Part shown: positions 1 through 64,000 of the stretch, piece after piece
How the letters are laid out: every line of letters starts with the position of its first letter
How positions within the stretch are numbered: the stretch's first letter is position 1
Assembly: GCA_028829895.1 (NCBI GenBank)
Contig: CM054181.1
Span: 61,902,759 to 61,966,758, forward strand
From: Sinotaia quadrata
Taxonomy: Eukaryota; Mollusca; Gastropoda; Architaenioglossa; Viviparidae
Direction: 5' to 3'
DNA: 64,000 nt
Notes under the pieces: generated by a model
What the model was told of the DNA's origin: nothing
What the model saw: only the letters and a program-made list of their open reading frames with translations
Databases searched by the model: none
Position numbers and translations under genes: made by a program

Positions 1-491
1 TTTTAATACTATTTTAAGTTAATTAAATTAGACTACTCTCTGAAAATGTATAAACAGAATACTTCCGTAAATGAAATCAGAGTAAGGCCAGCCCCCAGTC
101 CACCAGCACCCTGTGCAAGATTTTTTGTTGCGCCCCAAGACTTTACTAAAATGTTTTTAAAATATATTTTTAAAAATAATTTGGGTAGAATCAAATTTTA
201 CTACCCTGTTCAGCGTGTAAAACTCAGAATCACAAATTATATCATACAGTTAAAATTAACAATGAAACAATACAAACATCTAATCAGTAAAAATTTTGAT
301 TGATATTTAATAAGTGAAGACTTTTTGGTAAATTTATACTATTAAAAAGCATTAATTTTAAGTTTTTAAGAATGTAATGGTACAATTTATTAGAAGACGT
401 ATTTTCACACTGACTTTAAAAAATAAAGCAGTCAATGTAAAATGAATAAATTAAAAAATATAATAATTTAAAATTCAAAATAAAGGATTCA

Positions 492-668
492 GTTGAGAAA
501 GTGGTCAGCCAGGAGACATTTGGGAGCACATTATTGGATGCAATATAGAAAGAGCCACCCCATATACTTTTTTCTATTAAAAGTGGTCAGCCAGGAGACA
601 TTTGGGAGTACATTACTGGATGCAGTATTGGAAAAAGCTACCCCGTATATTTTTTATCTATTAAAAGT
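492..668. repeat. Two-copy tandem duplication, about 88 bp unit
   Basis: Two adjacent copies start with GTGGTCAGCCAGGAGACAT and end near CTATTAAAAGTGG. They differ by a few substitutions. No coding signal is seen. The first 490 bases of the window hold nothing else recognisable. Confidence 0.85.
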
Positions 669-721
669 GGATTAGCGCTTATAAAGTAACATTTTTTAGG
701 GGTGTGGCATCTCTGGAAGTG

Positions 722-860
722 TTGCAAAACAGAAAGTCTAGATGAGTAAATGATGAACAAGTATGCTGCAAAACAGAAGGTCTAGATGAGTAAATGAACA
801 AGTACGCTGCAAAACAGAAAGTCTAGATGAGTAAATGATGAACAAATACGCTGAGGATAT
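722..860. repeat. Minisatellite, about 40-47 bp unit, 3-4 copies
   Basis: GCAAAACAGAAAGTCTAGATG recurs three times in a row with small length changes, and a fourth diverged copy follows near 895. From 930 to 1860 nothing recognisable is seen. Confidence 0.8.
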
Positions 861-1868
861 AAGGGCCAAATATTTGAGTGGGGATCTAAATGTGCAGCAG
901 AACAGAAAATCCAAATGCATCAGCAAGGGGCCATATGCATAATTTCTGGTTAAAAGTTTAATTTGAGACTAACTAGCCAATCCTCTTCTGAGTCAGCATT
1001 AAAGTTGTAATATATTGTTTATTTCTTAATTTATTTTTCTGTATTAAATTTGAATCCTCCCGTATCTCTAGCAAATCTTTTCATGTAATTAATATGATAA
1101 ACTGTACTTTGTTAACAATTCATTTCTTCATCTAGAAGTTAGGTTTGGACATTTCACACAATCGTTTCAGATTCTGTTTTAATTTGGACCTTACAAAGAC
1201 AAATAAATGGTCAAACATGATGAAAAATGGAATGGCAGTAAAGTGTTCAAATGCAAAACACATCATCCAAATTATTTTGAATGTTAGGTTTCCCTTTAGA
1301 AGTTCCAAATGATTAAGTGAAGAATATGATTCATTGCAACGAGACCATTTTATTATGAACTGTGTCCGGTTTTGCCAAAGATGGTACGTTTACAAGAAGA
1401 GCTCAGACCAGTCAGGGTTCCTATTCTGAATTATGATCTCTCTGACTAACGATACACTGGGTGCAAGTCCTGTCACGCGGCTAAGTTTGACACGTCTTTT
1501 CAAAGAGCGCTCTTCACGTGCAACACGACCTCGAGCAGAGGTCGAAACAATGACAATGCGTCACTGAGCTCTGCCAGACAGCTAACTAGGTGTAAATTTT
1601 TTACTATAAAAATAAAATTAAATGTTTAAGGACTCGTGAACAGAAAAATACAGTGACCTGATGCTCATATTTTGTGTGGTAAATGTATCATTAACAAAGT
1701 TTTAGTCCAGGAAAAATAGTACGCAATAAATGTACGCGATATTTCACACATAATTTTTTTTTTTAATGATCCCCTTGCACAACGTACATTTCGGCAGTTA
1801 TATATTCTGAAGTTATATATTGCAAAGCATGCAACCAACAAGCAAATAATAATGTACTCGTAGTTTGA

Positions 1869-1880
1869 CTCTCTCTCTCT

Positions 1881-1957
<77 letters not shown>
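1869..1957. repeat. (CT)n microsatellite
   Basis: About 90 bases of almost pure CT dinucleotide, with two CCCT interruptions near the left end. It abuts the LINE fragment that starts at about 1958. Confidence 0.97.
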
Positions 1958-1959
<2 letters not shown>

Positions 1960-2302
1960 TGGTTGCATCTGTGTTTTATATGCCTTTGAGTCATGGACCC
2001 TCACAGGACCTTTCGAAAGGAGGATACAAGCTACTGAAATGAGATGCTTTCAAAAGTTGCTTGGCATTTCGCATAGAGATCATGTCACGAATGAGGAAAT
2101 GGGAAAAAAAATTAGACAAGCATTTGGGCCCTATGAAGAGCTATTGACCATTGTGAAAAAACGCAAAATGAAATGGTATGGGCATGTCACACGATCAACA
2201 GAGCTTGCCAAGACAATCATGCAAGGTACTGTGCAAGGAGGGCGAAGGAGAGGAAGACAGAGGAAAAGATGGGAGGATAACATCTCAGAGACACATAAAT
2301 GA
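1958..2302 (+). pseudogene. LINE reverse transcriptase ORF, C-terminal fragment
   Basis: The frame reads ...FESWTLTGPFERRIQATEM, then HVTNEEM, KMKWYGHVTRS and GGRRRGRQRKRWEDNI. This is the typical C-terminal end of a widespread animal non-LTR retrotransposon ORF2 (ERRIQ / RWYGHVTR / GRQRKRWEDN signature). Only about 110 residues survive. The polymerase core is absent, the 5' side runs directly into a (CT)n tract, and the product-like frame ends soon after WEDNI in ISETHK and a stop. It is a 5'-truncated, 3'-diverged copy with no expected function. Family-level placement is from recall of the motif; the clade was not determined. Confidence 0.85.
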
Positions 2303-2480
2303 CACAGAGACAAGGACTCCGAGAGCAACACAGATAGAAAATGACACAGACAGGGACTCCGAGAGCAACATAGACAGAAGAGAGAGACACACAAATGACA
2401 CAGACTGAGACTCCGAGAGCAACACAAAAGACACAGAGAGACTCCGAGAGCAACACAGACAGAAGAGAAGCAAAGGAACA
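2300..2480. repeat. Short-period tandem repeat (GACTCCGAGAGCAACA core)
   Basis: The core GACTCCGAGAGCAACA recurs at least four times, spaced by ACACAGACAG-like stretches. It directly follows the LINE fragment and may have grown from its 3' end. Confidence 0.8.
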
Positions 2481-2516
2481 TCCATGTAGACAGAAAAGGA
2501 TTACTCTGCGTCACGG

Positions 2517-2665
2517 ACCCCTTTGAGAATCTGGTGAAATCTATGGGTACCCTCCCTAGAAGAACTCACATAAGCAAAATATAAAAATATAGTGAATATG
2601 TGACTTTCACGGACCCCTTGAAGCCCATTCATGGACCCCAGTTATGAACCCCAGGTCTAGGTCTT
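2517..2665. mobile_element. Possible non-autonomous element fragment
   Basis: Two CACGGACCCC-type stretches, at about 2513 and 2609, bracket a short AT-rich segment, and the right part reads GACCCCTTGAAGCCCATTC. The style resembles short non-autonomous DNA-transposon or SINE remnants, but no target duplication was found. Confidence 0.25.
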
Positions 2666-2721
2666 AGGGCCTATAGTTAAGGTGGATAGTTAGGTTAGGT
2701 TGTAAATGGACTTGAGTTTTA

Positions 2722-2856
2722 GTTGAAGCATAGTTTTGCAGTAAAATAAAAATACAGTGTAGAGGTTAGAAGTATAGTTTTGGAGTAAAATAAAAATACA
2801 GTGTAGAGGTTAGAAGTATAGTTTTGTAGTAAAATAAAACTACAGTGTAGAAGTTG
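2722..2856. repeat. Minisatellite, 44 bp unit, 3 copies
   Basis: AAGTATAGTTTTGGAGTAAA and the following 24 bases recur three times with very few substitutions. Confidence 0.9.
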
Positions 2857-2949
2857 ACTTTCTTTTTACAACTTCGACTGGTATGTTTGCGTATGAATTT
2901 GCATCAGATGCGTTTTAACTGCCTTTCTTTCACTATTACGATATAACTC

Positions 2950-3655
2950 TGGTACAGGATTGCCAATGGTAGGATTTTTAACTACATTTCTTTTATATTA
3001 GCCAAGATGTGTGTCTGGTACAGGATTGCCAATGGTAGGATTTTTAACTACATTTCTTTTATAGCCTTAGCCAAGATGTGTGTCTGGTACAGGATTGCCA
3101 ATGGTAGGATTTTTAGCTACATTTCTTTTATAGCCTTAGCCAAGATGTGTGTCTGGTACAGGATTGCCAATGGTAGGATTTTTAACTACATTTCTTTTAT
3201 ATTAGCCAAGATGTGTGTCTGGTACAGGATTGCCAATGGTAGGATTTTTAACTACATTTCTTTTATAGCCTTAGCCAAGATGTGTGTCTGGTACAGGATT
3301 GCCAATGGTAGGATTTTTAGCTACATTTCTTTTATAGCCTTAGCCAAGATGTGTGTCTGGTACAGGATTGCCAATGGTAGGATTTTTAACTACATTTCTT
3401 TTATATTAGCCAAGATGTGTGTCTGGTACAGGATTGCCAATGGTAGGATTTTTAACTACATTTCTTTTATAGCCTTAGCCAAGATGTGTGTCTGGTACAG
3501 GATTGCCAATGGTAGGATTTTTAGCTACATTTCTTTTATAGCCTTAGCCAAGATGTGTGTCTGGTACAGGATTGCCAATGGTAGGATTTTTAACTACATT
3601 TCTTTTATAGCCGTAGCCAAGATGTATCTCTGGTTTAGGGTTGTCAGCGTTAGGA
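2950..3655. repeat. Higher-order minisatellite, 66/69-bp monomers
   Basis: About ten monomers containing GGTACAGGATTGCCAATGG. Monomers come in three versions: 66 bp (ATATTAGCC junction), 69 bp with AACTACA, and 69 bp with AGCTACA. They repeat in a fixed A-B-C order, giving a 204-bp higher-order unit present three times. All monomer lengths are multiples of three, so a plus-strand frame stays open from 3007 to 3699. No splice or promoter support makes this a gene. The last monomer is diverged. Confidence 0.93.
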
Positions 3656-3659
3656 TACA

Positions 3660-3960
3660 AGTGTACTTAAACACTCCATGTCTGGTCAATAAGCAGTGAA
3701 GCTTTACAAGTGTACATTGCAACAGTTTGGTGAATAAGCAATCCAGTTTATTAATAAATATACATTATTTCTGTCTAGTTAATAACTCAATAAAACAATA
3801 CAAATGTACATTGTGCCCTGTTCTTTCAGCCAGGTTAATTAGCAATCAAGTTAAATGTACATTCTGACAGTCTGGTCAATAAGCAATCAATCTATACAAA
3901 TGTGCATTATTTCAATGTGGTCAATAAGCAATCAAGTTTTACAAATGTACATTTCATCTT
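3660..3960. repeat. Diverged tandem repeat (GGTCAATAAGCAATC core)
   Basis: GGTCAATAAGCA-type cores recur about every 55-70 bases, each followed by a TACAAATGTACATT-like segment. This is an old degenerate array directly after the higher-order minisatellite. Confidence 0.7.
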
Positions 3961-5750
3961 GATCAATAATTTCTAATAGTAGTAATAATACTGAAGTCCA
4001 AGAAACTGAAGAAAGATATGTCAATTGAAAAACTGAATATTTACTGTTTCCATTTAACAAAACTGTTTGAATAGTGATAATAATAGTTAACATGTTCATA
4101 ATGTATAACTGAAAGTTACAGGGCAGTATTATAAACAGTTAATACAGCTTATATAGCTACAAAATGAGCATGGATTAGGAAAGTTGTTAAAAAATAATAG
4201 AATATACTATCACTGAAATAAGACAACTACCTTATATTCAGTTATTCAGTAAATAGTTAAATACACTAATAAAAAATAAAACATAAATAATAAGATTTTT
4301 GCATTGTATGAAGCAAATAAAGTAGCACTAAAGTGACAAACCCATTATGTTTTCAGCTTGTGTTGTATACAACACTTTAGAATCTCACTCACTGATCCAC
4401 TATTAAAAATCAGTAATGTTGTGAATACATATGAAATATTTTCTTAATAATAGAACTGATACTGATTGGATTATAAGACTATTAATAATATGTAATGTTG
4501 CAAATACATATGAAATATTTTCTTAATAGTAGAACTGACACATATTGGATTATGAGACTATTATTAGGCTAGTGACTTTAATGAGGGATGAGGTACAGAT
4601 ATAATGTATTTTAATGTAAAGGATATCCAGCAATATACAAATAAGTAATAATTTAATTTGGAATATATTTCAGTGTTCCATACTACAGTATTATGATTAT
4701 AAGAAATTGGTAATAATAGAATATAACAAAATTTCACACTAAACAACAAAATTCACTAGCAAAAATGCCAAGTTCAGCATTTCAAATCTTACATATGCAC
4801 ATTGAATAAACTAAAAGATACATGAGAGCTAATAATAATATATGCCTACATGAGAAATTAAAACAATAATTATCATTTTAAAGTGGCTGTATCTCCACTG
4901 GTCACAAAGAAACTTTTTAAATCTTATATTTTTTTAATTTGTTCTATGGATCACTAGGCTATAATTGATTTATACATTTATGAAAGCTAAACGTTTTCTT
5001 TAAATTAGCTGCAAAAACTAGTACTGTATTAATATAACTTATGTATATACATATATATTTATTTCAAATTAATTTAGAGTAAGGGTGTGCAGCAAGTATT
5101 ATTTCATCCAAAAGTAAAAAGAAAACTTTCAATTCAGTTCATGTTTAAGATGATTGGAAACACAACTGTGTGCAAAGATGCAATGAATATTTCTTTACTT
5201 CTTCAAATCCATTACAACTATGAACAATAACCGTATTAGTCTCAAGACTGTGTATTTACAGTAGCTGATGCAATAGAGTAACTTATGTGGAAACTATAGT
5301 TAGATTTAATTTCACTAAAAGAAATGACAATGTGTGCTATTTTTTGCAGTCCATAACGTTATACAAAAATGTGTGGTAGTATTTAGGGTAATATTTACAT
5401 TGGTAGTTTAAAAGTGAAATAGAAAAGATATAGAGCATTGTGAATGAAAAGAAAATTGATTTATTTTATAGAAAAATAAAATACTTCTCCTTGTGGGTTT
5501 TGACTCGCACAAAAATGAAAGAAAAATAAAATACTCCTTTCTATCTTTTTTCTCTTAGCCAAATTATTTGACTATCAACATTTAGCACTGTCATATAGGT
5601 GCTACGAACTTTCTTGTGTCAGTTTTGCACGAATAGTAATTAAAAGTTTTCATTCGAATTGCACTGCCCCTTTTGTCACGTGGAGAGGCTAATTTCACCT
5701 CACCTCTGTCGTAGAGGAGATAATGGGCTTTCTTTTGTCAACTCAAAGAG
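3960..5750. other. AT-rich intergenic DNA with one short duplication
   Basis: No gene is seen. At about 4405-4560 a block of about 75 bp is duplicated in tandem (ATACATATGAAATATTTTCTT present twice). Frames are short and not protein-like. Confidence 0.6.
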
Positions 5751-6379
5751 ACACTCCCTATTGTTCGTATCTTAACGGTTTATAGTGGGTTTTCCAAACA
5801 CCCCGGACCCCTGTCGTCTTCCTAACAGCCAGGCGGCTTATATCAAAAGTTAATCCTTCCTCCTCGCCTACACTCGTACACGTGAGAACAACAGTACCTA
5901 TCTTTACTACTGACTGGCGATTGTTGTGCAAACATTTTTTTCTTCTTAGCAGTGTTAGTGAATGGCTATGCATTCTTTCGTACTTCCATCAAATCAACAC
6001 TGCACACATTTATGTACACAAAGGTGTGTACGGTAGACCCAACTGCTCCAAACACAATTGTCGTGTTTAAAAACAAGGAGGTCATTATACGTAATATCGA
6101 AGGAGAGAAGTTATATGACATATATCTAGATGCAAAGTGTTACTCGATGCTATTTTTACTGCAATATTTAAGTTATTAAAACACAAAATTTAGCAGAAAC
6201 AAAATCTAAATAAGGAATAAAAGATATATAAATAAAACAGTTTTAGAATATATTTATATTCGTTTTTTTATTTACAGCTAATCCTAACCCTAAATTTCTC
6301 TTTAAAAAAAAGCACCAAAACTATCTCTAAAATTCCCTAACCATATTTTTTCTCTAACCTAAAAAAAGAGAGTTGTGTA

Positions 6380-6782
6380 TTGAGTCGCTTCTAATCAACG
6401 GTGAGCAATGAGCGGGAAAATATCAGGAAAAAAGTAACTGAAAAAAAGTCACAGGAAAAAAGTCATAGGAAATAAAATCACAAGAAAAAAGTTACAGGAA
6501 ATAAATTCACAATATAAAGTCAAAAGTGTCAGAGTGTATATGTTATAATACTTATTAACAGTAAGTGAAGCAGGAAAAGGCAAGGAGGTTAACTGCTCGC
6601 TCAAAATGTGCGTGATTCTAGTGTATTTTATATACCGTATAAAAGCTTTGTAATACATACATTTAGTTAATTAATTTTCAGTGTAAGTCGGTATGCTTGC
6701 TTATTATTGAGTGAATAACAGTAAATGGAAGTAAGCGACGGCTCATTAGGATCCTCGTTCGATTCTCGCTCGTTGAGGGTAA

Positions 6783-6822
<40 letters not shown>

Positions 6823-6840
6823 GTGTGTGTGTGTGTGTGA
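6380..6840. repeat. Dispersed repeat carrying a (GT)n tract, inverted relative to 9555-10250
   Basis: Three parts match the reverse complement of 9555-10250 in order: the AAGTCACAGGAAA-rich segment, the TTAACAGTAAGTGAAGCA segment at about 6550, and the segment ending in TCGTTCGATTCTCG followed by (GT)n at 6784-6838. The TCGTTCGATTCT stretch resembles a polymerase III B box, so a tRNA-related SINE with a microsatellite tail is possible, but no A box was identified. Confidence 0.6.
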
Positions 6841-7172
6841 CTTGTATATCGTAACATTGTAACATATTATAATTCACGCATTTAATTATGTTACCTGTCC
6901 AATTTTTATTTAAAGACCCTGCTTAGGAATTTTACAGAACTTTAATTTAATTAGATAAATTAATTTCTCCTCTTTCCTTAAACAGACTGGTTGCTCAAAT
7001 TATCTTTCGTCTCATATGAAAATGCGCCTTTGTAGTACAGACAAACAGATTCACGAACAGACAACTTGTGTACAATAGCCGGCATGGAAACCGTTAACAC
7101 TCTCTTAAATCTTTATGCATTCAAAATGTTACATTTAGCTCAGTCGATCCCCCATCCAAACCATAATTAGGT

Positions 7173-7190
7173 CTATATATATATATATAT

Positions 7191-7250
<60 letters not shown>
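7173..7250. repeat. (TA)n(TG)n compound microsatellite
   Basis: About 20 bases of TA repeat followed by about 57 bases of TG repeat. No gene is seen between 6840 and 9550; that stretch is AT-rich with short random frames only. Confidence 0.96.
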
Positions 7251-7254
<4 letters not shown>

Positions 7255-9550
7255 TACTTGCGAAGTTTCAGGTCTGCGGTAAATTTATAAAGCAAGTTTG
7301 GCTCTGAAGACTGTAAAAGTTACTGGAGTCCTTTCAAGTCTTCTATAAATGTTTCAAACTTGTTCTACCAAAATTGATCAGAGGCTCCCACTTTATACAG
7401 TTTATCAGCTATTAATTATTCACTGTGTTAAATTTGTAACCAGAAAACATGTTAGTTTGCCTTCACTCGTGCTATAATCCAGCTAATCAAACGTAGGCAT
7501 GACATTTCAAGGAGTGTGGCATCTTGGAAGAGCAAAGAACACTTACTTCGCGATCAATCTATTCACCGCACTCCCTGCAAAGGACTATGTGCTCTGTATA
7601 GAAGCCTACATAACTTTTTCTTGTTTTCAGTGTTTCAAGCCGTAAGTAAGAAGGAAATACGCAATGTAATAACCAAACTGAAACTGAAACAAATAAGCAA
7701 ACTGAAACTTACTTAAAATCATGTGTGAAATATTGAAACTCGATTTGACAGTTATTTCAAAACTTTAATTAAACTAGTTTATTTGATTTTAGGAAAAATA
7801 TTAAAAGTTTAAACTAGTTTCATATATCATCAAATAATAAGAAAGCTTCAATTAATAAACATTTCTATATGTGCCTTTGTACTTAGTAAGAAGTGGCAGG
7901 AGAATGACCTGCTGTTTATTAGTCATATGCTTGAATCATGAATCTATTTTTATTAATGCTATCATCCTTTTAGTTCATTCATATGTAATGCTTGTCTGTA
8001 AATGAGGTCGTGTGGTTTGCGTGGAATGTGTACACTTTAATAAAACAAACAGATAGAGAGAAAGGAAAGAGAGTGAAATAGAGTAGTAATTTACTAGATT
8101 ATATTGTAATAATTCAGTGAATACACAAATGCGTTCATTTTTAAAGACACAAATGTCATATTATCTTGCTAATCAGTATTGGCATACAGCTTATTTGTCG
8201 CCAAACATTTTTATCTCTCTCTCTATTGATTTGATGTTAAATTGCTCGTAACATTGAGTAAGCAGATGCATTTCGATACGTGAAGAAAAAAATTTAAAAA
8301 ATGTGTAGTTTGTTTGTTTCCATTCTATTGGTTATTTTTTCTTTTTTTTTAAGGAAGATTAAATCAGCAAACATTTTTTTGTTTATAAAGTGAGTATGGA
8401 ATTTCGTCTTTGTATTTAATAAAAAATGGCAAGAGAATGACCTTACAATAACTTTAGTATAATATTTTAACTTTATGCGCCCAATTATGAACAAAACTAC
8501 ATTGTCTTCTTCTGCTTTGGTTTACGGAGTGACCAATAATATTTTAAAGATATCAAACGTAATACTAATTTACACCATCTCTGTTTTAGAAAAATAAATA
8601 TGGAAATACAGAATCTGAATACAGTGAAACACGACTAAAAAGAATAGAGTAAGCGATATCTTTTATTCAAATAAAAGTGATCATTCCTTAGAGAAACCTC
8701 TTAAAGGGTTCTAAAAGGAAATAAGCATTATTTAAACTTTTATTATGTTAATTAAGTAATTGATTTAATTAAAGAATATTAAGGCACTCTGACAGGTTAA
8801 TTGTTTTCTTTTGTTGATTCTGATTCTGACAAATTGGAGCAATATTACAAATACCTCTTTGAACAAATAAACTGTTTCTGCGTGTGCTGAACCCGAATCT
8901 GAAGTTAGTTTTATTAAATTCCTCGTACTTTAAGAGATATGCACATAATTAAAAAAATAAAATTTTCACAAAAAATTCATAATTCGAGATATATGAAATA
9001 TTATCGTTTCAAAATAAGCCACGCGTATTTCTGCATCATCCTGCAAAGGCTGTCAAAATTTCAGCGACTTTAGTAGAAAACGCGATTTGGCGCCAAAATT
9101 TCATTGTCTCGAAAAATCGACTTTACTTACTAATGCAAGGCACTAGACTATTGAGAGAAGTGTTGACATTTTGACAAAAGGTGAATTTCTACAAAACTAA
9201 TTGTCAGAAAAGGACTAAAATTGGTAGGCATGAAGCAAAATCATTTGTGACTCCGAATATAAAATAAAAAGTCGGATATTCGAAAAGACTCTAGAGAAAA
9301 ACACGTTCATGCACCCCCTACTAAAAAAAATTGAGTTTTCTTGATTTTTCGAAGCGTTCGACTTTTTATCTGACGAACGCTTTACTCTACATGCATTGAA
9401 TTCAGGTAACTAATGCACAACCACGGGTCCTATGACCTCTAATTATTGAGTATTTTTAGAGTAATCCATGTCGGAAATAATTAGGTTCAAACTGCTTAAA
9501 TGCAGATGGAAGGTGTTTACTTACATACAAGTCTTCAAAAGTATAGCTAG

Positions 9551-9554
<4 letters not shown>

Positions 9555-9623
<69 letters not shown>

Positions 9624-9634
9624 CACACACACAC

Positions 9635-9681
<47 letters not shown>

Positions 9682-10250
9682 TTTAATCCCAAGGGAAAAT
9701 CGAACCGCGATCTAACTGAGCCGCCACTTACTTCCTTTTACTGTTATTCAGTAAATAATGTACATATATATCGACTTACAAATAAAATTAATCCAAACAG
9801 AACTAAATATATGATTTAGAATGCATTTATAGGGTATATAAAATACACGCTCGTGCACACCAAAGACAAAAGCGGACATACACGCATACATTATTAACGT
9901 TTTTACACCCGGAAGGGTATTTAATAACCATGCACATCTTCAGCAAGCTGTTAACCTCCGTGACATTTCGTGCTTCGCTTACACTAAGTTACAGTTAATA
10001 AACAGTATAACACATACACAGTGACTTACGACAAGAAGAACATCACGCCAACGCGAAAAACCAATAATCCCTAATCATACTCCCCCCAGGCATGCTTTTG
10101 CTTCACTTACAGTTAATAAACTGTATAACACATACACACTGACTTACGACTTAATATTATACATATATTGTGACTTTATTTCCGGTGACTTTTTTCCTTG
10201 TGACTTTATTTCCTAAGACTTCATTCTGTGACTCATTTTCTTGTGACTTT
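9555..10250. repeat. Dispersed repeat with (AC)n tract, inverted copy of 6380-6840
   Basis: An (AC)n tract at 9555-9676 is followed by AATCGAACCGCGATC and later TTACAGTTAATAAAC and TGTGACTTTATTTCC. These match the reverse complement of the 6.4-6.8 kb repeat. Part of the segment recurs again near 10725-10870, inside the tandem duplication to the right. Confidence 0.65.
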
Positions 10251-10347
10251 CAATGCAATAACACACTGGCCCTAGTTTTTTTCCTCTGTATAAAACTATC
10301 CTGTGAAAACGTGAATATGTTTCAAAATGGCAAGTTATGGGGTTATG

Positions 10348-10399
<52 letters not shown>

Positions 10400-10490
10400 G
10401 CGAACAAAAAGAAAGAGACAGAAAAGAAAGTAATAGAGACTCTAATCTTCCTTTGATCATCTAAGATATTGATGAACAATCAACATAAGG

Positions 10491-10541
10491 TTTGATTGAT
10501 TGAGTGTAGGGGGCGCTTGCGGCTTCCGCCGCTTTCGCGCA
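10491..10541 (+). mobile_element. 51-bp GC-rich mini-insertion with 9-bp flanking repeat
   Basis: The module runs TTGATTGATTGAGTGTAGGG to GCCGCTTTCGCGC and is bordered on both sides by AACATAAGG (10482-10490 and 10542-10550). The second tandem unit lacks it at the equivalent place near 11035, which acts as an empty site. A reverse-complement copy sits elsewhere in the second unit at 11110-11162. The centre can fold into a GCGGC-TTCC-GCCGC hairpin. Confidence 0.6.
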
Positions 10542-10887
10542 AACATAAGGTATCAAGTCTCGCTGGCGGTACTTTGTATAACTTTGATGTACAGTTAGGC
10601 ATCGCAGGCTTACAATAAAAATGTTAGACCAGAGCAGAAGGTAAGCCTTCTGTTCACGCTTCGCAGCTTGAAGAACAGCACGCCAACGCGAAAAACCAAT
10701 AATCCCTAATCATACTCCCCCAGGCATGCTTTTGCTTCACTTACAGTTAATAAACAGTATAACACATACACACTGACTTACGTCTTAATATTATACATTT
10801 ATTTCCTGTGACTTTTTTCATTGTGACTTTATTTCCTAAGACTTCATTCTGTGAAAAAGTGAATATGTTTTAAATGGGCAAGTTATG

Positions 10888-10955
<68 letters not shown>

Positions 10956-11109
10956 AAAAAGACAGAGACAGAAAAGAAATTAACAGAGAAGAGAGAATCT
11001 AATCTCTTTGATTATCTAAGTTTCTATGTCAACAATCACCTAAGGTAGCAAGTCTAGCTGGCGGTACTGTGTATAACTTTGATGTAGAGTTAGGCACACT
11101 CAGGCCTAC

Positions 11110-11162
11110 GCTCGCGAAAGCGGCGGAAGCCGGAAACGCCCCCTACACTCAATCAATCAATC
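11110..11162 (-). mobile_element. Second copy of the GC-rich mini-insertion, opposite orientation
   Basis: On the minus strand this matches 10493-10540 nearly base for base, with two differences in the GGGGGCG(C/T)TT(G/C)CGG part. It interrupts the second tandem unit at a different place from the first copy. Flanking duplication was not clear here. Confidence 0.55.
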
Positions 11163-11279
11163 AGTCCTACTCTCTGCTTTGTCTACCTTCTGTTCACGCT
11201 TCACAGCGTCTTGAACAGCACGCCAACGCGAAAGACCAATAATCTTAATCCCTAATCCCTAAAGGCATGCTTTACAGTT

Positions 11280-12840
11280 CACACCCTTATGCGTTCACTT
11301 GCTAACAGGAACTACGCGTCCGTTCATAAACAACACAGACAACTTAATATAACTAAGTCTATATTCGTATATATCTGCATTTTCAAGTTTCATCAGTCAA
11401 ATAAAATTATAATTCATTCATATTTTTAATAGTATAATTCAATAAAAATAATAAACTGTTTCCTGAGTGGTACCACTCACGCTGATGATCCCTTGATAGT
11501 TAAAAATCGGAAAGAGAAAACGACATACCAGAGTTTGGGCTTAAACTCAACAATTAAAGTCCATGCTATTATTTCTCTTCCTTTCAAACAATACATCTTT
11601 CTGTTATCCAGTCCGCAGTACCAAGCAATACCTACCAATAAAATTCACGCGTTTTCAGTCCTGGTGATTTGACATTGATTGATTGATGGTTGAATGCACA
11701 GTGAACCTTTGTACCATCCAAACCACACCTTTCTTTTTAATTGTTACCACGATCTATCTGTTCTCTCTCTCAAAGTATATTATATATATCATCTGAGTCT
11801 GTGGGAAAGGGTGAGATAAAGGAGTTTAAATTAGTCATCATGTTTCGCTCTGAATAGGGAGGGCATTAAATGAATGTAAAAAAAGGGAAAGTGACTGAGT
11901 AGACCCAAACTTATCAGACTTTATTTCCAGTCTTTCGAAGATCAGCGGTTTTCATCATTCAGTTCTCACACTTTAAAAAAAAAAAAAAGATAAAGGATCT
12001 GTGACTGTACTTATTTTCGAAACAGAAAGCATGTACACTGCAGATTGATGTTTTTCAGCTAATCTCTGCAGTACTGTCTACAAAATAACGTAAGAGATAA
12101 TTTATTTTGATTACTTTATCATTTACATGTTAGCTTTCTTAATAGAGAGAAATATTCGGTGGCACTGATTCATGGCAAGAGCAAATACTTCTATTCTTTT
12201 CTTCATCTTTTACGAGGCGGAGGGGTATCAATTTTACGTGCAATTATGTCAGGCAGTGAGTAACCAACGGAGACATTCTTCGCTCTTTAATTGCCAGGCT
12301 TGCACGAGCTTTAGTAAACGTACTGTTTTAGTAAATTAACCATTTTGTTTGTCCTATTTGATGGACTAGATACAAAGCCTAGAACCTTATCTGGGAATGG
12401 GGTAAGAATCACACTATCCATCCTGGCATGAATCGAACTCAGCCCCTGAATTAAGCAAGAATTGCTGTGCCCTTGCGGTTGTTCTTCAGTTCAATAATAT
12501 TGCTTCAGACACTAATTAAGTCCTTCAATTTATGACAGAGTATTTCTTAAATAGAAATTTTAATTCAAAATCCACTTCATTTTATAAGTTTTAACAGAAT
12601 GGATCTTGAGGAGTGCATTCTACATTACTCAATCTTTATTTTAGACTTGCGACTTTACTGTTTTATGGTGCAAGAGCACTGAACAGTTTCTATCTATGGA
12701 CAGTATAATTTACGTGTTCATTCGGTCTTCACCCATAAACAAGTGTCGCCCCAAGCCTTATCGTTCTAAATTATAATCGTACTTAAAGACAGCTCTTTAT
12801 AGTTATAATTTAATTCATCACCGCTGTTACATAAAATAAA
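11280..12840. other. AT-rich intergenic DNA, no gene seen
   Basis: No coding frame, RNA gene or strong repeat is recognisable. There is a 14-base poly(A) run near 11975. Confidence 0.6.
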
Positions 12841-12847
12841 TCTAAAT

Positions 12848-13070
12848 ACAGTGAAATATCGCTATAATGCGATAATTGGGGTCCATAAAATCGGATTGCA
12901 TTAATAGTGGGTTTTTTTTACAATATTTGACTTTTTTTTTGTGACGTCTATTCATGTCTAATGTAAAAGGTTGGGTTATTATGGGACGAATATTAAATGG
13001 AATGCATTATTAAGATATATTCAAAATAATGGACGGATATAATATCTATAGGTTTTTACTTTGCGTTAAA
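12848..13070. mobile_element. Possible Tigger/pogo-like transposon remnant
   Basis: CAGTGAAATATCGCTATAATG followed by GCGATAATTGGGGTCCATAA and CGGATTGCATTA resembles the terminal region of Tc1/mariner-superfamily (Tigger/pogo) elements, as recalled from many animal genomes. Only one end is apparent and no TA target duplication was confirmed. Confidence 0.35.
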
Positions 13071-13959
13071 TAGTTTTACTAATTTTTATTTGTTGTTTGA
13101 TGTTTATTAAATTGTGAAAATATTTTATCAACCACCGTATTGTCTGCTGCTTGGTTGTGTATGCATTTAAGGAGAAGCATATATGGACTATTGTTTGTGC
13201 AACAATTGTATAATAATTAATTAAATATAATCACTAAACAACTTACTGGCGTTACTCATGGATCAGTAATTAACATATCCGATAATGTTTATTTTGGAAT
13301 AACACTTCAAGAACCTGGTGAAATTCTTACATTTCGGATCGTTTTATATTAAACGTAATATGCGAACTCTTCCCCAAAATGATATTACACTTTTTACACA
13401 CTATGTTTCTTTAGTTTATTGAAAATAATTTTAAATAAAGAAACATGTACATTATTTATAATGTATAAATATATGTATAATATATGCTTATGTGCATAGC
13501 GCTGGTTTTAAACAAATATTGTCCACGTACCTCTAGTTGCATTAAACATTAATTTTCCAAACTCATCACTAAATTACATTTACTGATTTAGTGTCTCATA
13601 TAACATGAATTTGAATCTAAATCTTGTATTAAATAATGATAAAATAAAGAAGCATTACTTTATTTATTTGAGTGACATGTATGCGGTCTGCATGTTGCTG
13701 GTTTTTAAGCACTTAATGTCCACCAAAAGATGGTTTTAAAGTAGGGGTGGGCAACTTCTTTAGTCGGCGGGCCGGGTATGAGAAAATGAAGTCCTTGGCG
13801 GGCCGGATTACTAAATCAATACCTTAATCGCGTATTTATCCACCTATGCAAGGAATAAATCGTATTTAATGTAAACTTTAAACTTGTAAACATTAAAGCA
13901 TAGAGACCAAAAACAGTATTTAATTAATTTAATGTAATGTACTTCAATAGCTGCTGAAG

Positions 13960-15045
13960 TCAATGAGACATCTGTGGTCGATCAAAGTTTTCAAAAAGTT
14001 GTTTGAACTCTGGCTGCATGTCGGACGTAGAAATTCTCAGTAAAGACTGCACATAAACATCAGTTAGATTGGAACGCAGCTTTGTCTTGTTAATGTTCAT
14101 GGTCGAAAATGTTTGTTCGCAAATGTATGTAGACCCGAACAGAACAAGTAGTTTCATGGCCATCTTTCTCAGGTTGGCAAACTTGGACTCATTCAATGAC
14201 GCATAAAATTTGTCAATGTTTTCAGATTGGAATTTCTCTTTCAGGGTAGAGTCACACTGCAGATCAATCAGTTCCAGCTGTAGAGCATCTGGCGCCTTTT
14301 TAAAGTCAGTTGTAAAAGGTGATGACAAGATATTAAAATCAGCAGCAAGTTTCTGGAAGTCCGCAAAACGACGAGAAAATTCATTGTCTAGTGTAGATAT
14401 CATATTGGTGTACTTCTCAGTTGACATCATCTGGGGTGCCATAGTTTCGAGTGTTGGAAAGTGTGTTGTGATATTCTGACTGAGCTGGCGAGAAAACAGT
14501 TTTAGCTTCACCTTGAATGCCTTCACTGTTGAGTACATTTCGTGAGCAAAAGTGCCCTTCCCTTGAAGTCTGGTGTTCAATTCATTCATATGTTCAAAGA
14601 GATCAACTGCAAACGCCAGATGTGACAGCCATTCTGATTTTCTGAGTTGAGCCACAGTTCTTCTCGATAAACTGACTTCTTCAAACTTCTTTTTGTGTTC
14701 TGGACAAACTTGATCAGCTACATCGAGCATGTACTTTTTGACAAATTCACCATCACAGAACGATTTACTGTGCTTAGCAATGTTGTATGCGACTACAAAG
14801 CTGGCATGAGTAGCAGCTTTTTGGGCTACTTTGGCTTTTCTGAATACATTCTGCTATTTTACAAGTTTTCTGTCCAGTTCTGTTGCTTTTGTTTGCCATT
14901 CCGCTGCTGATAAAGTACTGCCATAGCCTGCATGTTTCGTTGCATAATGGCGGCTAATGTTGTACTCTTTCAACACAGCAACACTTTCACTGCACAGCAA
15001 ACATATTGCTTTCTTGCTGACTTCTGTAAAAAAGTACTTAGGCAT
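13960..15045 (-). pseudogene. hAT transposase remnant, GTF2IRD2/BED-finger type
   Basis: The minus-strand frame begins MPKYFFTEVSKKAICLLCSE and has a BED-type finger (CLLC ... HYATKH). An in-frame TAG at 14854-14856 interrupts the frame after 63 codons. It then continues through YNIAKHSKSFCDGEFVKKYM and SLSRRTVAQ, and jumps to SEWLSHLAFAVDLFEHMNEL. The C-terminal hAT dimerisation region is present (GSTYICEQTFSTMN, then KLRSNLTDVYVQSLLRI). About 360 codons remain, against roughly 600 in full-length relatives. The missing middle normally carries the catalytic acidic residues, so this copy cannot be an active transposase. Confidence 0.9.
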
Positions 15046-15525
15046 CCAATCTTTGTTAAATGCGAGACACTAGCTGTCAACTTTGTTTCTTGGCAAAATC
15101 CATGATAAAAATTTTATTGTAAATTCTAAATATAACCAAAAAACAACCAAAAAATAACTATTACTGCTACACAGTAAGAATGTAATGGGAGATTGCAGCA
15201 GGATGTGGATGGGGCCACATTACCATGGCCGCTAATGTACTCTTTCAACATGGCAACACTTTCACTGCACAGCAAACATACTGCTTTCTTGCTGACTTCT
15301 GTGTGAAAAAGTCCTTAGGCATCCAATCTTTGTTAAATGGCTACACTCACTGTCAACTTTACATTTCTTGGCAAAATCCATGATAAAAATTTTATTGTAA
15401 ATTCTAAATCTAACCGAAAACAATCAAAGAATAACTAATAGTCACTATTAACAGCGACGCAGTAAGAAAGTAGAGGGAGATTGCAGCGGGATGTGGACAC
15501 CGGCCACATTATCATGTACGGCCAG
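14946..15525. repeat. Tandem duplication of about 285 bp inside the hAT element
   Basis: The 5' part of the transposase frame and its upstream region (CACTTTCACTGCACAGCAAA, CTTAGGCATCCAATCTTTG, CATGATAAAAATTTTATTG) occurs twice, at about 14950-15228 and 15229-15525. The outer copy has small indels that break the frame. Confidence 0.85.
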
Positions 15526-17363
15526 AAACAGTCAGCGGGCCGGTCAAAATCCCGTCGCGGGCCGGGTCCGGCCCGCGGGCCGTATGTTGCCCGTCCCTGT
15601 TTTAAAGCATAAACCTTTTACTTTCCAATTTTAATACCAAATTAAATTTGGGACTTTTCAACATACTTTAAAATTTGAACAATATATTAAATAGTGATAC
15701 AATAATGTTAAATAAAGAAACTTAGCTTTATTTATTAGAATGACATATACATGTCTGCGTATTGCTGGTTTTTAAGCAAATAATGTCTGCGTATTGCTGG
15801 TTTTTAAGCAAATAATGTCTGCGTATTGCTGGTTTTTAAGCAAATAATGTCTACGTAAGGCTGCTTTTTAGGCATACACTTATTTTTCACAAATTCAACA
15901 CTAAATAGAAACTGTGGTCCTTTAAAATGATTTTGCATTTGAATCCTGCATTAAATAGAAATAAATTTAAGAAACGTTGCTTTATTTATTACAATAATGT
16001 ATAAGTTGCCTGCATATTGCTGCATTGCTGGTTTCAAAGTTTGCATTGTACACGTAAGGGTGTTTTATAAGCATAACACTTTTACTTTCCAACTTTAATA
16101 CCAAATTAAATTTGGGGTCCTTAAACATGATTCTGAGTTTGAATCTTTTCTTAAATGGTGAGAAATTAATAGTAAATATAGAAAAATCAAGTTATTTCCA
16201 AGAGTCACTTACAGGTATGCTTACTTTTAAAATTTTTTAATAGCAAATTATGCTCACATAAGGTTGTTTTTAAAAGAAAAAAGCCTTTATTTTTGTAACT
16301 CAACACTATATTGATTTTGTGGTCCTTTAATTTAATTTTGACTTTAAACCTGTATGAAATAGTGATAAATTAAGGAAACCTTGCATTCCTTTATTTATTT
16401 GAGTAACATATATATTGTCTGCATATTGCTGGTATGTAAGCATTATAATGTCCACCTAAGGCTGTTTTTAAAGCATAAAACATTTTCTTTCCAATTTTAA
16501 TACCAAATTAAATTTTGGACCTTTTAACATGCTTTTAAATTTGAACAATTTATTAAATAATGAGACAATGGCATTAAATAAAGAAATATAGTTTCATTTA
16601 TTAGAATGACATATATGTCCACATATTGCTGGTTTTTAAGCAAATGATGTCTGCTTAAGGCTGGTTTTTAAGCAAATGATGTCTACTTAAGGCTGGTTTT
16701 TAAGCAAATGATGTCTACTTAAGGCTGGTTTTTAAGCAAATGATGTCTACTTAAGGCTGGTTTTTAAGTATAAACATATATTTTTCCAAACTCAAGATTT
16801 AATTGAGTTTGGAGTCCTTTAACATGATTCTAAATGTATATCCTGATTTAAATAGTAATAAATCAATATAAAAACTCAACAATATATTTTTATTCATACC
16901 AAATAGTGGACTTTTAGATTATAAAATGAGGTACATCTATATAAATATCTCTTAAAGCAAATTTATTCTTCTACTTTTGATTTATATTTATAACCTATAC
17001 ATTTATTTATGCAGAGTCATGGTTTTTTAAAAGATTCATTTGTTTACAACGATAAAATTGACCATTTTAACTAAGTGTCCACATAATGCTGGTTTTTAAG
17101 TATGAGTCCCATAATGCTGGTTTTTAAGTGTATGTGTTTGTCTACATAATGCTGGTTTTAGGGTTATAGGAATTAGGCAGACCACAAAACATGTATATTT
17201 TTTGTTATTTGATATTTTTTCTTCAAATTAAGTAGGTTTGCTATTAGTGATGTCTAAAAGCAGAATGTGAAAAAAAATTTAATTTTATTATTATTATGGG
17301 ATATACACTGTGTCCACCTAATGCTGGTTTTTAAGCATGGTCTACCTAACGCTGGAAATAGGG

Positions 17364-18540
<1,177 letters not shown>

Positions 18541-18542
18541 GG

Positions 18543-18544
<2 letters not shown>

Positions 18545-18622
<78 letters not shown>
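18545..18622. repeat. (AC)n / (GCAC)n microsatellite
   Basis: A pure ACAC run, then GCAC quadruplets, then ACAC again. No gene is seen from here to 19190. Confidence 0.96.
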
Positions 18623-19204
18623 GTACAGTTTGTGCTTAGCACCAAACAGATTTAAAGTGAGGAGTTTTCTTTTTGATTTCTTATTGTGAGACTGAATATT
18701 AATGTATCATAGAGAAGATTTTATTTCCATTTTCTTTCTCAACTGTGTGATCAGCATATAGTAAAGTAAAAGCCACAATGCTGGCCCTGAACTTACTGCA
18801 CTTAAGATATAGGTATGTGCAGAGATCGAAGCAATGTCCCCTTCATAGAATTTATCAATTAAGAAAATAACGGCTTATTTACTTAGATACTGTTCTGTTA
18901 CAAGTAGCATCTACCGGTGTATTAGCTAATTAAGATATCCGCATATCCGCATGTAGCTTGAGCTAGATAATTTTATGATTTTATTCACCGTTTTCTGATC
19001 CTGCTATATCAAGTGACGTCAATATCTGATCATTGTAGAGTGAAGCAGCTGAATACAGCATTAAAGGCGCATATCACTTAATGTGAGACTGTAAATATCC
19101 TATAATGGGTTTCTATTGTACCAAACGCTTTCACAAAAAAAAACAAAAACATAATCATTATTCATTCTGCAGTGTATTGAACCTTGCATTAAGAAGCGTT
19201 GACT

Positions 19205-19330
19205 AAGTGTCCTTTCATATCCTTGAGGTTTTAGTGTAAAGGTAAATATTTAAAGTAAAGAAGTGTTGTAAAATGTCCTTTCATATCCTTGAGGTTTTAG
19301 TGTAAAAGTAAATATTTAAAGTAAACGTAT
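19205..19330. repeat. Two-copy tandem duplication, about 69 bp
   Basis: TGTCCTTTCATATCCTTGAG and the sequence through AAATATTTAAAGTAAA are present twice in a row with almost no change. Confidence 0.85.
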
Positions 19331-19526
19331 AAAGTTTCATTATTAAATCGGTTATGTAGAAACACTGTGTACTCTTCAGTAACAATATGTTTTAAAAAGG
19401 AAGTAAAGATAAAAGGAAGAAATGAAAGAACAAACATTGCGATGCATTTACTATTCTTAAATGAAATAAATCAAATAAAACTTGTCTCTCCACTGAGGAA
19501 GCAATTTAGAGCGCCACTTAGGTGAA

Positions 19527-19870
19527 CTATGCAAATCACGAGACGCTAGCTCAAATACAAACTATCTTTGTTATTTGTTATGACAAACACGAGATGCTAG
19601 TTCAAATACTATACTATCTTTGTTATTTGTTATGACAAACACGAGACGCTAGTTCAAATACTATACTATCTTTGTTATTTGTTATGACAAACACGAGACG
19701 CTAGCTCAAATATTATACTATCTTTGTTATTTGTTATGACAAACATGAGACACTAGTTCAAATACTATACTATCTTTGTTATTTGTTATGACAAACACGA
19801 GACGCTAGCTCAAATACAATACCATCTTTGTTATTTGTTATGACAAACACGAGACGCTAGCTCAAATACA
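19527..19870. repeat. Minisatellite, about 52 bp unit, 6-7 copies
   Basis: CACGAGACGCTAGCTCAAAT and TATCTTTGTTATTTGTTATGA alternate six to seven times. Copies differ at a few positions (GCTAGC or GCTAGT, ACGAGACG or ATGAGACA). Confidence 0.92.
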
Positions 19871-21590
19871 AGAGAAATATTTCTTGCACTCTATTTTCTA
19901 TCAGTAAGATAACTACCAGCTCTCCGTCTGACTTAGACCATAAATGATGACCAAAAAGAATTGAGGCGACAAGTGACAACAAACTTTTCTTATGGGTCAT
20001 TTACTGCCTGACTCCTATTGGTTAGATGTGTTGTTGACCAGCATTAGGCCATTGGTCAACTGTAAGTGGCTAGCTTGTTAGAAATGGTTAGCTTCACTCA
20101 GTAAATCATTTATCTATAATGAGATCTACTGGGTTTATCTAATATTTCAATGAGACTGACTAGAATTTCGCACAGAGTGACACAGTATTGTTCTGAATAT
20201 AATGTTACCACAGGTTTAGTCCAGTTATCCGTTTTGGGGGGAAACTATTTTTTAATGACTTTTTCACCATGTGTTATTCTTAATATGCAGCGCGTGAGAT
20301 CTATTTTTAAACTCTCCATAAATATTCCTCTATTTATGGCTCGCCCCCAGTAGCAGTCCCCTTTTGGTTGTGCATATACTTACGTAATAATGTAGAGAGA
20401 TAACAGTTAAGAAACTTAACAATAAAATTTAATAAAAATACATTTAAATTTGAAACAAAAAAACAAACAATTGGTTTCCGTGAACAGAATGTAACGCGAG
20501 ACCTGAAATGTCAATATTATTCACACCAATGAATTTTCATCTTGAATGTTTCCATTGTTTGACTTATATTATATATATATCATGTGTTGTCGTCCAATGA
20601 CGCATGCTGACCTCCATGACCTTTGACAACTTTCGTCATTCGACAGACGGTAATATGGATTCAGCTCATGTAGACACTCGCTTGTCCTGGACTCCACGCT
20701 TTAGCAAGGTTGGACTTCCACCAAGGAACAGCTAGCAGTTGAGATCTGAGTTTTGAGGTGAACTCAGGACTGGCTGCAAATGAATAGTTAATCATGTTTC
20801 AGTCTTGTGTGAGAATAATGATTTATATGATTTAACAGCAGCGTTAATCATTCTTTACAATTTCCACTAACTCACAATTTACATTATGTGAAAATTCAAA
20901 TATCTAAACTCTTTACAATATTTTTCTCCATTAATCCAAAGTTGCTAGTAACACAATTAGCTAATGAATACACGGCGGGTTTGGAATCTCCCATGATAAC
21001 AATAAATCAACGGTAGTTCAATTACATGCATGTGGTGTCCTCACCACTACTACAAATGTAATATCACTGTGCCACTTAGCTTTGTAGAAAATATATTATC
21101 AAGCAGCAATAAATGCACAAGAAAATTCTACATACATTCACAATACAAAATACATAGAATTAATTCAACTCAGTACAGAGAAATCAAGATATTACCACTA
21201 TGTTGTATTCTGATAGGTCCGGTCATAGTAATGATAGACGCTCTAATTATACCCATGTAAGTCAGGCACGATGCAAAAATGTGCGTCTCAGACGGCCCAC
21301 CCATTCACACGTTTTTATCAATGGCATAGGGGTCAGTTCACAACTTAGCACTACATCATTTTGCCAGAAAACAAGTGACCGTACATGGATAGTTAGTATC
21401 CAATTTTTTATGTGACCTTCACCTCTGGTTAGTCTACTTTCTCTGAAGGAGTAAACAAGGTATTTCGTCAGTCTCTAAGCTTAATCCTTAAAGGAAGTTT
21501 CTCAATGGTGGTGCAAGACTGGGAAAACCTGTGTGTAAGAAGAAACAGTTAATAGGTTATGAAAAGGTTATTAAAATTACATAATTTGTT
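19870..21590. other. Intergenic DNA, no gene seen
   Basis: No coding exon could be supported. The stretch 20580-20760 is less AT-rich than its surroundings but has no open frame or recognisable motif. Confidence 0.5.
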
Positions 21591-21599
21591 TAATATATT

Positions 21600-21755
21600 A
21601 TCACTAATTACACTAATACCCTGTAAATATTACCAGCATACTTATAATAATACCTCGTAAATATTACCAGCATAATTATAATAATACCTCGTAAATATTA
21701 CCAGCATAATTATAATAATACCTCGTAAATATTACCAGCATACTTATAATAATCA
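21600..21755. repeat. Minisatellite, 34 bp unit, 4 copies
   Basis: AATACCTCGTAAATATTACC followed by AGCATA(C/A)TTATAAT is repeated four times. Confidence 0.92.
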
Positions 21756-21857
21756 AATAATGATGGCAAGTAAGTGAGCAATAAATTTGCCAAGTACATA
21801 CACAGTCGTACTTAAATTGGTAAAAATCTTGATTATTCTCCTAATACAAAAGCTGTG

Positions 21858-22048
21858 CATAATACAGATTGATTACATGATGGCCACAAGTCATGCTATC
21901 GTTGTATTTGGTATAAATTTAGAAACATACTTTCCAGTGTAGGAGAGACAAGTTTGGGCTAATACAGACTGATTACATGCTATCGTTGTATCTGGTATAA
22001 ATTTAGAAACATACTTTCCAGTGTAGGAGAGACAAGTTTGGGCTAATG
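21858..22048. repeat. Two-copy tandem duplication, about 90-105 bp
   Basis: Both copies contain ACTTTCCAGTGTAGGAGAG followed by ACAAGTTTGGGCTAAT. The first has about 15 extra bases after GATTACATG. Confidence 0.88.
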
Positions 22049-22573
22049 GCGTTTAAAATTTCACAGGTGTCCTCACAGTCAGTCTACAGACCTGCAAGCA
22101 CAGTTTCTAAGGCAATAGTTCAATCATGCGTAACCAGGCGTCTTACCTTCACACATCTGGTGGAGTGGCCAGTCAGTAAGTTTGCTGGTGAAGGTGAAAC
22201 AGTGTTTGCTCATGTGTATTGAAGTTTCTTATCTGTTGTTCTAAGCTAGTTTGATTGGACATGTGACCATACTAAAGCGCATGGTTTAATTGTCCCAAAA
22301 GATTTTGCCTAAATCAATTTGCATTTTGACATGCTTCTCTGATTTCTGGCCTAGAAAAATGGAAAATAATTTATATCCCACGAAAAATGAAGTTAGATAT
22401 AATTAATTAGAAAAAAACTAATTAATTAAGAAATAATTATTTCATTTGTTGTTTCATATTGTTACACACCTTTCTACGTTAATTAAAGTGTAGTATTTTG
22501 TTTAGTTTAAGGTGTTTTTCTGTTCTGTCTCAGTTGTGTGTAATCATCAAGAAGTGTTTGTGTTAGTAGAGAG

Positions 22574-22686
<113 letters not shown>

Positions 22687-22954
22687 GTGACGTTGGCGTC
22701 ACAAATTCGTAAGGCTTTTAAATAACTTTTCATTATATATATGAGGAGCCAATATGCCAAATTTCAGATACGTGAAATCACTTTTAAATTATTCTAAACG
22801 GGACTCGGTGTGCTGAAATTAGGGGAAATATATCAAGTTAGAAAGATGCGCTTAAACTAAACAAATCAATCGTCTGTAGAATTTGACAACTTTGGTCAGT
22901 AGTTTCGTTTTCTCGGTATAAATAACCCTAGGGATATCAAACTGTCATACCCAA

Positions 22955-23125
22955 CATACTATAAGTAGTTTAGCATTATTAATAACAGAATGAAAGATTA
23001 TCTTCTACATCATCAGCGTTTCTGTCTTGTATCTTCTATAATATAAGTAGTTTAGCATTCTTAATAACACAGAATGAAAGATTGTCTTCTACATCATCAG
23101 CGTTTCTGTCTTTAATCTTCTTTAC
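22955..23125. repeat. Two-copy tandem duplication, about 83 bp
   Basis: TATAAGTAGTTTAGCATT through TCATCAGCGTTTCTGTCTT is present twice. No gene is seen between 23130 and 23780. Confidence 0.85.
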
Positions 23126-23786
23126 AAGCAGAATACTTTAAAAAATGGAAAATATCAATTAAACTCTAGATGCTTGTAAGTGGACAAACAGAAGCCCAGT
23201 CGGAGGGGATATTTCTTATGTTATTCTCATAACAGAGGATAAAGAGACTGATGAAGTCACCAACTGTAATAGACGTCCCAAAAGGTCAGACATGACCATA
23301 GTTTTGCAGAAAGACGAGATATTAGAAACACACTGCAATGCGCTTAGAGAAAAAACTGTGTCGTACAAGTCTGACTGGGTTTGAACTCAAATTGACATCT
23401 GACACCCAGTGAAAACCTCACAGTCTTATACAGAAAGAAATTAGTGACCTGTTAAATCCACACACAGGTGGTAAGGTAAAACAGCTACAAAATGCTTAGT
23501 ACGACCATCTATACTTTGTTCACCTATTAATTATCGAACATTTCTATCAAAGTTTAGCATTATCACAAAACTTTTGCATAATTTGATTAACTTTGTAGAG
23601 TTATTGGACCTGTACATCTTTTCTGAGAACATGCGCATATATGTCTTAAAATTTAAGTCAATTAATTGGGAAAAAAAGCTTATATAAGTTATAATAATTC
23701 TGAATATTGTTCCCAAATTAAATGTTTTAAAATATCCCTTCGTATTGCTCTCTCAACATTTTAAATGCGTGACGTCATGCAAAAAC

Positions 23787-23960
23787 TGCATTGATGAATT
23801 GATGGATAGATGAATTGATGGATAGATGAATTGATGGATAGATGAATAGATGGATAGATGGATTGATGGATAGATGAATAGATGGATAGATGAATTGATG
23901 GATAGATGGATAGATGAATTGATGGATAGATGATTAAGTGGATAGATGAATAGATTGATA
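23787..23960. repeat. Imperfect (GATGGATA)n-type array
   Basis: GATGAATTGATGGATA and GATGAATAGATGGATA alternate irregularly. The built-in frame on the minus strand is a repeat artefact. Confidence 0.93.
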
Positions 23961-24639
23961 TGCTTCAACTTTCTCTCCAATATTTTTCCTGTGTGCACGA
24001 AACTGGCGGTTGTTTGAGCTTGCTATCAAAACCTGTGCGCGGAATTTTGAAACTGAATTGCCTCAACAAAGACCAACGAACGAACTAGGAGACTACGAAC
24101 AAACATGAAATGTTGCATAGTTGCATCTCACTGACAAACTCGCAACATTGGTAGCAGGCGGTGCTGTTGACAGGAATTGGATAGATGGCCCAAGACAAGG
24201 ATTGATAAATGAAAAAAAATACTTTTCGTTTTTATTTATGGTGGTGAATGTGTGTGCATGTACATAAGTGTGAAAGTGTGAGTGTATGTGTTTTCATATA
24301 GATATATGTGTGTGTGCGTGCGTGCGTGCGCGCGCTTGTGTGTATATTTGTGAGTGTAACGTGAAGTAAACGCATCCATATATTCTTCACTTAATGACCT
24401 GATCAAATAAACAAGTTCGTTCGTTCGTTTTCTGGAGACGAATGTTTTCATTGGTCCATTCTTTCAGTATTTGGCAACGTATATGAAATATTATGTTATC
24501 GCCACATTTCTCTCAAAGCAGTTGTTAGCAGGAAATCGGCCTCTACCGGATGTGCTCCTATAAAGTAGATTGTAAATAGTTCTTATCTAGCGGTCTAATA
24601 AACTGAAATAAAAAAAATTAACGTACGCACGTGCGCATA

Positions 24640-24900
24640 CACACACACAGACTGAGCGTTTTGAGAATAACATTTTGAGAATAAAACCAAGTTCAGACAG
24701 AGAAAGAAACGAGGACCAAACTAAGAAAGACTAAACGCAATCACATCAGATTTCATGGCAGAAAGAATAAAGAACATTTCTATAGAAATGCATTTCATAG
24801 TTCGCAATACTTTAAAAACAAAATGCTTTCGTGTTTAAAAAAATAAAGTTTAGCGGAATTTGTAAATGTCAGTTTAGTGGATGTGTCTAATGAAGAACCA
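24640..24900. other. Upstream region of locus 1, paralogous to 36360-36600
   Basis: ATAAAACCAAGTTCAGACAG, TATAGAAATGCATTTCATAG and AGTTCGCAATA match the sequence upstream of copy 2 in order. This marks the left limit of the duplicated locus that I can see. Confidence 0.75.
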
Positions 24901-24950
24901 CGTCTCTCTCTCTCTCTCTATATATATCTAAGTAGTGACCTATCAAGCAA

Positions 24951-24984
24951 TGACGTATCATATCTGTATTCTAAGTAGTGACGT
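24951..24984 (+). promoter_or_regulatory. Paired TGACGT (CRE/ATF-like) motifs upstream of copy 1
   Basis: TGACGT occurs at 24951-24956 and 24979-24984. The second lies in TAAGTAGTGACGTG, which is identical upstream of copy 2 at 36641-36654. TGACGT is the half-site core bound by CREB/ATF-type bZIP factors. Use here as an enhancer is inference from conservation between paralogues and from position upstream of the leader exon. Confidence 0.35.
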
Positions 24985-25039
24985 GTCAAACGGTGATGTG
25001 TGCAGTATCAAATCGGAAAGTCTGATAAGTTATCGAATC

Positions 25040-25126
25040 CGAAAAAACATCAACTTTCTTGTATCGGCAAAATCATTTCTCTTTAGTTTGGGTAGTTGAA
25101 GAAGATTGGTTTTCAGGAAAAAACAG
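25040..25126 (+). other. Predicted 5' non-coding leader exon, copy 1
   Basis: The segment with TTTAGTTTGGGTAGTTGAAGA aligns with TTAGTTTGGGTGGCTGAAGA near copy 2. Both lead to a GT at the same relative place (GTATGT from 25127). A pyrimidine-rich acceptor occurs before the signal-peptide exon at 27081-27090, so a spliced leader exon is the simplest model. The transcription start is not known and the left limit is a guess. Confidence 0.45.
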
Positions 25127-25139
25127 GTATGTACATATA

Positions 25140-25432
25140 TACTTTTTATGAGTAAGGGTAGGTGGATGAGGACTCGTTAAATATAAATAAAAGATGGATT
25201 TTTTAAATTACTCCAGTAGTAAGATTTTTCCACCTGCAGAAACATGAAACAATAAAATGTCTATCTTATTGTTGTGTAAAGAGTAGAGCTTTACGACTCC
25301 CTTATAATCCGCCAAGTGAGAGACATGTTGGTCTTGTGGAAAAATTATTAATAACCAAATATTAAGATTCTCCATCACTTGCAATTATTTATGTGTTATT
25401 AATTAATAAATAATAATCATAATCAGTGAAGG
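25140..25432 (+). repeat. First-intron segment shared with copy 2 and the relict locus
   Basis: Landmarks such as AGTAAGA, ATCCGCCAAGTGAGAG, TTATTAATAAC and AATAATAATCATAATCAGT align with 38575-38930 and 48945-49310. It shows that duplication covered whole loci, not only exons. Confidence 0.75.
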
Positions 25433-26154
25433 GTTCCCAGAGGTGTTAGACTTTGTACTTGGACTTCAACAGTATGCAAAACATTGTGTGTAGAAATACA
25501 TAATGTGATGGATCAAAATAGCCCTTAAATATATGTGATTAAATTTTGATTACTATTGTGTAGAGTTTAATTTAGGCAATAGTTTTGTTGTCATGACGAC
25601 CGGTGACTGCAATTAGCTTTATTTTATCTTTACTTCAAGGTAGGATTTCTGTTATGTAAAGGATTTATGAGCCCTTTCCAGGATTCTAACGATCGTCAGA
25701 CTGTAGACATTGTGTAACTTGAGACCACTTTCAATTGTGTTGAGGGGTCTTGATTACATAATGTCATACCATTTCCTTTGTCTAGACACAACAGGCCCGG
25801 ATGTAGTAAGAGTTATTGTTACAACTTTTGACAGAAACTAGTGAAGGGCTAAAACAAAAAGGAATAAGGAAGTTTGTATCATCACTTTAATATAGTTAGC
25901 CAGATCTGGTTAAATAAAAATATTCTAAGTATTATAAGTTATTACTTGTATATGGAAGTAAATAAACAAAACAAAAAAAAGCAAATATGAAAAAAATATT
26001 AACACAAAGTTAATCAATCATACTTGCGCATCAGTAATCAAAGAGGGAAGATATTAATTCATGCAGGTTTCAGTCAGTGTGATTGTTGGCACTGCATTTC
26101 ATCAACTAATTTGTCGTAGTTCGGAAAATATCATGATCCTAAGCGTTCTTTGTG

Positions 26155-26600
26155 TACAGTGATGTTGAGGTGAAGTTATTTTCAGTAAAGCCTTTTCGAC
26201 TAATGCATCTGCTTTATCATTGCCTGCTGTACATAAATTTGCTGGAGCCCACACTATTTTAGTTTCAATGTTTAAGTGTTTCAGTTTGTCTGATATGTTG
26301 TATATATGAAGTCTAGTCTGAGAAATTTCTGCATATATGAAGTCCGGTTATGGATGGCTGTAAGTGTTGCGAGTGAGTCTGTGACTATAATTAGTTTGTC
26401 TTTTGCGTTCCGGATTTTGTCATAAGCAGTCAAGGCTGTGGTGCTTGCCATGAGTTCTGCAGAGAATACTGATGTGTTGTCAGGGAGTAGGATGCTAATG
26501 TTGTTTGGGGATGGTTTTCCTATTCCTGATTTTCCTGATATAGGGTCACGTGACCCATCTGTGTACAAAACGTCCCAAGTGTGGTAGTCAGTAAAGCGTG
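26155..26600 (-). pseudogene. Non-LTR retrotransposon RNase H domain, frameshifted
   Basis: On the minus strand the frame reads YTDGSRDPISGKSGIG, then SVFSAELMASTTAL, then IIVTDSLATLTAI, and after a +1 frameshift near 26300 it reads VWAPANLCTAGNDKADALVEKAL. These are the four conserved blocks of a type I RNase H as found at the C-terminal end of I/R1/Jockey-like LINE ORF2 proteins: the first Asp in TDGS, Glu in SAEL, Asp in TDS, and the GN-KAD block. No reverse transcriptase is adjacent. The fragment sits in intron 1 of copy 1 and is absent from the matching intron of copy 2. Confidence 0.88.
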
Positions 26601-26624
26601 CATTGCAGCATTGCTCTTGCTAGG

Positions 26625-26805
26625 TGAGGAGTGTTTGCTTGTCTTGAGTAGGTCTTTACTTGTGGTATGTCTAAGAAATGATGTTTAGTTTGCTTGTCTT
26701 GAGTAGGTCTTTACTTGTGGTATGTCTAAGAAATGATGTTTAGTTTGCTTGTCTTGAGTAGGTCTTTACTTGTGGTATGTCTTATGATTAAGAAATGATG
26801 TTTAG
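26625..26805. repeat. Minisatellite, about 57 bp unit, 3 copies
   Basis: GCTTGTCTTGAGTAGGTCTT and ATGTCTAAGAAATGATG repeat three times. The core TTGAGTAGGTCTTTA is the same core that has expanded with a 24-bp period in copy 2 at 38950-39400. Confidence 0.9.
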
Positions 26806-27107
26806 TTTGCTGTAATGCTATATTAGTAGAGTATTATATATGATATGAACTTGTGTTGCAATACTATACAAGCAGAGAATTGAGTGTCAAATATGCATAC
26901 TATCTCTTGCAATAAACTCAAATGAACAGTGTTACCTCTCATATCCTGCTGTAACGTGGGATAAATTGAGTATCAAATGTGTAAACTCTCTCTTGCAATA
27001 AAATAAAATAAACAATGTTAACTGTCATATACACCCTTGATGTATCGATAGAGAAATAGTACATCATACGTTTCATTTCTGTTTGACCAGTGCCAGAACA
27101 TAAAAAT

Positions 27108-27169
27108 ATGAAAAAGGGATATGCGCACCTCGATCTTGTAATACTCTTGGTCACCATGGCAAAAGTCCG
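27108..27169 (+). CDS. Copy 1, coding exon 1: signal peptide of secreted cystine-knot-like protein
   Basis: The exon is preceded by the acceptor TTTGACCAG (to 27090) and ends at a GTAAAT donor (27170) two bases into a codon. It encodes about 20 residues with two lysines near the start and a hydrophobic core LVILLVTMA, so it looks like a signal peptide. Codon by codon it aligns with the first coding exon of copy 2 at 39858-39913: the GCG, ACC and GTC codons, the phase-2 end and the donor all match. The codon aligned with the copy 2 start is AAG here, so the start chosen is an in-frame ATG two codons earlier. Its mate exon is at 32080. Transcript evidence is lacking. Confidence 0.7.
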
Positions 27170-27539
27170 GTAAATATTTTCACTTTTTCATGTACTGTAT
27201 ATAGTTTGAAATAAATATGTAGTCTCTTACCATCTAAACTCTGAAAGTTGTTAAGTCCATTTGTAGATGTATGACAGTGTTTTCCAACAAACTGTTAATT
27301 TATTTTAAAATACTTTTGCCATCACTTATTTTGCTTTCCTTGTCCAATGTTCAAAGGCAAATAAATGTGCATACATTTTATATAAAATCGGATAAACGTA
27401 ATCCTAAACTGCCAAGATAAACATTTCACAGTTAACTTAGAGCAGATATAAGGTAGGTCCATTTGAACTATATGAATGGTCATTTTCATATGATAGACAT
27501 TCTTTATTTTAGAATGATCACGGAATTCAAAATAGACAG

Positions 27540-27780
27540 TGGTTTCACGTTGATACCATAACTATAGACAGATTTGCAGGTACGATAACTCTTCTAGAGC
27601 AAGATGTGTCACAGAGATGACATGCACACGGACAGTTTTGCCTGAACACATGTAAAATGTGTAAAATTTGTCACAAAGACCATTATCAACAGACAGATTT
27701 GCCTGACCTAACACTTAGAGGGTACGATGTGTCGCTGAGATGCCATAACTACAGACAGCTTTTCCTGAACGTTTGCCAGC
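27540..27780. repeat. Diverged tandem repeat in intron 2 of copy 1
   Basis: Three to four diverged units with ATAGACAG and TTTGCCTGA cores plus (A/T)AGAGCAAGATGTGTC-type ends. The same unit is expanded to about ten copies in the matching intron of copy 2 (40650-41420). Confidence 0.7.
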
Positions 27781-27956
27781 ATCCACCTCAACCACTCCTA
27801 TAGTCAGCAACAGATAGCAGACATCCAGACAACACTTCCCCACCCCACTCTCCCTGAATACTAGTGAAAGGAGGAAGGCCCCAGAGGAATCCACCAAAAA
27901 CTGAGAACATCGCCAAGATGAAAAGTTTTAACGCAATTCCTGTGAGGTAAAGAAGT

Positions 27957-28125
27957 TATCGGGACACTGACATCACGACTTACATCAGACACTGACACCA
28001 CGACTTACATCAGACACTGACATCACGACTTACATCAGACACTGACACCACGACTTACATCAGACACTGACACCACGACTTACATCAGACACTGACACCA
28101 CGACTTACATCAGACACCGACACCG
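27957..28125. repeat. Minisatellite, 25 bp unit, about 7 copies
   Basis: ACACTGACACCACGACTTAC plus ATCAG repeats about seven times with only ACACCAC/ACATCAC variation. Confidence 0.95.
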
Positions 28126-28129
28126 CAAC

Positions 28130-30240
28130 GCTCAACAGGAACAAAATACAACTTCAATGTCACAGAGTAATAGCGGACACATAACAGGAACACATCTCAA
28201 CGACATAAATAAAATCAACAACTGATGACAACAACAAGCAAGCAACAAGACAAAACTCCAGCACCAACACCACCACCAACTATCCCTGAATACTCGTGAG
28301 GGGAGCCGGTCCCACCGGAATACGACACATCAGAGAATGTCTTATGATGAAATGATCCACCTAAGCTCCAGTAAGGACGTAAAATTGTTATCGTAACCAC
28401 CACCTCATTAACATAACATACACACACATGCACGCACGCGCTGCGCGCGCGCGCGCACACACACACACACACAGCTCGCTAGCTCGTGGCGGGGTTTTCT
28501 ATGTTTCTGGGGCAAATTGGACTGCCAGCACTTTTTCAAGGACCCCACGGGGCGACACACACTGCACTACGAAAGTTACAATTCTGCGAAAGGATATTCC
28601 CTCTCTACACTAAAATAACAACTCTACAAAAGATACTCCTTGTCTACACCAAGTAAACAATTCTAGAAAACTCCAAAAACAAAAACTCGCCAGACCGGTC
28701 TCCCGATGGCGGCAACCTTATACGTACTCATCTAAACACTCGCTTGTCTCTACCTTCTGTTTTCTGCCTGCAGGAATCGTCAGATCTCAGATGGCTGCCA
28801 CCGAACAATAATAGATACACTCCACACCACCAGAAGACACTCCAACAAAAAACTACATCAGCTTCAAAGGGTTTTAAATTTTAACTCGTCTATAGACAAG
28901 GAAACAAGCCCAGATATGAGACAAACACTTTTCAAACCAAGCTGACTGATATACACCACCATTTTCAATCTACCGAATTACCGATTTTGAAACTGGAAAG
29001 TAGGAACACCAGAGCCACGGTCAATGCCACACCCATGTCTTTTCGGTTTTGGAAAAACATTATGTTTTACCTCCTAAAACCTTGTCATTTACAGGGCCAA
29101 GAGAGCAAAAAAGAGGTTTCTCATCACAACCGAGGTAGAGATTGAGTTCCTTATCGATAACGAACTGCACAATATATTGTTGTTAATGGAGTGCTTGACT
29201 CTAATTACTAAAAAGGAAGAGCGAGAGGAGGCTTATAACAGGACACATTTTACACTCTTCACAACGAGAAATTATTAAGGTTTACGTGAAGCTGTGACTA
29301 TAAGCACGATCCTTCAATGAAAATATTCCAAGAGTTGAACAAAGCAACTGCACAACAGAAAATGAGACAGACAACACCTGCCACTTCACGTGAGAATGAA
29401 AAAGACCAACAAAAATGAAAGTTAACTCCGCAAACAAACATGCAAGGAGGCATTCTCACAAACAACAACAGAGACAGAAGAAAAGACAATCCAAACTACA
29501 CCAGTAATGGAAAAGAAAAGAACTCACGAAAAAAACAGAAAATAGCCAACCGTCAGAAGCGAAAAAAGAAATCATCCAGATTGTCAGACATAATAAAAAA
29601 AAAAACAGACACAACGATCAAAATCGAAGCCACCCTCAATGAATACATATGGCTGCTTGAGGCTCCTTCTCTCTCACCATTAATAACAGCAGAAACAACA
29701 ACAGAGCTACCATCAAACGGGAAAAGCAACAGATGCGAGGAAAAAACAAAAGGAAAAGAGAAATAGACCGCCTCGATGCATCAGACCAGAAAACAAAACC
29801 ACGGAAGCTATGGGTGAACATCTCTAGGTAGACAGAAACGAAAAATCACGAAAAAATATCGCCCACCACCACCAACAACGACAGGTGTCCAGAAAAATCG
29901 CCCAATTTATGCACATTATACATCTGTTGCTCGATCGCCTGTACAGAGGCCTGTACTCATCTATGCACTCCTAAACGGACAACACCAGAGATAGTGACAA
30001 CGACACCAGTGAGATGGACAATGGGGTTGAACATCCCGTCCTCACCAGGTACAGACTTAGCCTGGGCTCTATAAGATATCCCCAACCAACCACTCCCCTC
30101 CAACTTCAGAGACAGCAATAACAACATCAACAGCACCAACCGCCATGACTATAGTAATCCACAGAAAACTGGGCTAGTGCATGCTTCTACTTGCCGACAT
30201 GGGGCCATATACTCACTGGCCATTATTCATTATCACTCAT
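28130..30240. other. Intron 2 insert of copy 1, unclassified
   Basis: This stretch has a different base composition (CA-rich, many ACAAC and CCACC runs) from its AT-rich surroundings and is absent from copy 2. A segment around 27815-27950 recurs near 28255-28400 (CCCTGAATACT core). A (GC)n/(AC)n tract lies at 28414-28472. A lysine-rich frame at 29440-29766 has no recognisable domain. Probably an old insertion of unknown type. Confidence 0.4.
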
Positions 30241-31144
30241 TATCAAAAACTTTTTGTGACGCCATTGCCACTTAAGTAATGAAAATGATTATTATTAATA
30301 ATTAATATTTCATAACCAATGACAAGTAATGAGAATTTTAATTTATTTTGTTAATGATCCTCCAGATAAAAACTACTCGTCTCTCTCACCTGGCGGACAT
30401 ACCGGCGCTGTAAATGTTTTCTTTCTTCCACAACATTAAAGATAAATATTTACTGTCACACAATGTTCCACAGGTGGAAAACTTCTAAAAGAGAAGACAA
30501 ATCCGACTTTAATCTATATTTAGCGAGCCCCTATCCACACACGTTTTTTCTCCAACATAAGATTATAATTATCAATATGTGTAAGAAGGTCAATAATTTT
30601 ATTAAATCAGCAATCACATATACATATGACAAATACAATGAAATAGATTACTTGACTTCACTATTTCCACTAACCCACTTATGGATACTTTCTATAATTC
30701 ACAGTCACATGTGTGAAATACGGATCAACAATAGAGTCATTACAAATCATAAGATAGTCTTAGAGAACAGAAATGGAGTTATTAGAGATAACTAATAATA
30801 GTCTTTACGTAACCTGGTTCAGCACTGTCTTAACAGTCATTCATGCACTTTGCCACAGTGTCCACAAATTAGAGTTCAGTTCAATTTCTGCATGTTTCTG
30901 AGCTACCGGAAGTGGTTGACCTCAATTGTTGTGTTGTTCGAATTATCCATTCCGGGTGACCAACATGGTTATTAGGTAGAAATATGAAATGATTAATACC
31001 GTGGTGAAGTAAATTATGCCTATCTCTATTTCTAAACTTAATAATTATATATTTGATGCCAATGTTTACGTGACCCAACTGTGGGCACTGCTTGTGATTA
31101 TATTTTTGTATTAATGCCCGAGTTGGAGTACACTAGTCATTGAG

Positions 31145-31930
31145 ATAGATACGAGATGTAGGGATTAATCGGAACACGTTATCTGGGCAGTCATGTGAAC
31201 ACGATATCTGGGCAGTCATGTGAACACGTTATCTGGGCAGTCATGTGAACACGATATCTGGGTAGTCATGTGAACACGATATCTGGGCAGTCATGTGAAC
31301 ACGATATCTAGCCAGTGAAGTGTATATGATATATATTCAGTCATGTAAACATAGTATCCAGTCAGTGATGTGAACATGATTTATAAAGGCAAGATCGTAA
31401 ACACGATATATAAAGGCAGGATTGTAAACACGATATATAAAGGCAGGATTGTAAACACGATATATAAAGGCAGGATTGTAAACACGATATATAAAGGCAG
31501 GATTGTAAACACGATATCTAGGCAGTCGTGTGAAGACGTAATCCAGGCAGGAATGTGAACAATAGATCTAATCAGTCATATGAACCCGCTATCTAGGCAG
31601 ACAGGTGAACACGTAACTAGGCAGTCGTGTGAATATGACATCTAGGCAGTTATGAGAACACTGTATCTAGGCGGTCGTGTGAATATACTATGTTTGCAGT
31701 CATGGTGAATATGACATCTAGGCAGTCCTATGAACACGGTATGTAGGCAATTATGTGAACATACTATCTAAACATTCTTGTGAATATGATATATGTGCAG
31801 TTATGTAAATATGATATTTATGAAATAATGTGAACACGGTATCTAGGAAGTCAGGTGATATATTATCCATGCAGTCATGTAAATATGATATCTATGCAGT
31901 CCTGTGAACACGGTATCTAGTCAGATAATT
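31145..31930. repeat. Degenerate minisatellite, about 25-27 bp unit, about 30 copies
   Basis: Units of the form GTGAACACGATATCTGGGCA plus GTCAT run through the 3' end of intron 2. A homogenised sub-block with a 27-bp period (TATATAAAGGCAGGATTGTA) lies at 31383-31510. Diverged units of the same type occupy the 3' part of the matching intron in copy 2. Confidence 0.92.
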
Positions 31931-32079
31931 TCAAATTGTATTTAAGTGTCACCACAACACTTTGCATCATATGCATTACACGATCGTAGTTGTAATAATT
32001 GAAAACTAATTGCCAGTAAAATGTAACGATGATTATTAACAAACATTGATGATTTTATTTTTGTCTTCTGTACATTTAG

Positions 32080-32494
32080 TACTATAGGGGATTGCACCAA
32101 CAATGGATTTATGTGTGAAACCGACTCTAATTGCTGCAGCCTATTGTGTAATAAGCACGGCTTCTGTCACAAAGGATATCCGGGTACGAATTTAGATCCC
32201 AAGGAAATAGACAAGGAGAATCCAGGAATACTTCCCGGGTATGAAAGACCGGATACGAATTTAGATCAGAAGGAAATAGACAAGGAGAATCCAGGGATAC
32301 GTCCCGGGAATGAAGGATTTCCTTTACCCCATACAATTCCCGGACCCTTTGGCCCTGTCACTGAAAAACCATCCAATGACTTTGAAAATGACTTTGAAAA
32401 ACCAACCAATGACTTTGATAAACCACCCAATGACATTGACAACCCATTCATTCTATTCAATGGCATCCCTACACCTTACCCCGTACTCGGTTAA
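32080..32494 (+). CDS. Copy 1, coding exon 2: cystine-knot-like domain plus Pro/Asn/Asp tail
   Basis: After an ACATTTAG acceptor the first base completes the codon left by exon 27108-27169, so phases agree; the model totals 158 residues. Six cysteines follow at spacing C-x6-C-x5-CC-x3-C-x5-C (first Cys codon 32093). This is the C-C-CC-C-C pattern known from inhibitor-cystine-knot peptides, including toxins, antimicrobial and protease-inhibitor peptides. Next come GYPGTNLD and a duplicated 17-codon block with KEIDKENPGI, then an acidic Asn/Pro stretch (FEND/NDFDKPPNDID) ending TPYPVLG. The C-terminal HCPRR motif seen in copies 2 and 3 is absent. The secreted location is inferred from exon 1. 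A function cannot be assigned. Confidence 0.72.
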
Positions 32495-32734
32495 AACGAC
32501 CAATTAGACTGCAGGCAGAAGAGATGTGTGGCTAATTATAGAAAAAAAATAATTGTATTTTAAAAATCTGTATCCTGTAAACTGTTTTCAAATGCATTGG
32601 CAACAAAAAGATTTTCACTGTATTGTTTGTCCTTGAATTGTATTATAACAGGACACTACATTCCGCATCGTGTTATTAAACTTGAAGTCTGCAAACGAAA
32701 ATTTCTATGAGTTGTGTATTTATTTGTTATTTCT

Positions 32735-32940
32735 ACCATTTGTTTATCTATCTGTAATTTCTATAATTTGTTTATCTATCTGTAATTTCTATCATTTGAT
32801 TATCTATCTGTAATTTCTATCATTTGTTTATCTATCTGTAATTTCTATCATTTGTTTACCTATCTGTAATTTCTATAATCTGTCTCTATGTAATTTCTAT
32901 AATTTGTCTCTGTATGTGTAATTTCTATAATTTGACTGAA
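32735..32940. repeat. Minisatellite in the 3' UTR region of copy 1, 28 bp unit, about 7 copies
   Basis: ATCATTTGTTTATCTATCTG plus TAATTTCT repeats with slight variation. The array lies between the stop codon and the conserved poly(A) signal of copy 1, so it may be transcribed. Confidence 0.92.
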
Positions 32941-33071
32941 ATTCTCTCAAATTTCTATGTTTTTATCTCTCAGTATTTTCTAAAATGTATCTTTCTGAAT
33001 CTCTGTCTATTTACTGTGTGTAAGTATGTGTGCGTTCCAGCAAAACTGGCAGTTGCATTTAGTGTTTCCTT

Positions 33072-33077
33072 AATAAA
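33072..33077 (+). terminator. Conserved poly(A) signal AATAAA, copy 1
   Basis: TTAATAAAGCAAAATCC, followed by GAAAGGAAAGAC and TTATTAATTTAAA, aligns with 45988-45993 of copy 2 and with the minus strand at 61486-61491 for copy 3. An alternative ATTAAA lies nearer the stop at 32675-32680. Conservation in all three copies favours the distal site. Confidence 0.6.
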
Positions 33078-33189
33078 GCAAAATCCTTATTTTACAAGAA
33101 AAGAAAGGAAAGACAAAGAGCGATTATTAATTTAAAACAAAAACTACACTATGTCTCAGTTCTGAAGATATCTACCAATGTATTGAACA

Positions 33190-33385
33190 TATATATATAT
33201 ATATTAATTATATATATATGTTTGTGAAGTGAACGATAACTAACTTACATAAAGAACTAATTATATATATGTTTGTGAAGTGAACGATAACTAACTTACA
33301 TAAAGAACTAATTATATATATGTTTGTGAAGTGAACGATAACTAAGTAACTTACATAAAGAACTAATTATATATATGTTTGTATG
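33190..33385. repeat. Minisatellite, about 51-55 bp unit, 3-4 copies
   Basis: TATATATGTTTGTGAAGTGA and ACTTACATAAAGAACTAATT repeat three to four times. Confidence 0.92.
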
Positions 33386-33419
33386 TGCGTGTGCATGTGA
33401 GCGTGCTTAATTTGATTAA

Positions 33420-33490
33420 TAGACCATATGCACTAAAATCAGTATTTCCTGCAGTTTTCTGTTCCTGATGAGTGACAGTACAAACTCTCT
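33420..33490 (+). repeat. 3' flank of copy 1 shared with 3' flank of copy 3
   Basis: AATCAGTATTTCCTGCAGT, then TTCCTGATGA and AGTACAAA, match the reverse complement of about 60970-61040. This extends the duplicated block beyond the poly(A) site. Confidence 0.7.
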
Positions 33491-35030
33491 CCTATTAGTG
33501 ACTCACTACTCTAAGATAGATCTACATATTACATTAATGTCACAGTCAAGTTTTTTTTTGGGGGGTAATCAAAAAATGTTTTTAAAGGTATTTTTTACCT
33601 CCACTGTTTCCTCATATGGTGTGTTTCCTCATATGGTGTGTTTCCCTTTTTGTATTCATTATTTTAGGAAGAACGAGCATCCAGTACATGCACAGTCAGT
33701 GAGTTTGTGTGCGTGCATGCTTATTATGTGTTTTTAGCATTTTAATTAAATTTATATGTTCATTCGTTTGTGTTAAGATTAGTTAGTTATGTTAGGAGTA
33801 GGTAGAAACTGTATTTATTCATTTATAGTTCTTTATTGTAATTTTTAGGCAGGGAGTATATTTTGTTATTAGGAGTTAATGCACCCTAGCTGTTATGTGC
33901 CCAACAACAATATGACTTGTATTTAGGAAAGTCACATTTAACGTTTTTGCCATGCAAGTTTTCTGGAAGCCCATGGAAGCATCAGAAAGCTTCCCAGTTA
34001 CATAAAAGAACATTGTCACAATATTTAACTTCAGTGTGTATGTGTGCATGGCTCTCATCAAGTGTGCTAGAACTTTGCTATGTTGTTTTCTTCACATTGG
34101 GCCCACGCATGAATTTTATTCCAGTTTTTCATAATTGGGAATAAAATCCTTTGAATGTTCGCCATTCGTTTGACCGAGACAGTGTACTCGGGTATTATTT
34201 TCCTACTACCTGGTCTTCTGTTATATTGGCTTTCACCCTCTATCTGGCCGCTCAAATGGAGCAACACCTGACAGCAGCAATGACCTTAGTGTCTATGGAA
34301 TTGGGGACTGTTGAGCTGGGCTACGAAAGAACATTTCATACATATACTCAACTGGTTATCACCACTACACTTTCTCACTCTTCAGCGGAAAACATTTCCA
34401 GCATTTTTCAATGGGGAAATTGCTTTTGTGTTTTCACTCATTTGCGAGTGGATTCACTCTTCAGTGGCTGGCTCATCATGTGGTTTGTGGTTTTCACTTG
34501 CGTCTGTGGACACGGTCGTCACTCATAGTGTTGCCGTGTTATATATATTTCACTTCACCAATAGTTGTTTTGAACATTTTCAGTGTTTTGCATTCTGACA
34601 TTTATCGTTTGTTCAGTACGTGCTTCCTTGTCATACATCCACTTTGTGTTTATGCCAGCATGTTCGCAACTTTGTAGCATTGTGTTTTTGCCAGTGTGTT
34701 GGCAAGTGTGATTCATCCTCTTCATTTTCATGCAGACATGTTTCCTGCATCATCACTTCAATGTGTTCTTCTTCGAGACTTTGTAAGTAGGAAGTTTAAC
34801 TAAAGATTAACTTAGGGGAACAGTACTTTAGATACTTTTATTTATATTTTATTCTGTATTATTCAAACTTTCTTGTTATTGACACTTTGGGGCTTTCACT
34901 TTTGGAATTTTTTATATAAACATTTAACTTAACCTGAATACTATTGTGATTATTTTTACAGTTGTCCCCACCATTACAGTTAAGGTTAAACTTTACCATT
35001 TGCATCGGGTTTTCACCTAGCATTTCATTT
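33490..35030. other. Intergenic DNA, no gene supported
   Basis: Several plus-strand frames of 75-125 codons overlap at 34.1-34.7 kb, but they use rare mixed composition and show no domain, repeat or splice support. Confidence 0.45.
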
Positions 35031-35034
35031 TTGC

Positions 35035-35210
35035 GGTTATTATGACTGTTATAATTAACGTTTATCATTTGTATTGGGTTATTACGACTGTTATAATTAA
35101 CGTTTATAATTTGTATTGGGTTATCACGACTGTTATAATTAACGTTTATCATTTGTATTGGGTTATCATGACTGTTATAATTAACGTTTATCATTTGTAT
35201 TGATTGTTGT
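35035..35210. repeat. Minisatellite, 42 bp unit, 4 copies
   Basis: TTATAATTAACGTTTATCAT plus TTGTATTGGGTTATCACGACTG repeats four times. The minus-strand frame (NVNYNS repeat) is kept open by the period being a multiple of three. Confidence 0.92.
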
Positions 35211-36360
35211 CACCCACATATTTTTACCTCTATAATTTTATTGGTACTTAATTGATGTGGTTATCACTGCCGTTCATATTGTTGATTTTTGCTACATTTT
35301 AATTTTATTTTATTCATCATATTATTGCTCTGGTCCCCCACCTCATGAATGTTGTGCGTGGATGCTTCTGGGTGAACAGCCGTGTGAAAGTAAGCCCCAT
35401 TATTAGAATAAATCTTGTTAACTCTTTATCAAGAGTTGGGCTTTCTTCACTGCGTGAAAGTACGTTAGTGCGGTTGTTTGTTTGTTCGTCTCATTCGTCC
35501 CTCATATTTACATTCATACCCTCTTGCTCACACTCACTGCCGACCCTCACACTTTACCCCGCATTTCAGAATAAATTATTCCTCCCCACAAGAACATGAT
35601 GGTCCTTGATTGCGAGAGTTGGTTATTTTTACATCTTGCCACTCCATGTGTCGTCGGCATCCAGGAAGATAGTTTGCGACAATTAACTCTGATGATGATG
35701 CTTGCTTCGAATTACTTACAAAATCTCTGATAGAATAGTTTTGAAGACCTAACGAGGATTATTCTAGATACGCAGATGATATTAACTAAAACAAAGATAC
35801 TGAAAGATATTCTGCTGAAGTTACGTCTGGAGAAATCTGAAGTCGTCCTATAAAAAATGAACGTATCTCGTAAGGAACTCATAAATCCCACCAAGGGAGA
35901 CAAGGGTTACTAGAAGTAAATAGGAGTTAGGACAGCATATTGTCTAGGTACAATACACGACTGATCCAGAATCTTTGATGCGCTCACAAAGCACACACGA
36001 TGTATGTTCTAGTGTCGAACTAAACGCACCATATCTACAAGAAGTAACAACAATATTAAACATTTGTTAGGGTGTTTTCCTTCAAAGCCAGTATCATTTC
36101 ATTGACTCGTGTTATGTTGTGTGAGTTGTAAGGGAAATAACTTCAAGCAGTTACTAGAAGATTGTGTTTTATATTTTTGAAAGATTTTTTGCAAACTATT
36201 TTAATATAAAATTATATTTAAAAAATCAACACTGAGATGACCCGTGAAAAGTCACGATAGCATGTGAAAACACTGATTTCTTTTTATCCAAATTAAAAAT
36301 TAAAAATACACTCACGCACACATACACACAGACCCACACATACACACCGACCCACACCAC
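35210..36360. other. Intergenic DNA, no gene supported
   Basis: Nothing recognisable. 35340-35600 is less AT-rich and ends in AATAAATTATTCC, which could suggest an LTR end, but no matching second LTR or primer site was found. Confidence 0.45.
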
Positions 36361-36600
36361 CCACAGACTGAAATAAAATAAAATAAAACCAAGTTCAGGC
36401 AGAGACACATACAAAGACAAAAATAATGAAGACAAAAGGAAATGCAAGAGATAAAGAAAGAAAGAAAATATCTGTAGAAATACATATCCTAGTTCGCAAT
36501 AGGCTATTCTTAATACTTTACAAATATATATCAAATTTTTTCTGTGTAAAACCATAGCTTTGAAATTTGTATAAATGGCAGATTATTAGATAAAATACCA
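36360..36600. other. Upstream region of locus 2, paralogous to 24640-24900
   Basis: AAACCAAGTTCAGGCAGAG, GTAGAAATACATATCCTAG and AGTTCGCAATA match the locus 1 upstream sequence in order. Confidence 0.75.
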
Positions 36601-36628
36601 AGCCTATATCTCAGTAATGACATATCAG

Positions 36629-36653
36629 TGACGTAACATGTAAGTAGTGACGT
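36629..36653 (+). promoter_or_regulatory. Paired TGACGT (CRE/ATF-like) motifs upstream of copy 2
   Basis: TGACGT occurs at 36629-36634 and 36648-36653. The second is in TAAGTAGTGACGTG, identical to the copy 1 site. Spacing differs (19 bp here, 28 bp in copy 1). Regulatory use is inference. Confidence 0.35.
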
Positions 36654-36679
36654 GCCTTAACAGTGACACATCAGAAAAG

Positions 36680-36769
36680 TCAGGGAATTTGCAGAATCCG
36701 ATCTTTATTATATTGTCAAAATCATTCTTAGTTTGGGTGGCTGAAGAAGGGAGACTTCCTTAAATGCAA
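36680..36769 (+). other. Predicted 5' non-coding leader exon, copy 2
   Basis: CTTAGTTTGGGTGGCTGAAGA aligns with the copy 1 leader, and a GTACGC donor at 36770 lines up with the GTATGT donor of copy 1. The left limit is a guess. Confidence 0.42.
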
Positions 36770-37167
36770 GTACGCATTTCTATATCTTATTTCTCATTTC
36801 ATAATTCGTGTAAGATTTAACATAGAAAAAGAAGAATTTCTTTCTCAGTTCCACATTTCCTATATGTTGTGCTTATTGCTGAATTATGTGCCTGCCAGTG
36901 CCATATCACAAAATTTATATCAGTCAGGTCCAACTAGCGGCCTGTGGACACAAAAATAATAAAGAAGAAAAATTGAACTGTCCAATTAGCGACTGATTAT
37001 TTCAAGAGAACAATATCCCTCGCTAATTTTTAAATACTAGAGAGAATGAATTATCTTCCCTGCACGCCACGTGCTTATCACTTCCGGTGAAGGCATCTCT
37101 TTCTTTCGTCATCAATCCCCTTTTGCGCAGGTGACAGTCTTGATTTGACACGAAAGCTGTAGGTATC

Positions 37168-38385
37168 TTGGTGTTTTCGACACGTGTTTTGGTGGCGTAT
37201 AAATTCATTAAAGATAAAAATAGAAGTTTTAAAGATACGTGTGGACTGGATTATTTCGTCATAAATGACAAGGACAAGATACATTGTGTCGTTTGCATTC
37301 AGGTAATAGCAGTTATCATGGAGTATAATGTTAAGAAACACTACGCTACATCGCACGAAAATTAGTTGATGAAATATGAGGGAGCTCATAGTGCCGCAGG
37401 TTTTCCAAGACGATAAGAAAAACTTCGAACACCAGATGGGCTTGCTTGTCAAGTTCTCTGCTAAGCAGACTTGTTGGCATTAAATGCTTCCCAAGGTGTA
37501 TCTTTGGAAATTGCAAGGATAGTGAAATTGTTAAAATGCGTGCAAATAACATTGCTGAAGCCGTTGGTGAAAACTATTTGTGTGAAAAATTAGCGGCTGT
37601 TTTCTTGACTCACCAAACAGTCTCCAGAAGAGTGCACGGTATGGTCGAGCAAATAAAGAGTAAGGTTGGGGAGGCAGTAGAAAAATGCAGCTTCTTTTCA
37701 CAGTGTTTACGAAAGTTTTAACCAGATGGACACCAGTAAACGTCTCATTTTCATACGCATAATTAATCTTTGATGACCTTTTTTGACTCAAGACTCAAGA
37801 AGAACTGCTTCACTTGTGTTCTCTGCGTTGGATTAAACATTTACCGAACCAGTGTAGATGGAAGGCGGTTTTGATAAATGTTCCTGTATTGTTACTGACG
37901 TCTAACCTACTCATGAAAGAAGGTGTGAGGTGCACTGTTTTTCACTGTATTATTCATCAGAAAGCTATCTATTATAGCTAAATAAAGTGATGCCATGAAA
38001 ACTATAGTGCATATCACCAACAAGTCACGTGGTGGCAACAGAAGACAACTGTGTTGTAGGTTTCGGGAATTCTTCTAGGAGATGGAAGCTCGATGTGGAG
38101 ATTGACCTCTGCATGCAAATGTACGATGGTTAAGTTCAGGGACAGGACTTCAGAAAGTTTCGGTTTGAGAAAAGATATTCCAGGCATTTATGGAAAGACA
38201 TTGTGAAAGACTGCGAGAATGTGAATCAAGTGGAGGACCCTGATCTTCTACGAGAGTTTGCTTTTCATGACTGATTCAGTGAATTGAACATGAAACTTCA
38301 GACTAACGATCACACTGTATCAGAGCTGAGTGGGTATGTTAATGGGTTTTGAAATTAATTGAAAGCTTTACATTCTACAATAGCC
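37168..38385 (+). pseudogene. GTF2IRD2-like hAT transposase relic in intron 1 of copy 2
   Basis: A BED-finger piece (IHCVVCIQVIAVIMEYNVKKH, then HYATSHE) is followed by stops and frameshifts. Later pieces in shifting frames read FEHQMGLLVKFSAKQ, IVKMRANNIAEAVGENYLCE, then TVSRRVHGMVEQIKSKVGEA, VEKCSFFS, DPDLLREFAFHD and LNMKLQTNDHTVSELSGYV. The order matches a GTF2IRD2-type hAT transposase from N-terminus to middle. The first catalytic block, expected right after FFS-CL, is lost to a frameshift, and the C-terminal dimerisation region was not seen. It lies in about 1.8 kb of sequence that interrupts the alignment of intron 1 with copy 1. Confidence 0.8.
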
Positions 38386-38574
38386 ACATTGATTTTCATT
38401 ATTTCTCTAAAACTCTACTCTCATTTCCGTGATAATATCCATGAACTTGATTATGTATTTCTTTTAATTGACTGCTAAAGTATGAGTTAGGATAAGCTGA
38501 GTGATTGTCCAGCGTTAATCGAACATTGTTGTGAAGTGATGTAAATGTCAATACTCTTTGATTATGTTGTACAT

Positions 38575-38930
38575 TTAATTGTTGATGGAATAAATGTATT
38601 GTTAAATTTATTAACCTTCTTATACATATTGTTTACTACATGTTGGAGAGACAGTGGGTGGGTATAGAATAAAAGACGGACTGTCTTCTTCTTTGGTAAG
38701 AAGTTATCCTCCTACGGAAACACTGTGGGTCAGTAAATGTTTGTCTATAATGTTGTGGAATAGAGAAAGCGTTTACAGCGCCCACATATCATCCTAGTGA
38801 GAGAAACGAGTGGTGTCGTCTGGAGAATTATTAATAACTTAAATTAAGATTAGCATCACTTGTAATTAGTTATGGATGATTAAATAATAATCACAACCGA
38901 TAACTAAGGTGGCGTTGTCGTCACATTATT
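38575..38930 (+). repeat. First-intron segment shared with copy 1 and the relict locus
   Basis: GTAAGAAGTTATCCTCCTAC, GCGTTTACAGCGCCCACATA, GGAGAATTATTAATAACTTA and GGTGGCGTTG align in order with 48945-49310, more closely than with 25140-25432. Confidence 0.8.
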
Positions 38931-38944
38931 TGGGGGAGTGTTTC

Positions 38945-39408
38945 ATTGACTTGAGTAGGTCTTTGTTGACTTGAGTAGGTCTTTGTTGACTTGAGGAGGT
39001 CTTTGTTGACTTGAGTAGGTCTTTATTTGTTGACTTGAGTAGGTCTTTATTTGTTGACTTGAGTAGGTCTTTATTTGTTGACTTGAGTAGGTCTTTATTT
39101 GTTGACTTGAGTAGGTCTTTATTTGTTGACTTGAGTAGGTCTTTATTTGTTGACTTGAGTAGGTCTTTATTTGTTGACTTGAGTAGGTCTTTATTTGTTG
39201 ACTTGAGTAGGTCTTTATTTGTTGACTTGAGTAGGTCTTTATTTGTTTACTTGAGTAGGTCTTTATTTGTTGACTTGAGTAGGTCTTTATTTGTTTACTT
39301 GAGTAGGTCTTTATTTGTTGACTTGAGTAGGTCTTTATTTGTTGACTTGAGTAGGTCTTTGTTGACTTGAGTAGGTCTTTGTTGACTTGAGTAGGTCTTT
39401 ATTTGTTT
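38945..39408. repeat. Minisatellite, 24 bp unit, about 18 copies
   Basis: TTGACTTGAGTAGGTCTTTA plus TTTG is repeated almost without change, with shorter 19-bp units at both ends. The 24-bp period keeps a frame of LSRSLFVD repeats open for about 119 codons; there is no other coding evidence. Same core as the 57-bp array of copy 1. Confidence 0.95.
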
Positions 39409-39857
39409 GTGGTATGTGGAGTTTGCTGATGCTTGTTTGGTACTGGAAGTTCAATGGTTCAATTGGAAATTGTGATTTTAAGCTGACTTCTAACTCGTGG
39501 AATTTGCTTTGTATGTTTGATGAGTAAGACATGGTGTTTATTTGACTGTAATGCTACATGAACTGAGTATTACATATACATGCACTCTTGCTATAATGAA
39601 AGATTAGCAGAGAATATTACATATGATATTAACTTTTGTTGTAATATTACATAAGCAGAGAATTGTATATACCCATTCTTGTTATAACGCTAAATAAAAT
39701 GAATAGTACATGTGTATAGACTCTCTTGCTATAACATTATATGAACAGTGTTACATGTCATATACACTCTTGCTGTGTAGACAGATAAATAGTGCACCTT
39801 ATGCTTCTTTTTTATTGTATCTACAGAGATGACCAGTGCCAGAAATAAACATTGAAA

Positions 39858-39913
39858 ATGGTATTTGCGTACCTAGTTCTGGCAGTCTTCTTGGACACCA
39901 CTTCCACAGTCTG
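39858..39913 (+). CDS. Copy 2, coding exon 1: signal peptide of secreted cystine-knot-like protein
   Basis: The exon follows an acceptor at 39835-39836 (alternative CTACAG at 39826) and ends at a strong GTAAGG donor at 39914, two bases into a codon. It encodes 18 full codons starting with a plain ATG; the core YLVLAVFL is hydrophobic and the end is small and polar (DTTSTV), as in a short signal peptide. Exon start, reading frame, phase and donor all align with copy 1 exon 27108-27169. The upstream non-coding part TGCCAGAA is identical in both copies. The mate exon is at 43662. Confidence 0.75.
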
Positions 39914-39959
39914 GTAAGGATTTGTACTTTTCATTCACTCTACGTCATTTACAATAAAT

Positions 39960-40240
39960 ATTTAACCTCTTCATAGCTGAACTCTAATAGAACATGTCTA
40001 TTTAACCTCTTCATAGCTGAACTCTAATAGAACATGTCTATTTAACCTCTTCATAGCTGCTCTAATAGAACATGTCTATTTAACCTCTTCATAGCTGAAC
40101 TCTAATAGAACATGTCTATTTAACCTCTTCATAGCTGCTCTAATAGAACATGTCTATTTAACCTCTTCATAGCTGAACTCTAATAGAACATGTCTATTTA
40201 ACCTCTTCATAGCTGAACTCTAATAGAACATGTCTATTTT
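39960..40240. repeat. Minisatellite, about 36-40 bp unit, 7 copies
   Basis: CTATTTAACCTCTTCATAGC plus TGAACTCTAATAGAACATGT repeats seven times; two units lack four bases. Confidence 0.95.
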
Positions 40241-40326
40241 TCCCCAAGATATGTGACAATCTTCAAGCCAATAGTTAATTTATTTGAAAATACATATGCC
40301 ATTACTTATTTTGCTCAGCCTGTCTT

Positions 40327-40525
40327 ATGCTAATAGCTAAACTATTATTTTGTACAATAACAATACATATATTCTATATAAAAAAAACTATTATTTTGTA
40401 CAATAACTATACATATATTCTATATAAAAAAAAACTATTATTTTGTACAATAACTATACATATATTCTATATAAAAAAAACTATTATTTTGTACAATAAC
40501 TATACATATATTCTATATAAAAAAA
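40327..40525. repeat. Minisatellite, about 47-52 bp unit, 4 copies
   Basis: ACTATTATTTTGTACAATAA plus CTATACATATATTCTATAT and a poly(A) stretch repeats four times. Confidence 0.93.
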
Positions 40526-40649
40526 CGGCTAAACATGATCCAAAACTGAACATGGTAAACAGTGTAATTAGACCAGATCAGACCTAAAACAGTTCTATTT
40601 GAATTATATGGATGGACAGTTTTTTATTATATATATTATTTATTTTCGA

Positions 40650-41420
40650 ATGATCTTGGAATTCGAAATGGATAGTTGTGTCACTAAAATAACATAAATA
40701 TGAAGAGTTTTTCATGACATTTATCTCTCACGGATCAAGATATGTCACTGAAATAGCATAACTATAGAGAGGTTTGCCTGGCATTTATCTCTCATATGAC
40801 AAGACGTGTCACTGAATCAGTATAACTATAAAGAGTTTTGCCTGACATTTATCTATCATAGGGCAAGACGTGTTACTGAATCAATATAACTATAGAGAGT
40901 TTTGCCTGACATTTATCTATCATAGGGCAAGACGTGTTACTGAATCAATATAACTATAGATAATTTTGCCTGACATTTATCTATCATAGGGCAAGACGTG
41001 TTACTGAATCAATATAACTATAGAGAGTTTTGCCAAACATTTATCTATCATAGGGCAAGACGTGTTACTGAATCAATATAACTATAGATAATTTTGCCTG
41101 ACATTTACCTCTCATATGGCAATGTGTCACTGAGATATCATACGAATTGACAGTTTTGTCTGACCTTTAACACTTACAGGGCAAAATGTGTAACTAAGAT
41201 ACAATGACCATAGACAGTTTTGCCTGACCTTTAACAATTAGAGGGCAAGACGTGTCACTGAGATACAATGACTATAGACAGTTTTTCCTGACCTTTAACA
41301 CTTATTGGGCCAGATTTGTCATACATATATCATACATATTTACAGTTTTGACTGATCTTTAATACATGTAGTTCAGAATGGGTCACATAGCTACCCTACC
41401 TACAGACAGTTTTTTCAAAC
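40650..41420. repeat. Tandem repeat, about 65-75 bp unit, about 10 copies
   Basis: ATAGGGCAAGACGTGTTACTG, CAATATAACTATAGA and TTTTGCCTGACATTTATCT repeat. The middle five copies are nearly identical and outer ones diverge. The same unit is present in low copy number in copy 1 at 27540-27780. Confidence 0.9.
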
Positions 41421-41779
41421 CTTAATACGTTTGACTTTCGTTTAGTCGATAATTCTAACTTGGGAATAAGGTTTCTTTAAGTTCCAGAGATAGAACTATA
41501 ACTCTGATTTCTGATTAATTCCCTAAAAACTTCAGAATGCCTTTTCTTTAATTATCTACATAATCACAATTCCTTCTGTTTAATTGCACAAATAATCACA
41601 TTACCTTCTGTCTCAAACTAAATAATTACATTACTGTCTGTCTCAATCTAAATAACCACAACACCGTCTGTCTCAAATTAAAAAATAACGTTATTTTATA
41701 TTTAACTGCGTGAATCTTTACTCTGATTAAGATGAAAGTACACATTAATTTCTCTCTTATTGACTTTATAATCACTCTC

Positions 41780-42110
41780 TGGCTTATTATTTCAACAGTC
41801 ACATTACTATCAGGCCTATTATCTCAACAGTCACATTACTTTCAGGCCTATTATTTCAACAGTCACTTTAGGTTCTGGCCTATCTTAACAGTCAAATTAC
41901 TTTTAGGCCTATTATCTCAACAGTAAATTTACTTTCTGGCATTTTATTTCAACAGTCACATTACTTGCAGGCCTATTATCTCAATAGTCACTTTACTTCA
42001 GGACTATTATCTCAACAGTCACTTTACTTTCTGGCCTATCATCTCAACAGTCACTTTACTTTCTGGCCTATCATATCAACAGTCACTTTACTTTCTGGCT
42101 AATACACGAA
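41780..42110. repeat. Minisatellite, about 31 bp unit, about 10 copies
   Basis: CTATTATCTCAACAGTCAC plus TTTACTTTCTGGC repeats with modest variation. Confidence 0.92.
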
Positions 42111-42279
42111 ATAATGAAATTATGGTCGAATGTTTCCAAGTGATATGAAATGACAAAAGTAGAAGTGATACTAAATAAACGAATAATGCCAATTGTACAG
42201 TACAATCATAAGGAATGCAAAACTGGAGAAAATGCACATAACTGTTGAATTACTCTTCATGTAGAAATAATAAAAGTAT

Positions 42280-43500
42280 TTCCAGGCAGATATGCGAAAA
42301 CCTTTTACTGTGTAGAGATATAAATAAGTTATTATATAAACATATTTACTGTATAGAAATATAAATATGGTTACTATGTAGATATATAAACTGGCTATTA
42401 TTTAGAAATATAAACATGATAACTGTGTAGATATAAAAAATGGCTACTGTTTAGAAATATATACATGGTTACTAAATATAAATGTGAATGTTAACAAAAC
42501 ACGATGTAGAAACATGACGTAATTACTTGTAAAAGCACGATGTAGAAACATGACGTATTTACTCGTAGAAAAATGAGCGTGATCTACTAGGTTAACCTTC
42601 GAGATTGTTTCCAGGTAAGAATGCCAAACACTATCTCCATGGAAATAAGAACGTAACAGATATGTCTTTTAGTTAAAAACTTGATCATGGTTAATAGGTA
42701 TAAATATGAACATACTTGTTAAATAAGGTGACTTGTAAGAAAGTCATATTTACTAGTTAGTAATGTGAACACATTTATTTGTTAGAAAGTGGATCATGAT
42801 TACTATGCATATGTATATGAACATAGTTCCTACGTAGAAATGTGAATAAGTTGACTAGTTAAAAACTTGACCATGGTTATTTATTAAACATATGTACGTA
42901 GTTGTTACGTATAAATATTAATACGGTAGATAGTTAGAACCTAGACCAAGGCTAATGGATAGAAATGTGAAAACAGTTACTAGTTAGAAATTGGGCCATG
43001 GCTATTAAGCAAAAATATATAAAGATTAGTAGTTTAAAATTTGTTCATATAACTGGGCAAATTGGTGATCAGGTATGGCTCCTGGATACATTTTTATTAG
43101 TTTCTTATTAGAAATGCTATGATGGATATTCAATCTAAATGTGAACGTGGTTTAAAGCCAGAAATTTAATAATGATTATTTTCATAAGTTTAATCGTGGC
43201 TAGTGGGTAGAAATGTGAACGTAATTGCAACCCAGAAATGCAAATAATAATTATTTTTAGAAATTTAGTAGAAATGTGATCATGTAAAAATATCTGATTG
43301 TGTTTTAATTTGTTAGGCATGTTTTAACATGTTACGATGCTAATCTGGTTACTAGATGGAACTGTAAGCATGATTTAAAAGATTAAGATGTGAATCTGGT
43401 TACTAGGTAGAAATATAATTATGATTTAATAGGTTAAGGTGTTAATAGGGTTACTAGGTAGAAATGTAGATACATTATATAACCAATCTTGTGAGTACGG
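42280..43500. repeat. Degenerate repeat field in intron 2 of copy 2
   Basis: GTTACTAGGTAGAAATGTGA-like units recur every 30-50 bases with heavy divergence up to about 43520, just before the last exon. Copy 1 has a cleaner array in the same place. Confidence 0.65.
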
Positions 43501-43661
43501 TATCCAGTCAGATAATTTCTATTTTAATGTGTGTCACAACACTCTCCATCATATGATTTATAAGTTCTTAGTTGAAAGAATTAAAACTAAATGCCCGTAA
43601 AGTTTTACCAATGACTCTTAACAAGTATCGATGATTTAAAAATTTTCTCTTGTATACTCAG

Positions 43662-45429
43662 GTGTTCAAGATTAAATTGCACCAAGGATGGATTTATTTG
43701 CCAGATCAACTCGGACTGCTGTTCCCACATGTGTTCTGACTATTGCTTCTGCCACCATGGTGTTCCGGGTACTAATTTAGATCTCAAGACAATACTCAAA
43801 GCCAATCCCCATTTATATCCCCATCTTAAAGCCTATCTGAACCCCGATCCCAATGTCAATCCTGGTTCCAGTCTCACTATATTTAATTCCGGTCCCAATG
43901 TCAATCTCGGTTCCAAGGTCTATCCCAAACCCAACTGCATGTATGTTTACGGCCCTCTTCCCGATGAGTTCGATCCCAGTCTCAATGCCAATCCTAGTCC
44001 CATTAAGTTCAATCCAAATTCCAATGTCAATCCCCATCTCAATAGACCCAATCCCAGTCCAAATAGTTTCAATCCAAATCCCAATGTCAATCCCCATCTC
44101 AATAGGCCCAATCCCAGTCCCAATAGTTTCAATCCAAATCCCAATGTCAATTCCCATCTCAATAGACCCAATCCCAGTCCCAATAGTTTCAATCCAAATC
44201 CCAAAGTCAATCCCCATCTCAATAGGCCCAATCCCAGTCCCAATAGTTTCAATCCAAATCCCAATGTCAATCCCCATCTCAATAGGCCCAATCCCAGTCA
44301 CAATAGTTTTAATCCAAATCCCAATGTCAATCCCCATCTCAATAGGCCCAATCCTAGTCCCAATACTTTCAATCCAAATCCCAATGTCAATCCCCATCTC
44401 AATAGGCCCAATCCCAGTCACAATAGTTTCAATCCAAATCCCAATGTCAATCCCCATCTCAATAGGCCCAATCCCAGTCACAATAGTTTCAATCCAAATC
44501 CCAATGTCAATCTCCATCTCAATAGGCCCAATCCCAGTCACAATAGTTTCAATCCAAATCCCAATGTCAATCCCCATCCCAATAGGCCCAATCCCAGTCA
44601 CAATAGTTTTAATCCAAATCCCAATGTCAATCCCCATCTCAATAGGCCCAATCCTAGTCCCAATACTTTCAATCCAAATCCCAATGTCAATCCCCATCTC
44701 AATAGGCCCAATCCCAGTCACAATAGTTTCAATCCAAATCCCAATGTCAATCCCCATCATAATAGGCCCAATCCCAGTCACAATAGTTTCAATCCAAATC
44801 CCAATGTCAATCCCCATCTCAATAGGCCCAATCCCAGTCACAATAGTTTCAATCCAAATCCCAATGTCAATCCCCATATCAATAGGCCCAATCCCAGGCC
44901 CAATAGTTTCAATCCAAATCCCAATGTCAATCCCCATCTCAATAGGCCCAATCCCAGTCACAATAGTTTCAATCCAAATCCTAATGTCAATCCCAGTCCC
45001 AATAGTTTCAATCCAAATCCCAATGTCAATCTCCATCTCAAGAGGCCCAATCCCAGTCCCATTAGTTTCAATCCAAATCCCAATGTCAATCCCCATCTCA
45101 ATAGGCCCAATCCCAGTCACAATAGTTTCAGTCCAAATCCCAATGTCAATCCCCATCTCAATAGGCCCAATCCCAGTCACAATAGTTTCAATCCAAGTCC
45201 CAATGTCAATCCCCATCTTAATAGGCCCAATCCCAGTCACAATAGTTTCAATCCAAATCCCAATGTCAATCCCATACCCAATAGATTCAATCCCAGTCCC
45301 AATGTCAATCCCAGTCCCAATATAAATTTCAGTCTCAATGTCTATCCCGGTCCCAATGTCAATCTCAGTCCCAATGTCAATTTCAGACCTAATGTATTCA
45401 ACCCCAATCCCAATCGGTTCAATCCCTAG
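43662..45429 (+). CDS. Copy 2, coding exon 2: eight-Cys knot-like domain plus long Asn/Pro repeat tail
   Basis: After a TGTATACTCAG acceptor the first base completes the phase-2 codon of exon 39858-39913; the model totals 607 residues. Eight cysteines lie near the start at spacing C-x4-C-x6-C-x5-CC-x3-C-x3-C-x1-C (first Cys codon 43663). The six that align with copy 1 keep the C-C-CC-C-C cystine-knot order, and GVPGTNLD follows. From about 44010 there are about twenty units of 60 bp (20 residues, NPNPNVNPHLNRPNPSHNSF with P/H, L/P/I and S/T variants), then shorter PNVN repeats. The stop at 45427-45429 seems premature, because repeat-like sequence continues in another frame to an HCPRR motif. 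Role unknown; an extracellular peptide or matrix protein is inferred. Confidence 0.78.
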
Positions 45430-45615
45430 TCCCGATTGACTCAATCCCAGTTTCAATGTCAATCCTAGTCGTAATAGGTTCAATCCCAATCCCAATGTTA
45501 ATCATGGTACCAGTAAGTTCATTCCCAGTCCCAATGTTAATCCCAGTCCCAATATCAATCATTGTCCAAGGAGAATAACTCAATTCTTATTTCTTCCCTC
45601 TCAGTCGCAATAAAA
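45430..45615 (+). pseudogene. Decayed 3' end of the copy 2 repeat tail
   Basis: Beyond the stop, codons for Asn, Pro and Ser in the same rhythm continue in the +1 frame, with a TGA near the junction. They reach HCPRR at about 45560-45574 and a stop at about 45609. HCPRR also occurs just before the natural stop of copy 3, so this looks like former coding sequence cut off by a small indel. Confidence 0.6.
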
Positions 45616-45987
45616 TTATGTATCATTATCCCACAGCTGAAAATGACCAACCAGATCGCAGACTGTAGAGATGCGTTGGTAATTATAAAAATGTAATTAT
45701 TATTTAAAAATCTTACCTCTGTGAACTGTTTTTGAATGCATATGCAACGAAAACTATTCACTGCATTGTTTGTTCTTGAATTTTTGTCTGTATGATTTTC
45801 TCATATTTGTTATCTGTAATTTCTATAATAATAGAAATATAGACATATTATAATATGTTTATCTATTTGTCTGTAACCTACTATGGATGTATGTGTGTGT
45901 GCCTCTGTGTATGTGTGTGTGTGTGTGTGTGTGTGTTTCCCAATCAATGGGAAATTGAATTCAATGTAACCTTAATATATTTAGTTT

Positions 45988-45993
45988 AATAAA
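45988..45993 (+). terminator. Conserved poly(A) signal AATAAA, copy 2
   Basis: TAGTTTAATAAAGTG followed by AAAGAAAGGAAAAGCAACTAG aligns with the distal signals of copies 1 and 3. A (GT)n tract precedes it at about 45893-45936. Confidence 0.65.
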
Positions 45994-46099
45994 GTGTATC
46001 CTTCTGTTTTTAAAAGAAAGGAAAAGCAACTAGCAATTATTAATTTAAAGTAAAACAATAAACTATAAATATAATTATGCTCAATATAAGAAAATGTTG

Positions 46100-48630
46100 A
46101 ATGATAGTTCTAAACTACTACCGCTAAACGTATTTTTGTCTTTCTTCTTAAAAATCAGAACATACCTCTCAATTATCTGCCAATGCTTCCAGAATGAAAT
46201 TGAAAGTTAACTTAAGAACATTCATAAACAACTATTGACAAACACACATACTTTTGTACCAAACAAAATGCAAATGACGATTAACTATTATATTTTTTTA
46301 ATGAATTAATCTTTCAATTTAATTAAGAGTATGTCACATTCGTTGTTTTTATATTTCTTTAGAACCGATTTGCTAAGACAGGGTACGAAAGAAATGTTAA
46401 AGTGGTAGTTAGGAGTTTGGATAGTCTAGTCTGGCCATGTTTACGTAATCAACTCTACGTAGTGTGGTCATCTGACGTAAGTTCTATAGGTCCTCAGACA
46501 TATGTGAGTAGATACAAGTTGCCTGCAGTCATTTTCAGAGACATCTCTACACTGTGCAAAATTAAATTCCTCTTCATATCTAACTGAAGAATGGAAATGC
46601 TGGCCCATGTTGATCAACAGTATACACGAGAAATTTCAAGATGCCTCCACTCCAGAAATAAACAATGAAAATATGACCAGAGGATTTTACTTGGGCCAAG
46701 TTAATCAAAAACGATATTTATTCCCACTAGAACAATGCAAACACAGGCACACTTATATACTGGGCTTTAACTCAGGCTCGTCACTTGCTTGCTGAGAAGT
46801 AGTCCTGATCTTTGAATGCATGAATTGGTAAAGGGTGCCAAAGTCTGATATTTGGGGGGAATGAATAATTAATATTTCCCATACACTGAAACTCTTAGTT
46901 AATTTTTTCTTGCATTTCTTTTTAATTTGAAATGATAGAGTTGAATTGTTTATACTCTGAGATCTGAGGTTAAACTGTTGTAAGTAAAATTGCTTAGTCA
47001 AGTTATAGTAAAAGATACTTGCTTGAATTTTTTATGTTCAGGATATCCATCAACTGTAATTTTTGGAATGGAAAACGTCATTAGATGAAGTGTTATATTT
47101 GTCATATTTAGAATTCTTTGTAGCTTCTCATGTAGAAAGTTCTAAATTGTATTTTTGTTATTCATTTTAAGAATATATTGATTGTACTTTTTTCATGGGT
47201 TCTATGTGTGGGGAAAAAAGGGTTTTTTGTGTGTCTTTTGGTTATTAATTAATTATATGACATTTTACTCATAAATAATGCATATTAATAATTCTCTTTT
47301 TTCCAATCACTCTCAATCACCTAAAGGGTCTTGTCATGCGGTCAGAGAGTGACTAGGTCAAGCCCTGAGTAGTCCGTCAGCTAGTGACCCTCTCCTCAAG
47401 TGTTACCTGTCTTAGAATAGCGAATTCTACTGAGTTTATCTTGTCAGTCGTTCTATCACTATTCTAGCCCTTCCACAAATCTCTCATCGTCGATAACGGG
47501 AACTATGCATGTGCATAGACCGTCTATTATTCGTTATTACGTCATTGGCAGAGCCCCCACCCATCATCAGTTTTACATGTACTCCTCCTCCAAGAATGAG
47601 AGAGTAGATAGTTAAAAAATAACAAATTTATTGAAAGAAAAAATAATAATAAATTCAAATTTCCACTTAACGATATTTGAAAATGAAGGCCAGGCTTAGA
47701 GATCACAGATCTCTTAAAAGCTTATTAAGAAAAGAATAGTTATCATCAATTAGTCCTTGGAACAATTACTAGGACTACAGACAGAAGAAGAATATTAATT
47801 CTTCCTAGAACAATTACTAGATGAAAATAGCATCAATACTTTCTAGTTGAAGAATGAAGAAATGTATAAAGAAACATCAGAATAGAATAGGAAGTTTACA
47901 TTAAATCACAGAACAGCTTACAGAATGTACAATGAGTGAGACACGAATTCACCTGATTTTTCATGCATAATTCTCTGTCCAGGCAGCTTGTATTGGTCGA
48001 CGCAATGCTAGTCGTCTGCATCAAGTCTGAAACAGTGTCTTTATTCAGCACTTTGCTAGGATGTTCACACAAATTCAGTTCCTTTAGAATTCTAGTTAAC
48101 TCAGGTACTGTTACTTAACATATTCACAGTTACTGTAAACAAAAGAAGAATGTCCGTAACACACTTAACACACTTTTACACCGATGTAGAAAGATCAACG
48201 TTAATATGTAACTTGCGATACTTTAGTCACTGTTTTGTTATTGGTATGTCCATTTGTTATTGGTATGTCCATTCATCAGCCTTCACTTTACAGAACTTTA
48301 TCACAATTGAACTATAAACATTCTTTGGTGGGGGTAATATTTAATTGTTCTTAAACATCAGATAATAACATATCTTGGGAAGTGTTCCACTAAGTTGTGA
48401 GATAGTTTGTGGGCCAGAATTTCTATACTGAAAGAGAGATGGATCAGTGCACAAGCTGGGATAGGAATTCTGAACTGGTAGCACTTAGAGACAATAGATG
48501 AAATAAATTAAATAATGGTTACTGTCGCTGAGGCCTGACCGAGTATCTCTGACTGCATTTACAATGACCTATATGGTGCAATTAAGCAGATTAGGTGTTT
48601 GTGTAGTATAATCTGTTAACCTGCCAACCA
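46100..48630. other. Intergenic DNA, no gene supported
   Basis: Short plus-strand frames at 46402-46795 have mixed composition but no domain or repeat partner. 47320-47620 is less AT-rich without a recognisable element. Confidence 0.45.
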
Positions 48631-48632
<2 letters not shown>

Positions 48633-48701
<69 letters not shown>

Positions 48702-48798
48702 GCACACACATAATTATGCATCTATATGTCTATTTATGTCTATCTAACTATCTGTCTGTCTATCTATCTAACTAATTATCTATCTATCTATCCAACTA

Positions 48799-48830
<32 letters not shown>
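48633..48830. repeat. (AC)n followed by (TATC)/(TGTC)n microsatellites
   Basis: About 80 bases of AC repeat end at about 48711; tetranucleotide TATC and TGTC runs follow at 48738-48830. Confidence 0.95.
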
Positions 48831-48831
<1 letters not shown>

Positions 48832-48944
48832 GTTGAATTTTATATTTTATATAAGATTGTAAAGCAGAAATATTAGTCGAATGTGGTTTCATGGAAATAT
48901 TGATTGCAAGTAATATTTTTCACACACATATATATAAATGTATA

Positions 48945-49310
48945 ATATGAGTGTTGATTTAATAAATGTATTGATAAATTTATTGACCTTCTTGCACACA
49001 TTGATAACCTTATGTTGGAGAAGAAAGTGGTGGATGTAGGCTCGCTAAATACACGGACAGATTTGTCTTCTCCTTTAGTAAGAAGTTTTTCCCCTACGGA
49101 AATATTGCGTGATGGTAAATGTCTTAATGTTGTGTAAGAGAGAAAACGTATACAGCGTCCACATATCCGCCAAGTGGGAGGAAAAGTGGTGTCTGCTGGA
49201 GAATTATTAGTAACATAAATTAAGATTCTCATCGCTTGGAATTTGTTATGAAAGATTAATTAATAATAATAATCATAAACAGTAACTAGGTGGCGTTGGC
49301 GTCACACTAT
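48945..49310 (+). pseudogene. Relict locus: first-intron segment without exons
   Basis: TAGTAAGAAGTTTTTCCCCTACGG, GTATACAGCGTCCACATATC, GGAGAATTATTAGTAACATA and GGTGGCGTTGGCGTCACA match 38575-38930 of copy 2 in the same orientation. No exon of the family follows; about 20 bases later the sequence becomes the downstream-type block at 49330. A deletion between intron 1 and the 3' flank would explain this. Confidence 0.7.
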
Positions 49311-49329
49311 CTATCTGCATATCTATGTT

Positions 49330-50650
49330 TAATTATCACGCTTAACGTATTCTAGCAGTAACACCTTCCTCTTTCATCTCTTGATGACTTGTCTCATGAG
49401 TGAAAGCAGAGAACGACTCCACTTGGAGAAAAAGCTGTGTTGGGATTTGAATACCTGTCTGCTTAGAAACGTGGCCTGTATACTTTAGAAGCCATATTGT
49501 GAAGACAGCTCTGGTCGAGTCCGAGTTTTGGAATGTGAGTTGGTCTTGTTCAGCACACTCTTCACTTTCACGAACTTTAAAGTATGCTAGAAAAACAGCC
49601 ATTAACTCACTAATTATTGCTAGAAACACAAATACGCCCCTCAAGTACACATGCAAAATAGTACATTTATTCATCTATAACTACACACCCGCATACAAAT
49701 ATATAAACACATCTTTATGCATAATACAAACACACACACTCAAACGCGCAGTCACACTCGTTCAAATGCTTGTGCGCACACAATCATACCAAAAAAAAAA
49801 CAACAACCCGTACATACAACGCTCACACAATCATACACAAACAAAATCCGAATATATAGCGAGCGCACAATCATACAAACACACAAACACTACCGGTACA
49901 TACAGCGCGCACACACAAGACGCATTCAAACATTTCAAATTCGTTTAACTTAACACCACCTTAGACGACCGCCAGGATCGCTAAGACTTTCCTCTGTCAT
50001 ACTTGGTGTACACTGGTTCACGTCATCCTTTTGTCTTCAGTGGCGTAGTCAATTAGATCCCAGTATGAAAATATTCTCTTTTCGGTATAATTAAAGAACT
50101 TATCTTTGAATAAAAGAGAGAATAAGTTCGTCCGGTTAGTTGGTTGAATTTACAGGTTTTAGGCACTTAGTGTTTGGTTCCGTCCATAAACTAGTGATAA
50201 CCAAAAATATTACAATGGATACATGACACGATTTTATAAATATTCAGTCTGCATACAGTGTAATATAATATTGCAATATAGCACACTACTGCAAAATCTT
50301 GTGCATTTTAATATTACTCCTTGCACATGGCTCTGTCCGCTCCACATTACATAAAAACTATATTAACACAACCCTCCCGCCACCTGTTGGTCTTCTAACT
50401 TCTTATTTAATTACAGTAAGGTAAGGTCATTTCTAAGAAACCTAAGTGTCAGAGTAAGGGGCACTTTATAGACATAATGGAGAGAATTAGTGCGCGATTA
50501 TTTAGACATAAACAAGAATTCTTTAGGGGAGGTAATCGATTACGTCTATAAACCCATGGTGAGCAAATAAAGTGATTGTTCCAAGAAACGAACGTGAATA
50601 TTAAAAGGTCCGCATATTTGATAGAAATAACTTCCCTCACCAGAAAGTTA
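49330..50650 (+). repeat. Inverted duplicate of 59440-60790
   Basis: TTCTAGCAGTAAC, AACGACTCCACTTG, TTGGAATGTGAGTTGG, CAAACGCGCAGTCACACTCG and GGAGGTAATCGATTACGTC all match the reverse complement of 59440-60790 in order. Most of the block has drifted; 50490-50560 is the best conserved part. Confidence 0.8.
50455..50590 (+). pseudogene. Conserved coding-like block, broken copy
   Basis: In the frame aligned with the minus-strand block at 59414-59638 the translation reads WRELVRDYLDINKNSLGEVI, then DYVYKPMVSK and a stop. The partner reads WRDFVCAIIRDINKNSLREV, then IDYVY. Family not recognised. Confidence 0.4.
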
Positions 50651-50659
50651 CATACATAT

Positions 50660-51240
50660 TTTCAGTTGTATTTTCACATACAGTCTATCATCACAGCACA
50701 GTGACATTCCTTACTAAAATTGCCATCTCTCACTCCCGCACTGTCAACTATTCTGACATAAACACTGTAGACGCTCACAAGTGTACTGCCAAACATCATG
50801 ATGTAGACACATTAGTCCGTCATGACTGTACTAAATCCATCACCTGGATATCGCCATCTCTCAACAAACACTGCAATATCTAAACCCATTTAGCAATTGC
50901 AGTCTCCATGAGGGGCCGAATTTTTGTTTTACTCACGGTTGTATAATATCGCCTATTCAAATTCGTATGAGTTGATGGCAATATTACTTCAAAATTAATT
51001 TTATAGTTGTTCATTTTACATTTAATTCACAATGTTTTGATATCATAAATACTACTTGTCCAAAACATTTGTGTTATCATAAATTCTACCCAAAATGGAA
51101 ACCAAAGGTATTTCCAACAACGTCTAAAGGTCTTTTGCAAAATGACGTAACAACATGACTTTTCTAGTAGTTATGACAATTTTGTACCCACAGACTTGAT
51201 GATGCTCTAAGAGCTGTGCAACAATACTACGCATTAAATA
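50660..51240. other. Intergenic DNA, no gene seen
   Basis: No repeat or coding feature recognisable. Confidence 0.5.
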
Positions 51241-51560
51241 CAATATATATTTATGTAAAATGCCCAAATACCCATGATAACAAAAAGTAATCCATCTATA
51301 TTAGGAATTAATAAGAAAGATATTTATGCAAAATTCCCATACACACATTAAAACCAAAAGTAATCCAACAACATTTCAAATTAAATAATAAAGATATTTA
51401 TGCAAAATGCCCATTTAGCAATAAAAACAGAAAATAATCCAACAATATTACAAATTAAAAGCGAAAAATATTTATCAAAATGCCAATATAACAATGGAAC
51501 ATAAAGTAATCCGACAATATTATAAATTAAATACGAAATATATTGATGTCAAATGCCCAG
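51240..51560. repeat. Diverged tandem repeat, about 80 bp unit, 4 copies
   Basis: GATATTTATGCAAAATGCCCA and AAAGTAATCCAACAATATT recur four times with considerable drift. Confidence 0.8.
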
Positions 51561-51684
51561 AGTAAATTTGCGTCTCCCTAATTTAATTTTAATTGTTATA
51601 TAAATTGTAAAATTGTCAGAGTAAACCGACTGTGGGGACTCCATTCCTTATGACGGTATTATTAAAAGTGTTTGCATTTGAAGT

Positions 51685-51810
51685 AAACGCAAGAATATTC
51701 TAGATTTGCTGATGTAATGCAAACTAGTAAATAATATTTTTTTTTAATTTAGGCAAGAATATTCTAGATTTGCTGATGTAATGCAAACTAGTAAGTAATA
51801 TTTTTTAAAT
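51685..51810. repeat. Two-copy tandem duplication, about 62 bp
   Basis: AAGAATATTCTAGATTTGCTG through AAACTAGTAA(A/G)TAATATTTTTT is present twice. Nothing else is recognisable up to 52610. Confidence 0.88.
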
Positions 51811-53133
51811 TTATTAAGCAAATTATGTTGTTTATAAAATATATTTTTCAAAATTTTTAATCATTCATATTATTAACCATCTCTACTGTCTGTATAATTT
51901 ATTAGGAGACTTCCGTTAAGCAATTAGGCTTTGCTGATGCAACAAACTTGTTTATGCGTTAGAGAAATGTAGAGCAAGCCAAGGGTTAATGGAAGGTTGT
52001 TAGCCAGATATGAGATACCCATATTTGGTCATCTGTGTTCCGTACCGTGACATAGTGCTGATCCACTGGCTGACCTCGATTCATTCATATATACGCTTGA
52101 ATAAATCGAATTCGTCAGATGCACACCAACATTCAGGTATAGTGCCCACGTCCAGGGGTAAAAACAGATCGCGTCCGCCATTTTTGACAGTGCATAACTT
52201 CACATAGTGGTAAATATAATTGGCTTCTCTAAATCATATATTCCTCACTTGTAAAACTGATGTTTTTCTATAGTATAAATATTGCGTAAAATATTTATGT
52301 GATTGCTAAATGATTGTTATATTTTCCTTACAGAAGCTAAGTGGCGTTAGCGATTATTACACTTGTAAAATGATCAAGTAGAGTAACCACGTGTTTGTAG
52401 CCATGTTTCTGTTGATTAATTGTTATCATGGGGAGCACTAATGATAGTTAACATGAGCTGCATGAACCACAAGCTAAATTATGTTATAATTATGATTGTA
52501 TTATAATGAAGAAAATATATTGTAAAGAAATAATTTATTCATTTGAAAACTTTCATTAATTCAAAACTATGAATTAGCTAAGGTAATTGGTGGAGTTGTA
52601 AAGAGTAATCTATCGCTCAGGGGTGGGAATTGTACGCCTAAAGGCGTAAAAGCGCCCAAATCATTTTCAGTTTACGCCCATTGTTAGCTCAGTACGCCCA
52701 AAAAAAAAAGTAAAAAAAAAAAATAAAAAAATATTCCCATAATGCGCATCCTCAAATGGGCGTAGTAAACAAAATTTAGCTTAACTTTGAGTAAAATCCG
52801 CCATATCCAAATTATGGCGTCAAACTAGGTAGAACCAGCCTCTACGATAGCGGACAACTACTAAATTCCGAAAAATTTATCATTTTGCCACAAGTGCTGT
52901 GTTTATGTTCCGTATTTATCATGCTTGTGAAATAGTTTGTTGAGCTTGTGAAATAGTTTGTTGAATAAAACTATCTTCCAACTTTTCATTAATGTATTTT
53001 TTATTTGTGAGAGAGTGAATGGAAGCGTGTACGATCGCATTAAATTAGGTACGGTTGGCGTGTTTCGATAGCCGTGGCAAAAATCTCAATTTCCGGTTTT
53101 ACCATCGTGTTTTTATATACCTTGCAAACACTA

Positions 53134-53400
53134 AAACGGACTCCGCTACGATTGTCCTCAGAATGTATCTTATATCAAATTAAAGAAAAATGAATGTAGA
53201 ATGCAACCGTGCTAGTTTCAAATCTGTATTTTTATTGTATGTAAAAGTTGATTGAAAAAAACCTATTTTTTAAATTACGTTTTTGCACGGTTATTTCTGA
53301 AAATATAGATTTTTGTCTTATATCAATAGAAAGTAGAAAATATCTTCTTTAAAATGATATATAGCATGATAAAGTGGCATATTCGTAGCGGAGTCCGTTT
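53134..53400. mobile_element. 267-bp inverted-repeat element (MITE-like) inside the nested element
   Basis: AAACGGACTCCGCTACG at 53134-53150 and its exact complement at 53384-53400 bound an AT-rich, non-coding interior. No clear target duplication is visible, so it could also be an internal subterminal repeat of the host element. Confidence 0.55.
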
Positions 53401-54037
53401 AGAAAACAAGTGTGTACCCTAAGCACGCGCGAAGACCTAAACACGAGGAAACGTTGTTCACGAAGCGTTGTTTATTATGGAGTCGCCGGCTGTGCTTGTT
53501 TCAGTGCTGCGTTAAGTAATTCACTAAGCTTAATTTACTATAGCTCTTGAAGTTGTAAAAAAGGTTTTATTTAATTGTATGGACGATTCTTGTTTTTTTA
53601 ACTGCTATTTGTCGGATGTATAATATACTATAGATCTGTACTGTACACCGTAGCGGTATAGACGGTAGCGATCGAGATCGTCATCGGTCATACTCATAGA
53701 CGTGAGAGTAGACAAGTGAATTGAAATAATACTATATTTATACATACAAGGTATTATTGCATTAAACAATAATTATTTACAATTTCTGCTGTAATTTGTT
53801 TAATAATTTTTGATAATCTCTTCACTTTGGTTCACACCATATGACAATCTTAGATCGTTTTCCCCCACAATAAGTTACTGATTTATTTTCACTGTAACAT
53901 GTTTAGTATGTTATAATGGCTCACAAATGACACTTTTTACAGCTATTTAATGGTAGCGTCAATAGTAACAGATTCAGATACACATTAATTAGTTATTAGC
54001 CCGATTACTAATTTCGTTTTCGTTTGTGCAGATTTTC

Positions 54038-54056
54038 GGGGGGGGGGGGGGGGGGG
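54038..54056. repeat. Poly(G) run, 19 bases
   Basis: An uninterrupted run of 19 G. Such runs are error-prone in assemblies, and they could fold as a G-quadruplex. Confidence 0.9.
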
Positions 54057-54824
54057 CGCTGACTATGGCGGATTAGAACTGGAGAAATTATTGTTAGAGT
54101 TAATTTAATTGTAGAAATTGGCCAAGACTTTGAGGAACCCTGTGTCAGAATAATCACAATTATAGTATCCTAGATTCAACCACGAAATAAGGGTAGACCA
54201 TTTGCCAGTTTATCACAGCTTCCAAGAGTACTAAATAATAGACTGCTGTGTAGATGTTCATAATCAACTGTCACTAGTTTCATTCACCCCTCAACCCTTT
54301 TAAATCATCATAAATTTTAAAACATAAGACATGAATAAATGCATTTTAACATAAAATATCAGATATTTTAATTGTTATTTCATTATAATTACTTAAACAA
54401 GTCAAATGGAACTCAAAATAAGCAAAAAAGCATTAATATCATTCATTTTCAGTTTTGGCTCAAAATGCCGTTGCACAAATTGTGTTTTTTCTCATTTTTG
54501 AGAATCTATAACTCAAAAAATTACAAAGCTATCACCTTAAAATAAATCAGGCTTCCTGTCAGCATTGGATACTTGAGGAATACAAATATTTAGCCCTGTC
54601 AGATAGATAGTTTTTACTTTAGGGTGCATGCAAAATGGCAAAATGTAAAAAACGTGAAAAAAGCGTTTTTTTTTCCATTTTTCAAAATTGCATTAAAAAA
54701 AAACTATGAAAGATTAAACAACCATCTTTTGTAAATTGACTTCTTTCACCATGATAGATATATAGTGTAAATTTCATTCATTTCCAAAGACTTTGAAAAA
54801 ATGGCTGGTTCTACCTAGTCAAAC

Positions 54825-55097
54825 ATGTCGAACGTTGTTCAGCGTGGGGAAAGCTTTGACGATTCTGGTTGCCGCTACAAATGGAATTGGGATTGGGTCG
54901 ATCAAGACTGGGTGGAAACTATCGATGGGGAAAAAGAATCAAAAGTAATCAGGAAAGTTCGGTTCAGCGAATGGATTCGAAAGTTGTCAACCTCTGGTTT
55001 TGCCTTCTGCGAGCTGTGCCGAGCAGAGATTAAATACACAAACCGCGGATTTGGTGCCTTGCAGAAGCATGCGACACCAACGGACACCGTCAACTGA
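54825..55097 (+). pseudogene. Transposase N-terminal zinc-finger fragment of the outer element
   Basis: The 90-codon frame contains YKWNWDWVDQDWVETIDGE, then FSEWIRKLSTSGFAFCELC and GFGALQKHA. FCELC-x-GALQKH resembles the start of a BED/TTF-type C2H2 finger, but the expected second histidine is missing: the frame ends ATPTDTVN and a stop. It begins right after the nested insertion. No catalytic domain follows, so the outer element is also non-autonomous in this copy. The finger family is inferred from the Cys/His pattern only. Confidence 0.55.
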
Positions 55098-55413
55098 TTG
55101 ATATTCGTGCAACAAATTCATGCATTCCAGGTGAAAAAAAGCCCCCCAAAAACACGAGCTCAAACAAAAACACCCTTGTTAAAGCATACTATTAAATTGC
55201 AATTGAGAAAATTAGTCTTTTACTTGGAATTTGGGAAGCAGATTGTGTGGCGATTTCTAAGCTCAGGTGGCACCAGATTGCACCATTTTGCTTCTTTAGA
55301 CACAAAATTTTTCCGGGGGGGGCATGCCCCCGGACCCCCCTAGACTTTCGTGGCGCCTTCGGCGCCGTCACTTGCCAGTAAGCCCAAAACACTTTCACCA
55401 ATTCCCACCCCTG

Positions 55414-56205
55414 ATCGCTGTTGCAATAAAGCCCATATAGTTGTTATTGCAACACGATGCTGTAGCATGATATTGTTTGTTACAGCTGGTCTGAGGTCAG
55501 GAGTTGGAGCTCGGGAATCTACAGTCCTACAAAGAAGGGAACCCAGAGGAAAACCTACCTGAACTTGCTATCTGAAAGCATTGTCTGCAGTCTACGCCAG
55601 AAGTCGTAAATGGACAGTGATATGCCACTTGAAGATATTCACTGCGTGACGTCAGAACCACACCGAACAATCGAAGACAACATATTCAACTATTACCTGA
55701 ACATTAAAGATAAGTTGCTATACCCATCGAGAGACAGAACTAAGAAATGTGTGCATAAACTATTTGGACAGCGGGATTATATACTCTTTTAGTCGCGATT
55801 CACAATTGTTCTTTTCTCTTTTTTTATTTAATTGAATTGTTATTAAAGTTATTGTTATCTTACCTATTGTTACGTAAATGTTTGTAAGCAACTGGATAGC
55901 TAACTGGGGGCCGAGTCGTAATTAAAAGATAAGGAATTATAAATCTTAATTTATAAATAAACGGTAGCTAAGGGAAGTAAATTGATTTATCTAGTGCCAC
56001 GAGTACTTGCTTCAGTACTGGGGTATTTTCGAGGTGGGTAATTCAAGCCGTCCGGCTGTCGCTATTGTTAGGAATTATTCCCTAATAAACCAATATTGAT
56101 AACTATATTCTAAAATAGGATGGAATTGTTAAACATAAACCGGACATGTCACATTCTTTATAAGTGTTTTCGCTGGTTTAGACTGGTTGCCGGAGACGTT
56201 GGACT
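55414..56205. other. Intergenic DNA, no gene supported
   Basis: A 60-codon frame at 55610-55792 has ordinary composition but no recognised domain, and no splice context was convincing. Confidence 0.4.
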
Positions 56206-56210
56206 GCATA

Positions 56211-56324
56211 ATGGCAGCTAAAACTATATTGTTGTCCTTTATTTTTCTTTCTCTGAGCTGTGCACTTGTTAACTCCTCACTAGGTTGTCAGCTTGCAATA
56301 GATTCGTCGTTAAGAAATTCCTAA
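56211..56324 (+). CDS. Candidate 37-residue secreted peptide or leader exon
   Basis: The frame starts MAAKTILLSFIFLSLSCALV and continues with one more Cys to a TAA. The first 22 residues have the shape of a signal peptide (basic residue, long hydrophobic run, small residues). The segment before and through the start (TGGTTGC...CATAATGGCAGCTA) recurs near 58035-58080, where the frame closes after 13 codons, so it may simply be part of a dispersed repeat. No acceptor or poly(A) support was found. Low confidence. Confidence 0.2.
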   Translation: MAAKTILLSFIFLSLSCALVNSSLGCQLAIDSSLRNS

Positions 56325-56809
56325 ACTCCTTGCTTCAAGGGATTCCAGAATAATGTTTTAATCCAAATTAATGAAAAGTCAGAAAAAGGAAATAGAGAAA
56401 TAGAAAGACTGGATGATGGAGGAATACTAACAAACAGAATTAGAGAAGGAGAGAAGATAAATAACAGTCTAAACAAATGAAAATCTTGGTGCAAATATGC
56501 TAGTGAAAACGAGAAACAAATCAGTAAATTCAGGCCAACAAAGAAAACACTAGAGAATGTATATTTTGAACTACCTTTATGAAATCAGAATGCCCCAGCA
56601 ACTAAACAAGACCAGCGAAAACAATTATAAAGAAAATGAATTAAAAAATATTATTTCTCTTGACGTAGGGGTAGAGAGGCAGCATATCGTTTCATTGATT
56701 CATATTTACACTCTTAATCATGGACACTTAAATTAATTTTACGTGTGGTGTGCAAAACTATTCTACACTAACTATCGCCATTGTCTACAGGCACTCTAAC
56801 TTTCCCTCC

Positions 56810-57050
56810 CTAACATGCTTTCTTTTGAACTCCCGTGTGTGTTTGGTCTTTTCACAATGACTTGCACATTAAATGCTTTCTTTTGAACTCCCGTGTGTGT
56901 TTGGTCTTTTCACAATGACTTGCACATTAAATGCTTTCTTTTGAACTCCCGTGTGTGTTTGGTCTTTCACAATGACTTGCACATTAAATGCTTTCTTTTG
57001 AACTCCCGTGCGTGTTTGGTCTTTTCACAATGGCTTGCACATTGATGCTG
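56810..57050. repeat. Minisatellite, about 59 bp unit, 4 copies
   Basis: ATGCTTTCTTTTGAACTCCCG, then GTGTTTGGTCTTTTCACAATG and ACTTGCACATTAA repeat four times, the last copy slightly diverged. The 480 bases to its left hold no recognisable feature. Confidence 0.94.
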
Positions 57051-57249
57051 ACCAAAAATGGAGAATATTGGTCTCAGGCTGTCGTGGCCACAAATTACAG
57101 ACTGACAAATATGGAAACGGCATCAAGATCTAAAGATGGTTTATACTCTGGCCAGGGAAATACAGTTTTCGGTAACCATAAGCTTAATATACGTCTTTAC
57201 TTTTATTTCTTTGCTGTTAGACTAAGGTTGATTGATAGTTATTGAGTAT

Positions 57250-57960
57250 TTATGGAAGGAATTTGTTGACTGCGACGAATTGCTTTCGTTGTCGTCAAGT
57301 TGAGCACTTGAAGAACACTTGAAGACTCTTGAGAATGCTAAATGTCTGACTGCAAATGTAGGAATGATTTTGCTGAATTAGGTGCCTGTAGGTGGTGTCT
57401 GATAGTCATTGCGGAATATTTTCACACACGAAACTGAAGGATTCTGTTTGTACGAGGATAATAAGTGTCTGCTGATGATAAGATTTCGTGTGGCCATGGA
57501 TTACTGGACTTGATAGAGAGTGCCACCTATTATGCACACGAAACTGAAGTTTTGATTTTTTTGTGTTAGGAGTCCGATAGCAAATGGAGGAATAATTTCA
57601 TACGGGACAATTACAATTCAGCAGACCTGTGGTAATAATTGTCTGATAGGAAATAATTTTGCTCACGGCACTTATGATTTCATTGTGTACAGTGAATAGC
57701 AATTGTCTGGCACTGAATGCAAAAATAAATTTCCCCAAAGCCCTTACAAATTCATAAGATTATTTATTTACAAAGTTTCGTATGCCTGTAAAATAAGTGA
57801 TTGCAGATAATGTCTACAGGAATATATTTCTATATATAATATTGAGATTTAATTGTGGCCGTCAATAATGTTAATGTTTCGTGATAAGCGTCGAAATAAT
57901 TTTGCACACGACACTTAAAATTAATTCGAGTTCCCAGGACTAAGTGTCTAATGGTGAAAT
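57250..57960. repeat. Old degenerate repeat, about 80-110 bp unit
   Basis: AATAATTTTGC-ACACGA-ACT and GTGTCTGATAG-like cores recur about seven times in strongly diverged form. Confidence 0.5.
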
Positions 57961-58187
57961 TAGGAATGAATCATACTTCCTCCTTTTCTAGTGAAGTAAT
58001 ATTCTTAATTTAATGTTTTATTGTGTTGACCCTTTTCGACTGGTTGCTGGGGAATTCTGACTCCATAATGGCAGCTACTTTTTTTTCGTGCATATGTGGA
58101 CATTGTACATAAATATATTTCGTATTTAATGTGTAATATCGTTGGATTACTTTTGTTTTCGTGGGTATTTGGACGTTGTACATAAAT

Positions 58188-58272
58188 ACTTGAGAAAGGT
58201 CTAAGCGGTTTCCAATAATATTTCGTATTTAATGTACAATATTATTGGAAACCGCTTAGACCTTTCTCAAGT
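58188..58272. repeat. Perfect palindrome, 35-bp arms and 15-nt loop
   Basis: The arm ACTTGAGAAAGGTCTAAGCG and the next 15 bases (58188-58222) are exactly complementary to 58238-58272. The loop is TCGTATTTAATGTAC. Either transcript would form a perfect hairpin. Confidence 0.95.
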
Positions 58273-58779
58273 CTGTGTGCTGAAATTTGTCTTAAATACT
58301 AGAAAAGGCATGATGGGGGTCGAATCTTAATGACCTTCATGCCAGGTCACGCCAATTTATCGCAGCCAACCACTTACACCAAAGTATTATTAATTATACA
58401 ACAGATTCAAGGTATTATAATGGGTTGAATATTGATATCACAAATTGATTGTTAATATGACAATTCGTGCTAATGGTATCGTAAAAATTGTGAATTTAAA
58501 TGTAAAACGGCCAATATACAATGAATTTTGAAGTAGTATCACCATCTACACAAAATAATTTGAATATGTGGTATAATACAAACTGAAATGTAATAAAACC
58601 GTAAATAAAACGAAGAAGGCCGCTCAGAGAGACTACAATTGCTGTACGGGGTTTTGTTGAGAGTTGGCGATAGGGCAGCATGGTTGTTAGTGCTGTGGTG
58701 AAGGACTACAGTGTTTTACGTCAGGATGGTTGGCATTTTAGAAATGAGAGATGGCAATTTTAGGTGCGGAAATGTCAGT

Positions 58780-59445
58780 ACCGCTGTGAGGGTTGAAAGT
58801 ATGTAAAAATAAAGCTGGAAATATGAATTGTCAGTACCGTAGTGAGGGTTGACAGTATGTAAGAGTAAAGCTGGAAATATGAAATGTCAGTACCGTAGTG
58901 AGGGTTGACAGTATGTAAGAGTAAAGCTGGAAATATGAAATGTCAGTACCGTAGTGAGGGTTGACAGTATGTAAGAGTAAAGCTGGAAATATGAAATGTC
59001 AGTACCGTAGTGAGGGTTGACAGTATGTAAGAGTAAAGTTGGAAATATGAAATGTCAGTACCGCTGTGAGGTTGTAAAAATAAAGCTGGAAATATGAAAT
59101 GTTAGTACCGCTGTGAGGTTGTAAAAATAAAGCTGGAAATATGAAATGTCAGTACCGCTGTGAGGTTGTAAAAATAAAGCTGGAAATATGAAATGTCAGT
59201 ACCGCTGTGAGGTTGTAAAAATAAAGCTGGAAATATGAAATGTTAGTACCGCTGTGAGGTTATCTAAAAATAAAGCTGGAAATATGAATTGTCAGTACCG
59301 CAGTGAGGGTTGACAGTATGTAAAAATAAAGTTGGAAATATGAAATGTTAGTACCGCTGTGAGGTTATCTAAAAATAAAGCTGGAAATATTAAATGTCAG
59401 TACCACTATGAGGTTATAAAAATAAAGCTGGAAATATGAAATGCA
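58780..59445. repeat. Minisatellite with 56-bp and 45-50-bp unit versions, about 12 copies
   Basis: AAATGTCAGTACCG(T/C)(A/T)GTGAGG and AAAGCTGGAAATATG recur. Early units carry GTTGACAGTATGTAAGAGT; later ones have the shorter GTTGTAAAAAT link; one long unit returns near 59285. Confidence 0.95.
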
Positions 59446-59638
59446 GCTTTATGGTCAGGGAAGCTGTTTCAGTCAATGATGGCGGACCTTTTGTTTCATA
59501 TTTCGACCTTGCTTTCTTGGAACATGCACAGTATGTGCTCATCGTGAGTGCATAGACGTAATCGATTACCTCCCTTAAAGAATTCTTGTTTATATCTCTA
59601 ATAATTGCGCACACAAAATCTCTCCATGATGTCTGCAA
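59414..59638 (-). pseudogene. Conserved coding-like block in the inverted duplicate
   Basis: The minus-strand frame reads MQTSWRDFVCAIIRDINKNS, then LREVIDYVYALTMSTYCACS and KKARSKYETKGPPS before entering the neighbouring minisatellite. Its partner at 50455-50590 keeps DINKNSL-EVIDYVY. It could be a decayed exon or part of an old mobile element. I do not recognise the family. Confidence 0.4.
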
Positions 59639-60790
59639 AAAGGTCCTTTAACTCTGACACTTAGGTTTCGATCAGAAATGTCTTCACTTTCATTAGCAAC
59701 ATAGTAAATGAATATGAACAAGTTAGAAGACCACGCATGGGGGGGGGGGGGGTTCATATGTTTGTATGTAGTAGGGAGTGTACACAGTCTTAGCTGCAGA
59801 GCAGAATGTAAGATGTAATATTAAACATCTACAAGATATTGCAGAGCAGTGAGCAGGAAATAATACCGAACGTGTACAAGATAGTGTAGAGAAGTGTGAA
59901 GGAAGTAAAATTGAACATGTAGAATATATTGTAGGGATGTGCTCTAGGGTACTGTCATAGTGCTCTGTAAGCAGATTAAATATACATCACATCTTGTCAT
60001 GTATTCTTTATAACTTAACCTGGTTATCGTTTGTTTATGAATGGACCCAATTAAAAATGTCTAAAGCCGGTAAATTCAACAACAAAACCGCGGAAGAACT
60101 TTTTCTATCGTTTATTCAAAGAGAGTTTCTTTAATTCTATAGAAAAAGAGAATTTTTTTTTTTTTATACTGGGGTCAAATTGACTACGTCACTGAACTCA
60201 ATGGTGACGTGAACCAGCACTAAGTCTGCGTAGGAAATCCCTGGCGATGCTTGCGGCCGCGCAGGTGGTGTTGTCTGAAATGAATTTGAAATGTATGCAT
60301 GCGTTTGAATGTGCGATCGGGTATGTACGAGATGTGTTTGTGTATTTGTATCATTGTGTGTGTGCGCGCGTTTGAACGAGTATAAGTTTGCGTTTGAGTG
60401 TTTGTATTATGAATTAGTGTATTTATGTATCCGTATGCGCGCGTATATTTATAGATGAATGTGTATATCATTTGCATATGTACGTGAGCGAGCGTATGCG
60501 TGTGTGTTTGTTTGCGATAATAATTAGTGATTTAATAACTTAAACTTAAAGTTTCATGAAAGTGAAGAGTAGGTTGAACAAGTCCCACTCACATTTCAAA
60601 ACTAGGACACGACCAGCGCTTCTCACTATGGTATTTTACGTATGCAGCTCACGTTTTAAGTAGACCAGGTATTTAAATCACAACACAGCTTTTACTTCAA
60701 GTGGAGTCGTCCTCTACCTTCACTAGTACCCTCCACTTTCATGAGATTTGTCATCACCCATGATAGTAGGGGACGTTACTGCTAGAAAAT
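59440..60790 (-). repeat. Inverted duplicate of 49330-50650, downstream of copy 3
   Basis: Read on the minus strand this block follows the 3' flank of copy 3 and matches 49330-50650 in order. A 14-base poly(G) run lies at 59739-59752. Confidence 0.8.
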
Positions 60791-60809
60791 CTTGAGCATG
60801 ATAATAGAA

Positions 60810-60810
60810 C

Positions 60811-60845
<35 letters not shown>
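60810..60845. repeat. (GATA)n microsatellite
   Basis: About nine GATA repeats. Confidence 0.95.
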
Positions 60846-61073
60846 CTAACTTCTAACGAGCGGCTAAAAACAAATATACTTTCTCAGTAACAAATCCACA
60901 AAGGCCTTGGAATTTATCAACGTCACCGACCTTGACATATATTTTAGGTAAGGTCGGGAGAGTCGTGCTTAGGAGATAATTTGTACTTTCATTCATCAGG
61001 AATTAAGGACTGCAGGAAATACTGATTTGGCAGTTCATCAAAGTAAGGAAACCAACCCCAGCATCAGAATCAC

Positions 61074-61096
61074 ACACACATACACACGCGCGCGCG

Positions 61097-61127
<31 letters not shown>

Positions 61128-61155
61128 ACACACACACACGTGTATATATATATAT
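61074..61155. repeat. (AC)n/(GC)n/(TA)n compound microsatellite
   Basis: Alternating CACA and CGCG blocks, ending in a short TATATA run. Purine-pyrimidine alternation makes it a possible Z-DNA former. Confidence 0.93.
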
Positions 61156-61485
61156 GCATTTGTGTGTGTATTAGTTATTTATGTGTGCTATTTTATTATT
61201 TTTCATTTTAATTCTGGAAGCAGTGGCAAACAATAGAGAAGAGTGTTCCAAATTTTACGGAAGAAGATAAACATACACTGGCAGACAATAGAGAAGCGTT
61301 TACAGTAGGAAAACAAACATAGCATTCAAAACAATAATTAGCATTCTTTTAGAAATTACGAGCCTTCGACATTTTGTTATTTTCGGCTCAAATCCTCTGA
61401 AATTTTCTTAATACATTTTGTTTCCTTTTAAGTTAATAATTACTAGTTGTCTTTCCTTTCTTTCCTTGTAAAATAAAGTTTGTGT

Positions 61486-61491
61486 TTTATT
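61486..61491 (-). terminator. Conserved poly(A) signal AATAAA, copy 3
   Basis: On the minus strand TTAATAAAACAC is followed by GGAAAGAAAGGAAAGACAAC and TAATTATTAA, aligning with the signals of copies 1 and 2. The 3' UTR between 61730 and 61860 (minus) shares AAACTGTTTTTGAA and GCAACAAAA with both other copies. Confidence 0.65.
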
Positions 61492-61923
61492 AAATTAACT
61501 GCATTAAGGGTATACTGAATTTAACTGTCAATTTTGCTGGGACGCATATACAGTAGATTAACAGACAAATAGACAGAAAAATTATAGAAATTAGATAAAT
61601 TATACAAAATCATACAGACACAAAGTTCCGTTTTTACAGTTTATTAGCATGAAGAAGAATGCAGTGTCCTGTCACAAGTTCAGTTTAGGAACACGAAACA
61701 GCATGTAGTGTCCTGTAGTGCAGTTCAAGGACAAATAATACTTTTGTTGCCATTGCGTTCAAAAACAGTTTACAGAGGAAAGATTTTAAAATTATAATTA
61801 TTTTTAAAAATATCTACCCATCTCTACTCCTGCAATGTGATGGTCGTTTTATAGCTGGCTGGGAAAGCGATCGCTAATTGTATTTTTATAGGCGAGGGAA
61901 GATATAGAGATTGGGATTGGGAT

Positions 61924-64000
61924 TCACCACTTTCTACGGGGACAGTGAGAGCCTTTGGAATCGGGATTGACATTGGAACCGGGATAGACGTTAGAACCGG
62001 GATAGACATTAGTACCAGGATAGAAATTATAACCAAGATCGAAACCGGGATAGACATGAGAACGAGAATTGAAATCTGGATATACATTAGAGTCAGGATT
62101 GAATCCGGGATAGACTTTAGAACCAGGATTGGAACCGGGATAGACGTTGGAACCGGGATAGACAATAGAACCCGGATTGAAACCGGGATAGACATTAGAA
62201 CCAGGATTGAAACCGGGATAAACATTAGAACCAGGATTGAAACCGGGATTAACATTAGAACCAGGATTGGAACCGGGATTAACATTAGAACCAGGATTGA
62301 AACCGGGATAGACATTAGAACCAGTATTGGAACCGGGATAGATGTTGGAACCGGGATTAACATTAGAACCAGGATTGGAACCGGGATTAACATTAGAACC
62401 AGGATTGAAACCGGGATTAACATTAGAACCAGGATTGAAACCGGGATAGACATTAGAACCAGAATTGGAACCGGGATTAACATTAGAACCTGGATTGAAA
62501 CCGGGATTAACATTAGAACCAGGATTGGAACCGGGATTAACATTAGAACCAGGATTGAAACCGGGATAGTCATTAGAACCAGGATTGGAACCGGGATAGA
62601 TGTTGGAACCGGGATTAACATTAGAACCAGGATTGGAACCGGGATTAACATTAGAACCAGGATTGAAACCGGGATTAACATTAGAACCAGGATTGAAACC
62701 GGGATAGACATTAGAACCAGGATTGGAACCGGGATAGATGTTGGAACCGGGATTAACATTAGAACCAGGATTGAAACCGGGATAGACATTAGAACCAGAA
62801 TTGGAACCGGGATTAACATTAGAACCTGGATTGAAACCGGGATTAACATTAGAACCAGGATTGGAACCGGGATTAACATTAGAACCAGGATTGAAACCGG
62901 GATAGACATTAGAACCAGGATTGGAACCGGGATAGATGTTGGAACCGGGATTAACATTAGAAACAGGATTGAAACCGGGATAGACATTAGAACCAGGATT
63001 GGAACCGGGATAGATGTTGGAACCGGGATTAACATTAGAACCAGGATTGGAACCGGGATTAACATTAGAACCTGGATTGGAACCGGGATTAACATTAGAA
63101 CCAGGATTGGAACCGGGATTAACATTAGAACCAGGATTGAAACCGGGATAGACATTAGAACCAGGATTGGAACCGGGATAGATGTTGGAACCGGGATTAA
63201 CATTAGAACCAGGATTGGAACCGGGATTAACATTAGAACCAGGATTGAAACCGGGATTAACATTAGAACCAGGATTGAAACCGGGATAGACATTAGAACC
63301 AGGATTGGAACCGGGATAGATGTTGGAACCGGGATTAACATTAGAACCAGGATTGGAACCGGGATTAACATTAGAACCAGGATTGAAACCGGGAATAATA
63401 TTAGAACCAGGATTGAAACCGGGATAGACATTAGAACCAGAATTGGAACCGGGATTAACATTAGAACCTGGATTGGAACCGGGATTAACATTAGAACCAG
63501 GATTGAAACCGGGATAGACATTAGAACCAGGATTGGAACCGGGATTAACATTAGAACCAGGATTGGAACCGGGATAGATGTTGGAACCGGGTTTGACATT
63601 GGAACCGGGATAGACATTGGAACCGGGATAGACGTTGGAACCGGGTTTCACATTAGAACCGGGATAGACGTTGGAACCGGGTTTCACATTAGAACCGGGA
63701 TAGACGTTGGAACCGGGTTTCACATTAGAACCGGGATAGACGTTGGAACCGGGATAGACATTGGAACCGGGTTTCACATTAGAACCGTGATAGACATTAA
63801 AACCGGGTTTCACATTAGAACCGGGATAGACATTGGAACCGGGTTTCACATTAGAACCGGGATAGACGTTGGACCCGGGATAGACATTGGAACCGGGATA
63901 GACATTGGAACCGGGATAGACGTTGGAACCGGGTTTCACATTAGAACCGGGATAGACGTTGGAACCGGGTTTCACATTAGAACCGGGATAGACGTTGGAA
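61924..64000 (-). CDS. Copy 3, 3' part: secreted-family protein with PGSN repeats (partial, runs off window)
   Basis: The minus-strand frame is open from the right edge to a TGA at 61924-61926, about 690 codons. It consists of PGSNVYPGSNVKPGSN-type repeats, then 10-residue NPGSNVNPGF units in longer repeating blocks, and ends in NPDSKGSHCPRRKW. The frame was chosen because it matches the GSxVYP and PNVN phrasing of copy 2, because HCPRR recurs in the copy 2 tail region, and because the downstream 3' UTR and poly(A) signal align with copies 1 and 2. The signal peptide and any cysteine domain would lie beyond base 64000, so membership of the cystine-knot family is inference. Another long frame (61824-63617) exists only because the period is a multiple of three. 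Confidence 0.7.
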   Translation of the reverse strand, partial: SNVYPGSNVKPGSNVYPGSNVKPGSNVYPGSNVYPGSNVYPGSNVYPGSNVKPGSNVYPGSNVKPGFNVYHGSNVKPGSNVYPGSNVYPGSNVKPGSNVYPGSNVKPGSNVYPGSNVKPGSNVYPGSNVYPGSNVKPGSNIYPGSNPGSNVNPGSNPGSNVYPGFNPGSNVNPGSNPGSNVNPGSNSGSNVYPGFNPGSNIIPGFNPGSNVNPGSNPGSNVNPGSNIYPGSNPGSNVYPGFNPGSNVNPGFNPGSNVNPGSNPGSNVNPGSNIYPGSNPGSNVYPGFNPGSNVNPGSNPGSNVNPGSNPGSNVNPGSNPGSNVNPGSNIYPGSNPGSNVYPGFNPVSNVNPGSNIYPGSNPGSNVYPGFNPGSNVNPGSNPGSNVNPGFNPGSNVNPGSNSGSNVYPGFNPGSNVNPGSNIYPGSNPGSNVYPGFNPGSNVNPGFNPGSNVNPGSNPGSNVNPGSNIYPGSNPGSNDYPGFNPGSNVNPGSNPGSNVNPGFNPGSNVNPGSNSGSNVYPGFNPGSNVNPGFNPGSNVNPGSNPGSNVNPGSNIYPGSNTGSNVYPGFNPGSNVNPGSNPGSNVNPGFNPGSNVYPGFNPGSNVYPGFNPGSIVYPGSNVYPGSNPGSKVYPGFNPDSNVYPDFNSRSHVYPGFDLGYNFYPGTNVYPGSNVYPGSNVNPDSKGSHCPRRKW

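Follow-up and report, generated by a model that had tools for sequence, protein, structure and literature searches.

According to the passages available, conotoxin genes consist of three exons, for the signal, the pro-region and the mature peptide. Among the eight superfamilies of this three-exon type that were studied, six have a phase-2 intron 2, which lies close to the mature peptide, while the genes of the A superfamily have two exons and a single intron in the pro-region (PMC3862624). The I2-conotoxins, as described in the excerpts at hand, have no pro-region, carry a short C-terminal postpeptide, and have introns in phases 0 and 1. In scorpion inhibitor cystine knot (ICK, knottin) genes the start of the mature peptide is split by a phase-2 intron (passages of PMC3694633). 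Structural proteins offer further comparisons. In the byssal protein Dbfp5 of the quagga mussel, a repeat region predicted to be disordered adjoins a six-cysteine region, and several Dbfps, which range in size from 4.3 to 21.8 kDa, are rich in proline, glycine, tyrosine and asparagine (excerpts of PMC6474901). The cited passages also tie a high Pro+Gly content to disorder, hydration and elastic recoil (PMC5703643), discuss the repeats of P. vivax CSP as elastic, in a transition region between amyloid-prone and elastomeric sequences (PMC8809896), and report that small proteins found in the dragline silk of black widows are modelled as cystine slipknots (PMC7397007).

The window, i.e. the whole stretch of 64,000 nucleotides from Sinotaia quadrata that was analysed, contains two paralogous two-exon gene models on the plus strand, m1 and m2, and, on the minus strand, part of a third, m3 (Table 1). 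Common to m1 and m2 are a hydrophobic exon 1, a phase-2 intron, six cysteines spaced 6-5-0-3-5, the motif GxPGTNLD, and the 3' UTR. The splice sites are consensus GT/AG sites, with the donors CCG/GTAAAT after 27169 (m1) and CTG/GTAAGG after 39913 (m2), and the acceptors TTTAG before 32080 and CTCAG before 43662. The original prediction had described both models, and its splice coordinates, intron phase, cysteine order, motif and 3' UTR were all reproduced; the count of two exons is read from the sequence and leaves room for a small in-frame exon within the intron. The identity between m1 and m2 is 80.3% in the 5' flank, 77.5% in the 3' UTR (110 of 142 aligned bases), and 70.0% and 71.4% at the intron ends; at 70.4%, the DNA identity of the knot exon is no higher than that of the intron ends and below that of the 3' UTR and 5' flank. 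For m3 only the tail and the 3' end are inside the window, which ends at base 64000, and a knot exon and exon 1, if present, fall past that base. The AATAAA is aligned across all three members, which are related by duplication, as had been proposed. The third member had been recognized by its 3' flank and a tail of the same type; the flank stands with the aligned AATAAA, and the tails are not of one kind across the family.

Table 1. Features of the m1, m2 and m3 genes and of the adjoining inverted duplication (positions in the window)
Feature	Positions	Strand	Remarks
m1 exon 1, signal-like	27108..27169	+	MKKGYAHLDLVILLVTMAKV + 2 nt; sole candidate in 8 kb upstream; homologous to m2 exon 1
m1 phase-2 intron, 4910 bp	27170..32079	+	GT..AG; both ends align to m2 intron
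m1 exon 2	32080..32494	+	knot domain, GYPGTNLD, 98-aa tail, stop TAA
m1 six-Cys core	32093..32167	+	C-x6-C-x5-CC-x3-C-x5-C
m1 in-frame 69-nt tandem duplication	32180..32317	+	copies P(G/D)TNLD motif
m1 AATAAA	33072..33077	+	aligned with m2 and m3
m2 exon 1, signal-like	39858..39913	+	MVFAYLVLAVFLDTTSTV + 2 nt; sole candidate in 8 kb upstream; pairs with m1 exon 1
m2 phase-2 intron, 3748 bp	39914..43661	+	GT..AG
m2 exon 2	43662..45429	+	eight-Cys head, GVPGTNLD, 548-aa Pro/Asn tail, stop TAG
m2 core	43678..43752	+	m1-type six-Cys spacing + inserted Cys; extra Cys codon at 43663-43665
m2 repeat array	43988..45321	+	60-nt (20-aa) unit, consensus PNPSHNSFNPNPNVNPHLNR
Array past m2 stop	45430..45560	+	another frame; reaches HCPRR as in m3 C-terminus
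m2 AATAAA	45988..45993	+	aligned with m1 and m3
Inverted duplication, arm 1	45609..51559		3' of m2; separate collinear blocks, 67-85% identity, none from ~46250 to 49306
Inverted duplication, arm 2	58076..61884		3' of m3; partner of arm 1
m3 AATAAA	61486..61491	-	aligned with m1 and m2
m3 tail	61924..64000	-	PGSN/PGFN repeats with YPG and KPG, C-terminus GSHCPRRKW, stop TGA; 5' part beyond window

The explanation that we tentatively favour is that these genes encode secreted proteins in which a predicted knotted head would anchor a long, likely disordered, hydrated and extensible tail, with a role in mucus, matrix or glue. It has to be weighed against a possible, if rather unlikely, alternative, namely that they are recent copies in decay, paralogues that formerly coded for protein and are now drifting, with slippage-grown arrays that are open by chance. 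The knot exon argues against decay. The cores of m1 and m2 differ at 32 of 108 nucleotides, yet at 16 of 36 residues; all six shared cysteines are kept, three of them with silent codon changes, and the knot core is free of stop codons (NG86: dN 0.31, dS 0.80). In neutral simulations, with 20,000 runs from each copy and assuming a kappa of 2 and the base composition of the window, drift reproduced the whole outcome in a fraction of 0.00025 (from m1) and 0.00035 (from m2); the three criteria were joined after the data had been seen, and singly they yield 0.03 (residue changes), 0.004 (cysteines kept) and 0.27-0.29 (no stop). With a combined neutral P of about 0.0003, the knot exon shows a protein-level signal, and the earlier view of it as a protein domain is supported. 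Also at odds with decay are the GT/AG sites and UTRs, which are conserved in m1 and m2, and the periods of the best-scoring arrays, which are divisible by three in 6/6 cases in predicted coding sequences versus 20/48 outside, when the array that crosses the m2 stop (45228-45559, period 57) is assigned to the outside; these six are not six independent events, since m1, m2 and m3 contribute two arrays each.

Other features of the genes fit decay. Exon 1 drifts as if neutral, because 12 of its 18 residues differ between m1 and m2, versus a neutral mean of 10.3, so that no purifying selection is seen (NG86: dN 0.43, dS 0.48). The start codon is not common to both, the ATG of m2 being aligned to an AAG of m1 and the m1 ATG lying two codons farther upstream, and the stop codons are at different positions in all three members. 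The m2 array continues beyond the stop in another frame up to the m3-like HCPRR, and m2 therefore looks C-terminally truncated relative to m3. An open frame over an array is weak evidence alone, since the m2 consensus unit has no stop in three of its six frames. Elsewhere in the window, at 2947-3699, an array that lacks coding evidence is likewise open, for 250 aa.

When the 8 kb that precede each knot exon were scanned for an ATG, a hydrophobic core and a phase-2 donor, one candidate each was obtained, and the two are a homologous pair; the result was stable at four settings of the hydropathy cut-off, from 2.7 down to 1.6, which were chosen after the pair had been seen. The hydrophobic 9-mers have mean Kyte-Doolittle values of 3.03 and 2.81, and exon 1 is a putative signal peptide that would lead to secretion. 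A 21-nt match to the m2 exon-1 leader at 46652 was judged by eye to have no exon-like appearance and was discarded.

The pattern C-x6-C-x5-CC-x3-C-x5-C has two instances in the window versus none in 60 first-order Markov windows, and a looser cysteine pattern has three versus one across the 60 windows; the third loose match (29886-29966), which lies inside the m1 intron, was taken as chance. All six cysteines of m1 are in the head pattern, while in m2 the domain has eight and the tail another one. Judged by cysteine spacing alone, the head is likely to be an inhibitor cystine knot, and we take its loop sizes to be typical for this fold. This part of the original prediction stands as far as cysteine order and spacing go. 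Two AlphaFold models have mean pLDDT values of 58.3 and 55.6, too poor to confirm a knot, and Foldseek, with the poor m2 model only, found no knottin and a single non-knottin match with an E value of 9.9. The listed PDB sequence matches have E values from 0.059, the best, to 7.5; none is significant, which leaves room for a knottin fold.

The head might itself be the active part, a venom-like, antimicrobial or protease- or channel-inhibiting knottin, with a tail that serves as a carrier or is removed; we consider this unlikely. By name, the listed PDB matches are toxin or knottin-type peptides, and the weak Pfam matches include Conotoxin, Toxin_18 and Conotoxin_I2, but all these matches are weak and track the cysteine spacing. 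The Pfam conotoxin families PF02950, PF08087 and PF17557 score 14.7, 13.0 and at most 10.0 bits, below their cut-offs of 25.1, 24.3 and 27, respectively. The best weak Pfam match of m1, UPF0506 (PF11703), covers the cysteine part only, with 14.9 bits versus a cut-off of 23.2; the literature matches listed under this name concern flatworms, as far as their records tell. With ICK peptides the heads share six cysteines in the order C-C-CC-C-C, predicted secretion, and a phase-2 intron just 5' of the knot exon, which has precedents in many cone snail genes (PMC3862624) and in scorpion genes (PMC3694633) in the passages cited; cysteine order and long introns are also shared with conotoxins. Like the peptides of I2-conotoxin precursors in the excerpts at hand, the heads directly follow the signal-like exon and are themselves followed by a C-terminal piece, so that the head-first order is compatible with a peptide weapon. 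In addition, exon 1 and the loops change fast. On the other hand, m1 and m2 have two exons and no pro-region was seen, in contrast to the three-exon conotoxin genes and the A superfamily described in the available passages, and the phase of their intron differs from those of I2-conotoxins. Their tails of 98 and 548 aa far exceed the short conotoxin postpeptide described there and set them apart from ICK peptides, to which they have no significant sequence match; no dibasic site separates head and tail in m1 or m2.

The tails differ in kind among the three members. That of m1 is short, partly repetitive and acidic (P 19%, N 10%, 19 acidic residues), that of m2 contains 25% P and 31% N, and that of m3, with at least 691 aa, contains 22% N, 18% G, 18% P and 16% S as well as 44 tyrosines and one cysteine at the C-terminus. 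The giant Pro/Asn tail of the original prediction thus applies to m2 and, if Gly and Ser are added, to m3, and fails for m1. The fast change of the tails is supported. In the m2 units, 6 of 23 differences are silent versus an expected fraction of 0.227, and no residue-level constraint is seen; this holds for 15 units at 44047-44946, and differences, which are not independent events, were counted. One of the six codon differences between the 69-nt copies of m1 is silent. Pro+Gly makes up 35.9% of the m3 tail and 25.9% of the m2 tail, where nearly all of it is Pro, and Asn 22-31%. Tandem repeats with high Pro+Gly are therefore present in both, and the literature passages give no numerical threshold. 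High Pro+Gly or Pro+Asn in tandem units is shared with elastin-like and other Pro/Gly elastomers and with Plasmodium CSP repeats as described in part, a likeness of composition and not of descent. To our knowledge, a knot head is known neither in these elastomers nor in Plasmodium CSP. In Dbfp5, compared by its description, the repeats are N-terminal and of another kind and the cysteines central. The black widow dragline proteins are likewise small, of a cysteine-knot type and of proposed mechanical role, but they are separate proteins, modelled as slipknots, and the available passages mention no repeat tail.

PspC, TspB and LpxD-type matches on the tails (NCBIfam, Pfam) were dismissed as composition matches to bacterial repeats, although the TspB match passes the Pfam cut-off. 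For m3, the LpxD-type match (E 0.00025, 20.3 bits versus a cut-off of 207) raised a hexapeptide beta-helix, which was rejected by judgement because most m3 hexads carry Pro-Gly. A multi-copy precursor that releases every repeat as a separate small peptide is very improbable, although the 20-aa units are regular and the m2 consensus has one Arg, since this Arg is followed by Pro, the units are wholly unlike between paralogues, and the tail of m2 has a single dibasic pair, while the m3 array has none, the RRK of m3 being C-terminal; the few sequons (none in m1, two in m2, none in m3) argue against heavy N-glycosylation.

Searches in a set of 5.77 billion proteins gave 14 candidates for whole m1 and 69 for m2 residues 1-140, none with E<=10. 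This null result counts because the set includes animals, as a hAT control gave 432 matches, of which the best 120 were listed; the search depends on exact 5-residue words in common and on sequences 0.55-1.75 times as long as the query, and members of the family whose tails differ more in length would escape it. None of 20 pattern matches in viral contigs was confirmed, and no RNA families or tRNAs were found in the window (tRNA scan at the bacterial setting). Within the limits of these tools, and among the listed literature matches (titles and abstract openings), no named family combines a knot with a Pro/Asn tail, in agreement with the original prediction, and the letters PGTNLD do not occur in the literature searched. 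Of the proposed lineage-specific secreted family, the lack of detectable relatives stands, while secretion is predicted from the hydrophobic exon 1 only. A domain called 'cystine knot, C-terminal' in work on octopus mucus and limpet adhesion is presumably another fold than the inhibitor cystine knot. The available parts of the studies of octopus skin mucus (PMC10138644) and limpet adhesion (PMC7333891), in which it is named, and of abalone shell matrix (PMC6003135) and SCREPs (PMC6262176) contain no relative.

If the genes encode knot-anchored secreted polymers, as we tentatively propose, exon 1 would direct secretion as a signal peptide, and the head would acquire an inhibitor cystine knot fold within the secretory pathway and may bind a partner or a surface. 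The Pro-rich tail, which also abounds in Asn or Gly, would be disordered and hydrated like elastin-like proteins, and chains might be cross-linked via the additional cysteines, of which the m2 head has two and the m2 tail and the m3 C-terminus one each, and possibly via the m3 tyrosines. Unequal exchange would alter the length and composition of the tail, so that paralogues may yield polymers of different size and charge. A more speculative and rather doubtful extension is that the genes represent a new class of animal structural proteins, in which a toxin-type knot would be the end-cap and cross-link point of a secreted elastomer, and not a drug-like peptide, and the polymer block would be free to differ among sister genes of one cluster, from Pro/Asn in m2 to Pro/Gly/Tyr in m3, while the knot is held. 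If expressed, the genes would bring the cystine knot and the repeat elastomer, each a well-studied design, together within one small gene. Neighbouring copies would then capture the replacement of a polymer block with the anchor kept, which bears on how the proteins of mucus, glue and silk, or the knottin toxins, originate anew within a lineage.

The two introns predicted originally for the paralogous gene models m1 and m2 were both found to be GT-AG introns in phase 2, and both two-exon models are complete (table below). The proposed common 3' UTR with its poly(A) signal is indeed shared by m1, m2 and the partial third member m3, with AATAAA aligned in all three. A head of m3, corresponding to the cysteine-containing part of m1 and m2, would fall outside the window, if it is present. 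The identity between m1 and m2 is 80.3% in the 5' flank (94/117), 70.5% in exon 1 (43/61), 70.0% and 71.4% at the two intron ends, 70.4% in the knot core (76/108), and 77.5% in the 3' UTR (110/142). Blocks of 67-85% identity are present downstream of m2 and m3 over 45609-51559 and 61884-58076, with none within about 46250-49306. Because these blocks are matched in opposite orientation, the m2 and m3 sides look like the two halves of an inverted duplication.

Family members and neighboring elements in the window
Feature	Position	Strand	Details
m1	exon 1 27108-27169; exon 2 32080-32494	+	intron 4910 bp; 158 aa
m2	exon 1 39858-39913; exon 2 43662-45429	+	intron 3748 bp; 607 aa
m3	stop 61924-61926	-	repeat tail of at least 691 aa; family's common 3' end
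69-nt tandem array	2947-3699	+	WYRIANGRIFNYISFIALAKMCV units; open for 250 aa
hAT transposase ORF	13960-14853	-	PF05699, E 3.3e-05
RNase H domain fragment	26281-26619	-	PF00075, E 4.6e-07
Dispersed repeat	25162-25427, 30255-30678, 38580-38929, 48883-49310		about 0.2-0.4 kb; copies 70-77% alike

The base conservation of exon 2 is not above that of the adjoining intron, and therefore the case for coding rests on which bases have changed. Between the cores DCTNNGFMCETDSNCCSLLCNKHGFCHKGYPGTNLD and NCTKDGFICQINSDCCSHMCSDYCFCHHGVPGTNLD, 32 of 108 bases are different (13, 5, and 14 at codon positions 1, 2, and 3), as are 16 of 36 residues; all six common cysteines are kept, three of them with a silent TGC/TGT change. 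When 20,000 neutral simulations were started from each copy, the combination of no more than 16 residue changes, retention of every cysteine and absence of a stop occurred at frequencies of 0.00025 and 0.00035 for the two starting copies (singly: 0.03 for the residue changes, 0.004 for the cysteines). NG86 yielded a dN of 0.31 and a dS of 0.80 for the core, and 0.37 and 0.68, respectively, after the addition of 13 more codons. The signal-like exon 1 shows no sign of constraint, with 12 of 18 residues changed versus a neutral mean of 10.3, and the start codon is not common to both genes, the ATG of m2 being aligned with AAG in m1. Exon 1 is the sole combination of ATG, hydrophobic core and phase-2 donor in the 8 kb upstream of each knot exon at all four cut-offs, and the m1 and m2 candidates are homologous. 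The strictest cut-off left five candidates on the plus strand of the whole window, including both first exons, and one on the minus strand.

The giant Pro/Asn tails that had been ascribed to the family apply to m2 (548 aa, mostly the 20-aa unit PNPSHNSFNPNPNVNPHLNR) and, if Gly/Ser are included, to m3 (PGSN/PGFN repeats, with 114 PG[SF]N, 41 YPG, 67 NPG, and 9 KPG), but not to m1, the tail of which is acidic, has 98 aa, and contains a 69-nt duplication that preserves the frame and includes a copy of the TNLD motif. The reading frame of the tails seems to be kept while individual residues are free, because the periods of the best-scoring tandem arrays are divisible by three in 6/6 cases within coding sequence versus 20/48 outside, and 6 of 23 changes among 15 compared m2 units are silent, in line with the fraction of 0.227 expected without selection. 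The stop positions of m1, m2, and m3 differ relative to the common UTR; past the m2 stop the array runs on, in a different frame, as far as HCPRR, a match to the end of m3 (GSHCPRRKW). The tails (43663-45426; 61927-63999, minus strand) matched the bacterial models PspC (E 2.9e-26, 92.5 bits versus a cut-off of 500) and TspB (24.2 bits, above the Pfam cut-off of 20), and thus automatic annotation can misname such repeat tails. The 69-nt tandem array at 2947-3699, for which no coding sign was found, shows how long arrays stay open in this window; its match to the Pfam choline-binding repeat (E 3.3e-09, 36.7 bits, cut-off 27) is probably due to composition.

The window has an AT-rich composition, with a GC fraction of 0.29-0.44 per 2-kb step, and tandem and dispersed repeats are abundant throughout. 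The DNA is likely of animal origin, given that the named proteins matched by its hAT element come from animals. Copies of one dispersed repeat, which may have aided the duplications of the family, are located 5' of m1 and m2, inside the intron of m1, and in the interval that separates m2 from m3. The RNase H fragment, probably of retroelement origin, lies roughly 0.5 kb 5' of the first exon of m1. Among the matches listed, the hAT ORF shows, across about 70% of its length, 89-90% identity to proteins named from the tunicate Ciona intestinalis, the snail Pomacea, and the freshwater mussel Potamilus, yet 48-50% identity to three Octopus proteins (two species, 48-49%) and one protein of the mussel Sinanodonta, which makes the element a candidate case of horizontal transfer from one animal phylum to another.

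The cysteine spacing of the m1 and m2 heads is that of inhibitor cystine knots. PDB sequence searches listed 5, 4, and 9 distinct sequences (E 0.059 to 7.5), which are toxin or knottin-type peptides judging by the names given by the depositors. The Pfam hits of m1 (UPF0506 0.034, Conotoxin 0.061, Conotoxin_I2 2.2) and m2 (LRV_2 0.07, Toxin_18 0.11, Conotoxin_I2 1.0) all scored under their cut-offs. The mean pLDDT of the AlphaFold models, made with two sequences, was 58.3 and 55.6, and Foldseek with the low-pLDDT m2 model gave no usable match. A protein search requiring word sharing and similar length retrieved no relative of m1 or m2 from a set covering NCBI and UniRef animals, including Octopus, Pomacea, and Ciona, and no description of a knot head combined with a repeat tail was found in the titles and abstract openings listed by the literature searches.

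According to excerpts of PMC3862624, the genes of eight conotoxin superfamilies consist of three exons separated by introns longer than 3 kb, the second intron is in phase 2 except in I2 and T, and I2 precursors have a short C-terminal postpeptide and no pro-region. In scorpion ICK genes, the intron reported at the mature peptide is likewise in phase 2 (PMC3694633, excerpt). Within these excerpts, m1 and m2 share the phase-2 intron before the knot with the scorpion and most of the conotoxin genes, and their head-first order is matched by I2 conotoxins only; their number of exons and their long repeat tail have no counterpart there. The family is not classed as a conotoxin.

The tails have a Pro+Gly or Pro+Asn composition of the kind that has been tied to disorder, hydration, and elastic recoil (PMC5703643, PMC8809896, in part). 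Some byssal proteins combine repeat regions with six-cysteine regions (PMC6474901, in part), and dragline silk contains proteins modeled as slipknots (PMC7397007, in part). Because of the head spacing, the tail composition, and the byssal and silk parallels, we tentatively favor the reading that the family represents secreted structural proteins with a predicted knot head and a polymer tail.
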